Below, piece by piece: positions 1 through 64,000 of a DNA stretch of 64,000 nucleotides (its first letter is position 1; each line of letters starts with the position of its first letter). Under the pieces are notes generated by a model, which saw nothing but the letters and a program-made list of their open reading frames with translations, ran no database searches and was not told where the DNA came from. Source of the stretch: Sclerodactyla briareus (taxonomy: Eukaryota > Echinodermata > Holothuroidea > Dendrochirotida > Sclerodactylidae). The stretch spans positions 124,001 to 188,000 of the forward strand of contig JAODTK010004998.1 of assembly GCA_026419785.1 (NCBI GenBank). The letters run 5' to 3'. The translations under genes were made by a program, and so were the position numbers.

Positions 1-872
1 ATCGTTGGAGTACCAAGATCACATATAGGACACATACGGGAAGAACAGGGAATAGCGGACGCCAAAGGACACGAATGAGAGAAAAAAAAAATTAGGCTGC
101 AAGAATACTGGGAGAGGCCTGGTATCAGCGAGCACAGCCAGAGGCTCATGGAGAGATCATGCTGAGGCTTCATCCTGCATGGAATCGACAACGGCTGATA
201 AAGTAATAAATGTCTCTTTCTGTAGAAGACCGGGATCAGAGTTCGCAACATTAAATACTGAATATACTTCGTGTGAGTTGTACTCTCGAAACTTACAATC
301 AAATAAACGATCACAGTTTTTACAAAGGGCATTGAGAATGAAACGAAACGAAGACTGCACTTGATTGGTCCGGAATAGGCAAGCACCATTACACTACTGA
401 ATACACTATCGAGGCTTTGTGATGTAGAATGGTATCCAACTTTATATCAAATAACATCACACAGTTTCAACAAAGGGCAGTGAGATTAGAAGGGACAAAA
501 CGGCACTTGATTCCGTGATAGCACAAACGCATATTGCAGACGGACATTTACGGTTTTTCAAGAACAGTGAAGTGGGTACGGAGTAATTTCCAATCGTGAC
601 GATGACGCGGACATGTCCATTTCAGTGGCAAGCTACCTCCCAATCTCCCATGCCCCGAGTGCTTAATGCAAAAAAATTGAGGACAAAAAAGAAAATATGA
701 CAGGAGAAAGGAAGATTGGGAGGCGGCAATATCATTGACCAACCGCTCTATATTGACCATTTGCATCTAGAAACTTTTTAAATTGCAATTTTCTGGAAAA
801 GACCCTCCACATGTCCGCGGACAGCCAGTCCGCCTACTTTTCAGCTAGACCCCTTACTTCCATTTCTTACAA
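1..872. other. Left-edge non-coding stretch with an imperfect direct duplication
   Basis: No gene is recognised. Two related segments, about 230-362 and 385-515, share a TCAAATAA core, then a cacagttt..acaaagggca block, then an aacg..cttgatt end. This looks like an old tandem duplication of roughly 155 bp. The short open frames here are not convincing. Confidence 0.4.
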
Positions 873-3800
873 CCCTGACTGAGGAGGTCTCTACTCTCCA
901 CCCACATAACTATATCGCAGGTTTCCTATTATGCTAACATACTCCAGTGTTTCCATCAGTAACCAGTGAGGAGGGTCTCCTATAAACCAAGAATATACCT
1001 CATTCATCTTGTCACCTGCTAAAGACTTTCTGTGTGTTCATTAGAACCAGTGAGGAGGGTCCTGTACCACAGACTATACCTCATATATCACCTTTTTAGG
1101 CAACAATGCTCTGTGTGTTCTATTAGTACCCAGTGAGATGGGGGTTTTCCCTCTACACCGCCATACTACACCTCATATCATCCTGTTTTGCCAACATATT
1201 CTCTGTGGTTCTTATAACCAGTGAAGAGGGTCCTCTATACCACACGAATAGACCTCATATCATCCGTTAGGCCAACAGATTCTCTGTGTGTTCTATTAGT
1301 AACCCGTGAAAGGGTCGCCTACACCGCAATACGATACCTCATATCATCCTTTATGCCAACAGATTCTCTGTGTGTTCCATTAGTAACCAGTGAAGAGGTC
1401 CTCTATACCACAAAACTATACCTCTCTCATCCTGGTCATGGCCAATCGCTCCTTTATGTTCATTAGTGAACCAGTGAGGAGGGTACTATACCACAGAACA
1501 GTACCTCAATATCATGCTGTTCATACCACAGACTCTGTGTGTCCATCAGTAACCAGTGAGGCAGGGCCTCTAAGCCCTTATAACCCCAGACCTATCCCTC
1601 ATATCATCTTGTTATGGGCAGACTCTCTGTGTGCTCATCAGTAACCAGTGAGGAGGGTCCCTACAACCAACAGAAATTACCTCATATCCTCCTGTTTATA
1701 ATTATACCACAACTCTATGTGTGTCCATCGGTAACATTAGAGGTCTCTACAAACCACCGAACTACACCTCATATCATCCTGTTACGCCAACAGACTCTCT
1801 GTGGGTTCCATCAGTAACCAGTGAGAAAGGTCTCTACACCACAAAACTATACCCTCATCTTATCCTGTTATGCAACAGATCTCTGTGTTTCCCATTAGTA
1901 TCCAGTGAAGAGGTCTCTATACGACAAGAACTCTAACCTCAATCACCTGTTATGCCAACACTGCTCTGTGTGTTCCATTAGTCCCCAGTGAAGGAGGTTC
2001 CCACACGCAATACTATACCTCTATCATCCTGTTTTAGGCCAACAATTCTCTGTGTGTTCATTGTACGAAGTGAAGAGGTCTCCATACCACAGAACATAGG
2101 GCCTCCTATCATCCTATTAATGCCCAACATATTCTCTTTGTTTTCATTGTAACCGTGGGGAGGGTCCTATACATGAACTATACCAATCATATATCCTGTT
2201 ATGCCAACAGATTCTCTGTGTGTTCATTAGTAACCAGTGAGGAGGTCTCTATACCACAGAACTATACCTCATATCATTCCTGTTAGACCAACATACTCCT
2301 GTGTTCTATTGTAACTACTGAGGAGTTCCTAACACCACAGAACTATACCTCATATCATTCTGTTATTTCCAACACTCTCTTGGTCTATTGGTACCTACTG
2401 AGGAGGTTCCCTACACCAAAGAACTATACCTCATATCATCCTGTTCATGCCAACAGACTCTCTGTGGTTTCGATTATACCTCCTGAGGAGGGTCTCTACC
2501 CCACAGAACTATACCTCATATTATATTGTTATGCCAACAGACTCTCTGTGTGTCCATCAGTTCTCAGTAGGAGGGGTCTCTATACAGTCCGTAGCATCCT
2601 GTTATGCCAACACCTCTTGTGTCTATCATTAACCACAAGGAGGGTCCTCTATCTACACCCAACAGAACTATCCTCATTCATCCTTTATGCCACGGACTCT
2701 CTTGTTGTCTATCAGTACCAGTGAGGAGGGTCTCTACCCCACAGAACTACACCTCATATCATCCTGTTATGGCAACAGACTCTCTGTGTGTTCATTAGTA
2801 ACTGCTGAGGAGGGTCTCTATACCACAGAACTAGACCTCATATCATTCTTGTTATTCCAACCGCCTCTCTGTGTGTCTATTGGATAACTACTGAGGAGGT
2901 CCCTACACCACAGAACGCTAACCCTCAGTACATCCTGTTAATGCAACATACTCTCTGTGTGGTTCATTAGTAACTACTGAGGAGGTCTTACACACAGACT
3001 AATAACCTCAGATCATTCTGTTATCCAACAGACTCTCTGTGTTCTATTGGTAACTACTGAGGAGGGTCCCTACACCACAGACTAATACACCTCTATCATT
3101 ATGTTATGCCACCAGACCTCTGTGTGTCTATTGGTAAAAACTGAGGAGGGTCTCTACCCCACAGAACTATACCTCATATCATCCTGTTATGCCACAGACT
3201 CTCTGTGTGTCTATTGTAACTACTGAAGAGGGTCCTCTACAACCACGAACTATACCTCATATCATTCTGTTACTTCCACAGACTCCTCTGTGTGTCTATT
3301 GGTAACTACTGAGGAGGATCCCTACACCAAAAAACTATACCTCATATCATCCTGTTATGCCAACAGACTCTCTGTTGTCTCTTGTTAACACTGAGCAGGG
3401 TCCCCTACCCCACAGAACTACACCTCATATCATCCTGTTTTGCCAACAGACTCCTCTGTATGTTCATTAGTAACTACTGAGGAGGGTCTCTAACCAACAC
3501 ACAGAACTATACCTCACTCATTCTGTTATTCCAACAACTCTCTGTGTGTCATTGGTAACTACTGAGGCAGGGTCCCGACCCCCCAGAACGAGACCTCATA
3601 ATTCACCTTTATTCCCACATACTCCCTCCTTTGGGGGGGGGGTTTTGGGTGGGGGGCTCATTGTAACTACTGAGGAGGGTCCCCTACACACAGAACTTAT
3701 AACCTCATCTCTCCTGTTATGGGCCAACAGCGACTCTCTGTGTTTCATTAGTACTACTGAGGAGGGTCCTCTACCCACAGAACTATACTCATATCATTCG

Positions 3801-4370
3801 TTATTCCAACAGACTCTCTGTGTTTCTAATTGGTAACCTACTGCGGGAGTCCTAACCCAGACACTATACCCATATCATCCAGTTATGCCAACAGACTCTC
3901 CGTGTTGTTCATTAGTAACTACTGAGGAGGGTTTCTGAACCACAGAATCTCCTCATATCATCCAGTTATGCCAACAGACTCTCGGTGTGTCTATTGGTAC
4001 TACTGAGGAGGGTCTCTACACCACATACTATACCTCATATCATCCAGTTATGCCAACAGACTCTCTGTGTGTCAATGGTAACTACTGAGGAGGTCCCCTC
4101 CACCGAACTATACCTCTATTTATATTGTTATGCCAACAGACTCTCTGTGTGTTTATTAGTAACCAGTGACGAGGGTCTCCACATAACAGAACTATACCAC
4201 CCATACCGCCATCAACCTGTTATGCCATCAGACTCTCTGTGTATCTTCGGTAACCACTGAGAGGTCTCTAATCTCTCCACAACATAACCTATTTCCATTG
4301 CTGTCTTCCTTTATGCTAACAGACTGTGTGTTTCCATCAGTAACCGTGATAGGGCCTCTATACCCAGAAG
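873..4370 (+). repeat. 84-bp satellite array (family TR1), main array
   Basis: About 42 head-to-tail copies of a unit that counts to 84 bp. Key words are CATATCATCCTGTTATGCC, AACAGACTCTCTGTGTGT, AGTAACTACTGAGGAGGG and CACAGAACTATACCT. Copies differ mainly by one-base gains and losses. Left copies carry AACCAGTGAGG and central copies AACTACTGAGG, so subfamilies are spatially ordered. The unit is a multiple of three and stays open in two plus-strand frames, giving 28-residue repeats such as NRLSVC..VTTEEGLYT. These look like by-products of the period rather than a gene: there is no consistent start and the frame is lost often. Confidence 0.92.
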
Positions 4371-4377
4371 AATAGAA

Positions 4378-4560
4378 TTGTTGATTGGGGTGTTTGGCAA
4401 AGTTGAACTGCTAAGAAAATCATTTTTGGGACATTTTATTGAACAGTTCCTGGACATGTTTTGTCGAAATAATTTGCACAGGTGGATTACCAGCCCGGAC
4501 GATATATTTTGTGAACAAGTTATTTTGGAGAATGATGACAGTTTGAGCTGGATTGACTGA
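4378..4560 (+). CDS. Small unrecognised open frame after the satellite
   Basis: A 60-codon frame beginning MLIGVFGKVELL and ending ENDDSLSWID starts eight bases after the satellite array and stops at TGA. Its composition, with several F, W and acidic residues, is more protein-like than the satellite frames. No family is recognised and no splice sites or partner exons are obvious. It could be the end of an exon or a chance frame; confidence is low. Confidence 0.2.
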   Translation: MLIGVFGKVELLRKSFLGHFIEQFLDMFCRNNLHRWITSPDDIFCEQVILENDDSLSWID

Positions 4561-4759
4561 AACTGTTAATCCTAGCCTATCAGGCCTAAGCTTAACTGCA
4601 TGGAAGTGGTAGCCTAACTATTAAAAGCCTATGTATGTTGGGCTAGCTTACCTTGACTTAATGACAGGTAGTTCTACAATGTGTTTGTCATTGATTTCTT
4701 TCTCTTGTTATTTCGAACTGTTCTTCAGTGAGGAAGTGTGACTGTTTTTAGTGAGATCT
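4561..4759. other. Unique non-coding sequence
   Basis: Nothing recognisable beyond short cctagcc-like words, which recur just right of the G tract. Confidence 0.3.
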
Positions 4760-5261
<502 letters not shown>

Positions 5262-5470
5262 CAACAGGAGATATTAACCAGAAAGCCAAAAGGCTTATTG
5301 CTTCCTTGACTGTTTTCTGACAACCTATAGCCAGACACACAGACGAATGGGAGATTGTACAGCTCATTATGGGCAACATAACGTCTGACAAATTTCCTAC
5401 TTTCCCAACCAAATAATAGGTTCCTGTACCTTGGTATAAAGCTAACACTAAATTTCAAATTTTCAGATTT
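5262..5470 (+). repeat. Leader of the TGACCT satellite family, copy 1
   Basis: Contains ccagaaagccaaaaggctt, a TCTGACAACCTATAGCC-like block, and a gattgta..ctcattatgggcaacata block. The same leader occurs near 18340, 18960, 20430, 24405, 40808 and 54795, each time at the left end of a satellite array or sub-array. Confidence 0.7.
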
Positions 5471-6267
5471 TGAACTCCGCTAACCTCAGAATGACCCTGA
5501 CCTGACCACAGGGGTTCTGTATGCATCTTGGGGAACCCACAAACCGAGTATGAAGCTTCAATTCCAGTCATAGTGGTCCAGTTTTGATCATGTTTTGACA
5601 CGCCAAAATTGGCCAAATATTGACTTTACGGAAAAAAAAATGTTCTTGGGCAAAATTCACCCCGTTAGGATTCCTGTAGTCCCCATAAGAAGCTACACAC
5701 CTTATTCCAACCTGATCAGACCAACCTTTCTGGACATATCGTGTTAACGGTTTCCGTTTTTCAGTACTAATCATGGAAACACACATACCAAGTCTGAGCT
5801 TACTATCCAGGTGGGCTCGAGTTATCATGTTACAAGCCAAATTGGCTAAATATCGAATTTTCAAAGAAAATTCCATTTTCGATGAAACTCCCCCCGACCT
5901 GAACCAAAAACAATAGGGTTCCTGTACTCCCATAGAAAGCTATACACCTAATTTCAACTTGATCAGACCACCATTCTGGACTTGTCGTGTTTACACGGCT
6001 TTCAGACTGTTGACCCTGAATGACCCTCATAACTCTGACTGACCCAAAACAATAGGGTTCATGTTCTCATCTGGGGCATACCACATACCCAGTATGACTT
6101 CATCCATCCAAGTGGGGTCGAGTTATCATGTTACAAGCCAAAATTGGCCAAATATTGAATTTTCACATATTTTCTATTTTCGACAAAAATTCATCCCCCG
6201 ACCTGAACCAAAAACAATAGGTCCCTGTACTCCCCATAAGAAAGCTATAAACCTATTTCAACTTGAT
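5471..6267 (+). repeat. TGACCT satellite (TR2), short array
   Basis: About 2.5 copies of the roughly 320-bp dimeric unit. Recognisable words are acaatagggttc..tgtactc (twice per unit), caagccaaaattggcc and TTTTTGACCAAAATTCACCCC-like stretches. The array breaks off mid-unit at 6267, where the 84-bp satellite begins. Confidence 0.85.
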
Positions 6268-6935
6268 CATCAGTAACCAGTGAGGAGGGCCTCTATAACC
6301 ACAGAACTATACCTCATATCATCTTTTTATGCCAATAGACTCTCTGTTTCCATCAGTAACCAGTGAGGAGGGCCTCTATACCACAGAACTATACCTCATA
6401 TCATCCAGTTATGCCAACAGACTCTCCGTCTCTCTATCAGACACCACAGAGGAGGGTCTCCATACCACAGAACTATACCTCATATCATCCTGTTATGTCA
6501 ACAGACTCTCCGTCTCTCTATCGGACACCACAGAGGAGGGTCTCCATACCACAGAACTATACCTCTATCATCTTGTTATGCCAATCCACTCTCTGTGTGT
6601 CCGTCAGTAGCCAGTGAGCAGGGTCTTTACAGCACGAACTATCCATCATATTCATCCTGGTATATTGCCAACGACCTCCGTCTCTCTATCAGACACCACA
6701 AGGAGGGTCTCCATACCCCCAACTACACCTCATATCATCCTGTTATTTCACCACACTCTCCCGTTTCTCTATCAGACACGACAGAGGAGGCGTCTCCGTA
6801 CCACAGAAATTGACCTCATCTCATCCATGTTATGCCGCATAGACCCTTGTCTCTCTATGAGGCACGCACTGAGGAGGGTCTCTAAACCAAAGAACTATAC
6901 CTCATATCTCCTGTTTATGCCAAGCCATCAAAGCA
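6268..6935 (+). repeat. 84-bp satellite (TR1), second array
   Basis: About eight copies of the same 84-bp unit, with a local variant reading TCTCTATCAGACACCACAG where the main array has attagtaactactg. It starts inside a TR2 unit (after tttcaacttgatca), and TR2-like sequence resumes after it near 6945, so this array appears to be embedded in the TR2 array. Confidence 0.88.
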
Positions 6936-7640
6936 CAGACCAGAGTTCAACCTGATGGAATCGAGCCTATCAAAACTTTTGCTTATGAAGTTTTTTCTAG
7001 TGACTTCAAAAGAATTCTGGAAACCCATAGGAACCATGCACGGCATCCATGCTTTACATATACATACTAAGTATGTCCAGATCTAGTTACATATTGGGTT
7101 TACAGCCAAACGTCCCACCAAATTTTACATTTTCCTACAAAAAATGATGTCTGGTCTCACCGAGACCAATATGGCTCTGTCATCTTCCTCTGTGCCTGTG
7201 AAACTGGCAGCAGAGCTATGCTCCAATGGAGAATTCTGGCCATGGCCATGAGATGCTACAGAAAGATCTCAAGCATCCTGTCTACAGAACTGTGACAAAT
7301 GAAGTTCCGCAGGCAGACCAGCGGCAACTAAATCCAACAATGGCATGGCTTAAAATTGCTAGAAAGTAGAGGTGGGGTTTTGGTCACGTTTCATGTTCAA
7401 CTTGCAAAGATATTCCTCTAAGAACAGTATACTTATCCCTTAAATGTGGAAGTGCAGAAAAAGATATGTGAAGACAATCAAGGATGGAACCAGTCTTGAA
7501 CCCTTATGAATCCCAGTGGGTGTTGTGAAACAGTTTCAGGTGGGATGATTGGTTGCAAGGTCTGTGCAGGGCTCGAACGACCACGGTCATAGTCACAGGA
7601 CGGTATGACTTTTCCTGAAAGAACTTCATATACCATAACC
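6936..7640. other. Degenerate TR2 remnants and unique sequence
   Basis: About 6940-6965 and 7035-7150 retain eroded TR2 words, including tacatactaagtatg and cattttcctacaaaaaatga. The rest, about 7150-7640, matches nothing else in the window and shows no convincing gene. Confidence 0.4.
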
Positions 7641-8545
7641 TTCAATTCGGTGGACCAAATATATGGACTTATATGGTTTTACAAGGTTTTCGACTTTGAC
7701 TCCTAGGACCTCTTTACCTCAGAAACAATGTGGTTTCATGTAACTCATCGTTGGGAAGCCCACAAACGGAGTATGAGTTCACCCAACCATGCCTGTCAGA
7801 ATCATGCTACACCCACACACAACGCAACACACATATGCACACCCAGTCAACATGACTATATCCCTCAACAGATTCAAGGATCAAGATGTTACATTAGGGC
7901 TATGGTTAATATTGAACGTCTGTAAGCAAGCCTTACCCATCCGAGTATCATCATCCCTGGTAGGCCATTCGCAGAGCAGTCATACCTGTCCTCAAGTTCA
8001 ACCAACCTTGACTGTAACCAAGGTACCATCTGTACAGGGAGAAAAAGTACAAAGGAATTTATAATGTATCTTCTGCCAAAAGGCAAAAATTGTCATTTAC
8101 CTGCCTATTTTAAATGACGTTTATGCTCATATTTTGACTCATGATTTGTCATCAAGTGACATTCAGCATCCGACCTAGATATACTGTCTAATTTTCAATG
8201 GTTAAGAAAAAATGTTTTCTTAAAATTCCCAACCTCATCACCTACGACCTATAAAGACACAAAAACAACATTTCATTTGATTTTGACAACTCAAAAACAC
8301 TCATGTGACCACAAGCCTAAATACGGCCGGATTGCTGATAGGAAGATAGCGGGCCTCGACAGGTGGTTAGAGTTGGAGTGGCATGGCATGCAGTTGGGTG
8401 ATGTGTCGTGTTTTCTTTCCTGGGGAAAACATATTTTTTCGCTAAGGATGGTCCTTCACCTTAATGGTACAGGGGCATCAGTTGTTAATGTGTGGTTAAT
8501 TTTCTGTGTGGAGGGGTTGTTGAACAGATTGGGGACAAGGGTTTT
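7641..8545. repeat. Segmental duplication carrying exon type C, copy 1
   Basis: This block is repeated at about 9266-10325 with the same order: eroded TR2 end, a CATGACTATAT..TCAAGGATC tail, exon C, a 160-bp AT-rich segment ending cattTGATTTTGACAACTC, then tacggccgg..gatgtgtcgtg and ggttgttgaaca. The AT-rich segment is single here and doubled in copy 2. Confidence 0.8.
7937..8029 (-). CDS. Duplicated short exon, type C (zinc-finger-locus linker), copy C1
   Basis: On the minus strand a ccctgtacag acceptor is followed by AT GGT ACC TTG GTT ACA GTC AAG, and a GTAAGG donor ends the exon 93 nt later. Two leading bases and one trailing base give phase-1 junctions on both sides, so the exon is symmetric. 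The start reads DGTLVTVKV. Further on, an ELEDRYDC..ANG run and a DDDTRM run are legible, but not in one frame. Its match to 9583-9673 and 46286-46374 includes the splice sites. By analogy with type B it would encode an acidic linker ahead of a zinc-finger array. It may belong to a paralogous gene extending beyond the left edge. Frame noise could be assembly error or decay. Confidence 0.55.
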
Positions 8546-9265
8546 CACCAACCGAAGAGGCTCGGATCAGTGACGAAGTGATGGCCCGGAAGCGGGAAGG
8601 AAGGGCGGGAACGCCCATGTGGGGTAGTATTCATAAATTCAACATATTCCACATCCTTGTTTCTGTTTTTGGATCTATCTCATTTATTCAACGTACCCCA
8701 CATGGACTATGCACCAGCCTAGCACAAGGAACCCGGAGGCGGGTGAGTGCCATCACGTCTGGTTAAATCTGAGGGGTGGCCGACCGTAATGGAGGAGTCC
8801 CCAGCAACCTGCCTGAGGCAGCCCCGACCAAGGAACACACCGTGTGATCTGACTGCCCCAGAGTCAGCTAGGTCGTATCGGGGGCAAGAAAAAACGGCGA
8901 GAGCTCTACGACGAGGGAGGCGCTCCTTGCGGAGAGAATTGTCCCGGGACCTGGATCACTGTGCCGAGTATGCGACCGCGGGACCTGAGTCGTAAGGCCG
9001 CGGTGGCCGGAACTGCATAACGGAGGCCGGAGCCACGGAGGCCGGAGCCGCAAACCGCAAAGGCCGGATCCGTTGAAACCGGAAACGCAAAGGCCGGAGT
9101 CGCGGAACCACAGTCTGGTAACCGGCGCAGCCACGAACTGCGGAGGGCCACGCCGAGCTGCGCCCTGAGGCCACGAAAGCCTGGGCCACACAATTCCGGA
9201 GGCCGGAACCGCCGGAGGCTCTCGTGAGCCTGAGGCAGGGGCTCGATGTCGACGCATATACAGTA
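8546..9265. other. GC-rich, CpG-rich insert between the two copies of a duplication
   Basis: This stretch separates the two type-C duplicates and has a very different composition from everything around it. From about 8985 to 9230 it carries a minisatellite of short GGAGGCCGGAGCC-type units separated by cgcaaa-like spacers. Upstream of that, a plus-strand frame (8789-8995) reads MEESPATCL..APESARS, followed by an arginine-rich stretch and ending in ATAGPES. The minus strand is also open for 146 codons (8868-9308). Open frames on both strands are expected from the GC bias, so I do not call a protein. It could be an inserted element or a CpG-island promoter; I cannot tell which. Confidence 0.5.
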
Positions 9266-10325
9266 AACCTCCAACTTGGTTGGACCAATCTAAGGCTTTC
9301 ATGTTCACGAGGTTTTCAGACTTGACCCTTGTGACCTCTCACCGGGCCTCACGCCCCAAAACAATGTGGGTTCATGTATTCATCGTTGGTAACCACTACG
9401 GAGTATAGGTTTCACCCCACCCAGGGCCAGTCAAGTCAGCATGCTTACGAATTCACAGACACAACACACACCCCCCATAACGCACACACATCAACATACT
9501 ATCCCCTCACGCTGGCGTCAAGGAATCAAGATGTCCAAATTATGATATGGTCAATATTGAACAGTCTGGAAGCAGGACTTACCCATCCGAGTATCATCAT
9601 CCATGGTAGGACATTCAGCAAGGCAAGTACTACCTGTCCCTCAAAGTTCAACCTTTGACTTTACCCACACCATCTTACATGGAAAAATAACACAAAGGAT
9701 TTATTTATCTGCCAAAAGGCGAAAAATTGTCACTTACTGCCTATTTAAATAAAATATAACTCATTCAAGCGACCTCGACACATACTGTCCTACTTTTCAA
9801 CAGTGAATACAAAATGATTTTCCAAAATTTCGCAACCTCATCACCTACGCTAGAAAGGCACAAAACAACATTTCATTTGATTTCGACAACTCCACACTAC
9901 GCACTACGCCTATTTAATTACAAATAAAATATTACTCATTCAGACAGCCGACCTCAGATACACACTGTCCAATTCAACAGTGATACAAATTATTTTTCTA
10001 ATTTTGCACCTCTCACCTCCGCCCTAGAAAGACCACCAGAACCACATTTCATTTGATTTTGACAACTCACACCTCAATGTGACCACAAGCCTCAATACGG
10101 CCGGGTTGCTGGTAGGAAGAATAGCGGGCCTCGCCAGGTGGGTTGGAGTGGCAGGTGCATCAGTTGGTGGATGTGTCGTGTTTCTGGGGAAGGAGGTATT
10201 TTTCGCTAAGGATGATCTTCACATTATGGTACAGGGGGCCATCAGTGTTCGGGCAGTTACTATTAAATGTGTGGTTTAATTTCTGTGGGGAGGGTTGTTG
10301 AACAAGATTTGGGGGCGAGGGTTTA
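9266..10325. repeat. Segmental duplication carrying exon type C, copy 2
   Basis: Second copy of the block at 7641-8545, same orientation. The AT-rich segment is tandemly doubled inside it (about 9735-9895 and 9908-10070), each ending in cattTGATTT.GACAACTC. The order of parts is otherwise the same. Confidence 0.8.
9583..9673 (-). CDS. Duplicated short exon, type C, copy C2
   Basis: Minus-strand exon homologous to 7937-8029 and 46286-46374. The acceptor here reads ccatgtaag rather than the ctgtacag of the other copies, and the donor is ggatgg|gtaagt. The start GATGGTGTGGGTAAAGTC corresponds to DG.LVTVK and the end GATGATGATACTCGGATGG to DDDTRM. The exon is 91 nt instead of 93, so it is out of frame as written. 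The non-standard acceptor neighbourhood and frame loss mean this copy may be a relic. Confidence 0.45.
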
Positions 10326-10899
10326 AGGTTCCACTACTGAGTTGTGAAAAGCCAGTCCACACAGTGGTACTAGATCGGGCCCCCAAAAGGCTTTAGATAC
10401 TATTAGCGAGACATTTAAGCGAGCTGTCTTTTTTCTGCACTAAGTTAAAGTATTCATGATCAATTTATGAGTTCTGAATTTTGGGCCAGGAACGCAAGCC
10501 TGACGCAGTTGAATTGGGGCTCACATGAAAGTTCCTCAGTCAAAGTTTACATTCCAAGGTATGGTTGCTTACTAGTATCGGACAGATCCTCTTCGTGGCA
10601 TTGGGGGTGGAAGTTTCGTGTTAATGTGAGGTCTTACTTGAATGCAATTAGAAGACAGATATTGTATTATTTGCGCCAAGTCTGTTTGAATGTGAATTCC
10701 TCAAACGGGTATTCCTAGATCCTTTATAGTCTAATGTTGTTATCGTTCTCCCAACAGCTCGGAAAGCAATAACTCTTCTTTCTCGACATGCTATTCAAAG
10801 CTTCCAGTAAGCGTACAATTATAAAGGGTTATTCCATTAACAGATATTTTGGTCTGATGGTAGTAGTGTAGCCAGAAACTGACCTGTCACCCAACATTG
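10326..10899. other. Unique sequence, no gene seen
   Basis: An 83-codon plus-strand frame at 10467-10718 has no recognisable feature. No repeats shared with the rest of the window were noticed. Confidence 0.3.
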
Positions 10900-12480
10900 T
10901 TTCCTTCGCAGCGCATTTCTTTTCTTTCCATTTTCTTACGCTAATATTTAGATTTAGACGAGTTCTGAGTAGTGATCCAATTTCGAGGATAATGTCGAGT
11001 TCAGTAAGCTTAGGTCAAGTGATCAACTCTAGCATAGTTTTCTATAATATCGTGATCACTAGCTATAATACAGCTTTCGATGTGTCTTGTTCTGTCACAT
11101 TCCACAGGAGCGTTGAGCTCTTTCTGGTTTCTCGAGGGCCGATTTGAATGGCATTTCCTGATAATGATATGGTGTACTGTACATTTTTAGGAGTTTGAAT
11201 GCCTGTTGCTCATGAAGGGTGCCATTGGTAAAGTTAACAAGTTAATGAAGGTTTACGTTCCTGTAAAGCGTCGCGTAAGACAAAAAGCCTTCTTGGATGA
11301 GAAGGGAGGTTTTTTTTCTCTGGCCGTTCTTCTGGTTCTTTGTCTGATTTAGATCGTTTCACAGTTCAGCAGAGGCTAGGTCCCAATGTTTATAGTTTCT
11401 GGTGCTAAGCTACATTTCGGGAGCATCTTGCCTCTGATCTGATATGAAGGATATCCTTGTGCATTCTCCTTATTTTAGGGGAAGAAGAAGTAAAACAGTC
11501 ATTGGTCAAGTGTTGTTGTCTGATTCTTGTAATACAATCAGCGATAAGTCAGGGGTGGTTAGCGTTTCTCAATAACTCTATTTGGTAGGTACTCACGCAG
11601 CTACCTTGTGGTTGGTGTTCCTCATCATACTATATTTGGTTAGGTATTCACCAGCGACCTGTGGTTAGTGTGGTCCTCATAATTTTTAAACTTCATTGGT
11701 AATATAATATGTTCGCCTGAGGATAAACTTCACCAAACTCACTGGTTTTGTGAATCTGTGAACTATAAATACCTACTCCATATTGAACTTTGCACCCCCC
11801 TGCGCCATTGAACAACTGGCAACTTTTTACAGCATTGCCGGGTTGGTCAAACCTATCGTCTTTCTCATTTTTCCAGGCAGCTTTGCCATATTGTCAATAG
11901 CGCGGGTGGGGTGCGAATGTTTAAAGTGATTTTGATTAAGGTTTTTTTAAACTTGTTCATGGATTTTGAGGGCGCTTTCCTTATTTTTTTTTCCATAGGG
12001 GCCAGTGCCTCAAGTTTTGTAAACGCTGTAGATTGACCTTCAGAATATTTCTTCTCGTAGAGAGTTATTAATGATTTGAATTAGCCTTCCTGAAGAATGT
12101 TGTCTTTGTCAGCATTCCAGAAGAGTCTTGATTTATATTTCAAGAACTGTATGCGAATTCCTTTTAGGCATCTGGTTTATTCTTTCTCTTTGGTCTGTTT
12201 GTGGTTCCAGGGTCTTTCATGAGGATTTTGTCCCTTCCTGACCCTTTTTTTTCACGTTTTTTCCTAAACTAATAGTTGCATTTACCGCTTTACCCCCATA
12301 AAACCCAACCATTGAAGAGAACAGGTCTGGGCCTGGCCCTTCCTCCCCAACTCCTGGTGCAAACCCACAAAGCTTTGCCAGACATGTGTTTAGTGACAAC
12401 AGCCTCAACCTCAGTGGGGTCCATCTTGCGTTTCACCCAAACAAGCTGTAATGCTTGAAGAAGCTTCAGGCTTATGGTCT
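10900..12480 (-). pseudogene. Broken coding region of unknown family
   Basis: Several separate minus-strand stretches read like protein rather than chance: KRKMDPTEVEAVVTKHMSG near 12430-12370, FWNADKDNILQEG near 12120-12080, LITLYEKKYSEGQSTAFTKL near 12070-12010, EKDDRFDQPGNAVKSC near 11870-11820, HEQQAFKLLKMYSTPYHYQE near 11210-11150 and TRHIESCIIASDHDIIENYA near 11100-11040. They lie in consistent order but in different frames. The opposite strand shows no comparable reading. I do not recognise the family. It could be a decayed element or a host gene affected by sequence errors. It lies between exon types C and A of the left series, in what would be an intron. Confidence 0.3.
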
Positions 12481-12804
12481 TCAATAGGAGGCAAGAGCCG
12501 CTCATCTCTTCTCTTCATCCCATCCTCCCTGAGTTATTCTTCCTGAGTAGAAGATGGCAGATGCGTATATCAGTTGCATGCATTATTGCAGCAGACATTT
12601 TGGTTTTGAATCCAGTAGTCCCTGGACATTTTTCTCTAGGTGGTTGTAATTCTGCTTCATCAATCCGGTGAGTATCAGGTCTACATCACACCATAGCAAA
12701 CATTTGTCATGATTACAAAGATTCCTAACGGCGTCAAGGAATGAAGAAATGAATTGGGCATTCAATGGCAATCATAATAACACAGTAGAAGACAGAATCA
12801 ATAC
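12481..12804. other. Intron flank of exon A1 with the recurrent tail motif
   Basis: About 12700-12780 carries the catgattacaaagattcct..gtcaaggaat motif followed by attgggcattcaatggcaat. The same block sits just downstream (minus-strand sense) of the A exons at 13315 and 47875. Confidence 0.5.
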
Positions 12805-12956
12805 CTCCATTTACGGTTGGTAAGGGTCCACCTGGTCGGCTGCCTGCCCATTGGTGATGTCGTCATTTACATGTAGGCTGGTAGAGTTTACCAAGCCGTC
12901 TGTATGCTCATTGGTGACACCATCTTTTGTCTCCATCTTAAACTGTACAATGTGAC
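12805..12956 (-). CDS. Duplicated short exon, type A (zinc-finger-locus linker), copy A1
   Basis: On the minus strand a ttattctgtag acceptor precedes GT CAC ATT GTA CAG TTT AAG. The frame reads HIVQFKMETKDGVTNEHTDG and continues open for about 47 codons to DQVDPYQP before a TAA six bases from the ggag|gtattg donor. The 152-nt length is one or two bases off a symmetric phase-1 exon, so the terminal stop may be a sequencing artefact. Homologues lie at 13315-13460 and 47875-47964. Linkers of the IV.(L/I)K.E(T/P) type are common ahead of C2H2 arrays in animals. That function is inferred from resemblance and from the shared locus, not from a recognised domain. Confidence 0.6.
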
Positions 12957-13004
12957 CTACAGAATAAAAATACAGGGATTTACAGGACCTCAGGATTCCC
13001 TGTA

Positions 13005-13200
13005 GAACAAATCAATGTTAAACATGACCATGTACTTCCAAAACTCTTGAGGAGGAAGGATGCATCACCAAATTGAATGAGATGGCGGAGGTGTGAGGAC
13101 AAATTTAGAAAAGTGACTGCTGGCACATCCACCACCCCTAGCTCGGGGCACAACCATACAGCGAGGGCAAGCTATCCGGTTCACAAGCAAAACGTGATGC
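13005..13200. repeat. Block homologous to the segments upstream of the A exons
   Basis: aatcaatgttaaacatgaccatg and the following gaggaggaaggatgcatcac stretch resemble 14040-14180 and 48015-48120. Each lies upstream (minus-strand sense) of an A exon. It could be intron or a degraded upstream exon. Confidence 0.45.
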
Positions 13201-13314
13201 ACACACATATGCCATGACTACATAGATTCCTATGCCAATCAAGGAATAAACCAGCATTGGGCAGTGTACTGGCAATTGCAATCACACTGTAGAAGACACT
13301 ACTAGATTCACTAC

Positions 13315-13460
13315 CTCCATTCAGGCTGGTATGGTCTTAACCCGGTCGCCTGCCTGGCTCATTGTTACTTCATTAATTTAAGCTGGTAAGCTTACCAGGT
13401 CGTCTGTTTGTTCATTGGTGATGCCATCCTTTGTCTCCATTCTCAACGCCACAATGTGAC
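13315..13460 (-). CDS. Duplicated short exon, type A, copy A2
   Basis: Homologous to 12805-12956. A ttctctgtag acceptor precedes GT CAC ATT GTG GCG TTG AGA. The frame reads HIVALRMETKDGITNEQTDD, then LVSLPA, before a stop. The far end (ccagcctgaatggag|gtagtg) keeps the donor. The length is 146 nt versus 152 in copy A1, so the second half is out of frame. A recurrent catgactacatagattcct tail follows about 100 bases downstream. It belongs with A1, C1 and C2 to a left-hand series that repeats the A-then-C order of the right-hand series. Confidence 0.55.
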
Positions 13461-13950
13461 CTACAGAGAAAAATACAGGGATTTTTTATCTGACCGCAGG
13501 ATTCCTGTGATACAAAGTCAATGTTGCCCGAGTCTCATGCTTAGACAATCGGTCTTTCAATTGCCCTGGCAAACGCGTATACAAACAACCCTTCAGTTGT
13601 TTTACATATGTCTATCAGTGTGTAACCTCACAATCGTCCAATTAGATTGTGAATCTCGCTTCATATTGTAAAGCGGCCATTCACGTCATTCTCAACGTTG
13701 TCAATGGAAACTGTATTAACGCCCGCAGAACATTTAAGCGGGCCTCGTGGAGTTCAACCTTAATTAAATTTCCGCCTGTTTACAATCGCAGCGTGGTGGG
13801 GGCAAGTACTGGGGTAATGGGACGACATACTCTTTGAAAGTTGCTATAATAGGGAGCTAAATTAACGCGCGATTACTCATCCCCTCGCAAGGTCTTCCAT
13901 AATACCGTAGGAACCTTTTTAAAGTCTAACAATACTCAATGTCGGCGTTA
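13461..13950. other. Non-coding stretch
   Basis: Begins with the same intron words that flank the other A exons (acagggat..ctgaccgcaggattcctgt). The rest is unique and shows no gene. Confidence 0.3.
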
Positions 13951-14307
13951 TTATCCCCAGGATCTGCAGGAGTGGAGTATTTTAGCTAAAAACGTTCGAT
14001 GGTTGCTGATTCGCAAGATAGTCATCGATTCTTGAAGACGACTAATGTTGAACCATGACCATGTACTAATGATATCCTTGAGGAGGAGGATGCACAACAC
14101 CGATTTGAATGGCAGGATGGTGGTGAGACCATTGCTAAGGGGGACTGAAGGTGCATCCGCGTTCCTGCCACCCATACTCGGGGACGACTCGATGAAAACT
14201 AGAAGAAGAAGAAGACCTGTATATACTTGGGGTGTAAACTCAAAGAGTGACTCGAGGACTTGGATTGTCTCAACCCAATTTAAAGAAAATGTAACAGGAG
14301 CGAGCAT
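13951..14307 (-). other. Upstream homologous block with an open frame
   Basis: A 118-codon minus-strand frame beginning MLAPVTFSLNWVETIQVL overlaps a segment (about 14040-14300) that is also present at 48015-48225, upstream of exon A3. The two copies share the gaggatgcacaacacc and gaagaagaagacctg regions but do not keep a common frame, so shared ancestry of a flank is safer than a shared exon. Confidence 0.35.
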
Positions 14308-14495
14308 CGAGATTCCACTAATACTTTGTGTTTATTGCCCACCAAATCCTGAATGTTTGTTCTTGTTTCCTCCTACTTTCCATAAAAATTTCAGACATTC
14401 TTATTGAAATCTGATTTGAACTTGAATCAAGCAATTAATTTGTTTTTCTTTCGCCAAATATTCATTCCATGGAGCCTTAGCCTGCACTGTTTATC
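14308..14495. other. Unique sequence
   Basis: Nothing recognised. Confidence 0.2.
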
Positions 14496-15094
14496 ATGAT
14501 GGCTGGTTACGACGGCAATCAAAAAACGCTTCATGGAGTTAAGAACTCGATTTCAAAGAACAAAATATCAGGATTTGGTGATGAATATCCAGATTTTTTC
14601 CTGCTTGCTCCATTGACTGGTAACAACCAAGTGCCCCTATGAAAGAGCCTTCCGTAAGTAGCCTCTACTCGGTGTTGTGAGTCGACACTTAGCGATGTTT
14701 GAATTGGAACCATATGACCTGGAAAAATTGATGAAACTCATCAAATCATTCATCAGTGTGTGCTCCTCCTTTTCTGAGTGGGTTTGTTTGCTTCAAAAAG
14801 AACATTCCTCGACAACATGGTTCTAATAAGTAGTGCCGCATGCAGCAAAACCAAGCTGTTACCATCGTGGACTCGGTTCACCTCGAAATATACAACCTTA
14901 CACGGCACTTGCAAAACATTTCGACTTCTGGTTTACCTGCATTCAACCACTACAACAGTCTTGTCAACTACCATTGGAAATGGAACTGGAAGAATAATTC
15001 TCTTGTTCCTTTCCTGCAACTCATGGCAGGTGATTCAGCCACCAGTTTACAAAAACACCTACTACCAAGGGTCATAAATTTGTTCTCCGAATAG
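14496..15094 (+). CDS. Possible unrecognised plus-strand coding pieces
   Basis: Two plus-strand frames look mildly protein-like: one from about 14500, starting MAGYDGNQKTLHGVKNSISK (about 47 codons), and one at 14840-15094, starting MQQNQAVTIVDSVHLEIYNL and ending PRVINLFSE at TAG. A ccgtaagt donor-like site lies near 14649. No family is recognised and the link between the pieces is unproven. The opposite strand is partly open too, so confidence is low. Confidence 0.2.
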
Positions 15095-15520
15095 GAACAA
15101 GGAATGAATACTTGTTTTGATGCCTCAAATTAGAATCGTACTACCAATCGCGCAGATGTTTTTTTTTTAATCAGGCGATAATGCACACGCAGTACATAGC
15201 GCAGCGTGTGCATCAACAAAAAGGAAGGTGATATGGCCTCATGATCGTGATCAACTTACGATGTTCACCATACTATGATAACAGTAGGTCAGGCCAAGGG
15301 CTCCATGGAACGTAATATTCAGATCAGCCGAAAACTGAAAAAATTGCTTGATGCCGACAACTGCCTCGAATTCTAAGTGATTGCGAAGAAATTGAGGGCG
15401 CCTGCATCAATTAGGAGCGCGTCTGGCTCATCAGTATGGAATGCTTGTGTAATATTGACCAGGGTCCCCCTCAATAGACCTTTTCGCAACATAGCATGTT
15501 TGTGGTGCGCATGGGGAATC
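15095..15520. other. Unique non-coding sequence
   Basis: No gene or repeat family recognised. Confidence 0.2.
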
Positions 15521-15524
15521 CATT

Positions 15525-15675
15525 GCTGAGGACTCGAGTCCGGTCGCGGTCTCGAGACCGGTCTCGAGTCCTTTTTTTTCAGGACTTCGGATCGGAACTC
15601 GAAGTTTCTAATGACTCGGACTCGACCCAAAGGACTCGGAGACTCGGTCCGAGTCCCTGTCTCGGTCCTCTTTTT
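15525..15675. repeat. GACTCG-rich low-complexity palindromic patch
   Basis: Built from repeated actcgagtccgg, tctcgagacc, gactcggactcg and gactcggtccgagtcc words, many self-complementary. A related patch lies at 51555-51640 (cccgagactgagtcgcc and cgagtcccgagacc), so this is probably part of a dispersed element. Confidence 0.55.
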
Positions 15676-15679
15676 TTTT

Positions 15680-16740
15680 ACAAATACAGAACTTGCTTTT
15701 ACGATCGTACAAGACAATCAAAATAATACGCACGACGCTCTCTCAAAAAGTAGCCCGAACTGCTCCCACGTACTTCCGACTTCCCGATGTCAAATCAGGA
15801 GGGACTTACATCATTCTCACCGCTCGCATATAGGTTTCACGGTCACTTGATCAATTATGAGATAACAGATCCCTGCTAACGAAAAACTATACTTTGTGCC
15901 AGGAAGTTTTGCTATTTAGAAGAAACTGTTTGCATAATAATCAGCAATGGACAATATATCCATAATATTTGAAACGAATCAATGAATGTGATACCTACTG
16001 TCGTACGAACGTTACAGCATTATTCCTGTTTTATAAATGTATATAACACTAACATTAACACAACCTGGAATACTGTTTTCCGGGAAGACATTATAGCCTA
16101 GCTCTCAACCCTCAACTTGTGCCAATGAATATGTTAGGATACTTTCTAAGTCATGTGCTTCTCATATTCTGTTCTAGTAACTGACAGTCGGTGGGTATTC
16201 TAACTTTTCTGCCTACGTGGTTAAATCAATGTAAATAGATCATGGCGGAAGTTACCGGCAGGCAGGGGGGTGTAAACCATATCTATAATTACTTGGGGTC
16301 AATTGCTTTTGGCCCTGCGACATTGCCTTAACACTTTCGATATCTCTTGAGCGATATTCCGATATGCGTCACTCATTTTTATTTCACATGTGGCAGGCCA
16401 TAATAACGAATGGTGAGTAGTCATAGATAATGATGTGAATTAAAAGTGTGGATTCCGGAGGGGAGGATGGCTTCAATGAGGAATGAAGGAATCCCCATAA
16501 AAGAAAAGTAATGAATGTGGTAAGAGAACAATTTCATTCTCTATGCTTTTCATGCTAGTTTAATGCATGGCATGATAATTTACAATTTAATTTTCAAATA
16601 AATGTGCATCTTTTTTATTGGAATGTGCCTTTACCGCGCTAGGATTCCAGGCCCTACAAGACAACTCTTGCCCCCAAATATAAGTCAGTGCCCTGTACCT
16701 CTCAGCTATCAGAGTAAATCAGTAGCCCTGAATTCGGACC
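15680..16740. other. Unique AT-rich non-coding sequence
   Basis: No convincing gene on either strand and no shared repeat recognised. Confidence 0.3.
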
Positions 16741-16744
16741 AGTC

Positions 16745-16925
16745 ATGAGGTAGGCATGGGCGGGGCGATCCGTCTCCTCCTCAAGGGGGGGGGGGGGTAT
16801 GTTCAGTGAGCCGATCGAGGTCGGCGCCAACCATGTGTTGGCGCGGATCTGTGAAATTTTTGAAGTTACAAACCTCCTAGGTGCCGGAAACGGCACTTCT
16901 CGTGGTTTCAAGAGCATATACCCAG
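16745..16925 (+). mobile_element. G-rich-end miniature element, copy 1 (diverged)
   Basis: Reads catgggcggggcgatccgtc, then a G run (16787-16797), then ggcgccaacc..gttggcgcgga, then a gaaatttttgaagtt stretch. This order matches the inverted pair at 53856-54010 and 56880-57035. The initial catgggcg..cgatccgtc matches the end of the copy at 61495-61570. A 190-codon plus-strand frame that starts here (16799-17371) is not persuasive as a gene. Confidence 0.45.
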
Positions 16926-17915
16926 CTCTAAATAGAGCTGAGACATATCTCCAGATTCCCTTCAAATTAGTTTTTCTTAAGTTTTTTTCGGGCATGCGCC
17001 TCCTTCAAATTTTCGAGGCTTCTTATCTTATACCATGGATAACTCCTCACATTATGCTATTACGCCTATGCAAGTATAAGTGGAGGGTACTTATCTTTGT
17101 AGTATCATCAAGGAGCAATGCTTTTTTATTTATTCTAATGCTGCGTTATGTTGTTTCACAGGGTTTTACGGAACGTTCTCCTCTCCTCTTACAGAAGTTT
17201 TGGGCCCCCCCGTCTATTCATGCATCAAGCCCACAACACCTGAGCAAGGGCCAGCGTGACCCTTTGGCCCCCTCCTCCACCCAACACCCACACCGACATC
17301 CCCCACGCCACAATGCACGATGTAAATTTATTCAAGGCTTCCAAGCCGCTACCCATCTCAGACGAACTTAGTTCCGATTTATTGGCTGGATGAACAATGT
17401 CTTTGTTAGCAAAAACTTAGTCAGGCTAGTGGATTTGTTTTTACGAGAAGCAACCCAACAAACCTTCCCTTTCGCTTCGTCGCACTTTCAATGAACTTCT
17501 GGCAAGATTTAGGGTCAATTCCCATCAAGATTTGGGAATGTACTGAGCATACCTTCAGGTTGTTCAAAGCGTGCCTTTCCAGTTGAATTCCTTAAAACCA
17601 GGTTTGATACGCCTGAGTGCACTGAACGATCTTTCATTCAGCTGAACATGAGCTTCGCCGGGAAATAAGCACGATCCGCAGGAGCTGCTCTCCGAAGGGA
17701 CATCTTTCTTACCTGGTGTTCAGTTCAACCCAGATTTTCCCCTGATGTCCTTCACTGTCATAGACGGATGGTCCTTATATTCAGTAGCGAGAGTCGAAAA
17801 CGGGAGTTCCGTTTCCAATCCTCCGATAGATCCGGGTATTTCTTCCTGGATCACTGACTTTTCAACCTCATCCAGTCACCAGCATGGTGCTTTCAAGTAG
17901 ATAGGGTTTTTACGG
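16926..17915. other. Unique sequence
   Basis: The 190-codon frame from the preceding element runs to 17371; its second half is His/Pro-rich and low complexity. Nothing else is recognised. Confidence 0.25.
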
Positions 17916-17919
17916 GCCC

Positions 17920-18240
17920 ACGGTGGGGTCCTTGGACCAAAATTCCAATAGCTAATTGGTTTGACTATTCCATCATTATGATCAAGCATCAGCACTGTAG
18001 TATGGAAACCTTTTGCATGATTGCACGTACTAGGCCTTCTGGCAAACTGGCGCCGAGCCCAATTCCTGAAGCCCTGACGATACTGCTACTAGAAGACCAT
18101 CATTATGACTAAACCACAGCATCTGCTTGTGCATCGTAATTGTAGAAGCAATTTTGCATGATTTAACACATGGTTTGCCCTAAGGCCCACATTTGGCCTT
18201 CAGCCAGAATTTTGCAAACTCCCCCAATGGACCACTTACT
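17920..18240 (+). repeat. GGGCCC-rich dispersed repeat (family D), copy 1
   Basis: Two degenerate units with gggccca..ggggtccttggaccaaaattcc, then ccatcattatga, then catcagcactgta. The family recurs at 22045-22560, 30850-31190 and 43490-43690. Confidence 0.65.
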
Positions 18241-18339
18241 TAGACATCGCATGTAACTAAATCACAATAAAATCAATTAGTATTTTGGGCAGAGAATGCA
18301 TTTCAGCACCATTGTGTGAAATATCATACCACAAGCCAA

Positions 18340-18479
18340 AATGCTTAGTGATTCCTTACTCTTTCTGACAACCTACAGCCATACACAAGGACAAATGGAG
18401 TTGTCAACGCAGCTCGTTATGGAAACAGCCTATCTCTTGATAAGATAGCTAGCTACACACTAATTTAGAGAGGATGTTC
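18340..18479 (+). repeat. Leader of the TGACCT satellite, copy 2
   Basis: acaagccaaaatgcttagtg, gattccttactctttctgac and aacctacagcca match the leader words at 5262 and 40808 and precede the long TR2 array. Confidence 0.65.
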
Positions 18480-21400
18480 AGACTTTGACCTTTCGTTACC
18501 CTCAAAACAGTAGGGTTCATGAAATCATCATCGGGAACACACATACCAAGTATGAGCCTTCATCCATTCGGGTGGGGTCAAGTTCTCATGTTCACAGGAG
18601 GCGATAATGGCCAAAATAATTAACTTTTCACAATTTTTCTGATTTTTGAGAACCAAAATTCACCCCGAACTATACTAAAAACAAAAAAAAGGCTGCCTGT
18701 ACTCCGCCATAAGAAGCCTACACACCCAATTTCAACCCATCCAACCAACCATTCGCGACTTATCGTGTTCAAAAAGGTGTTTTCAGAGCTTTGACCCTGA
18801 TCCGACCCCAAAACAATAGGGGTTCATGTACTCTCATGGGGAACACAACATACCAGGTATGAACTTCATCCATCCATGTTAGGTCGAGTTATCAGGTTTC
18901 ACATCCAAAATTGGCCCAATTATTTACTTTTCACAAATTTTTCTATTTTTGACGAAATTCACCCTTAGTGATTCCTTGCTCTTTCTGCAACCTATACTAA
19001 CACCGAGACATGGTAGATTGCACCAGCTCATTTGGGCACATAACATCTGAACAAATTTCCCATTATCCCAACTGACCAATTGGTCCATACTCTTGATAAG
19101 AAAGCTACACCACTGAATTTTCAAGATTTTCAGACTATACCTATGGTGACCTCAGATGACCTCCATTCTGACTGACCCCAAAACAATAGGGTTCCAGTAC
19201 CCATTGTGGGAATTCACACAACCAATATGGCCCTCATCCATACAAGTGAAGTGGAGTTATCATGTTACAAGCAAAAATTGGGGCGAAATAACTCAACTGA
19301 GTTTCCCAAAACCTTTTCCGAAATTTTGAAACAAATTCACATCACCCCGCCTATCACCAAATCGGGTTCCTGTCATCCCCATAAGGCAGCTACACACCAA
19401 TTCACCTGACAGACGACCACCATTCTGGAACTTATCATGTTTTACAGTTTTTCCACACTTTGGACCTCTGGTGACCTCAGACGACCTCTGACCTAACCCC
19501 AAAACCATAGCGTTCATGTACGCTCATTCCTGCTGGGGACACACATACCAATTATGACTTGATCCATCACTAGGGTTGAGTTAATCGTTTTAACGAGCTA
19601 AAGTTTGCCAAATTATCATTTTTTCACAATTTTTTGTTTCTCCCAATCTGACCCCCGATTGTAAACCGAACAATAGGGTGCCTTTACCCTCATAAGAAGC
19701 TGCATACTGATTTCAACCTGATCGAACCAGGCATTCTTGACTAATAGGTTAACAAGAACTTGACCTCATATGAACCGTTTGACCCGACCCCAAACACTAG
19801 GGTTCATTTACTCATTATGGGGAACCCATATACCAATATGAAACTGATTCAATCAAGTGGGGTCAAGTTTATTGACTTTTACAAAATTTTTGTTTTTTGA
19901 CCAAAATTCACCACCCACTCGACCTATACGCAAAACATAGGGTTCCTGTACTTACTCCCCATAAAAAAAAGAAAGCTCACACCAAATTTGAACCAGATCA
20001 GAGCAACCATTCCTGGCTTTATCCGTGTTCACAAGTTTCCAGACTTTGACCTCTGTGACCTCAGATGACCTGTGACCTGACCCCAAAACAATAAGGGTTC
20101 ATGTACTCTCAATGGGAACCCATACCAAGTAATGAGCTTCATCCACCAGGTGGGGTCTAGTTAGCGTGTTCACAAGCCCAAATTGGCCATTTTTTTTAAA
20201 AAAAATCTCAACTTCTCACAAATTTTCTATTTTTGAGACCTAAAATTCCACCCCGACCTATACCAAAAACAAATAGGGTTCATGTACTCATCAGGGTAAG
20301 CACACATAGCCAGGTATGAACTTCATCCATCCATGTGGGTCGATTTATCCATGTTTCACAAACCAAAATTGGCCAAATTATGGACTTTTCTATTCACAAA
20401 TTTCTATTTTTGACCAAAATACCATACAACACCCTTAGTGATTTCCTTTACTCTTTCTGACACCCTATGAGCTATACACATAACATGGTAGATTGCATGC
20501 ACCAGCTCATTATGGGGCCAACATCCCATCTGACAAATTTCCCATTTAATCCCAACTGACCACTCGGTTCCTATACTCTTGATAAGAAAGCTACACCTGA
20601 ATTTCAAGAGTTTCAGACTCTGACCTATTGTGACCTCATGATGACCCCCTCTCTGATCTGGACCCAAAAACAATCTGGTTCATGTACCATTGTGGGGAAC
20701 ACAACAAACAAATATGGCCCTCTCCCCATACAGTGAAGTTGAGTTACATGTGTTAACAGCCAAAAATTGGCAAAATCAACTAATTTACAACTTTCGAAAT
20801 TTTGAAAACAAAATTCACCCCGACCTAACCAAATCGGGTTTCCTTCATCCCCATAAAGGCAACTACACCCCACATTTCACAACTGATCATACCGACCACC
20901 ATTCTGCCTTATCATGTTTACAATTTTCCTCCACCTTTACCTCTGGTGACCTCAGACGACCATTGACCTGACCCCAAACTAGGTTCATGTACTTCATTCA
21001 TCATGGGGGACACACTTACCAAGTATGAACTCTTTGATCCCTCCCACGAGGTTGAGTTATCGTGTTAACGATCAAGTTTGCCAAATTAATCACTTTTCAT
21101 TTTCCCAATTTTCTCCAAACCTGACCCGCCGATTTAAACCAGAACAATAGGGTTCCCTGTACCCCTCATAAGAAAGCGACATACTGAATTTCAACCTGAT
21201 CGAACCAGGCATTCTGGCTCTATAGGTTTTTTTTAACAAGACTTTGGACCTCATATGACCTTTGACCCGACACACAAAAAAGGTTCATGTACTCATTAAT
21301 GGGAACCCCATATACCAATATGAACTTGATTCATCCAAGTGGGGTCAAGTTATTGACTGGTTAAACAAATTTTCTATTTTTGACCAAAATGCACCCCCGA

Positions 21401-21985
21401 ACCTATACAAAAACAATAGGGTTCCGTACTCCCCCAAAAAAAGCTACACACCAATTTGAACCAGAATCAGACCAAACCCTTCGGGATTTATCTCGTGTCA
21501 CAAGGTTTTCCAGGACTTTGACCTCTGGTGACCTCAGTGACGCTGTGGGCCTTACCCCAAAAAAGGGTTTAATGTACTCATCTGGGGAACACACATACTC
21601 AAGTAATGAGCTTCACATCATCCATCCAGGTGGGTCGCGTTATCGTGTTCACAAGCCAAAATGGGCCAAATTATTAACTTTTCACAAATTTTCTATTTTT
21701 GACCAAAATTCACCCCGACCTATACCAAAAACTAATGGGGTTCCTGTACTTTCCATAAGAAAGCTACACACCAATGTGAACCAGATCAGACCAAACCTAT
21801 CTGGACTTATCGGTTCACAAGGTTTTTCAGACTTTGACCTCTGGTGACCTCAGATGACCTCTGACCTGACCCCAAAACAATCGGGTTCTGTACTCATCAT
21901 GAGGAACCACATACCAATTTGAGCTTCATCCATCCAGGTGGGGTCGAGTTATGGTGTCACAAAGCCACGGGGTCACTACACCATA
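18480..21985 (+). repeat. Long TGACCT satellite array (TR2) with higher-order structure
   Basis: About 11 copies of a dimeric unit of roughly 290-340 bp. Each unit has two halves that both open with acaatagggttc..tgtactc, so it descends from a doubled monomer of about 160 bp. One half carries close-set TGACCT words (the best example is 21834-21872), the other cacaaattttctatttttga. Variant units recur in the same order at a longer spacing: leader-bearing at 18960 and 20430, cagacgacc at about 19480 and 20955, tcatatga at about 19760 and 21250, and the full TGACCT form at about 20040 and 21515. The higher-order period is therefore about 1475 bp. No gene is present; apparent frames are by-products. 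Confidence 0.88.
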
Positions 21986-22580
21986 ATACATCACACACAC
22001 TGTCATACTGCATAGATTTCCTCTGACTTATCGTCACGGAATCAAAAATGGCCCTCTGGCCCAAAGTCGAACTTTGGAACAAAAAAATTCTGAACAACCC
22101 CGAAGGTACGTTCTATTAGACCATCATTATGCTGGAACTCAGCACTATGGAACTAAATTTGTAGGTATATAAGATTTAGTGTTTTTTTTACCTAATTGCC
22201 CTTTGGCCCAACTGGCCCTTGGCCAAAATTCTGTAACCTCCTGACCCCCCCGCCCCCCCATGGCCCTCTATCCAGTACCTTACATGTAATCTTGGAATAA
22301 AAAATAATGAAGCGTGTGGAAGGATATGCATTTCAAGTACATTGTGTGAAAATTCATAAATGGGCCGCTGGGCCCAAGTGGGACGCATGGACCAAAATTT
22401 CCCTGAACACCCGAAAGTACGCTGATAGACCATCATCATGACCCAACATCCAGCGCACTTGATCACATTTGTATGAAAAGTAGCGTTTTGCAGTTTGCCA
22501 TTTATTGGCCTTGTGCCCCTTAAACAGATTCGAGATTCATCAAGTACGAACATTTCGTGGCCCAAAAAGCATAGGTTTAC
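21986..22580 (+). repeat. Satellite tail followed by GGGCCC repeats (family D), copy 2
   Basis: Starts with the recurrent tail (cacactgtcatactgcatag, atttcctctgacttatcgtc), then two to three family D units with ccatcattatg and catcatcatgacc words and several short C or G runs. Confidence 0.65.
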
Positions 22581-22581
22581 A

Positions 22582-22722
22582 TATATACAGACAGACAGAC
22601 CAAAGGCAGGCGACGACCTACCGACATACAGACAGACAGACAGACAGACACATACGACGACAGACAGACAGAACACAGACAGACAGACAGATAGATGGTC
22701 GATAATAGATAGCTAGATAGAC

Positions 22723-22764
<42 letters not shown>

Positions 22765-22870
22765 CAGCTAGATAATAGATATACAGACAGACAGACGATA
22801 GATAGATAGATAGGATAGATTAGATAGACCATGGGCCATCACAATAGCTCAAAGGCAGCATAGCTGGTTT
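22582..22870 (+). repeat. GACA / GATA microsatellite with a dispersed-element tail
   Basis: GACA repeats (about 22588-22690) grade into GATA repeats (about 22690-22825) with a second GACA patch inside. The block ends in gccatcacaatagctcaa and gctggttttgagctaa, an end that recurs after a short GATA patch at 56085-56155. It therefore looks like the 3' end of a dispersed repeat. Confidence 0.9.
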
Positions 22871-24404
22871 TGAGCTAAGATGCTTAGTACACGGGTGTGT
22901 GGGGGGGGTTCGACCCAAAGGAAACCCTCCCTTTAGTACGCCACTGTCCTGAAGTGGTGTCAATCCTTTCATTATCTAAAATACCAAGACTGTCCAAACT
23001 CTCTCCATTAATGTGCTAACCATTTCAATATTGAATCTCTCCTCTCTTTCACCCTCTCCGACCACTTCATACACCTTTAAGCATATATGACTCATCACTG
23101 CTACAGAAAGCTGCCACCATGGATAACAAGTTCTTGCTTAGTTGTCTAGCTAAGAAAAGTCTAACTTTATGGATTCCTCATATAGATTGTGGATAGGTCC
23201 ACAGTTTTGAGCGCGGTCGCATCGGCTGTCTAAAGTAACTACAGTTCGGAAATACTACCGTTGAATTGGTGCTAGAAGTGGCGTATTACGGTAATGATTG
23301 TAGTCTAGGAATTCCAGATTTCGTGAAATCGGATCGGGCTGGTTATTTCCGCAGTAAAATTTATGGAAGCACTTTGTATACTGCCGTCACATCATCGTGC
23401 CTCATCGCATACAACCGTCTTACTAGCGTGGAAACGGATGAGGGCGGGGCGTGGAAAACGGAGGAGGGGGTGGGGGTTACTACCCCCAAAGCCATCCACT
23501 CACATTATTGGGTGGATGCAATTAGTGTTTCAAAGAGCTCTGAACCAAATGAGTCTTGACGCCAATACTACAATCAAAATTTCCATACACTCGGCGTCCT
23601 TTGTTTCAGCAAGCCCGCTACGGAACATACACACAACAAAGTCTCTTCCTGAACTTTATTAATGATTATTTATTAATGATATTCCATGCTATATCAAAAT
23701 ACCATTCTTATATCGAGCTATATCAATCATGTTGTTCCAATGGGCTAAAACCACTGGACCCTGTGTGCTACTAGTCTGGTATGTGTTTTTTGAGGGAGTT
23801 GATCATGGCTTAGCATCAATGTTTAAACCCTTAATAAATGATGTTAATTGGTGGGAGAGGACATGTAGGGGAGTGGATCAGCACTTGCCAAATAACGGTT
23901 TTAAATGTGAGAAAAAACAAACTAGGGCTATGCCCCTTGTATTTGGTTTGAAATGCCTCATATTTGCAACTGGTTCACCGCACCCACAATTCAGGCGCCT
24001 AAACTTAGGGTTGTGCCGTTGCAGCAGTTCATGTATTTCCTTCAGTTACTCATTGGTAAGGAAAGTAAAATAAGTAATACCCTTAACTTAATAGGCATTA
24101 AACACTCTTAGAGAGGCCATACTTTACTAGTAACATTTTTATTTTCACCTTGACCCTGATTAATAAGGGTATAAACATATACATTGATAATTGAAATATT
24201 CCAATTACACAGTTGTTTGATACAAAAGTCAAGAAATTCCCTCCATAAAATTAAACTCTAATTTTCATTCCCATCGGGACTAATTGGCATGTAAAGAATG
24301 ACATTCGCACAGGCATTGAGAGGAGTCTCGACCCAAGTATGAAGTTAATTCAACCTAATCTGGAGATGGAGCATTCTGAAAATCTTTGCAGTCTTTCTAC
24401 ATAA
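22871..24404. other. Unique sequence, no gene seen
   Basis: Includes a G-rich patch near 23440-23490 (aggagggggtgggggttac). Plus-strand frames at 23266-23559 and 23729-24073 show no recognisable family. Confidence 0.3.
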
Positions 24405-26412
24405 CCAGAAAGCCATAAGACTTAGTGATTCCTTAGACAAACCGGTCTGGCTGTGTTTCAGTTTTTGATTTCATGCTTTAAACTTGAGATCATATCACTA
24501 ATGTACTAGCAAGCTTCATGACCAGCCAAGACAGGTTGGACATAGCCTGATTAGAGGTAAAGTAGGTCTGCCAAATACCAGAATTTTACAAGCCGTAATA
24601 TGATGGATCGCTTGAACTGTTGCACAACAATAAATTGCGTTAATGTACTCATCAAGGCGCACACCACCAGTTTGAACTCATCCCACCAGCATTTGGACTT
24701 CGCCTGATTACAAGGTAAAAGTGCCCACAATACCCGAATTTTACAGTTCCCTTTTTTGCCCAAAGTAAACCCCCTACTCATACAACAATAAACTAGCGTT
24801 CAGGTACCCTCATTCCGGAAAGCACACCCCACCAGACTTTTAACTTGATTCCCAGGCAGGCGCCCATATGTTGGACTTTCGTGCCTGATTCTATCAGTGT
24901 AAAAGTGCCCACCCTTCATCCAGCATTTCACAAGTTCCTACTGATTCTTTGGCCCACATTGACCCTCTACCCATACAACCATGAATAGCCTTCATGTACT
25001 CACCATGAGAGCACATCCCATCCAAGCTTTGAACTTGTCCCTGAGGCATGTTGGACTCTGCCTGATGTACGGAAGGTTAAAGTGCCCACAATACCAGGAC
25101 TTTTTACAAGTTTCCACTTTTTGCCCAAAATTGACCCCCTACTCATACAACATAAAGCGTTCATTAGTCATCATGGTACGCCCCACCAATTTGAACTTGA
25201 TCCCACCAGCATGTTGGACTTTTGCTGATTACAAGGTAAAATTGCCACAATACCAGAATTTTACAAGTTCCACTTTTTGCCCAAAATTGACCCCCTACTC
25301 CCTCCCTACCACTCATATCATCATAGCATTCTGGACTCGACGCATGTAGACACACCCACCATGTTAACTTGATCCCACTATGCATGTGGTGTTGTACTTT
25401 GCCTGATTACAAGGTAAAAGTCCCAAAGATACCAGAATTTTACAGTTTCCACTTTTGGCCAAAATCGACCCCCTACCCATACAAACATAAATAGCGTTCA
25501 TGTACGCCCATGAGAACACACCCCACCAAGTTTGAACTTGATCCACCAGGCATGTTGGACTTTGCCTGATTACAAGTAAACATTGCCCAAACTACCAGAA
25601 TTTTACAAGTTTCCCAACTTTTTGCCCAAATTGCCCCCTACCCATACAACAATAAATACATTTCCTGTACTCCCCATGATAAGCACACCCACCAAGTTTG
25701 AACTTGATCCACGAATTCATGTGGACTTTGCCATGATTACAATGTAAAGTGCCCAAAATACAGAATTTTACAAGTTTATTCCACTTTTTGGCCAAAATCT
25801 ACCCCCTACCCATACAACCAAAAATAGCGTTCATGTACTCCCATGAGAACACACCCCACCAAGTTTGAACTTGATCCACCAGGCATGTTGGACTTTGCCT
25901 GATTACCAGTAACGTGCCAAAATACGCAGAATTTTACAGTTTCCACTTTTTTTGCCAAATTGAACCCTACTCATCAAAATAATAGCGTTCCTGTACTCAT
26001 CATGGGAAGCACACCCCCACCAGTTTTGAACTTGATCCCACCCAGCATGTTGACTTTGCTGAATTACAAGTAAAAGGTGCCCCACACTACCATATTTTAC
26101 AAGTTGTCCACTTTTTTGGCCAAATTGACCCCCTACTCTACACAATAAATAGCATTCTGTACGCATCATGGGAAGCACACCCACAAGTTTGAACTTGATC
26201 CCACCAGGCTGTTGACTTTGCCTGATTACAGGTGAAATTCCCAAATACCAGACTTTTACAAGTTTTCCACTTTTTGTCCCAAATTGACCCCCTACTCATA
26301 CAAACAATGAAATAGCTTTTGTTTTTTTTTTTTCCCTGTTGTGCATGTACCCATCATGGGCAGCACACCCACCAAATTTGAACTTATCCCACCAGGCATG
26401 TTGGACTTAGGA
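24405..26412 (+). repeat. 165-bp satellite array (TR3) with its leader
   Basis: The array opens with the shared leader (ccagaaagccataagactta at about 24408). It then has about 11 units of roughly 160-175 bp with tgtactcatcatgg, cacaccccaccaagtttgaa, cttgatcccaccaggcatgt, tggactttgcctgattacaa and ttttgcccaaaattgacccc. Word for word this is a relative of one half of the TR2 unit (tgtactcatcatggggaac, caccaagtatgag, atccatccagg, tttttgaccaaaattcaccc). Both satellites therefore share an ancestral monomer. No gene is present. Confidence 0.88.
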
Positions 26413-26451
26413 GGAAAAAATTTAGGACTTAGGAGGAAAATAGTGGATTGA

Positions 26452-26715
26452 ATGGACTACAGAAGACAACATATACTTATTTTTTTCAAAAAGGTCTATG
26501 TGCATCACAATGCTATATCGTATCATGTTCACTATGGTGCCAGCCTTGTAAAGTTGCGGCCATTTCATATAATTGAGTGGCCAACGCTTTTTTTTTCTAG
26601 AAAGATTGACCCTGGAGTTACCTACAGTGGAACTTTGGTGCTTCTTTCAAGAATGGAAGACTTCTATGTTTTTTTGCCCGACTATATGCCTCTTCCAATT
26701 GATGGAGTCAGATGA
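26452..26715 (+). CDS. Compact 87-residue open frame of unknown family
   Basis: Begins MDYRRQHILIFFKKVYVHHN and ends at TGA. It is unbroken in a window where most reading frames are noisy, and the residues look protein-like: VKLRPFHIIEWPTLFF in the middle, then GVTYSGTLVLLSRMEDFYVF. The tail spacing of GxTYxGxxxxxxxxxEDFYVxL is reminiscent of the Tudor-type DFYVxL signature, but I see too little to claim that fold. It lies between the end of the 165-bp satellite and the degenerate end of the zinc-finger exon, on the opposite strand to the fingers. A twice-repeated gacttaggaggaaaa word lies just upstream (about 26405-26440). It could be a small gene, a 3' exon or an element relic. Confidence 0.35.
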   Translation: MDYRRQHILIFFKKVYVHHNAISYHVHYGASLVKLRPFHIIEWPTLFFSRKIDPGVTYSGTLVLLSRMEDFYVFLPDYMPLPIDGVR

Positions 26716-26719
26716 GGAA

Positions 26720-29497
<2,778 letters not shown>

Positions 29498-30095
29498 CTG
29501 TAATGAGAAAAGAAAGTCATTAGGATTTTAGCAATTTCGAAGTGGTAAATCGTCAAAAAGTCAAATTATGGAACGTCAACAAAAGGTACCAGAAAGCCAA
29601 AAGAGCTCCAAGGAACATTTTAGTGGTTCTAATCTGGCAACACTACGTGGTGGTCTTCTCTTGCGTACTGTAATTTTTGGAAACTGGCGGTCGGTCGTAT
29701 GCGGTCAGTCGATGGTCGGTATGTCGGTCCGTCTGTACGTCAATCTACCTGAAGCTATTAATATATTCATCATGGGTCATACATTTTGGTGGCAGTTTTT
29801 TTTATACAGGTCTGCTGGAGTCGTGTTAACAATAATAAAAATTATATAAATAATATTATAATATAAAATTACACTAAAAATATAAAATAGGAATGCAACA
29901 CTGCCAGTGATTCATTGCCTAAGTGTTGCATATTCTCCGGAGCATTCATAAGAAAATTGAATTTACCAATTGTATGGAGCAACTGTCACTGACCAGGCCG
30001 CTTCGTTGTCTAGGTTTATCAGACTTTATGGACTTTTAGCGTCTATTGATCACAACCGGCTGGGTGAGGAACCCCCAAAGAAGGAACCAATCACT
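29498..30095. other. Intron just upstream of the zinc-finger exon
   Basis: Includes a cggtcggtcg-like patch (29690-29740) and an AT-rich stretch (29835-29895). No exon recognised. Confidence 0.4.
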
Positions 30096-30849
30096 AGAAT
30101 CATGTCTAATATATACCAAATATGATCCCTCAACATCTTCAAACTTTGTTTTGGCTGACCTCAGGTGGACCATATGACTGATGCAAAATAATGGTGATTT
30201 TCAACTCATGTAGCTAATTTCCACTTTCAAACTTTTTTTTTGGCTGACCTCAGGTGACATATGACTGAGCAAAAAATGTGATTTTCAAACTCCATGTAGC
30301 TAATTCCACTTGCCAAGATCAAGGCCTCCATGTCTCTTTGTCAAGATTTACTTGTATTACAAGTTTTCAGGTGATCTTATGTTGACCTTAGATGACCTTG
30401 AAACTAACCAAAAAGTATAGCAAACCACTCTGTATGGTCAACCTGCCAGCATGAAACCATTATATCTTCTCATGGGAAGTTGTAGTGTTCATAAAGCGGA
30501 CCGTGACTGCGGACTGACCTTAGATGACCTTGAAACCAATCCAAATAAAGAGATGCATCAAACTTAGGACAATGTACATGCCAAGTATGAGCCATCTACC
30601 AGCTTTTTGGTGCACAGTTTTTGTGTTCCAAGTTGCAGATGTTGACCTCTGTTAACCTCATGTGACCTTGAAGCAGAGCTAGCAATGATAGGATCATTAC
30701 TAATTGGGCTGATCTATTGTCCATGCAAAAATCTATCTAGGTCAGGTTATGGCCGACATAGGCTTTAAATGGTTGAAATATCACATTTCCATGAGTTCAA
30801 TCTTTTATAACTAGAGCCACCAATGGTGCATTTTCAGTACTATTGTGTG
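30096..30849 (+). repeat. TGACC-rich dispersed repeat units
   Basis: Two near copies of a ggctgacctcaggtgac..catatgactga segment (about 30150-30230 and 30240-30310). These are followed by units with ttagatgaccttgaaacta and acatgccaagtatgagc words. Related to the units at 34980-36300, 38690-40260 and 55290-56160. Confidence 0.65.
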
Positions 30850-31190
30850 AAGTTTGATCAAATAGGCCCTTGAGCCCAAGTGAGACCGGGGCCGAAAATT
30901 CCAGAACAAACTGCAAGGTATGGCTGCCAGCACCATCCTTATGCGAAGTCAGCATGTGCACTAAAGAATTTGTAAGGGAGGATGCATTGTGCATAATTAA
31001 ACATGATGGGCCCCAGGCCCACACTGGCCACGGGTCCTAAATCCCTGGACACCCTGAAGTTACATCATTATTGCCGAACATCAGCACTGTGCATTAAAAA
31101 TTGTGGAGACACAAAAAAATTTTGCGGTATTTAATTTAATGGGCCCAATGGCCCAATATTCCAAAACCCCCAATGGCAATGTATCCTGTC
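30850..31190 (+). repeat. GGGCCC-rich dispersed repeat (family D), copy 3
   Basis: Three degenerate units with aggcccttgagcccaagtga, gggccccaggcccaca and gggcccaatggccca, each followed by a short hinge and catcagca or cagcatgtgca. Confidence 0.65.
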
Positions 31191-31690
31191 CACCGCACCC
31201 TATTTATCTCAGTAACTACCCAAATCGGTCACCCCCCCCCCCCTCCCGCGTCTCGTCATACAACGTTACACCACTTCTCCTCCCAGAGGAATGAACACCT
31301 ACCTTAAACAACCATTGCATCTGCTTCCCCCGGCAATGTTGATTTGAGTGGTACTTTGGCCATGTGTGGCACAATTACTAGTGAATCATCAGCGATAGAT
31401 CAGTTGTAAACTGCTTATCCTACCTCGCTGAAATCACAGAATTGAAGTGGTTGTCTTGGGCCGATATTGAACTTTTATTGCAGCTGGAAAATGTATACTG
31501 ACTTCCGACAAGCGGTGGGTCAAACATTCTAGGCCTCCTTCTGACATTTTGTTTTTGTTAGTTGTGGAAGCAAAGACAGCAAAACTGACCCGATACGAGT
31601 ATTTATCAGGGATTGGAGAGAGAGTTGTCCGTTGGTCGGTCACAACTTTTGTTAGGGTAGACATGAATACATTAGGCCACAGGGGTCCGT
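31191..31690. other. Unique sequence with a C run
   Basis: A C run sits at about 31231-31243. A 76-codon minus-strand frame (31434-31664) is not recognised. Confidence 0.25.
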
Positions 31691-31950
31691 AATGGAAGTG
31701 GGGGGATAGGAGTGGGGGAAATGTCTCCCCCTTGAAAATGAGGCAAAAAAAGGGAAAAATGATTTTTTTTCTGCGGTGTCTTCACCAGAGATATGATGAT
31801 TCTGATGAATCGATTGAACGATAAAGTGACACTTATTTGACTAAGGCCTTCTTGGAATAAATTTTCTCTCAGACCCCTTCGATCATTTTATAACCGTGAT
31901 ATCCAAAATGTTTCGCCCCTTGGATTTTTTCCTGCTCCGCCATGTGAGTT
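31691..31950. mobile_element. Possible G-rich-end miniature element
   Basis: gtggggggataggagtgggg, gaaatgtctcccccttgaaa and a closing cctgctccgccatg resemble the gaaatgtccccccccccc..tctcaaaagtgggg stretch at 60220-60290. Ends and target duplication are not resolved. Confidence 0.3.
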
Positions 31951-32131
31951 AGGCTTTGGTCTGAAGCAAACCAGGAATGAACAGAAACAGTCGTCTTTTG
32001 TTGTAGTGAAAAATAATGATGTTAGTAATTCATAGTTTATTCATCACATTGCTTTATGTATCTTTATACTAATCAGATGCGGATCCTGTTGTGTGTTGCT
32101 ATGTTGAACTTGTGGAACTTATAGTTATATG
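31951..32131. other. Unique sequence
   Basis: Nothing recognised. Confidence 0.2.
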
Positions 32132-32644
32132 TCAATTCAACAAACTGGTCATATAGGCTACATACCATAGGGAACCCGCCCTTGACTGTAGGTCCAACAT
32201 CTGCTTGAAAGTGTCGCTGATTTTGTTTTGTGGATGTGAAAAATTATCGAGTTCTATGAACAGCAATGTTACAAATTTGGCCCCCTGACTCACTGTGGAG
32301 TTGATTAACATTTGTAGAGTCATGAAATTTTCTTCCAGTGAAGCTATGGTATCCTGGTTCATCTTTTCCCGAGAGTATACCACAAGCCTGACATATTGAC
32401 CTCCTTGAAGTGGAATATCTAGGAACAGAACTCTGGCTCCAAAAATGGCTGAAATTGTCATGAAGATGATCGCTGCAATGAATTTCTGGCTCAGAATTAC
32501 CCCCCAAGAAGTTTTTTTTTCCATCAAGGAGGGTCCTTGTTTCGTCGTTGTTTTGGTATTTCTAGTTGTTAAAACAGTATGTGCAACCTGGCAACATACT
32601 CCATGCTTCATTATTGCTCTGGTTTTGTTCAAAAAACGCTCCAT
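32132..32644 (-). CDS. Unrecognised 170-residue protein with one membrane segment
   Basis: The longest clean single frame outside satellites and GC-rich sequence. It starts MERFLNKTRAIMKHG and ends WYVAYMTSLLN at TGA. A polar, Lys/Thr-rich N-terminus (1-54) is followed by a hydrophobic segment at about 55-76 (FIAAIIFMTISAIFGARVLF), then a soluble-looking region with an NST sequon at 115-117 and a second, less hydrophobic stretch GAKFVTLLFIEL. A basic N-terminus before a single membrane segment suggests a type II membrane protein, but no enzyme family is recognised. In-frame codons continue upstream of the ATG for about 14 codons to a stop near 32690, so the start is uncertain. It lies inside the inferred zinc-finger intron on the same strand. 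It could be a small intronless gene or one exon. Confidence 0.4.
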   Translation of the reverse strand: MERFLNKTRAIMKHGVCCQVAHTVLTTRNTKTTTKQGPSLMEKKTSWGVILSQKFIAAIIFMTISAIFGARVLFLDIPLQGGQYVRLVVYSREKMNQDTIASLEENFMTLQMLINSTVSQGAKFVTLLFIELDNFSHPQNKISDTFKQMLDLQSRAGSLWYVAYMTSLLN

Positions 32645-32699
32645 TTTAAGAATGTTCTCATCTATTTGTGCATTCGCTTTGTAAAAACGCTCATTTTTT

Positions 32700-33310
32700 T
32701 TTCACCTAAATGCAGTTCACTCTTGAGAAAGTAACTAACCTAAACAACACAGGGGTGAGAACGTTTGAATCACAATTTAGCACCAACTAGGGCTGAAATT
32801 CAACATTCTGTACATACTAATTCTCGATATTGTAAGAATTTTGAGGAAAATGTCATGAAAATATAACAGCATCTCAACGGAAACCCTGACTTTCCAATTG
32901 GTACATGCACACACACACGCGTGTGCAGGGGCGAATCAACCTTCTTTGATCCAGCTCGAGAAACGTTGTTCTTCTGGACAGGCCACTAGTGTACATGTAT
33001 GGGCATGTCACAGGGGTGAAATAAGAGATCGAAGACTCTGCTAATTGAATTGACATTTTCAGACTTTGTTAACGAGAGAATCCGATGAGAAAAGACTTGA
33101 TTGAATTTCTGATAGATCTGCTTCAATAAAATAGCTCATCTTAGACTACATCCATGAGTTGACTACCTGAAGTCATTATGGTGAGTTAGAACTCGATAAC
33201 ATGCGGAATGATATTACTAGTAACGGGCTGTTCACGGGACTAAGTTGGTATAGTAGAGTATCTTGTCAGTTGATATGGGTTTGCTATCCTGATTCCTGTC
33301 CACAGTATCC
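32700..33310. other. Unique non-coding sequence
   Basis: Contains a short CA / CG patch near 32908-32926 followed by gcaggggcgaa. No gene is seen. Confidence 0.25.
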
Positions 33311-33324
33311 GGAATATTTACACT

Positions 33325-33357
33325 CGGCGCAGTAGCCCAGATGGGTTCACTGCGCCG
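33325..33357. other. Strong 33-nt hairpin
   Basis: CGGCGCAGT at 33325-33333 pairs perfectly with ACTGCGCCG at 33349-33357. AGCCC (33334-33338) then pairs with GGGTT (33343-33347) around an AGAT loop, with one G-T pair and one bulged C. This gives about 14 stacked pairs. Function is unknown; it could be a miniature-element core or a structured RNA. Confidence 0.5.
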
Positions 33358-33689
33358 TCCGTTTATGGGAAGATGGAGCGCAGTTGATTGCCTGGAATAG
33401 GAGTACATTTGAGAGGGAGCGCAGAGATGATAGCGAAAAGTAGAGAAAAAAGCATTAAGAATACCTCATCTCCATCGAAGCTTTAGCTTTCTTCAGGACT
33501 GTGATGGAGGGTAGCCGTCACCAGTCAGCAATGGGCCTGGGTATTAACTGTCAAAGCAGAACGGAATGGTTCTCTCTGATTGCGAGGTAGTCCAGGCTAC
33601 CAGTCAAGGAAGCCCCCCCGAAGTCCCCTAGCACCATGCAGACATCATGTCAAAGCTGAGGTCAGCACCAAGTCAAAAGTCGAGTAAGC

Positions 33690-33845
33690 CCTGTTGTTGG
33701 CCGGTTCTGACACTGAGCAAGAAGATGCAACCGCGGACGATGCTGGAACGGACATCATAGGCGCTGACTACAAGGTTTCCCCTGGATCAGATGGACCAGG
33801 CAAGAAGTTCTGTATGGGGAGGGGCGGGTGGGCGCTGGGTAAAAG
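33690..33845 (+). CDS. Possible unrecognised exon, plus strand
   Basis: The frame reads GSDTEQEDATADDAGTDIIG, then ADYKVSPGSDGPGKKFCMG and GGWALGKR, ending at a good aaag|gtatgt donor (33845/33846). Acidic, low-complexity residues resemble a disordered linker. A stop precedes it, so the acceptor is unresolved. The 100 bases upstream are mildly coding-like in another frame. No family is recognised. Confidence 0.22.
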
Positions 33846-34979
33846 GTATGTGCATCCCTTATAAATTGCCATAAACAGGGGGGTTTTTGGGACAATTTAT
33901 TGCGCTGAGTGCTTGGTAATTGTCAAGTCGCTCACCGACGTGGACTTGGTTGGGCAATCGCTTTGGAAATTTATTTCACCTTACCCAATTACCCGGGTTT
34001 ACCTCGTACAACCCCTTGATTTTTTGGAATTGTGGTGGTTACCCCCGAACACAGATTTGTAGCAGTCAGTGAATGCAAGTGAGTGAGGTGGATGGATGGA
34101 CCGGACAAACAAACAACTAGACTATACCCCTACTAATCAGTGACCATTTCAAATTCGTCCGGACTAATTATTGACTATGTCTAACAAAGGAATAAGTTTT
34201 TGAAAATGTGACTAAGTTTGCCTAACTTATGCAAATTAGACACAATAGTCAACTTTCCTGTTGACTCCAATTTTCTCACTTCACTTAGCTCAGGACCAAT
34301 TGTGAACCACCCTTAATACTTTTCACCATCAAAATTCAACAAACTTGCACATTTGCATGAATGGAGCAAGTTATACACACTGCATAAAAACCCCTAGTGA
34401 CCCGAGTCATTGAAATTTTAGCGAGACTAAAGGTAGACCAACAGCTCATAGTGATTCTGGTCCTATCTAATATAAAGTTTGTCTGTATAGTCAGTGTCAC
34501 CCCATGCAATTTTTTCATTTCTACTCCAAATACCACCCAACTCCCATACCCCTCCCTTGGGAGTTAGTTCCCACTCACACACTCCTGTAAGTTCCTCTAC
34601 TGCAGGTGTAACTGACCATCAAACCCTGGCATTAAGTGAACAATACTGCTAAATAAGTACAATAATTTAGGGTAATCCTAACAGCTACACTGCTTCAGAG
34701 AGGCAGTTTTTTATAAATTCCGCACAGTTTTTCGGGTGTTTTACCCGCTATGGTCAGTGTAGGGGGGCCCAGGAGGGTTATGACAGTCAGAATGGAACTC
34801 AAGGTAAAAAGGGGGGGGGGGCAGGTTTTGCAATAGAGGAATCTCTGGTCTGTTACAGATAGGATACTAGGTTAAGATGAATGGAATACCATACCTGATG
34901 GGTTGAAATGAGTAAAACTCCAAATAGACATAGTTTTGCAACATTTTGTTATTGATACGTCAATCTAGAATAATAATAG
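33846..34979. other. Unique non-coding sequence
   Basis: Includes a G run at about 34811-34820. No gene or shared repeat is seen. Confidence 0.3.
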
Positions 34980-36300
34980 CGAGTTCAGCATCATGCTGGT
35001 CAGCTTTGGTGCCCTAAGACTATAGCATTCTTAAATAGGTAGCATACAGGTCCTCCAAGGTTGATTTGCAGGAATGTTATTATTTGACCGTTCTTGATCC
35101 ATAAGTGACCTTGAATGCCTTTGATGACATAAAACTTTTTTCTTGAAAAATGTTACCCTTCACTAATTATGCAGAGCCTGTCCCGAATTTCGAGCCATAT
35201 GGCAACGTCAGTCACTAAAGTTGGTTGCAGCCAAATGTAATTATTTGGGCGGTTGTTGGCCTTACATGACCTTTGATGACAATGACGTTTTTTATGAAAA
35301 TCTTGCCTTGATGTGATGCACCAAATTGCAAAAAGCCTACATAATCATACACCATCCCTATCGCTATTGCCCGAAAAGGTACAAACCGAGCTTTGAATTG
35401 ACCCCTTGTACCTGAAGACCAGGAGTCAGAACGAAGCGGAGTTGTTTCGTCTGTGTAGCCACAGAGCTCTATCAACCTATCCACACATTAACCGGTTTTA
35501 CTTCTTTGCCCTATAACTCCTAACATAAGCACATTTTTCTTAAGACTTGACCCTTTGACCTTTCAACAATTGTCACTTAGATTATGTCTGATCCACTTGA
35601 ATCCCCCAGAAATTGACCATGACAAACTCCACGAACACCCTACTGCACTAAAGTTCGATCAATCTTGTTTTTAATGAACTATGGAAATGACATTATTTAT
35701 GCAAATTAGTCACATCAATGACTTTCAGTTCGTGACCTTACATGTTGATAAATTGATTGAAGGTGTACCATCTCATACCGAAGTTCATGAAATTGACAAC
35801 CTTTAAAATCGGCAAAAATTAGGCAAATTGGACTACTTAAATGCAAATAATTTTAGTCATAATGACCTCTGTTGACCTTGTCCCTGCGGTAAAATCATCA
35901 GGACCATGAATAAACCATCTCCCACCAAGTTTAATGAAAAATCCCCACTGTCAAAATTGCATAATTTGCAATTAGACTACTAATTAGGAGCATATCTCAT
36001 GCAGAATCTACTCTTTTGTTGTACCTTCATAGTTGTTATTACTCCGAACGGCATCACCAATGCATCTACCGATCAGAGATATCCTGTCAACAGCCGGCTT
36101 CTGGGCCACTTTTTATTAGAATAGGCAAACTCATGCAAATGAGTATGGGCTCTCGACGAAAGTGGATGGCACTTGACAACTCTTCACCGCGCACCCTCCG
36201 CAAAAAGGTCCCAGCATAACGGCTTTCACGGTTCAGAAATATATCAAACTGCACATATGGACAGACAGACAGACGACTGACAGACAGACACACACACCAA
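34980..36300 (+). repeat. TGACC-rich dispersed repeat ending in a GACA tract
   Basis: Four to six poorly conserved units with tgaccttgaatgcctttgatgacat, gcaaattagtcacat, tgaccttgtccctg and ccaccaagtttaatga words. The block ends with cacatatggacagacagaca and further GACA units (36256-36296). The 3' tail resembles those at 22582 and 56085. Confidence 0.6.
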
Positions 36301-36339
36301 AGTGACCACTATGTCTCTCCCTTAACAAAGTTCAGGCGA

Positions 36340-36665
36340 TACAATGGAATGACATTGGGCATGACTCAATTACAGCATGTGAACCCCTGCTGACCTATGA
36401 CCTGACCCGCAGCTGAAGTTTGTGTTAACATGCTGAATTTTGTTTACAAGCTAAAAGTTTTGCCTGGCATGACAAAAAAAAGAGCGCTCTGATTCACACC
36501 AAAAAAACAATAGGCTCTTGTACTCCCATAAGAATGCAACACACCCCATTTCACACATGCTGGGACCAAGCGTTCTGGTCTTACAAACATTCACTTCTCC
36601 TGACCTCAGATGACAACTGAAACTGACCTCAAAAAAAAAAACAGGGGCAATCCATGGAGTTGCAA
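36340..36665 (+). repeat. TR2 satellite fragment
   Basis: One degenerate dimer with tgacctatgacctgacc, aacaataggctcttgtact, ccataagaatgcaacaca, and a second TGACCT block at 36600-36640. Confidence 0.6.
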
Positions 36666-37689
36666 CAGGATCCATCGGCAAAGGGAACCCTATAAAGGTT
36701 CCTACTTGTTACCTTTTCACGAGTTGCAAAAGGAACAAAATTCATAAAATCTGCCTGACAACAGCCATTTTCCACAAAAAAAATCTCATATTAATGGAAA
36801 TTCAGAAAGTTTACAGCATAAATGTTGAGGAACCCTTTGTTTTGATACTGTATTATGAAATTTGACATTCCGTCCTACAAAAATCTCTAAATATACCCAA
36901 AACTGAAACAGATTCAAGAAATTCTCAAATTGACCAAAAATCTATTTTCTCTCTCTCAACATGCCCGTTTTGGTATTTGGGCTGATTGCATGGGAAAAGT
37001 GTTATTTGTGCCTTTTTACATTGATACGAAATTTGAAATCCTTCAGGCCATTGGACAAAAAAGAGAATATTCTTGAAAAAATAGTGCAAAAATTTGTCTT
37101 TTGCCTCCAATCCTAAGTTTGAATAGTTTCGTCGAATTTTGAGAGCACGATGTGTTTTGAGTGAAATATTCAAGAGTGTGCGAAATTTCACTTTGTTCGC
37201 GACTCCAAAATGGAGATATTGCGGAAAAAAAAAAAACCATCAAATAATCTGGACGGACAACGCAAAAGCACACACAAACACAACACAAACGGACACTTTG
37301 CGAGTGCACCTAATTGCTGGATAAACCAGCACCTGGTAACCCCACCAATGTTACCCTCAGTGGATAGTTTCCAACACCAACCACTAGGGACCATAGCAAC
37401 TGGTGATATGGCAACAGCAACAGTAAATATAGGTGATGAAATGGCAAAGTGACTACAAGATCTACAAACGGCCTTCGGGACCGAAGAGATAATAAGGGTT
37501 GCCTACATAACTATACTGGGAAAACAAACAAACTGCCAGATGAGCTCATTCCACCAAGGATGTTAAGTTATACTGTTCACAAGCAATTCGAAATAAGGAA
37601 GATTATGCACATTAAATACAGTTTTCTCAACTGTAGGTCACAGATATGAACAGAACCTCATAACTGACAGTTGGACAAGAAAGTTGTAC
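36666..37689. other. Intron sequence, no exon recognised
   Basis: Minus-strand frames at 36925-37394 show no family. A short A run (37226-37237) is present. Confidence 0.3.
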
Positions 37690-37778
37690 CTGCAGTTAGG
37701 ATTGAAGAGTCTGTTTGATAACTATATTCTCATTGGTGATGCTCCTCTGCTCTGTTTTAACTGACACAACAACTTTAC
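37690..37778 (-). CDS. Duplicated short exon, type B (KTE linker), diverged copy B1
   Basis: Minus-strand sequence gtcagttaaaacagag reads VSVKTE, followed by IVIKQTLQS-like sequence and a ctgcag|gtacaa donor. The acceptor position has acat in place of the acag of the other copies, so splicing here is doubtful. It aligns best with 42195-42294, sharing the ggattgaagag/ggcttgagag end and the donor. It is the B copy nearest the zinc-finger exon. Confidence 0.4.
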
Positions 37779-37984
37779 ATGTGAAAAAAAAAAGTCATAC
37801 ATAATATAGTGTGCCTGGGAAGTGTTCAGAGTATGGAAATGATTAATTATGTGGAAACCGGATTCATTATTGTTAATAATGAGATGATATCAACATGCAT
37901 AACAGATTTTAGTGCAGAAGATGTTACCAGATTCTAGTATATTGAAATTATTCAAATCTGCCATAGCTGAAGCTGATGGGGCTC

Positions 37985-38272
37985 ATACCAAAGAACATAC
38001 TCATGCCGTTATGTTATGCCAACAGATCCCTGTCTCTCTATGTAAGTAACTGGGAAGGGTTCTTACTACAGAACTAACACCTCATATCATCCAGTTATGC
38101 CAACAGACTCTCGTTCTCTATGAATAAAAACCATGGGAAGGGTCTATACTACAGAACTACACCCTCATACATTCTGTGATGCCAACAGACTCTAGTCTTC
38201 ACTATCAGAACACCACTGAGGAGGGTCTCTACACTACAGAACTATACCTCATATAATACTGTGTTATGGTAT
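37985..38272 (+). repeat. 84-bp satellite (TR1), third small array
   Basis: About 3.5 copies with catccagttatgccaacaga, ctctctatg and tacagaactatacctc words. It lies far from the main array, inside the inferred zinc-finger intron. Confidence 0.85.
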
Positions 38273-38689
38273 AAATTTGAGAATTATTCTGCAAAACAAC
38301 CGAATTCGGTATTGTGTGCTGTCCACACCATAACCACACGCAACCTTCAAGTGTACATATTGCAGGTTAGCCATGCATTGATACAGGGCCTCATGGTCAA
38401 ATCTTTGTTAGCCAAGAGATGATCGAGATGTATTTGGAAAAGTTTTCAAACACATAAAATGAAGTTATTCATGCTTTTAATTAGTGAGAAATGGGTTTTT
38501 TAGTTGTATAATGCATATGCACATCATTTAAAAATTAGTCTTAGTTTAGCTAGACATGTAGGTTTATGAGGGTGTAAGCAGATCTGTATGCAGTACACAG
38601 AGATCCCTCTTTGATAGCAAATTCACACTCCTCCCTGCGGTTTTTGGCTGCTGTCCAAGGCCTTCTCACAAAGGACTAATTTTTCAAAT
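38273..38689. other. Unique intron sequence
   Basis: Nothing recognised. Confidence 0.25.
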
Positions 38690-40260
38690 GTGATTTAAAG
38701 ACAAAAGAGTGCCAAATGGCACAGTAGCTCAACCTGCCAATATATCAGTATGATAGTATGCTATTACAACTTACAAGTGAAGTGTGGTTCGGATGGGTCA
38801 TTCCAATGTGCCTCAGAACTGATGGGGTATCAAGTGACATGTCATACGCTCTGAATCATAATAGTTGAAAAAATTACTAATAGACTTTTCTTTAGTCCCA
38901 AGCTTTGATATATTAAGTAAAAGAAAAAATGTTATCTGACAAACCTGGGTAATAAAAAAAAAATTGGACGGATCTCTTTGCAAGAAGGCCTCCTTGGCCC
39001 AAAATGACCCTAGATGACTTTGATCGCAAATTTCTGAAACACCCCGTATGTACCATTAGTCACTGATAATTACTAACCAAGTTTCATGACATCCCGATTG
39101 AACTATAGGAGCATGTTGCAGTTTTCCGCAAATTACGAAATGACCCTAGAGGGACCTTGACGTCAAGTTCCGAACACCCTGTATGTACTAATAGTCAATG
39201 ATAATAATGACCAAACTATCATGATCATTCCTCTAACAAAGGACTATCACATGTGATTTTGAAGACAAGAGTGCCAATGGCAAGGTAGTTCACCTGCCAA
39301 ATATCAGTAAGATAGTCTGCTATTACAACTTACAACCGGTGAATGTGTGTTTCGATGGTCACTCAATGTGATCAGAATTGATTTGTATCAAATGACATGT
39401 CATCTGCTCTTGAATATAATAGTGAAAAAAAATTCTCAAGACTGTTCTGTAGTCCCACAGCTTTGAGATATTTAAGTAAGAAAGAAAATTGGTTCTCTGA
39501 AAACCTGGTTGAATAATGGAAGGATCTCTGTGCAAAAGGCCCTCTTGGCCAAAATGACAACCACATGGACTTTGACCCAAATTCTGAACACACCGTATGT
39601 ACAGTAGCACTGATAATAATAACCAAGGTTTTCATGAACATCGATTTGATATTAGGAGATTTTGCAGTTTTTCGCCAAATTACGAAATGACCCCCTAGAG
39701 GACCGGTGACGTCAAGTTCTGAAACACCTGTATGTACCATGGTCAAGATATAATGGACCCAAACTATCATGATTCTCCCAATTCTTCTGTGGGAGAAGAA
39801 GTGTTCGACCCCCAAACTGGACCTTTTGGGCCAAGAATGACCCCAAGATGACCTTGGACCTCAAATTCCTGAACATCTGTAAGTACCAGTGGTCACTAAT
39901 AATAAGATGAAGTTCATGAACATACTGATGGTTTTACACTGTGGGAAGAGAATCATTTTGCAGTTTCTTTTTCGCAGAATGGTCGGAAATTGACCCCTGG
40001 ATGACCTTTGAAGTCAAATTCCTTGAACACCTTGGATGTACATTGGTCAAATGATGTAATGACTAACTATCTTGATCATCCAATTCAATTGTGTGAGGAG
40101 AAAGCGTTTATTCCCCAAAATGACTTTCCTGCCAAAATTGACCCCTAGAGGACCTTTTGACTTAAAATTCCTGACACACCGTATGAACCAGTTGTACTGT
40201 AGGACACTTTTGAGTTTTGGCCTTCCGAAGATTCACGAAGAGGCCAAGGAAAAATAAAGC
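38690..40260 (+). repeat. Tandem-duplicated TGACC repeat block (TR4)
   Basis: About 550 bp repeats directly (38690-39240 and 39240-39790): each copy has gtgccaa..tggca, cacctgccaa, gctattacaacttacaa, gtgacatgtcat and aaaacctgg words, then TR2-like ccaaaatgacc stretches. Smaller units of about 180 bp with tgaacaccctgtatgtacta, atgataataatgacc and gcagttttcgc continue to 40260. Confidence 0.75.
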
Positions 40261-40688
40261 CGTAAGTTTGTTTTCAATCGTTTTCTTTGTAAGTCTAAAT
40301 TTAAATGCAAATGTTAGGAATGTCATTATTCATATAAGCTGCTCAGGAAAACTTAAATTGTAAATTAGGGCCCAGTAAGTGGGAACGAGACTGTAGGGTT
40401 CTAGCCTACTACACATAGAGGCTAGGCCCCTCAATGTATGGAAAACACTTGTGCAGGCGGCAAGTTATAACGATCCCATGTGTTTTTTCGCGCGTGAATG
40501 CATGAAGACCCTGCCACCTGCACCAAACAGGGATATATATTCATCAAAGGTCTGATTATTTTAGAACATTTTTAGTTTCATGTCCAGGGGTCTTTAGTAC
40601 AGCTGTGTTGACTGTTTCAAAACATGGTTCAGTTCTGCAATACTCTCGTGCGATATATGGCCAGTATATAGGGTCAAGGGAAGTTAAC
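40261..40688. other. Intron sequence
   Basis: No repeat or exon recognised. Confidence 0.25.
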
Positions 40689-40772
40689 CTCCAGTCAGGC
40701 TCGAAGAGTCTGTTGGGAACTCTGCCTGATCAATGTCACTGTCTGGCTCCGTCTTAGTTGCAACAATATCAC
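40689..40772 (-). CDS. Duplicated short exon, type B, intact copy B2
   Basis: The clearest linker exon of the window. The minus strand has a ctcttctacag acceptor and then GT GAT ATT GTT GCA ACT AAG ACG GAG, reading DIVATKTEPDSDIDQAEFPT and then DSSSLTG, before G|GTTAAC. It is exactly 84 nt, with phase-1 junctions on both sides, and is fully open. It could therefore be skipped or repeated without changing frame. IKTEPDSD-type acidic stretches occur upstream of finger arrays in many animal C2H2 proteins; the VKTE core also resembles a sumoylation motif, an inference only. The donor GTTAAC is weaker than the GTAAAC of other copies. A TGACCT-satellite leader starts 36 bases upstream. Confidence 0.7.
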
Positions 40773-40807
40773 CTGTAGAAGAGAGCAAAATATAGTGCTT
40801 TGTGTTT

Positions 40808-40955
40808 TACCAGAAAGCCAAGAGGCTTGTGATTCCTTGACTCCTTCTGAAAACCACCTAGTCAGAAACAAGGACAAAGGGAGATTGTACCAACTCATTA
40901 TGGGCAACATAACATCTGACAAATCTGCCCCCCCCCCCCCCCCATAAGAAAGCTA
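40808..40955 (+). repeat. Leader of the TGACCT satellite, copy 3, with a C run
   Basis: ccagaaagccaagaggcttg, gattccttgactccttctga and gattgtaccaactcattatg match the other leaders. A C run (40928-40943) interrupts the sequence where other copies have tttccca. Confidence 0.7.
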
Positions 40956-41905
40956 CACACAATTTCAACCTGATAGACCAACGCTTCTGGACTTATCGCG
41001 TTTACAAGTGGCAGACTTCCACCTCTGGTGACATGTGACCTGACCCTCGAATCTAGAGGGTTCATTACCATCATGGGGACCATACATACAAAGTATTAGC
41101 CTCAACCTCCAGGTGGGGTGATTTTATCCTGTTTACAAGCCAAAATTTGCCCAAATATCAACTATTTCACAATTTCATATTTTTTCACCAAAAATCACCC
41201 CACCCTGAACCAAAAAAACTATAGGGTTCCTGTACGACCAACATTCTGGATTTATCGTGTTTACAGGTTTTGACCTCTGTTGACCCTCAGACCTGACCCA
41301 AACATAGTGTTCTATTTTTGACCAAAATTCACCCCTGACCTGAACCCAAAACAATGGTTCCCTGTACTTCCCATACAAAGCTATACCCATATTTCAACTT
41401 GATGATCCGACCAACCATTCTGGACTCAGCGTGTTTACACGGTTTTTCAGACCTTTGTTGTACCTCCTACCTGACCGCAAAACAATGGTTCATGTACTCA
41501 ATCATGGGGAACACCGTACCAAGTCCTGAGCTTCATGCATCCAGGTGGGGTCAGTTATGTTACAAGCCACAACTGGCAGAAATAGACTTTTCACAATTTT
41601 CTATTTTTGACCACAATTCACCACCGACCCGAACCAAACACTATAAGCTTCTGTACTCCCATAAGAAGCTATACATCAAATTTCAGCTTCCTCATACCAA
41701 CCATTCTGACTTTACCTCTGGTGACTCTGACCTGTCCCCAAAACAATAGGGGTTCATGTACTCCATGGGGAACACACAATACAGTATGAGCCTGATCTAC
41801 TCTGACCTGATCAGTTCTCGTCATTTACAGGCTGGGCGTCACAGACACACACCCACAATGTGAGTGCATAGATTCCTCTGACCTCGTCAAGGAATAAACA
41901 ATTAC
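40956..41905 (+). repeat. TR2 satellite array with tail
   Basis: About three dimer units (cataagaaagctacacac, caggtggggtgattttatc, ctatttttgaccaaaattca), ending with the recurrent tail ggctgggcgtcacagacaca..cctctgacctcgtcaaggaat. Confidence 0.8.
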
Positions 41906-42194
41906 CAGAAGAAATTGGCCTATTCCCACCAAAAACAATGTCTGTTTTACAATTTTTCACCTCTCTTGACCTGAGATGAAACTGACTCAACCGTAAACTA
42001 TTAGGGTCTCATCCTACCTATTCTGGGAACAAACTGCCAAGTATTAGCCTCATCCACCAAGGAAGGTCCAGTTATCATTTCACCAGCAAAGTGTCGCATC
42101 CACATATAAAATTACGCACATACAATGCAGTTTCTCAACTGTAGTCCAGCGATTGAAGAACCTAATAACGGACCAGTTGGACAATAAGATTTAC
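41906..42194. other. Intron sequence with eroded TR2 words
   Basis: ctcttgacctgagatgaaac and ttatcatttcaccagcaaag are degenerate TR2. Nothing else is recognised. Confidence 0.4.
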
Positions 42195-42294
42195 CTGCAG
42201 TTAGGCTTGAGAGGCTGTCCTGATCTACTATATTTCCCACTGTGATGTCCTCTGCTCTGAACATTTACACCACATGAAACAACCACTACGTTAC
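42195..42294 (-). CDS. Duplicated short exon, type B, longer variant copy B3
   Basis: The minus strand has a ctttctacag acceptor, then GTAACGTAGTGGTTGTTTC, and a ctgcag|gtaaat donor. The exon is 100 nt. In phase it reads NVVVVSCGVNVQSRGHHSGK and stays open, but one base is in excess for a symmetric exon. A shifted reading (EDITVGNIVDQDSLSSLTA-like) is closer to the family, so at least one indel is likely. It pairs with 37690-37778. Confidence 0.5.
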
Positions 42295-42609
42295 CTGTAG
42301 AAAGAGTAAAACATTATATTGTGTTGCCTGGACGGGCTTTCAGAGTAAATGTATACAATGAATAACTGTTTACCCTTGATTTTATTGTTCATATATATCT
42401 AACAGATAGGGTTAGGAATTGATAGAGGGGCTGAGCCTCTTTGGACCGCCTAAAGGGGCGTTGATGAGCCGCTGTGACACACTGCGTGATGTCAGGCTCG
42501 AGTCCAACGATTGGGCTGATTGGGTACATGCTGCGATGCCGAGACGTCCCTCTAAGGTAGGAGCCAGCTGGTTTAGTTATATTGATCCGGACATTGTCCC
42601 TGTCCACAC

Positions 42610-43320
42610 TAGATGGGTTTGAGTTATCGTGTAAACTTCAAGCCAAAAGTGGCCGAAAAATATTGACTTTTCCCAAATTTTCTGATTTTGCCCAACATTC
42701 ACCCACGACCTAAACCAAAAACATAGGGTTCCCGTAACTTTCCATGAGAGAGCTAAACAACAAATTTCAACTTGATCTCACCAACCATTCTGGACCTTAC
42801 ATGGTTTCCAGACCTTGACCCCTGGTAACCTCATATGACCTCTGACCTGACCCCAACAGATCGTTCATGTTTCATCATGGGACCACACAGACCAGGTATG
42901 CGCTTCATCCATCCAGGTGGGGTTGATTTATCATGTTTACAAGCCAAAATATTGACTTTTCACAAGTTTTCAATTTCTTATTTTTGACAAAATTCACCCG
43001 CAACCAAAACGATAGGGCTTCCTGAACACTCCCTAAAACAGCTATACGCACATTTCAACTTGATCTTAACCAACCATCTGGCATATCCTGGTTTACAAGG
43101 ATTCACGACTTTGACCTCTCTTGTGACTTGAATGACTTCTGACCTGACCCCAAACAAGTAGGGATCATGTACTCTCCTACATGGGGAACGCACATACCAA
43201 GTATGAGCTTCATACATCCAAGTGGGGTTGAGTAATCGTGTTTACAAGCTGGGCGTCACCAACATACATACGCACTGACATGAATCATAGATTCCTAGGC
43301 TTCTCAAGGATCAAACATTT
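42610..43320 (+). repeat. TR2 satellite array with tail
   Basis: About two dimer units (ttcaagccaaaagtggcc, caatttcttatttttgacaa, cataccaagtatgagcttca), closing with gctgggcgtcaccaacatac and tcatagattcctaggcttct. Confidence 0.8.
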
Positions 43321-43489
43321 ATCATGTGGACCAGGATTGGGTCGGCGGTCAAATAGACTAGGAAGTTGTTATCTACACCATGTCCATAATTCTGTTTTGG
43401 TGGTATTAATTGTGTTGAATAATATTTTTGGGCAATAATCAAGGGCATTAGTAATATTGGCTAGAAGGTAGGTCGGCTTCTGAGTAAAT

Positions 43490-43690
43490 ATGGGCTCTAG
43501 GGCCCAATGGGAAGAAAAAAAATTCCTAACACCCCCAAGTACAGCTATTGGAGCATCATTATGGCACAACATCAGCACTGTGCACCAACATCTGTAGAGA
43601 ATCATTTAGCGTTTCAAATGCTGGGCCCTAGGGCCCACTTGGGGCCTTGGACCCCAAATTCCCTAACACCCCAGAATGCCCCTCCACTCA
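43490..43690 (+). repeat. GGGCCC-rich dispersed repeat (family D), copy 4
   Basis: Two clear units: ctagggcccaatggga..attcctaacacccccaagta, then gcatcattatggcacaacat and cagcactgtgcacc, then ctagggcccacttggggc and a second attccctaacaccccag. Confidence 0.75.
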
Positions 43691-43754
43691 ATGATCTGGT
43701 GACCACTTTCCCCATGATCCAAGGTAAGTAGATGAATGGATGGGTGGATGAAAT

Positions 43755-43905
43755 GAGAACCTCTGCACATATTATTTGAACTGAGAACCAATGTACTCAT
43801 TTTTTGAACTAAGACGGATATGAACTCATTGTTTGAACGAAGAACTCTGTACACATTGTTTTATTGAGAACTCTGTAACTCATGTGGAACTGAGAACTAA
43901 AGGCC
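43755..43905 (+). repeat. 28-bp minisatellite (TR5), copy 1
   Basis: About five units of 28 bp based on gaactgagaacc and ctgtactcattgttt. A second array lies at 44280-44425 in the neighbouring duplicate. Confidence 0.75.
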
Positions 43906-44075
43906 ACACCAAGGTGAGGGGACGATATTTTCCAGTTGCCTTATTTTCTTCGGTTCCAGTCCCCAATGCTATGTGCCGAACGAAATCAACAGTTATTTTT
44001 GTAATTGGTCATAACCCAGCTGGGAATCAACCGTGCCCAACTTCCTTTTCTCACCCTAGGCACACCAGATCCATA
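43900..44075 (-). mobile_element. tRNA-derived SINE-like copy 1
   Basis: Read on the minus strand, a ggttgattcccagctggg stretch (around 44022-44038) resembles a Pol III B box and T-arm. It is followed by tatgaccaattacaaaaata and aactgttgatttcg, the layout of tRNA-derived SINE bodies (B box, then a conserved tgttgcctcctcgc-type core). The A box is not clear. The copy lies inside a duplicated segment together with a B exon. Confidence 0.45.
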
Positions 44076-44119
44076 CTACAAACCATACTCTCAGTAAATA
44101 CACTTTGAGGGAAGTTTAC

Positions 44120-44204
44120 CTCCATCATGCTTTTGAAGAGTCTGTCATGTCTTCTGCTCGATCAATGTCACTGTCTGGCGCTGTCTTCATTGGCACAATA
44201 TTAC
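44120..44204 (-). CDS. Duplicated short exon, type B, copy B4
   Basis: The ctctttctacag acceptor is followed by GT AAT ATT GTG CCA ATG AAG, reading NIVPMKTAPDSDIDRAEDMT and then DSSKA before a TGA three codons from the end. The donor is atggag|gtaaac. The exon is 85 nt, one more than the intact 84-nt copy, and dropping one base near its end would restore frame. Its duplicate lies at 44638-44718. Confidence 0.6.
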
Positions 44205-44279
44205 CTGTAGAAAGAGTAAAATATAGTGTGTTGTGTTTCCCAAAAGGTGTTTCATATACAAAGACCTTGACCATTACCT

Positions 44280-44425
44280 TACCTACCATACCCATTGTTT
44301 GCACTAGACCTCTGTACTCATTGTTTTGCACCTGAAACCTCTGTACTCATGGTTGAAACAAGAAAATCTGCATCATTTGTTGGAACTCATAACTTCTATT
44401 ATTCATTGTTGGAAGAAGATGAGAG
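44280..44425 (+). repeat. 28-bp minisatellite (TR5), copy 2
   Basis: About five units with ctctgtactcattgtttt and gcacctgaaac words, in the same relative position as the array at 43755. Confidence 0.7.
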
Positions 44426-44620
44426 GCCACACCAAGGTGAGTGAGAATAATTTTTCAGTTGCCTTTCCCCCTTTCTCTCTGTTTGAGTCCACATACTATG
44501 TGCGAGGAGGCAACAGTTTTTTTTGTATTTGGGCTGACCCAGCTGGGAATCAAACCCTTACCCCCTTCCTTCTCATCACAGCCAGATCCTACTACAAACA
44601 TACTCTCAGTAGGAAATATA
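44425..44620 (-). mobile_element. tRNA-derived SINE-like copy 2
   Basis: Minus-strand gggtttgattcccagctggg includes GGTTTGATTCCC (44545-44556), a good B-box match. It is followed by tcagcccaaatacaaaaaa and actgttgcctcctcgcacat, matching copy 1. It was present before the local duplication that also copied the B exon and minisatellite. Confidence 0.5.
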
Positions 44621-44637
44621 AGTCCAAGTGAAGTGAC

Positions 44638-44718
44638 CTCTAGTTAGGCTTGAAGAGTCTGTTGAGTCTTTTGCCTGATCAATGTCCGTCTGGCTCCGTC
44701 TTAATTGCAGAATATTAC
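44638..44718 (-). CDS. Duplicated short exon, type B, copy B5
   Basis: The acceptor tctacag is followed by GTAATATTCTGCAATTAAG and ACGGAGCCAGACGGACATTG, i.e. NI.AIKTEPD.DIDQAKDST-like with two small losses. The end reads DSSSLT. The donor is agag|gtcact. At 81 nt it lacks three bases relative to the 84-nt form, split over more than one place. Confidence 0.55.
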
Positions 44719-44813
44719 CTGTAGAATGGAGTGGGATAGTTTGAATATGATATGTCATGGTCTCTCATCCTCACATCGATCATTCTCAGTAGGAATATTA
44801 TTGGGAAAGTTAC

Positions 44814-44893
44814 CTTGTGTTGGACCTGAATGGTCTGTCAGGTCTCCTGATGATCATGTCACTGTCTTGCTCTGTCTATTGTCACAATATTAC
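44814..44893 (-). CDS. Duplicated short exon, type B, copy B6
   Basis: The acceptor cttctacag is followed by GTAATATTGTGACAAT, then agacagagc..agacagtgacat, a NIVTIKTEPDSD-like start with small losses. The end gacagaccattcaggtcc gives TDHSGP. The donor is acaag|gtaact. Length is 80 nt. It lies 95 bases from the neighbouring B5 exon. Confidence 0.5.
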
Positions 44894-45114
44894 CTGTAGA
44901 AGAGAGTATATATAGTGTTTCGTGTTTCAAAAAGTGATTTTATATTAAAGACCTGACCATTATATTGAAGTGAACTACTGCATCATATTTCACACTTGAC
45001 CATAACTATGCGCTGCTTCTACACCACAGGACATAGTACTAAATAACAAGGAAGCGGCCAATGTTAGCTCCACATGTATTAGCAGCATTTGAAATGATCC
45101 GTCATGTCTGTTCA

Positions 45115-45540
45115 AGAATTGCCTCTAAAGGCGAGAATTGCTCTCATGCAGAGAATTGCTTTTAAGATCCTTCAACTCATATATAAAGCAATCAACTGCA
45201 TGCTCCCGTTTTCATCCAGAGCTTGTTCAGCGCATGTTCCTTCCAGATCTCTATAAAGTCATCTTCCAAGCATCAGCCTAAGTAATGGTTCGCTCATCCA
45301 CCAAGTTGTAAACGTGATTCCGTCTTCGGCCTCTGCTGCTCCTCACTTTTGGAATACCCTCCTGACTCTGTCCGTCTAACTCTGACTGTAGCTACTTTTA
45401 AGTCTCATCTTAACACCTTTTCTTTTCACTCAGTTTTTCTGTCTGACTGTATTCTCATTATGTTTTTTTAAATCTGTAAAGCACCTCGAGCTTTTTCAGT
45501 TAGGCCTCTATCAGTCCTCAGTATTATTAACTATATTTTT
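45115..45540 (+). mobile_element. LINE 3' end (CR1/Rex-like), truncated
   Basis: The plus strand reads RIAFKILQLIYKAINCMLPF, then a PSRSL patch, then SAAPHFWNTLL, then ATFKSHLNTFSFHS, and ends with tctgtaaagcacctcgagc. This is the usual C-terminal order after the reverse transcriptase of CR1/Jockey-type LINEs (RI.FKIL...YK, AP..WN.LP, FKS.LKT.LF). It has several frame interruptions. It is inserted in the intron between exons B6 and B7: intron words (gctcatcc..cattctgagtagg) resume just after it, matching 44763-44792. Confidence 0.7.
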
Positions 45541-45594
45541 GCTCATCCATCATTCTTGCATTCTGAGTAGGCATAGTATTTAAGGAGAGTTTAC

Positions 45595-45680
45595 CTTTAG
45601 TTGGACCTGAAGGAGCCTGCCAGGTCCTTCTGCCTGCTCAATGTCCCGTCCTGGCTCTGTCTTAATTGCCACAATGTTAC
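45595..45680 (-). CDS. Duplicated short exon, type B, copy B7
   Basis: The acceptor cgtctacag is followed by GT AAC ATT GTG GCA ATT AAG ACA GAG CCA, reading NIVAIKTEPGRDIEQAEGPG, and the frame stays open to the ctaaag|gtaaac donor. The exon is 86 nt, two more than the intact form, so the exit phase is off by two as written. It is the B copy furthest upstream. Confidence 0.6.
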
Positions 45681-45769
45681 CTGTAGACGGGAGTGAGTGA
45701 TCGAGTGTTCTGTTCTCTATTAACACAGGGATGTCATATTATAAGACATTAAGACATATATAGACATCA

Positions 45770-46000
45770 TACTGAAGTATACTACTGCACACATATATAA
45801 ACTGAACCTACATATGCTGCTGCTTACACAGGATTTCTAATATCTAGACATTTAGACATTACAAGACAGCATACTGAAGCATATATGCAGACATATATAA
45901 AATTAACCATAACTATGCTGCTGCCTCTACAACACGGAACAAACATAGATAACAAGGAAGCAACAAGGAGTCCAATGTTGCTCGTATTGGAGCATTTGAT
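45770..46000. repeat. Intron duplicate flanking exon B7
   Basis: accataactatgctgctgcc, ctacaacac and gataacaaggaagc repeat 44998-45060 (accataactatgcgctgctt, taaataacaaggaagc). Together with the exons this shows a roughly 430-bp unit duplicated before the LINE inserted. Confidence 0.6.
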
Positions 46001-46285
46001 TTGGGGGGACAGTCCATGTGGAGAGGGGTCTTCCTTGATGTCCGAACGACCTGACAGAATGAAGGTACTCTTACTAAAAAAGAGAGTTACACATAAACTT
46101 TCAACAGGATCAGAGCAAGCCTCGTACTCAATGTGTCTAAGATTTTTATACATAGCATTCTTCTGTGTTTACAAATGTTCAGACTTTGACCCGGTGACCT
46201 CTGACAGGATGAAGAAATCCAAGAAGTACATTATGGGAATTGTTCAATATTGAACAGTGATGAACAGTCTGAAAGCAGAACTTAC

Positions 46286-46374
46286 CCATTCGAGTATCAT
46301 GATTCCTGATGGCCACTATCGCAAGGCAGTCATACCCGTCTTCAAGTTCACTTTAACTGAAACCAAATCACCAT
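46286..46374 (-). CDS. Duplicated short exon, type C, copy C3
   Basis: The minus strand has a ctctctgtacag acceptor, then AT GGT GAT TTG GTT TCA GTT AAA GTG, reading DGDLVSVKVNLKTGMTALR before the frame is lost. The donor is gaatgg|gtaagt. At 89 nt it lacks four bases relative to 7937-8029. It sits upstream of the B exons and downstream of exon A3, the same relative order as in the left series. TR2 remnants (tttgacccggtgacctctga) lie just downstream. Confidence 0.55.
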
Positions 46375-46509
46375 CTGTACAGAGAGAAAAGAATACACGG
46401 AATTCTGCTTGTATTTGCGAAAAAGGCAACCTATGTCACTACTGCCTATTTTTTATTCCTTGTCAAAGGCAAAAGGCCATCATGCAATCATGCAATTGTG
46501 TGTGTGTGT

Positions 46510-46678
46510 CAGCGTTTGAAATAGCTGAACACTTGTGTAGCAATTGGGGGGAATTTAGAAAACCCTCATGCTTCTATGTTTTTGTGTAAACTGACTGCTA
46601 TGGCAATTCCGAAAGTGTGTAGCAAACTTGCTCATTTGAGAGCATTTTGCGATGCTACACCAGCTATTTCGAACGCTG
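46510..46678. mobile_element. 169-bp hAT-type miniature element inserted in a TG repeat
   Basis: The left end CAGCGTTTGAAATAGCTG (46510-46527) is the inverted complement of the right end cagctatttcgaacgctg (46661-46678) with one mismatch, and gtgtagca / tgctacac extend the inverted repeat. Both flanks are TG repeats (tgtgtgtgt left, tgtgtgtgtg right), as an 8-bp duplication of a TG target would give. There is no coding capacity. Confidence 0.7.
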
Positions 46679-46745
46679 TGTGTGTGTGAGTGTAGGTGAG
46701 TGTGTGTGAGTGTGTGTACATGTGTACATGTTTGCATGTTTGTGC
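46679..46745 (+). repeat. TG-rich microsatellite
   Basis: tgtgtgtgtgagtg, gagtgtgtgtgagtgtgtgt and acatgtgtacatgtttgcatg. Confidence 0.85.
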
Positions 46746-47740
46746 ATATCGTTGGAAGTTGCGAGACATCTATCAGAATCGAGTAGCCCGTGATTTAAAA
46801 AATAACATGTATTTCCGGTATGGTTAGGATACCTATTGTTTTTGGTGTCAGTTGGGGTTCATTCGAGGTCAGCACAGCCAAGACCCTGAAATTTCTTTAA
46901 TGCATTCTGTAACTCAGTGTCCTTGCGTCCTGAACCCGTCAATTCGAATAAAATGGAACCAGGAGCTCCCTTAATACATTGTCCACAACAGCCTGCTAAT
47001 GGTACCCATGGACAGCACAAAGTAAGGCTCCATCCTGCCATGGTGACCATGCCTAACTAGAAATAAAGCACATCCTTGAACACTAGGTTAACATGCAAGA
47101 CTCACAGGTATTCCTTTAACCTCCTAGATACTGAATGGACTGGCCAAGGTCACTGTCCCAGTGACCTACAAACTCTGTATGCTAGCCCCAGGCATGGCAC
47201 CTGGCTGCTTAAACTCACAATTAAAACTGGAAGGAAGAAATGACATTCATTCACAAAGTGTGTTTGGCAGCCATGCCTGAATCAGGAAGTCCTCATAAGC
47301 TGCCTTTATTCCATACGGTATCGAGGTACTGTTACTCCTGAGCCTTTGACTGACCCAATTTCCGTGTGCTTTGCTTCACACTGAGTGGCTATTACTTAAT
47401 AAACAAAGCATTCCTGGACTCAGTGTTTTCCCTCTAAAGAAGATTTGGCAGTGGTCAAAATTGCCATTCTCCTCTCCATTTTGAAAATCTTCGTGAGTCA
47501 AACTTTCCTGGGTCACTAGTTTAGCAGTACAAAACCCTCTTCTTTTTACTTATGCCTTACAGAGCCATTAGTGAGGCACTGCGTGGTCAACTGCTTAATC
47601 AGCCCAGAGGAAAACCCTGATCGTGATATTGACACTCTATTGACCCATATGTACATCTGATCTGCTCTCTTGACAAATTCAGAAAAATATGGGCACTGGT
47701 ATACAGTACCAAGTATATGAGCTTACTGTATCAGCTTCAC
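46746..47740. other. Intron or intergenic sequence, no gene seen
   Basis: No exon or known repeat recognised. A 63-codon minus-strand frame (46859-47050) is not persuasive. Confidence 0.3.
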
Positions 47741-47874
47741 AAGCAAAACATGTACGTGACGCACACCACATGTTATGACTACATAGATGTCCTTTCCAAA
47801 TCGAGGAAAAAACAATTCATTGGGCATTTGATATGGCAATGCAATTGTACCGAGAAAGAGGCATATTCACTAAC

Positions 47875-47964
47875 CCTCCATCTAGCTGGTAGGGGTCGTG
47901 CAGGTCTCTGTTCGTTCATTGGTGATGCCATCTTTTGTCTCGCATCTTCAACCGCACAATTGAC
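47875..47964 (-). CDS. Duplicated short exon, type A, shortened copy A3
   Basis: The minus strand has a tttctagtag acceptor, then GTCAATTGTGCGGTTGAAG, homologous to HIVALK, followed by gacaaaagatggcatcaccaat (DKRWHHQ as written, TKDGITN in the family frame). The second half of the longer copies is missing, and the exon ends near gatggagg|gttagt at about 90 nt. The catgttatgactacatagat tail follows downstream (47767-47786) as in A1 and A2. It is the most upstream exon I can recognise in the right series. Confidence 0.45.
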
Positions 47965-47989
47965 CTACTAGAAACATTGACAGATTACA

Positions 47990-48235
47990 GGGTTTCTATA
48001 CCTCAGGATTCCCAGTGAACAAATCAATGTTGAACATGTCTTATGAAATCCTTCATGTAAGACGATTGCTAGAAGAGTGAGGTGGATGGGTGCACCACCA
48101 TGCTGGGGACAAACCCGAATTAAAACTGGAAGGAGAAGAAACCAGGTTTTTTTTTTGAGAGGAAGAGATTTGGGATGGTCTCGACCTGTTTCTCTCGCAA
48201 ATGTGACAGTAGCAGAGCATACACTGTTTTGCATG
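47990..48235. repeat. Segment homologous to the block upstream of exon A2
   Basis: cctcaggattcccagtgaac, caatgttgaacatg, gggtgcaccaccatgctggg and gaagaagaaacc correspond to 12985-13140 and 14040-14220. An 88-codon minus-strand frame overlaps it (47968-48234) but is not conserved between copies. Confidence 0.5.
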
Positions 48236-49328
48236 ACAACTGTGGATGATTATCCTTGGTAATATAGCCCACTGACGATTAATATATCAGAATATAGCTG
48301 ACACAATTATCACAATTTCATCACTATTTTTCTACCTCAAGAGAATCGGACCCCAAGTGTCATCGCCGAACCACATCATTCTAGATAATCTTTCATTCAT
48401 GGGTCGCTAATCTTACTAACGAGCCTAACAGGGAGGGTCACTCATATCCATGCATTCATTCCCATATAAATCATAATGTATGGGTGCTTACACAAGGAAG
48501 GGGGGATTGTTTCGCAGTTGCTAATTTCAATTTTACTATATAGCTTCCAGTATAAAAATAACTCCCACTTGTTCCATTTTTACTAAGTGGGAATCGGGTG
48601 GGGTATCAAGTTGTCGTCTTAAAATTGTACTCTATTGTTTGTACTTGTACGTCTTCATTTTTTACATGTCTCTTATCAAACAATTGCTTGGCAGTATTAT
48701 TCCATATCAATTTCAAAGCTGGCTGCGTACACCTATCCAATGATAAATTTCAAAGGCCGGTTTAAAACTGTTTCACAACCAAAGGCTACTCTGCGCATCC
48801 CCTTCCCGCGTCCCCCCCTAACATTTTAAGTGGGGGGGACCGCCCCCCTAAAATTTTGACCATATGAAATTTTAAAATTAACACCAACATCGCAAGTGAA
48901 CTATCATTATTAAATCTGAGGAACATGAGAAATATAGACAATAGATTATAAGGCCAAATAAATGTGGAACTAGTATCCTTTCTAAGTTAACAAATGTGGC
49001 CGTATCGAACCCGCTTGCCGCCAGTGGTCTGCGCTATTCGCAGCTTGTAGCGAAATATGGAATCGAACTAACCGCTGTATGTTACAGGCCAAATACTCGG
49101 CAAAAAAAAGTGGGACGTTTGAAAAAGGATTTAGTCCTTAGATAAGAATAGAAAAGGATGCTTGCATTTTGTTCAGCTTTATGATGAACATGAAGAAATA
49201 TCCAAATCAAATGACAGTCGTGAAGGGATTCATCTTTATATCTTGCAGTATGGTTGAGGTGTTACGACATTTCAAAAAAAAACGACACCAAACAGCATGA
49301 TTATGTATCAAACTGTATCCTGTTAAAA
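48236..49328. other. Intergenic sequence with a C/G-run hairpin patch
   Basis: 48809-48853 holds cgtcccccccctaacatttt and taagtgggggggaccgcccc, which can fold on each other and resemble the G-rich element ends further right. No gene is seen. Confidence 0.35.
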
Positions 49329-49495
49329 CAAGGGCGCAACCATTAGGGGGTCCGGGGGTCATGACCCCCAACTTTTGTAAGGACTCCATTATATGATGAT
49401 TTTTCACCACAAAATGTGTCTAATTCACTGCTTCGCGACCCCCCCCCCAAAATTGGCTCTTGACCCCCCAACTTCAGACAGTGGCTGCGCCCTTG
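49329..49495. mobile_element. 167-bp hAT-type miniature element
   Basis: The left end CAAGGGCGCAACCA and right end TGGCTGCGCCCTTG are inverted repeats with one mismatch. Flanks read ctgttaaaa (49320-49328) and ctgtaaaa (49496-49503), an 8-bp target duplication differing by one indel, as expected for hAT transposition. C and G runs lie inside both ends. There is no coding capacity. Relatives lie at 59098-59658 and 63483-63672. Confidence 0.8.
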
Positions 49496-50175
49496 CTGTA
49501 AAATTGCTATGAATGCGTACCGATATGTTTCGATACAACACTAACATATTATGAAACCTAAATTCCTTGTTTGTTACAACATCCCCAAGAGAAAAAAAGG
49601 GGTTACGTAGTTTAAAAACAAAAGAAGCACCAATTGTCCCCTTGGCGTCGTTCAAACTAGTTGATAATTTTTCACTTAGTTGGTCAACTAGTTGTGAAAT
49701 TCGAGGAAACCAAAGTGGTTAACATGTTTTCTTTCCAATTGTTGGTTCGTCCCACCTACAGGACTTCGACATAAACCCCTAACATACTGCAAGTCGGATA
49801 CGCTACCAGTGACCACATTGCCGGGTGGCCAACTGGGGCGGGAAAGGACTACCTGGGTTGAGCATCATAAGTACTCACTACTCAGTCTCGATCAGGCACT
49901 GGTAAATTCCCTGTAATGAGGAAGGAAGCATTTTTCTAAATAGGGGGGGGGGGTGCGAGGTGTGAGAACCTTTCCCCGGGTTATCCCTCAGCGGGAATTT
50001 GCGTCTCCAACCCATCTGATACCTGTATGCATTATCATTCTCATACATTTTATTGATAACTACTATTATGCAGCACATGAATCCACTTGTTATGACTGGG
50101 TACGTATAGCTCCAAACGCTCAGGAAGTGCCACTTCCGGCCATCTAGAAGTTTGTACAAACCCAAATTTTCATGT
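49496..50175. other. Intergenic sequence
   Basis: Includes a G run at 49943-49953. No gene recognised. Confidence 0.3.
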
Positions 50176-50260
50176 ACTCTCACCCCAACCGCTGTGGCGC
50201 TCCGCTTAGATGGTAACCAACAGAGAATCCATCCAAGTTTGGTCTGCACCCCCCCCTAAA
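50176..50260 (-). mobile_element. End of a CTAAGCGGAGCGCCAC-bearing element
   Basis: The minus strand reads accatctaagcggagcgcca and then cagcggttggggtgaga, a core shared with copies at 53880-53930, 59580-59620 and 61495-61520. A C run (50250-50257) sits at the outer side. The other end is not found. Confidence 0.45.
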
Positions 50261-51540
50261 TTTGTAGGCTTCCTGCTGCCACTGAATGGGATTTCTTCCA
50301 AATTTCTCTGCCATGCTTTGATTTTCAACCTGTACACCGAGATGTGCATGATTGAGAATGTGCCAAAAATTCAACCCACACTACCAGGCTAAACCGAAGT
50401 TTACGCGGAGCTACTTTGAACACAACTTGGAAGATGTTCAAGGTGAGACCACGTCCTCTTCCAAAGTTGTATATAATCTCAAAATTTGGTTCACTTACTT
50501 TGATTCATTTGAGATGACTGACGTTCACAAGTGGGCGTGTCCTAGCCCTTGATGAAACAAACATCGCCGGAACTGTTCTCTCACATAATTTACATGTTAG
50601 TACTGGTACGTGAACTGTCAACACCTGTTCGATCCAGTTATTGAAAGTGGGAATGTCATACAATTATATACATTGATAATCGGATTCAGCACAAGAGAGC
50701 GATACAAGTATAAAAAGTTAAAACTTCCTCAATTGGCTGTATGGCTGCAAAGTGCCACTATGCATTTCGGCAGCCGCTGATTGCCCCCCTGGGGATTATC
50801 CCGGAATCCAAGTGACCTGACATGAGTCACTTACATTAATGACTTCAGTTAGTAGGCCTACGTATCCACTCCGTGTCCCTGAGTCCCCTATTAAAACTTG
50901 GCATTTAACAGTAGCACGAATGAATGGGCCTAGTATTGGATTCAAAAAGCAAGTTATTACCGTTTTGCATCCCTGGAAACGGAAATGATCTATTACACAA
51001 TCATCCCAATCAAATTCATAATAAGTTTCACACATTCCTACATGTATCCAAGACGGAATCTCATCAAGAAAGTTTCATACAATGGTTAGTAATTGCAATG
51101 AACCACTGCAAAACTAACAAAAACTGGACCTGAACAATCCATACACAAATCAATGATCTGAACTATCCACATAATCTTATGTAGACTCTCCGCCTGCCTA
51201 CCTCCTATTTGGAGCCATATTAATAATTTTCCAGACAGCAAGCAATTGCATATATCTAAATCTTTGTTTCATTGCATCAAGAAAATCACAATTTTCACCA
51301 TCTTTGCCACTGGAGGTGAGTGCAGCATCGTTCTCCTGTGCTGCTGTGCATGTGCAACCCACCCTTTGTGACAGCCGTTCCACAACAGGCATTATATTGG
51401 GCCTCACTCAGATTGGTATGAGCCATTCGGACATTAACAAAAAAAGACAGCACAGGAGTTCATGCATGTTTTTGATTATCAATGTCGAATTTTGGGCATT
51501 ATTTTTCCTCATCCGTCATAATTTTCAGGACTTTTGCCAC
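50261..51540. other. Intergenic sequence
   Basis: A minus-strand frame at 51198-51407 reads MPVVERLSQRVGCTCTAAQE and is weakly protein-like, but no family or splice context is visible. Confidence 0.25.
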
Positions 51541-51544
51541 TTTT

Positions 51545-51645
51545 TTTTAGCAGTCTTGAGCCTGGGAATCGACTGATCCCAGCACCCAGTCCCCGAGACT
51601 GAGTCGCCAAGTTTTGAATCCCGAGTCCCGAGACCAGTCTAAGAA
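51545..51645. repeat. GAGTC-rich patch related to 15525-15675
   Basis: cagtccccgagactgagtcg and cccgagtcccgagaccagtc parallel the GACTCG patch near 15.6 kb. Confidence 0.4.
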
Positions 51646-52050
51646 AAAAATCTCAAAGATTGAACTTCAAACCAATACTGCCAGGAGTAAAATAATACAT
51701 TGCATATTGGGAAATATATCACAGTGAAGAATATCTCTTATAAAATTGCTGAACAATAAAGTGTATTTTCACCAGGGTGACCGAACACTTCCACATCGAC
51801 GCTCACCATTTTCATGGCCTGCCCACCCTATCGCTTCCATTTTTCAGGATTCTACCTATCCTCGTAGGAATAGTCTATGAGAGAGGCGGTCTTGCCTTTG
51901 AATTGATGATTTATTATGCAGCTGAAGCAACACGCCTGTGTGGTATTTTTTTAACAACCTGGGGACAAATTTGATGTGTTTATTTTTCCCTTTATTTTCT
52001 ACACTAAACGGCTCTATTCAGTGTTCTTTTCATCAGAAGCCCGTTGTTGA
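51646..52050. other. Intergenic sequence
   Basis: Nothing recognised. Confidence 0.2.
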
Positions 52051-52054
52051 GGCG

Positions 52055-52175
52055 ATTGCTATGCTGTACCGAATGAGATGGTTCATATCTCTACGAGGGA
52101 GTCAAATCCTTCAGTCAATAGGCCCACCCCTTTTCAACAGTATACACTGGTTACCCTGGTGCTGCGTGTAGGCCT
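52055..52175 (+). mobile_element. Small LINE reverse-transcriptase scrap
   Basis: The plus strand reads PPLFNSIHWLPWCCV, close to the ITP.L..LHWLPV.YR motif near the end of CR1/Jockey-type reverse transcriptases. It is only about 40 codons long and lies near no other LINE sequence. Confidence 0.35.
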
Positions 52176-53845
52176 CTTGAGTGTCGTTCATTGAATGTGA
52201 CGGCTGCAAGGGTTAGTGTTATTACCATAGTGCAATTACGTACTCTGGATTGACATGAACACGAACGCAAGGCTTGCTTTAGTGGATGTCACATTCATTG
52301 CTTTATTTTGGCGATCCAATACTGGATTTTTTTCTATCGCCACTCCACCCTCCGCGGATATATTTTTCTACTGAACGCGTACTTGAGGACCGTTTGGTCC
52401 ACTGATTTTGTCAGTGATGCGATCATTCAACGGACAGTACAACCTAGTCACTGAATGTCGTTAATGTGTTTAATTTGCATTGGCATAATATAGGCGAGAT
52501 CGATAACTAGCTCAATCAGTAGGAGCTATCTCAATCATTAGGAGCTAGCTCAGTGATAAAAAACCTTGGTATAGTAGGAATCTACATAAGGCCAATCCTC
52601 TTTTCCGCTGTGCCGCTGATGAGTCGCCTGCACTACAATCCTCTCCATCTCATTTCTCCTCTTCATCCAGGGCGTCTGGAAACATGTGAACACCTGTTTT
52701 ATTTACTTTTTATCTATTTTTTTTCGCTTTTCTGGTCAAAGTATTAATAAAAAACATGAATTTGAAGTGTGAAACAATTACAACAGATATGAATAGTGGA
52801 AAGCATGGAAACTTAAAGCCAAAGCTGTTCAAAGCAGACAGAATCGGTCCCTATCGGAAGAACACAGTTTGCTCGTGTTAGTAATAGTCAATGGTAAAAG
52901 TCTCCCTGGCCTTGTGTTTGTTAGTACATTTCACGATGAGGGGCATACGACTAACGACTACTTATACTAGGACCTGTGTACGTTGTTCCGCAAGTTCGCC
53001 TTGCCAAATCATTCATCAGTCACAATCTCACAAAGCCTATCCATGTCTGACTACAATACATGTCGTGTCTTGCGATATGATGCCGCTTCGACTAGAAAAA
53101 CTCACCATTTTTCACAAATCAAGGATAAGAAATAGCCTACACGACACGGTTATCGATCCGGTTTCCGTCCGTCGCGCGATGCTTAACGTTGTCCACTCTG
53201 GCAGGGGCCTTACAAAAAAAGTACAACTATTTTGGCCGAATGCACATCGACGGCGTAGGGTCCGGGGTATTTGTATTGTCCACATAATTTCTTTGGTCTT
53301 GTCTGTACACCAAGCAGTGCAGTTTGCGTGGGAAGTGTAACAAATTGTAGTTTGGCGGCCATCACGTTCAAATCTGTACAGTCCACTGATAGGCTAATCC
53401 TTTACAAATTAGTCGTACGCTGCGCGTTTGCGTGTTGACCTCTATGGAGCGTGTTCATGACCGCTACGGCTGCAAATGCAGGGTTAGTGTTATTACCTTT
53501 TTGCAAAAGGACAACTGCAGGCTCGAATACAACGGAGGATATATCGTGGGAATCGATAACTGTACTATAGTCCAAACCGCCCATTTCGCTACGATGTCCT
53601 ATGTGGAAGTTATGGGCCTTCAAAGTGTTGGTCCTTATCAGAGAATTGGGGAGAATCCCATTGCGCATAGTGCATGACCATCACCTTTGGACAACCCAGA
53701 GGAAATTGTCATGCATTTCATTGTTTCATTTTGTTGAATAAGGCAACATTTGGCAGAAGTTTCTGTTGTCTTTCTCGTCCTAGCAAACCATTACCACACC
53801 TATCATTTTATCCACTACAGCAATCGTCTCCCATAGCCTATCAGC
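52176..53845. other. Intergenic sequence with a repeated 25-bp word
   Basis: gggttagtgttattacc preceded by cggctgcaa occurs at about 52201 and 53467. A 149-codon plus-strand frame (52891-53340, starting MVKVSLALCLLVHFTMRG) is not recognised and has arginine-rich and hydrophobic ends only. Confidence 0.3.
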
Positions 53846-54468
53846 GCGTATGGCAGGATTTGTCAACCCGGGGGGGGGGGGGGGTTACTACTACTCAATC
53901 GGAGCGCCACCATCGGTTGGCGCGGAGCGAGCAAGACTTTTTGAGGTTTTTAACACTCCAGATCACCGAAATGCCCCTCGTGAGCATGAGAGGGCCGTTT
54001 ACTTTACTCCCACTATCGCTAAAAAGAGTGCCTTCTTTGTTGTGGAACTACACTGAGATCAAATGATCTTTGCACTCATACTAAATGATATTGAATCTAA
54101 ATGTAGTTTGGGTTTTTCCTTCTCCCATAACTGTTCATGTTCACACCTATAACCCACGCCTACGAGTGACGCATCGATTCCTCTCCCTCAGCACATAACA
54201 GTAATGCCCGCACTAAACAAACTCTCATTTATGGGCACTGATATATGATTACAGTGCCGTCTAATGTTCCTTGTTTAAAATCTTTGAGAACAGTCTGGAG
54301 AAAAATGAACGTGAACAATCGGTTTCATTTATGAATAACTGTGTGTACGTTTACTTGATCTACAAAATGCTTTCTTCTTCTGCTCCTTCTAAACGTAACA
54401 CCTTCATATCAGGCTGAAGATCACAATGCACATCAAAACGTCTCATCCCGTCCGGGAATGAGGCAAGC

Positions 54469-54560
54469 CAGGGGCGTAGCCAGGTTTTTGTGTGGTGTGG
54501 GGGGGGGCAAAAGTTTGACTGATTATCCCTATTTATTATTGCCGTCCTGGGGGAGGGTAT
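54469..54560 (+). mobile_element. hAT-type end with G run
   Basis: caggggcgtagccaggtttt followed by a G run (54500-54508) and caaaagtttgac, a layout typical of hAT-type miniature element ends. The other end is not identified. Confidence 0.4.
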
Positions 54561-54794
54561 ATGGGATGGGGGTCCCCCTTTTGAATCTTTTGGCGGCATT
54601 GCACGGCTCAATTGTGCCTATTTTGCTTCTTGATAACAATCCAGGTTCCTTGGCGATTTTTTCCTGATTTTTATTCATCCACCCACTCTCTCATGGGAGC
54701 CATGCCTTGGAGGCACTTGCAGCATTGACTGCCGCTTTCATCACCGGCCCCTCTTGTAAGAAACACCGCCTGGTCCTGAATTCTCATGATGTAC

Positions 54795-55130
54795 ATGAGA
54801 AGCTTAGCGAATCCTTGACTGTTTTTTTTTTATGACGTTGACCCGACACAAGACAAATGGGATAATGTACTCGGTTTAATTGGGCAACAGACTTTGGGAT
54901 ACTTGACTTTGACTCTAGAGTCGGTGACCTAAGATGACCTTTGACCTGACCCCAAAACAATAGGGTTTGATTACTCATCATGGGGAACACACTACCAAAT
55001 ATGCTGATCATCCAAATGGTCGAGTTTTTTGTTTACCCGGCCGGCATCAACACACATACTACACACATACACATGACTACATAGATTCCTGACTTTCGTC
55101 AAGTCCGACTCGGGGAATCAACTAGAGAAA
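54795..55130 (+). repeat. Single TR2 unit with leader and tail
   Basis: Leader words (cttagcgaatccttgactgt), a TGACCT block (gtgacctaagatgaccttt, gacctgaccccaaaacaata), then the tail (cacacatacacatgactaca, tagattcctgactttcgtca). It is a minimal copy of the whole leader-satellite-tail module. Confidence 0.75.
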
Positions 55131-55289
55131 CCATGTTCAGTGCTCAACCGCACAAATTTTCATATGATAGTGACTGTTATGATAATATTTATTAGTATTG
55201 TACGTGATTTCAGTCATGCTGCCTTGATAAACTGAGGAGCATCTTAAGAAACACTTCATTTGATAGATATGAGATACCGTTTTCACACA

Positions 55290-56160
55290 ATTGCCCATTA
55301 GCTTTCTCATGACCTTTTTACCCTTGACCTTTGGGTGTCGAATGTCACCCAGACATCAAATGAATATTCTGTCAAACCTCTGATCAATGTCCTCACAAGC
55401 ATGAGCATGTGATGGCCAAAACATGGTCGAATTGCACATTATTCTACTATTTGACCAAAATTACCAAGTATACGCAACAGACCCTTTTCCTATGACCTTC
55501 CACTACATTCACTGTGGGAGAAAGACACCACTCAAAATGACATCCGGAACTAAAAAAAAACGAGAACCCATAAGTATCTACAAGTCAATTATTTATATTG
55601 TTTCTCTATCATGGGCAATCTGACCAAATCTGCATGAGAAGATGCCTTTTGGCAATTTTTCACATCAACCCATTGTGCCCCTGCATGCCATTTGACCTTG
55701 GGGATGTGGTCCATGTGCCCCTTGGTCAATAACATTGTGCCACGTGTGGTTCAGATACAATCGAAGCATGAATATTCAAGGGCCACACGTGTAATTTGCA
55801 TTTTATACATTTGAAACGTAATGCCTACTACCCCCTTTAATGACCTTTCACCTCCAATTCCTGTACAATCATTAAGCTAGCCAACATCATGATACACACT
55901 TTTCATGTATCATGCAATCCAGACTCGAATCTGCAGAAGTAAGCGTTTCAGTTTCCCACCTCATGACCCATTGTGCCCCGTTAAATGACCTTTTGACCAT
56001 CAGTTCAGTAAAACAATGTAACCAAGTTTGCTCAGATCGAATCGAAGCACGAACCTTTGGTGCCAAAAAAACGAGGGTAAATACAGACTGATAGATAGAA
56101 AGAATGACATGGGCATCCAATAGCTCAACCAGCAGCTGGTTTGAGCTAAGAATGAGAAAA
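55290..56160 (+). repeat. TGACC-rich dispersed repeat with GATA and tail
   Basis: Units with tgacctttgggtgtcgaatg, cattgtgccacgtgtggttc and cgaatcgaagcacgaac, then a short gatagata patch (56090-56100) and ggcatccaatagctcaacca..gctggtttgagctaag. The end matches 22832-22870. Confidence 0.65.
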
Positions 56161-56640
56161 TTCATTGAAAATGCAATGAATAGGCAAATATACATGTGTT
56201 TTGTTAGCTTATTGGTAACAACAAAACAAAAACCCTGTGACTCCAGTTATCATGTCCAAATTTCTCAAAACTATAGCACGATAAAAAAGAGCATTTACTA
56301 CTCCCCTGGCATATTCGTTCGTCGAGTTGTTTTCATTTTACCGTAATGTAATAATTTCATCTTGAATTCATATCATCCTGGGGGTGGGGACTGTAGGATG
56401 ACTATAAGAGCTCACTCACACTAAATGCTGTCACTTCACCTAGCACTTTAGAAGAGGCGGGCAATCATCCATTTTCCAAACGAAAGAATTTCTATTTTCT
56501 ATCCCGTTAATATTTTTGTGATGTTACAGGCTTTCAAAAGTGTGATATGATATTTGCTCGAGTGTGATTATGATATATTTCCCTCCGCCCCCATCCCCAC
56601 CCTCACAAAAAAAGAAAAAAAAAGAAGCTCCCCACTTTTT
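56161..56640. other. Intergenic sequence
   Basis: Nothing recognised. Confidence 0.2.
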
Positions 56641-56669
56641 TCTTGCGACTACCACTGCGTCCCCAAAAT

Positions 56670-56721
56670 TATTGTGGGGGCAGACTGCCCCCCCCCCCCC
56701 TCCCCGCGGGCTACGCCACTC
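56670..56721 (-). mobile_element. Inverted hAT-type end with C run
   Basis: The minus strand reads agtggcgtagcccgcgggga, then a G run. It resembles the 54469 end in inverse orientation, but target duplications do not match, so the two are not called one element. Confidence 0.35.
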
Positions 56722-57035
56722 ATATAAGCGACATGACTGAGGGTTTTTCAGTGGCGAGGCATTTACTGTATGGGCTGACGGCAGAGGAATCGGGACTGCG
56801 TATGGCGTTTGCTTTAATATATTTGTGAATATGTAATGCGGAGAGGAAACCCAAGCACTTTTTTGTTTTTACCCGATGTTTGAGTATAACGGGCCCTCGC
56901 AGGCCCGCTGAGGGGCCATTTTCGGCGATCTGAGAGGAGTAAAAACCTCAAAATTTTCTAGCACAACTCCGCGGCCAACCGATGGTGAATAGTAATATCC
57001 GCGCCCCCCCGGGTTGACAATCCTTCATCCGCCAT

Positions 57036-58365
57036 GGGGTTCATTTCAAGGTCATCTAAGGTCGAATTTGCATATTAAACTAAACTTCGTTAGATTTGAA
57101 CTAAACTTGAAGTGGGATAGGGCACATTTGTTCCTAACAAAGTTAAAGCTCCTTGCGAGGCTATCGTGGCAGATATTAGCCTATTTTATGTGGTTTTTTG
57201 TAACTTCCATGATTACAAGAAACTTGGTGGAGAGGGCTTATCCTGGTTCTGACGAAATGGAGGTCTTTATTGGGCTAATAGATACTTCTTCCCATGGATT
57301 GCTCAAAGCGGGGATATAAACTTTAGTAAGGTTAGTATATAGCTGGTTCCATTTCCCACAAAACAATTGACCTCATTAGGAAAGTATACATAGGCCTTCC
57401 TTAAGTCGATTTCAAGGTAACTCAACGTGAATAGTGGGGGGGGGGGGGCGAAGACATTTTGATGATTTCGCGTGTGTAGGAATTAGGAAAGTGACTGAAT
57501 GAATCTTTTTCACTGATAACTGTGCTTCTGGTATCATGGTTCATGCTTAGGTAACGGAACCCTTCAATATATGCGGTGACAGAATATGTTGACCGCATCT
57601 GAAAAATCCCAACGTAAAGCATACCGCACGCGCGATTTTTTTTTGGCATGTATTGTAACATCTTTCCTCACAAGAGCCTGGGTCGATCGTAGTGTGCTGC
57701 GCCCCATCCTTTACAACCTGGATCAGGGGGTAATATCTGTAAAGCTTTGGCATGTCGTCGAGTGAAACAGGGGTTGGGTTGAGTGTCAAAATACGTTGTC
57801 CAACGTTTGTTTATTTCCTATTCGTTCTCCTCATCGAGTACTCAAATCGAGACTCGAACTGTTTATGTAATCAGTCGTTCGCAAATGTCACGTAGTTCCA
57901 CTGTTTTGAGAACACTGTGGGTCGGTATGAGCCACCGTTTGTTAAGATTAGTGAAATGACTCACTAATAACTTGCAACTTCGCAGCATTTGTGTACGGCT
58001 GAAAGGTAAATATCAGTTTTTTTGCAGCTTGATATTGGGAATCCTGAGTGAACTGCTTCTATTGCTTTTCCTAGAAGTGATTCTATTTGAATACAGAAAA
58101 ATTAACTACAACTGTCTATTTTGCTTTTATTTTATTTACCACCATCTTTAGCATAAATAACATGCATTTTGTCTATAGAAAAACTCAGCCTGCTACCTGT
58201 ACAGAACGTATGTACAGTTTCATCAGGTTTATTTTTGGGGCAGGTGTATCAAATGAAATAAGACCTGCCTGGAAAACTTGTCATGCATTTTATTTTTTTT
58301 CGGCAGGAAATTAATGGATTTTTTGTCAAAACTCGTGGCCGTAGATCACTTTACAAAGTGTATCA
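57036..58365. other. Intergenic sequence
   Basis: Includes a G run at 57436-57448. Plus-strand frame 57014-57319 and minus-strand frame 57547-57789 are not recognised. Confidence 0.25.
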
Positions 58366-58369
58366 AATG

Positions 58370-58560
58370 TGCACATTTTTGCATCTAAGCAGTATTATGA
58401 CTCAAAATCGCACAAGGAGGGAGCACCCCTCACCTTGGAACTCCCTCCCCCCTCTTCAGACATCCTGCCATTTTTCCCCCCTCACTGTTTAAAACCCTGC
58501 TCCGCCTCTGAGTCTATCATCGTTGTTGTTATATTAGTATTGTTAATAAAGTTTTCAGCT
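58370..58560 (+). mobile_element. LINE 3' scrap
   Basis: The plus strand reads PSPWNSLPPLQTSCHFSPLT and then, in another frame, a FKTLLRL-like stretch before gttaataaag. This parallels the AP..WNSLP ... FK..L...LF order at the C-terminus of CR1-type LINEs. It is short and broken. Confidence 0.4.
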
Positions 58561-59097
58561 TTACCTGGCTGGCTCGGATCTCAAAGCAGGCGAATCAAAT
58601 GTGAAATATCGTGGTAATGAAGGCCCCTGTATCCTGTATGGTAATTAATAAATTGTTTAATATTATGTTTTGGGGCCAGTTGTAAGACAGAGCTGCCGAA
58701 ACTGTCACTATTTTTAGCCCCTTTCAAAATGCCTATAATGGTTTGGTTTATTTACAAAACGCTGCGGCGCATTTCGCCTGTTGCTCATTATTTCCTTTTA
58801 CACCTGCCCTGCTCATGGATACCTTCGAATAACCTAAAACGAGCCTAATTCTTGCCCCGCTTAAGCAAAATTCAAAAGTATCCTTGATTCATTAGCCTTC
58901 CGTGTTTCTTTACTGTACATTATGTTATCATATTAGCGTTAAGGATAATGCAGGTTAACGTTGTGTCATGTTATTGTACGTTTTCGTTTTGTGTTCCTTC
59001 CGGTCTTGCGTTCCCGCCTTTGATAACTTTAGTCGAAACTCCTACCTATATTACTATTAACTGAATTGCTTTGCGACATTTACTTTTGCACAATGTG
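58561..59097. other. Intergenic sequence
   Basis: LQNAAAHF can be read at about 58753-58776, a weak echo of the QNAAARL motif of LINE reverse transcriptases. Nothing else is seen. Confidence 0.25.
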
Positions 59098-59658
59098 CAA
59101 GGGCGGCGATCATGGGGGGGGGGGGGGGGGGGTTCGGCCTCCCCCATCCAATATTTGGTTGAGGGGCGCAATGCACTCTTGGGCCCCCCCCCCGGTCCCG
59201 GTGTTCCTCATCATGCGCCTGTGGTGGGCAATAAAATAGGGGACGTAATCTTGAGTATAAAATCGGCATTCCAAGTGATAGGTAAGTGGGTCATTGCAAT
59301 TTGTTGGTAAAATTGGATCCTGCACAATTTCGCGCTTCGCGCGAACGTTGGTTGTTGACATTGCCCATTTCCATTGCTCTTTCCTCATGACGTAACCCAC
59401 TTGTATCCGGTTTTTAGAATTCACATACCTTGAAATGGAGCCCTGAGGCGATGAGTTTTTAGAGAACCTTTTAAATAAAAAAATGTTTAATTTTAGAAAT
59501 ACTGCTTCTGTCCTATAAAGCATCTAGAACTTGCAATCTAGGGGCTGTCAAACAGAAACTTACTTGTGCGCTCCGCGCCAACCTGGGGTGGGCTCCCGCT
59601 TAGATAGTTTCATCTTGTCCGCCCCCCCCCCCATCGCTCAGACACATCGCCGCCCTTG
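59098..59658. mobile_element. 561-bp hAT-type miniature element with nested sequence
   Basis: The left end CAAGGGCGGCGAT and right end ATCGCCGCCCTTG are perfect inverted repeats of 13 bases. Flanks acaatgtg (59090-59097) and acaatggc (59659-59666) share six of eight bases, consistent with an old 8-bp target duplication. A G run (59115-59132) lies inside the left end and a C run (59621-59631) inside the right. The interior carries gcgcttcgcgcgaacg and gttgttgacattgcccattt, repeated inverted at 59770-59815. Confidence 0.7.
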
Positions 59659-59689
59659 ACAATGGCCGGAAACTATGCCTCATTTCGCT

Positions 59690-59872
59690 ATGTCATTTTC
59701 AGGTTTTGCGTTGTGCTGTGGACAATTCTAAATACCATGCAATGAGGTACGGTCATGGACGGAGCAATGGAAATGGGCAATGTCAACAACCAGGCCATGC
59801 GTTCGCGCGAGCGCGAGATTTTCAGGATCCAATTTGACCAACTACCATTGCACTGGCCCCCCTCTGTCACTT
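59690..59872 (-). mobile_element. Inverted partial copy of the 59.3-kb element interior
   Basis: The minus strand of about 59750-59865 repeats 59290-59390 (aattggatcctg, tcgcgcgaacg, ttgttgacattgcccatttc). The two copies are about 400 bp apart and could pair into a long stem. Confidence 0.6.
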
Positions 59873-60489
59873 AGATAGGCCTGAGTTTTTTACTCAAAGA
59901 TTTCGGCCCCTCATAATTCCTCATTCTATCTCTTGCGGACAACATGCTGCATGGGGGGACCCTTCTCATCGGGCCAGAGAGGTGATCAAATTAGGTAAAA
60001 GACAGAAAGAAGTTGAACGGCAACTGCGCGCGAAGCGCGACCGAAAATTTTGAAACGTTTGGACATATTCCATCGAAAAGTCAGGCAATCTTTTGGGATA
60101 TAACTTATTTCACCTGATTTCTAATCATTATCGTTTGCAGAACTTTGTGGGTTCCCTGCCGAATCTTCGACGGCTATTTTAAGGGGTTTTTCTGCTCGCA
60201 CCGTTTGCCCTGCCATGGACGGGGGGGGGAAATGTCCCCCCCCCCCATTCTCAAAAGTGGGGGGATATTCTATCGTTATCCCCCCACTCTCCCGGACGGA
60301 ATAAAAAAAATAATAGGCACATGCCCCATTTTGTAATCACAGTTGTTACGCTGATCGAGGGATTCAAATCTGAAAATTGTTAAGGCAATATTCCTCTTCC
60401 ATGGTCAAACTTCGGAAATAGGAAGAGCTGGCCCCTTACCTACTAGGATAACACTATCTGACTAGGAAATACAAGGACGAGATTGATAA
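59873..60489. other. Intergenic sequence with G/C-run element pieces
   Basis: gcgcgcgaagcgcgacc at about 60026 and the paired G/C runs at 60220-60300 (ggacgggggggggaaatgtc, caaaagtggggggatattct, cccccactctcccggacgg) are typical of the local miniature elements. No gene is seen. Confidence 0.35.
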
Positions 60490-60524
<35 letters not shown>

Positions 60525-60596
60525 GGGGGGGTTTTTTTTTTGGGGGGGGTGGTTTGGGGTTTTTGGGGGGGGTTTGGGGGGGGGGGGGGGGGGGGA
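60490..60596 (+). repeat. Second long G tract with T blocks
   Basis: About 40 G with one T at 60524, then ten T, then alternating G and T blocks, then a final 22-G run. Same caveats as for 4760-4877. Confidence 0.9.
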
Positions 60597-61490
60597 ACAT
60601 AAGAATTTTGGACACTAGCCGCGCAGGCAACAAGGTATAATATTGTACATCTTCTATAGAACCATTCGTACAAGCATTCACCCTTTGATTTCGCAATCAC
60701 GTCGGACATTCCGATCGAGACGTCTGAGACAAAAACAACAAACAATCCTCGCTGTGAGCAAATGACGAAGAGAATAACTCACAGAAATCATCAGCCTGTT
60801 CGCCCTGTTCGCTGTTATGGCCACTACACTAAAGTCGAAGGATTAACCCCCCCAATGGGGTTCTACTTGAGTTTCCGGATTGTATCGAATAAAGCCAAAA
60901 GTGCATAAGTTTTCCAAGTGCTCGCTTGCATGGCGTTTTTCTATCAGGCGTGGTATATGCGATGTAATGCTTCTATCATTTGATCACTCACATAATTTCA
61001 GGAGCTTTGGGAGACTACTGCCCCCCCCCACCCACAAAAATAGAAAAATTCGGGAATTTTTGGGGAAAGGCAAAGTGAGGAAAAGTCTGCAATTTTCTGC
61101 TGACGTGCCCTAGTTTCGATAACAAGCCCGGAAACATGCAAAAATGTTCCGCGCCCTGGCGCTCGCTGGTAGTTTTGAGAACTGACTCGATATCCGGGCA
61201 AATTTTTTTCTGCCCAAGTTTTGAATGTCACGTACGCCAATGACTTCCTCTTCGATCCCACCAGAGACCGTTTCGTAGACCCCTGGATCCCACGCGAACA
61301 AAGCCAGGTATTGAGAATGTAAGGAAAAAATACCATGTGTGAGATGCCGTAAATCATATTAGTATGCACATGCAACTTTTTTGTTTTTCTTAGACTCAAA
61401 TCACACATGTAGATGGGTGCTATCGATCCTGGCAAGTGCTTTTCCGGCGATCTATAGGTTAACTGGAAATTAAAATTCGTGTACGCTCGC
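60597..61490. other. Intergenic sequence
   Basis: Contains a C run (61021-61029) and ccgcgccctggcgctcgctgg at 61150. The minus-strand frame 60998-61495 is unrecognised and probably chance. Confidence 0.25.
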
Positions 61491-61491
61491 G

Positions 61492-61570
61492 GCACGATGG
61501 TGGCGCTCCGCTTAGATGGTCAATTGCTTTCGATTGTCCCCCCACTTTCAAGACGGATCGACGCCCCATG
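61492..61570 (-). mobile_element. End of a CTAAGCGGAGCGCCAC-bearing element
   Basis: The minus strand reads catggggcgtcgatccgtct, tgaaagtggggggac, then accatctaagcggagcgcca. The outer end matches the copy at 16755 and the inner core matches 50185 and 53900. Confidence 0.5.
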
Positions 61571-62455
61571 TGCCTGCCCTTAGTAGTGCACCGTGCACGA
61601 CCCATCTTCCACAAGTTGTCGCAACCATACATTGATTGCTGCCTACTCATTTTAAAATTTGCAAATAAACATGATAACCATGCCAAAATTCACGTGACCC
61701 GCCGGTGGCAGACCTACCTCTGTCGCCTCAACCCCCCCCCCCCCTTTAAAAACACATTGTTTACACCTTTGGGCATTCCATCGAGATTCTAGCAATATTT
61801 TGTACTTAGACTAAATTCCTTCACTTGAGTTTTGATCATTCCTGCCTTTTGGCAATGCAATTTGGTGGCGTTCGCCTTGCCGCATTTCCGATGCCCACCG
61901 TGTGCCCGCATAGTATAGTCATGTCACGCGTGCACCGGACAATTGGTCCGAACCCTGATAACAAAAAAAAAAAAGAAAAAGCAAAGATCCCGCCAGGTGG
62001 TAGACCTAGTAGAACTACCGCCGTCGCCTCAACGTACCCCTTCACCTCGAGATAGCGCTTCTATGTTGGTTTTATTTCTTTATTGACTATTCCACTGGTC
62101 CTCTAGCAGAAATCGACATGTTCAATGAAGGAGCCCACCAAGCTGGTAAAGCCAGTCTGTGCAACGTAAGGGATTAAAAGAGAACCCTCTTTTCATTGAT
62201 AGTTTAGAACAACCCCGATTGAATTCCAGGCATTTTTTATTTTTTGTTAAGAACACATATGTCTACCAATTAGGCACATCATATTTCCTGACCTACGGAC
62301 ACATGAAATACACGCGCGCGTAGCGCGCGAAAAATTCGAAAGATGGAGCAGCAAAATTCACTTCACTTGATCATTTAGGTCATTATGCATTCGTTTAAAC
62401 ACACTTTTCTGCTGATATGTCGATACATTGGTCCGCGAATAGATCTGGCTCAAAT
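61571..62455. other. Intergenic sequence
   Basis: Includes a C run (61731-61744), an A-rich patch (61964-61981) and acgcgcgcgtagcgcgcga (62312-62330), another CG palindrome of the local type. No gene is seen. Confidence 0.3.
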
Positions 62456-62457
62456 AT

Positions 62458-62557
62458 TGGTGGGGGGGGGGGTCAAAAATGCATTGCCGTCCCCCCTCAA
62501 CCAATTTATTGGTTGAGGGGGACGCCATAGCAGGCTCTCAGCATGTCGCGCCCCTGT
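62458..62557. mobile_element. Miniature element end with a perfect 14-bp hairpin
   Basis: After a G run (62462-62472), CCCCCTCAACCAAT (62492-62505) pairs perfectly with ATTGGTTGAGGGGG (62508-62521) across a TT loop. The block ends gcatgtcgcgcccctg, like a hAT-type right end. The same caaccaat..ttggttgagggg core, less perfect, lies at 59139-59166. Confidence 0.5.
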
Positions 62558-62900
62558 CCTGATAGCCATTTTTGACACCATTTAAAGAAAAAATCAACTT
62601 CTCGATTCTGGACATGCTGGCACTTGGAAATGCTTTTGTGTGTGGTTAAGCAAAAACATAAATATATATAATCAATTCAAATTCGTATCCCCACGGTTTT
62701 CCACGGATTGTGCTTTTCCTACTCCACCTGTCTGATAGCCATTTTTAACCATTTAAAAAAAAAAATCAACTTTTACCACTTCTTGTCGTCGTTTGTTCGT
62801 TCATTTTTTTTTCTGTTCGTTCGTTCGTTCATTCGTTTGTTATTTCGTTCGTTCGGCTGTTCTGTTCGTCACGTTGACCTAAAACTTTTAAACCGTACAT
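62558..62900. repeat. Short direct duplication and TTCG microsatellite
   Basis: gatagccatttttgacacca, ttt and aaaaaatcaactt at 62562-62600 recur at 62734-62772. A TTCG tract (about 62800-62870) follows. Confidence 0.6.
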
Positions 62901-63482
62901 GCGATCAGGTTTACAACTTGGTGGGGGGATAAGGCATGCCACTGGCTAGGCCGAGTTCCATTTTTGTTAGCATACTGTGATGTAGTTTTAATCCAATAAT
63001 TACCCCATTTGTATACCCACATCCCTTCCCTTGAACTCTCTGCGAGAGTGGTTTGTTTACATAACCTCCCACAGAGCTGCTTGTCAAGGTGACTGTTTAC
63101 TTGTTTTTGTCAGCAACTTGGAGGTGGCTGGAATCCGGGCATGGAGGAATAACAGACATTCTGTGGAATATTTTTGTCACCACTTCTCATGATGTAGGTG
63201 CTGGCTGACTTTCCATTGTGGATCCAAGTGTGTTTTCACTATTCACTGCTGTACAAGCCCTCTGAGTTGTGCTGGTACACATAAAGATGGTAGGAATGAG
63301 TTGTTGGGGACTTCGTGCGGGCATGATAGCATATTAGGCTACGGTGTGGGGACATGTTTCCAATCAAGTCCTTCAAAGTTCTGGCAGATGTCAGTGAAGG
63401 TCAATGTAAAATGTGGACAAACCATACATGTGGATTGGTGAAGAACCCGGCATTGATTCGCCACAGGAACTTTGCCGTCCGC
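62901..63482. other. Intergenic sequence
   Basis: Nothing recognised. Confidence 0.2.
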
Positions 63483-63672
63483 CAAGGGCGGCAGCCACTA
63501 GTCGGGTCCGCGGGGTCTATCATTACTCCCCCCCCCCCACACCTGGGAGGCCTCCATACATAATGATTTTTTCACACACAACCTGTTTCCCTCACGCTTC
63601 GTACCGCCCTCCCCCACCCCTCCCCCCCCCCCCCCTCAATTGCTCTTGATTTCATACATGGCTGCGCCCTTG
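63483..63672. mobile_element. 190-bp hAT-type miniature element
   Basis: The left end CAAGGGCGGCAGCCA and right end tggctgcgcccttg are inverted repeats with one extra base. Flanks ccgtccgc (63475-63482) and ctgcccgc (63673-63680) agree at six of eight positions. C runs occupy the interior (63529-63538 and 63621-63636). Same family as 49329-49495. Confidence 0.7.
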
Positions 63673-63680
63673 CTGCCCGC

Positions 63681-64000
63681 AGCTGCAAGACGTTTCGACT
63701 TGAGCTTGTTTTCCGAAGAAATGGAGGTTCAAACTGATATCAGCAGATTGACATCGAACTGCGATTAGTTCAGTGCACCCCCAGGAGGCAAGCCGGCGCA
63801 GAAATATAAAGATTAGAATAGAGAACTAGTAGTATCCTGTCGTAATTTCAACGTTTCGTGACTGCCTAATTGTTTAATTCTCAAATTTTATGTACCTGTG
63901 AATCCTTCGTCAGTGTACTTCCAAATTTGAAGGGAATGTGATTCGAACTTGGTTGGATTGGAACATGACTCTGTGACGTTTGTCACGATACTCGGTGCCC
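63681..64000. other. Right-edge sequence
   Basis: No gene or repeat recognised. Confidence 0.2.

Follow-up and report, generated by a model that had tools for sequence, protein, structure and literature searches.

What could a row of short, duplicated exons contribute ahead of a zinc-finger array? The question is raised by a 64,000-nt stretch of Sclerodactyla briareus DNA (the window), in which we located 13 cassette exons, all on the minus strand (three of type A, three C, five B and two D). The explanation that we tentatively prefer, with somewhat less than even confidence, is a minus-strand C2H2 poly-zinc-finger repressor whose duplicated exons would supply multiple SUMO-acceptor modules; the gene is probably of animal origin.

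Two exon series and one finger array

The right series runs A, C, four B, D, B, D and then a 29-finger C2H2 array, which makes nine cassettes of four types before the finger exon. Coordinates and E values, the latter from cassette profiles built with 30 nt of flank per side, are as follows. The first cassette, A_R (47875..47964; E 2.5e-33; acceptor TAG|GT), lacks the second half of A; it is followed by C_R (46286..46374; 1.6e-44; acceptor CAG|AT, donor GTAAGT), B1 (45595..45680; 2.5e-38), which reads GNIVAIKTEP at its start, B2 (44814..44893; 2.7e-32), which carries several deletions, B3 (44638..44718; 3.7e-36) and B4 (44120..44204; 2.9e-39), in which MKTA replaces IKTE. D1 (42195..42294) matches the D profile at 3.4e-47 and the B profile at 2.1e-6, and its core is unreadable; then come the intact B6 (40689..40772) and D2 (37690..37780; D profile 5.2e-41), with the core VVSVKTE. 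The finger exon begins 8.2 kb beyond D2; its start (29340..29497), placed by eye, has a CAG|AT acceptor and a linker opening with DEWTSM, frameshifted as sequenced.

A parallel series on the same strand starts 13.5 kb past the end of the array and runs A, A, C, C: A_L1 (13315..13460; 3.1e-62; core LRME), A_L2 (12805..12956; 1.3e-64; core FKME), C_L1 (9583..9673; 6.1e-43) and C_L2 (7937..8029; 3.8e-46; core VKVELED when read allowing for indels). Searches of the window with the cassette and finger profiles found neither fingers nor B exons belonging to it, and no further convincing cassette exons; it may be a partial or window-truncated paralogue, and may run off the left edge of the window. 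No start-codon exon or promoter was identified for the finger gene.

The cassette exon anatomy is well supported, and much of a preliminary description of the locus is borne out by it, namely the duplicated symmetric phase-1 linker exons ahead of a zinc-finger exon (by the profiles and by good acceptors) and the order of the left series. The eleven to twelve short minus-strand exons reported there number 13, as its own listing sums; its types A, B and C are joined by a distinct subtype D (42294-42195 and 37780-37690), and the right-hand order of A, C, seven B and fingers is retained with two of the seven B exons reassigned to D. The tandem gene pair that it proposed stands as far as a second A-C series in the same orientation is concerned, which self-BLAST also recovers, and falls short in that the left series is without fingers or B exons in the window. 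Its interpretation as a whole is partly supported.

The splice sites, picked by eye ahead of scoring, carry AG at 13 of 14 acceptor positions, and for 11 of these 13 no more than 3.6% of the strand's 4041 AGs have as good a pyrimidine tract; 8 of the 13 donors lie within the top 5% of its 4230 GTs. D2 has CATG where CAGG is expected, and so no AG acceptor as sequenced. CAG|GT or CAG|AT starts, described earlier for all the exons, were found except in D2, in the three A exons, which follow TAG, and in C_L1, which follows AAG. B6 is, as claimed, exactly 84 nt long, open in phase 1 and symmetric (phase 1-1), although its being exactly 84 nt and open is a weak argument, because indels are dense in exons and repeats alike. 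The consensus lengths (B 84, A 150, C 93) are all multiples of three in phase 1-1, a property partly built in, as these consensuses were partly hand-made in that frame.

Symmetric phase, as in alternatively spliced cassette exons, is thus seen in B6 and in the A, B and C consensuses, and one possible explanation for it is that different cells select different exons from the four types, altering the pre-finger region. The donors of B3, B6 (GTTAAC), D2, A_L1 and A_L2 are weak and those of the C exons strong, which would suit such a choice. Constant inclusion of all exons, however, predicts symmetric tandem exons equally, sequence errors blur the donor scores, and nothing in the intron lengths (B2 and B3, for example, lie 95 nt apart) points to mutual exclusion; we regard variable splicing as unlikely.

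The array itself (26984..29345), the only one that the finger profile detects in the window, consists of 29 tandem C-x2-C-x12-H-x3-H units of 28 residues with TGEKP linkers and is a C2H2 poly-zinc-finger array. Its typed consensus matches zf-C2H2 (8.5e-26) and zf-H2C2_2 (4.6e-34) in Pfam. Past 26984, finger-like text of a degenerate kind can be made out by eye, with no finger there by profile.

Relatedness, indels and possible decay

DNA profiles link types A, B and D: the B profile matches, besides the five B exons (4e-41 to 3e-32), both D exons (2e-6, 5e-6) and A (7e-5, 2e-4). Within-family values, which for the three C and the three A exons range from 4e-46 to 6e-43 and from 1e-64 to 3e-33, are partly circular, because the profiles were made from those very copies. 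Non-circular support comes from a search with B6 alone, which found B3 (6e-11), B4 (7e-9), B1 (2e-6), B2 (0.009) and D2 (0.19), D1 being absent among the matches listed, and from the self-BLAST. At the protein level C appears weakly related to the other types. The consensus proteins of A and B are more alike than shuffles (p 0.0005); the likeness of two actual copies, A_L2 and B6, is no better than that of shuffles (p 0.54).

Over the 10 pairs of the B family, exon identity is 0.65-0.84, compared to 0.33-0.59 for sequence more than 40 nt upstream; the 40 nt just upstream reach 0.59-0.87, sometimes above the exons. The flanks of A and C are conserved about as much as their own exons, for which recent duplication alone may account. 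A third-position excess, the mark of purifying selection, is absent from all three families tested (changes by codon position: B 15/11/13, p 0.58; A 6/12/11, p 0.36; C 7/5/6, p 0.60). Among the B exons the IKTEPDSD stretch, 24 sites long, carries 6 changes and the other 60 sites carry 33, and the first 47 nt hold 15 changes against 24 in the last 37 (permutation p 0.007, post hoc).

Indels, judged by length or by gaps against a partly hand-made consensus (for D by length only), break 12 of the 13 cassettes, only B6 being free of them, and there is no open frame through the finger array, where 86 deletion and 24 insertion events were counted in 2325 aligned bases (110 events, 4.7%). One possible explanation is that the locus is a zinc-finger family member that is dying or already dead, its cassettes and fingers being neutrally decaying pseudo-exons whose repetition is now meaningless. 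Besides the indels, this would account for the lack of codon-position bias in the cassettes and in the fingers overall (changes 125/113/129), for the broken acceptor of D2 and for the degenerate text after 26984. Neutral decay typically yields several substitutions per indel; the fingers overall show 3.5 substitutions per indel event, but in the least-substituted quarter of their columns, a quarter chosen for being low, substitutions (2.7%) fall below the indel rate, a pattern that the non-coding minisatellite repeats (2.1%). Zinc-ligand codons are kept in 89 of 102 readable cases (87%, in 28 full units), which also argues against decay, and omega against the finger consensus is 0.29 for structural codons, 0.77 for contact codons and 0.73 for the rest.

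The minisatellite speaks for both sides. Deletion rates in two of its three non-coding blocks (4.5% and 4.2%) resemble that of the fingers (4.6%), suggesting error unlinked to coding, whereas block 6282-6923 (2.4%) has about half the finger rate, at odds with uniform sequencing error. Insertion rates are 1.3% in the fingers and 4.9%, 2.6% and 1.7% in the blocks. We attribute most of the indels to assembly error, to which decay may have added; that decay explains the locus as a whole seems to us somewhat unlikely.

The introns are rich in dispersed repeats and hold the minisatellite, of 84 bp, and the cassettes might accordingly be part of a transposon or repeat unconnected with zinc-finger genes, a case that the preliminary description had raised against itself. 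Yet the dispersed repeat does not reach into the exons, its edge lying at 40806, upstream of B6, and it stands without cassettes at 18318-22049, and no transposase, integrase or reverse transcriptase was found among the 29 ORFs given to Pfam, out of 277 of at least 60 aa; this origin is highly improbable. None of the 29 reached the curated cut-off of any family, the three weak matches being Spectrin_7, EccB and C2-set_2. Rfam and tRNA scans of the window were empty. A match between 5274-6279 and 40806-41703 was rejected as evidence of a paralogous intron or a tandem gene pair, because that repeat recurs many times at 18318-22049.

A shared core and its proposed role

Common to all cassette types is the core x-(I/L/V)-V-x-ψ-K-x-E with acidic residues after it; the acidic modules are some 28-31 residues long, those of A about 50. 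Allowing for indels, ψ-K-x-E is readable in 8 of the 13 exons, among them C_R, whose x codon lacks a base; B4, B6 and A_L1 miss it by one residue, and in B2 and D1 it is unreadable. B6, the sole indel-free exon, has the non-canonical TKTE; its translation, including the G of the preceding exon, is GDIVATKTEPDSDIDQAEFPTDSSSLTG. The strict core [ILV]V.[ILVMF]K.E occurs four times on the minus strand, three of them within cassettes (B1, D2 and A_L2), and not at all on the plus strand; 0.34 per strand are expected, and the maximum in 100 Markov sequences was 2. A widened pattern, loosened so as to admit B4, B6 and A_L1, gave nine minus-strand matches, of which six fall within cassettes, against an expectation of 2.2 (maximum 6 in 30).

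In the portions of the literature cited here, ψ-K-x-E is the SUMO-acceptor consensus, and SUMO on transcription factors represses (PMC12630355, PMC3373386). By ψ-K-x-E/D with acidic residues following, the cassettes qualify as candidate acceptors at the level of sequence motif. The motif is also short and common, which counts against a SUMO reading.

In the mechanism that we propose, tandemly duplicated phase 1-1 exons, spliced to the 29-finger exon, would each encode one short acidic module and each module one SUMO-acceptor site. The fingers would pick the DNA sites, and the cassette tail would gather SUMO and thereby recruit SUMO-dependent corepressors. The symmetry of the exons means that adding or removing one, by duplication or by splicing, would alter the number of acceptor sites and leave the frame intact. 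A bolder version, which we hold to be quite improbable, is that the SUMO load is set digitally, exon copy number and choice tuning the strength of repression apart from the choice of DNA targets, and this in a lineage possibly devoid of KRAB. If each cassette is a SUMO site, exon count becomes a testable dial for repression.

The same anatomy could serve without SUMO, if the modules were acidic corepressor-docking peptides, akin to FiNZ or KRAB exons, whose copies merely raise avidity. The B cassette, acidic, 28 residues long and on a separate exon upstream of the finger exon, would suit such a role. At E values up to 10, Pfam gave neither KRAB nor any other family for the four typed cassette consensuses or the linker, and the conserved hydrophobics-K-x-E core is more directly explained by the SUMO consensus; docking of this kind is doubtful. 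A search of PDB gave no match to the B consensus.

SUMO-binding motifs (SIMs) follow the pattern ψ-ψ-x-ψ adjoining acidic residues, and a lysine immediately past the core is atypical of them. The conserved hydrophobic run before the acidic stretch could be such a motif, making the cassettes a multi-SIM array that reads poly-SUMO and is not itself tagged: IVAI, IVQF, VVSV and LVSV, from readable members of all four types, fit beside acidic residues, and ZNF451, with 12 C2H2 fingers, is described in the cited part of its source as having two SIMs (PMC12630355). In the cassettes, however, a lysine comes directly after the core, and we consider SUMO binding decidedly unlikely.

Comparison with known systems

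KRAB zinc-finger genes place one or more short effector exons before a long C2H2 array whose contact residues are diversified. The present gene is similar in its short exons ahead of a long array, and differs in that its cassettes are repeated, have K-x-E cores and give no KRAB match in Pfam. In the Xenopus FAR (finger-associated repeat) zinc-finger subfamily, as here, repeated modules lie N-terminal to the finger array. The locus also illustrates how missed exons can look: its cassettes measure ~84-150 nt and are found at a distance of 8 to 18 kb from the finger exon, on its upstream side.

The finger consensus gave seven pattern matches in a viral contig collection, none confirmed, and DNA patterns of the minisatellite and of the B exon start had no match there. 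In a genome contig collection it was found at 16 loci, in records with prokaryotic titles; reading frames were read for L001 and L006, and the other 14 assessed by finger count only. Against these 16 loci the cassette profiles gave one insignificant match, of A to L010 at E 0.16; eight scattered matches (L001 twice, L002, L006 three times, L009 and L013) came from a loose motif pattern. The 4.9-kb contig L006, assigned to a Pacebacteria MAG and probably eukaryotic contamination, resembles the cassettes in that IKIEP (ψ-K-x-E-P) lies in a frame directly before an intact frame of 13 fingers, and differs in that it has a single motif, with no repeated cassettes seen and no match to the A-D profiles.

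Among the matches listed from the open-licence literature no title points to SUMO-motif exons that are duplicated in front of zinc fingers; PMC3784565, as far as its cited part goes, concerns a homeodomain protein. Steroid receptors, DNA-binding regulators as well, carry in the cited part of their source one or two ψ-K-x-E synergy-control/SUMO motifs in their N-terminal region, whereas here one site would lie in each of several duplicated exons (PMC3373386). The nearest known design appears to be that of the FiNZ-ZNFs of fish, a likeness drawn from their published description. In the part of that description cited here, the FiNZ module, unique to cyprinids, is likewise acidic and 28 residues long and has an exon to itself, ahead of the one exon that holds the finger array; a gene there has one such upstream exon, unlike the nine cassettes of four types found here (PMC10547256).

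Layout and splice sites of the cassette exons

Profile searches placed the only C2H2 array of the window, 29 fingers, on the minus strand at 29345-26984, in an exon that starts at 29497 behind a good acceptor; the finger profile found no finger elsewhere in the window. The short minus-strand exons which we term cassettes lie on both sides of it. The right series (A, C, B1-B4, D1, B6 and D2, in that order, from 47964 to 37690) is upstream of the array, and the left series (A, A, C, C, from 13460 to 7937, on the same strand) is downstream; searching the window with cassette profiles yielded no further convincing copy. The preliminary description had counted seven B exons in the right series. All seven are present, but two had been wrongly typed, leaving five B and two D: against the D profile the two D copies score 3e-47 and 5e-41, against the B profile no better than 2e-6 and 5e-6.

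AG was present at 13 of the 14 acceptor positions; that of D2, the last cassette ahead of the finger exon, reads CATG instead of CAGG. Ranked by pyrimidine content among the AGs of the strand, all 13 AG acceptors come within the top 16%, and 11 within the top 4%. Among the 13 donors, eight fall within the top 5% of GTs, and the lowest score is that of B6 (40689-40772, 84 nt), the sole indel-free cassette.

In a self-comparison of the window, the A exons of the two series match at 77% over 167 columns and 66% over 390, and the C exons at 73% over 270 and 72% over 253. The left A and C copies are tandem duplications, flanks included. The left series is consistent with either a gene duplicate that would continue beyond position 1 with its B exons and fingers, or a fragment.

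An 84-bp minisatellite occurs at three places (924-4300, 6282-6923 and 37973-38268), one block lying about 200 nt upstream of D2 and another following the left C exons at a distance of about 1 kb. A dispersed repeat family (5268-6279, 18318-22049, 40806-43324 and 54900-55100), by eye rich in AGGTCA-like words, has an edge common to the copies near 5268, 18318, 20417 and 40806. A run of 118 G at 4760-4877 (98% matches) is possibly an assembly artefact.

Indels and the state of the gene

The array carries 86 deletion and 24 insertion events over its 2325 aligned bases, and the cassettes are similarly damaged (B family, 416 bases: 5 inserted, 9 deleted). Of the readable zinc-ligand codons, 89 of 102 are kept (28 full units), and omega against the consensus is about 0.29 in structural codons, 0.77 in contact codons and 0.73 in the rest. 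Neutral decay usually leaves substitutions above indels; where finger columns are least substituted (the lowest quarter, selected as such), the substitution rate is 2.7%, less than the indel rate. This argument for a live gene is limited, since the quarter was picked as low, substitutions over the array as a whole outnumber indel events by 3.5 to 1, and a low quarter of the same kind in the non-coding minisatellite at 924-4250 gives 2.1%. Deletion rates in the fingers (4.6%) are matched by the minisatellites at 924-4250 (4.5%) and 37973-38268 (4.2%), that at 6282-6923 having about half (2.4%); insertion rates range from 1.3% to 4.9% across fingers and minisatellite blocks. Overall, we read the indels as those of a low-accuracy assembly over a probably mostly intact gene. 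The third-position test, however, does not support selection and is contrary evidence to this reading: bias was absent among cassettes of one family and over the array as a whole. The test is a weak one, given 18 to 39 changes in each cassette family and an admixture of sequence error.

Between D2 and the finger exon, the minus strand holds a 189-codon open stretch (32132-32701), long for such indel-rich sequence, in which Pfam detected no family above cut-off.

A core motif shared by the cassette types

The consensus is GNIVAIKTEPDSDIDQAEDLTDSSSLTG for B and DGDLVTVKVELEDRYDCLANGLPGMDDDTRM for C; that of A starts GHIVQLKMETKDGITNEQTDDLV, its second half being repeated, and the D2 core is VVSVKTE. 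Common to the types is x-(I/L/V)-V-x-psi-K-x-E followed by acidic residues. All 4 matches to this strict core lie on the minus strand, 3 within cassettes, with none on the plus strand; a first-order Markov model predicts 0.34 per strand (maximum 2 over 100 runs). A widened form, relaxed so that B4, B6 and the left-series copy A_L1 qualify, has 9 matches, 6 in cassettes (expected 2.2, maximum 6 over 30 runs); both patterns were composed after the exons had been inspected. An earlier pattern of other construction gave 10 six-frame matches, 4 in cassettes.

Most copies are already joined by single-sequence search and window self-comparison, and cross-family DNA profile matches tie B to D and to A; DNA profiles found no link between C and the other types. 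As proteins, the A and B consensuses are alike (shuffle p 0.0005); in the same test two actual copies, A_L2 and B6, were not alike beyond shuffles (p 0.54). Between the C consensus and B, D2 and A, protein alignment is confined to the core (shuffle p 0.02, 0.02 and 0.05, respectively, with partly hand-made sequences), and C is at most tentatively related to them. For V, K and E, C tends to GTT, AAA/AAG and GAA, and A and B mostly to GTG, AAG and GAG (small numbers, read off alignments); the contrast may hint, at few sites, at protein-level constraint between types. In an indel-aware reading, A_L2 (12805-12956) holds two versions of one half-module, DGVTNEHTDGLVNSTSL and DDITNGQAADQVDPTNL, as if two cassettes had been fused.

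Working model and known zinc-finger systems

By helix position, entropy in the fingers is highest at position -1 (3.3 bits), followed by positions 3 (2.6) and 6 (2.4), position 2 being conserved (1.1). Fingers with such diversified contact residues would choose the DNA sites. The cassette region is acidic, repeated and motif-bearing; the motif psi-K-x-E is the consensus of SUMO-acceptor sites, and attachment of SUMO to transcription factors generally has a repressive effect (PMC12630355, PMC3373386). For these reasons we favour, as a working model of this gene, a multi-SUMO tail ahead of the fingers, whose length would be set by the number of exons.

A finger-consensus search of genome contigs picked up 16 loci in prokaryote-titled records, and the reading frames of two of these, on contigs filed under MAGs, were inspected. 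In one, from a Candidatus Babeliales MAG, six consecutive ORFs (2525-8053) each carry multiple C2H2 fingers and, by eye, a secretion-signal-like N-terminus, and adjoin ORFs resembling, also by eye, ruvC, a replicative helicase and ribosomal protein bL9, neighbours by which the contig appears to be genuinely bacterial and not a contaminant. The other, filed under a Pacebacteria MAG, looks like eukaryotic contamination; there, one IKIEP lies in a reading frame that precedes an intact frame of 13 fingers (together 1568-3209), so that psi-K-x-E-P before fingers is not peculiar to the window. The nearest published design found, in a partial coverage of the literature, is that of the FiNZ genes of cyprinid fish, with one acidic exon upstream of the finger exon; unlike KRAB zinc-finger genes, the cassettes have no KRAB match in Pfam. 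Compared with these few systems and this part of the literature, the unusual part of the locus is the duplicated exon series.
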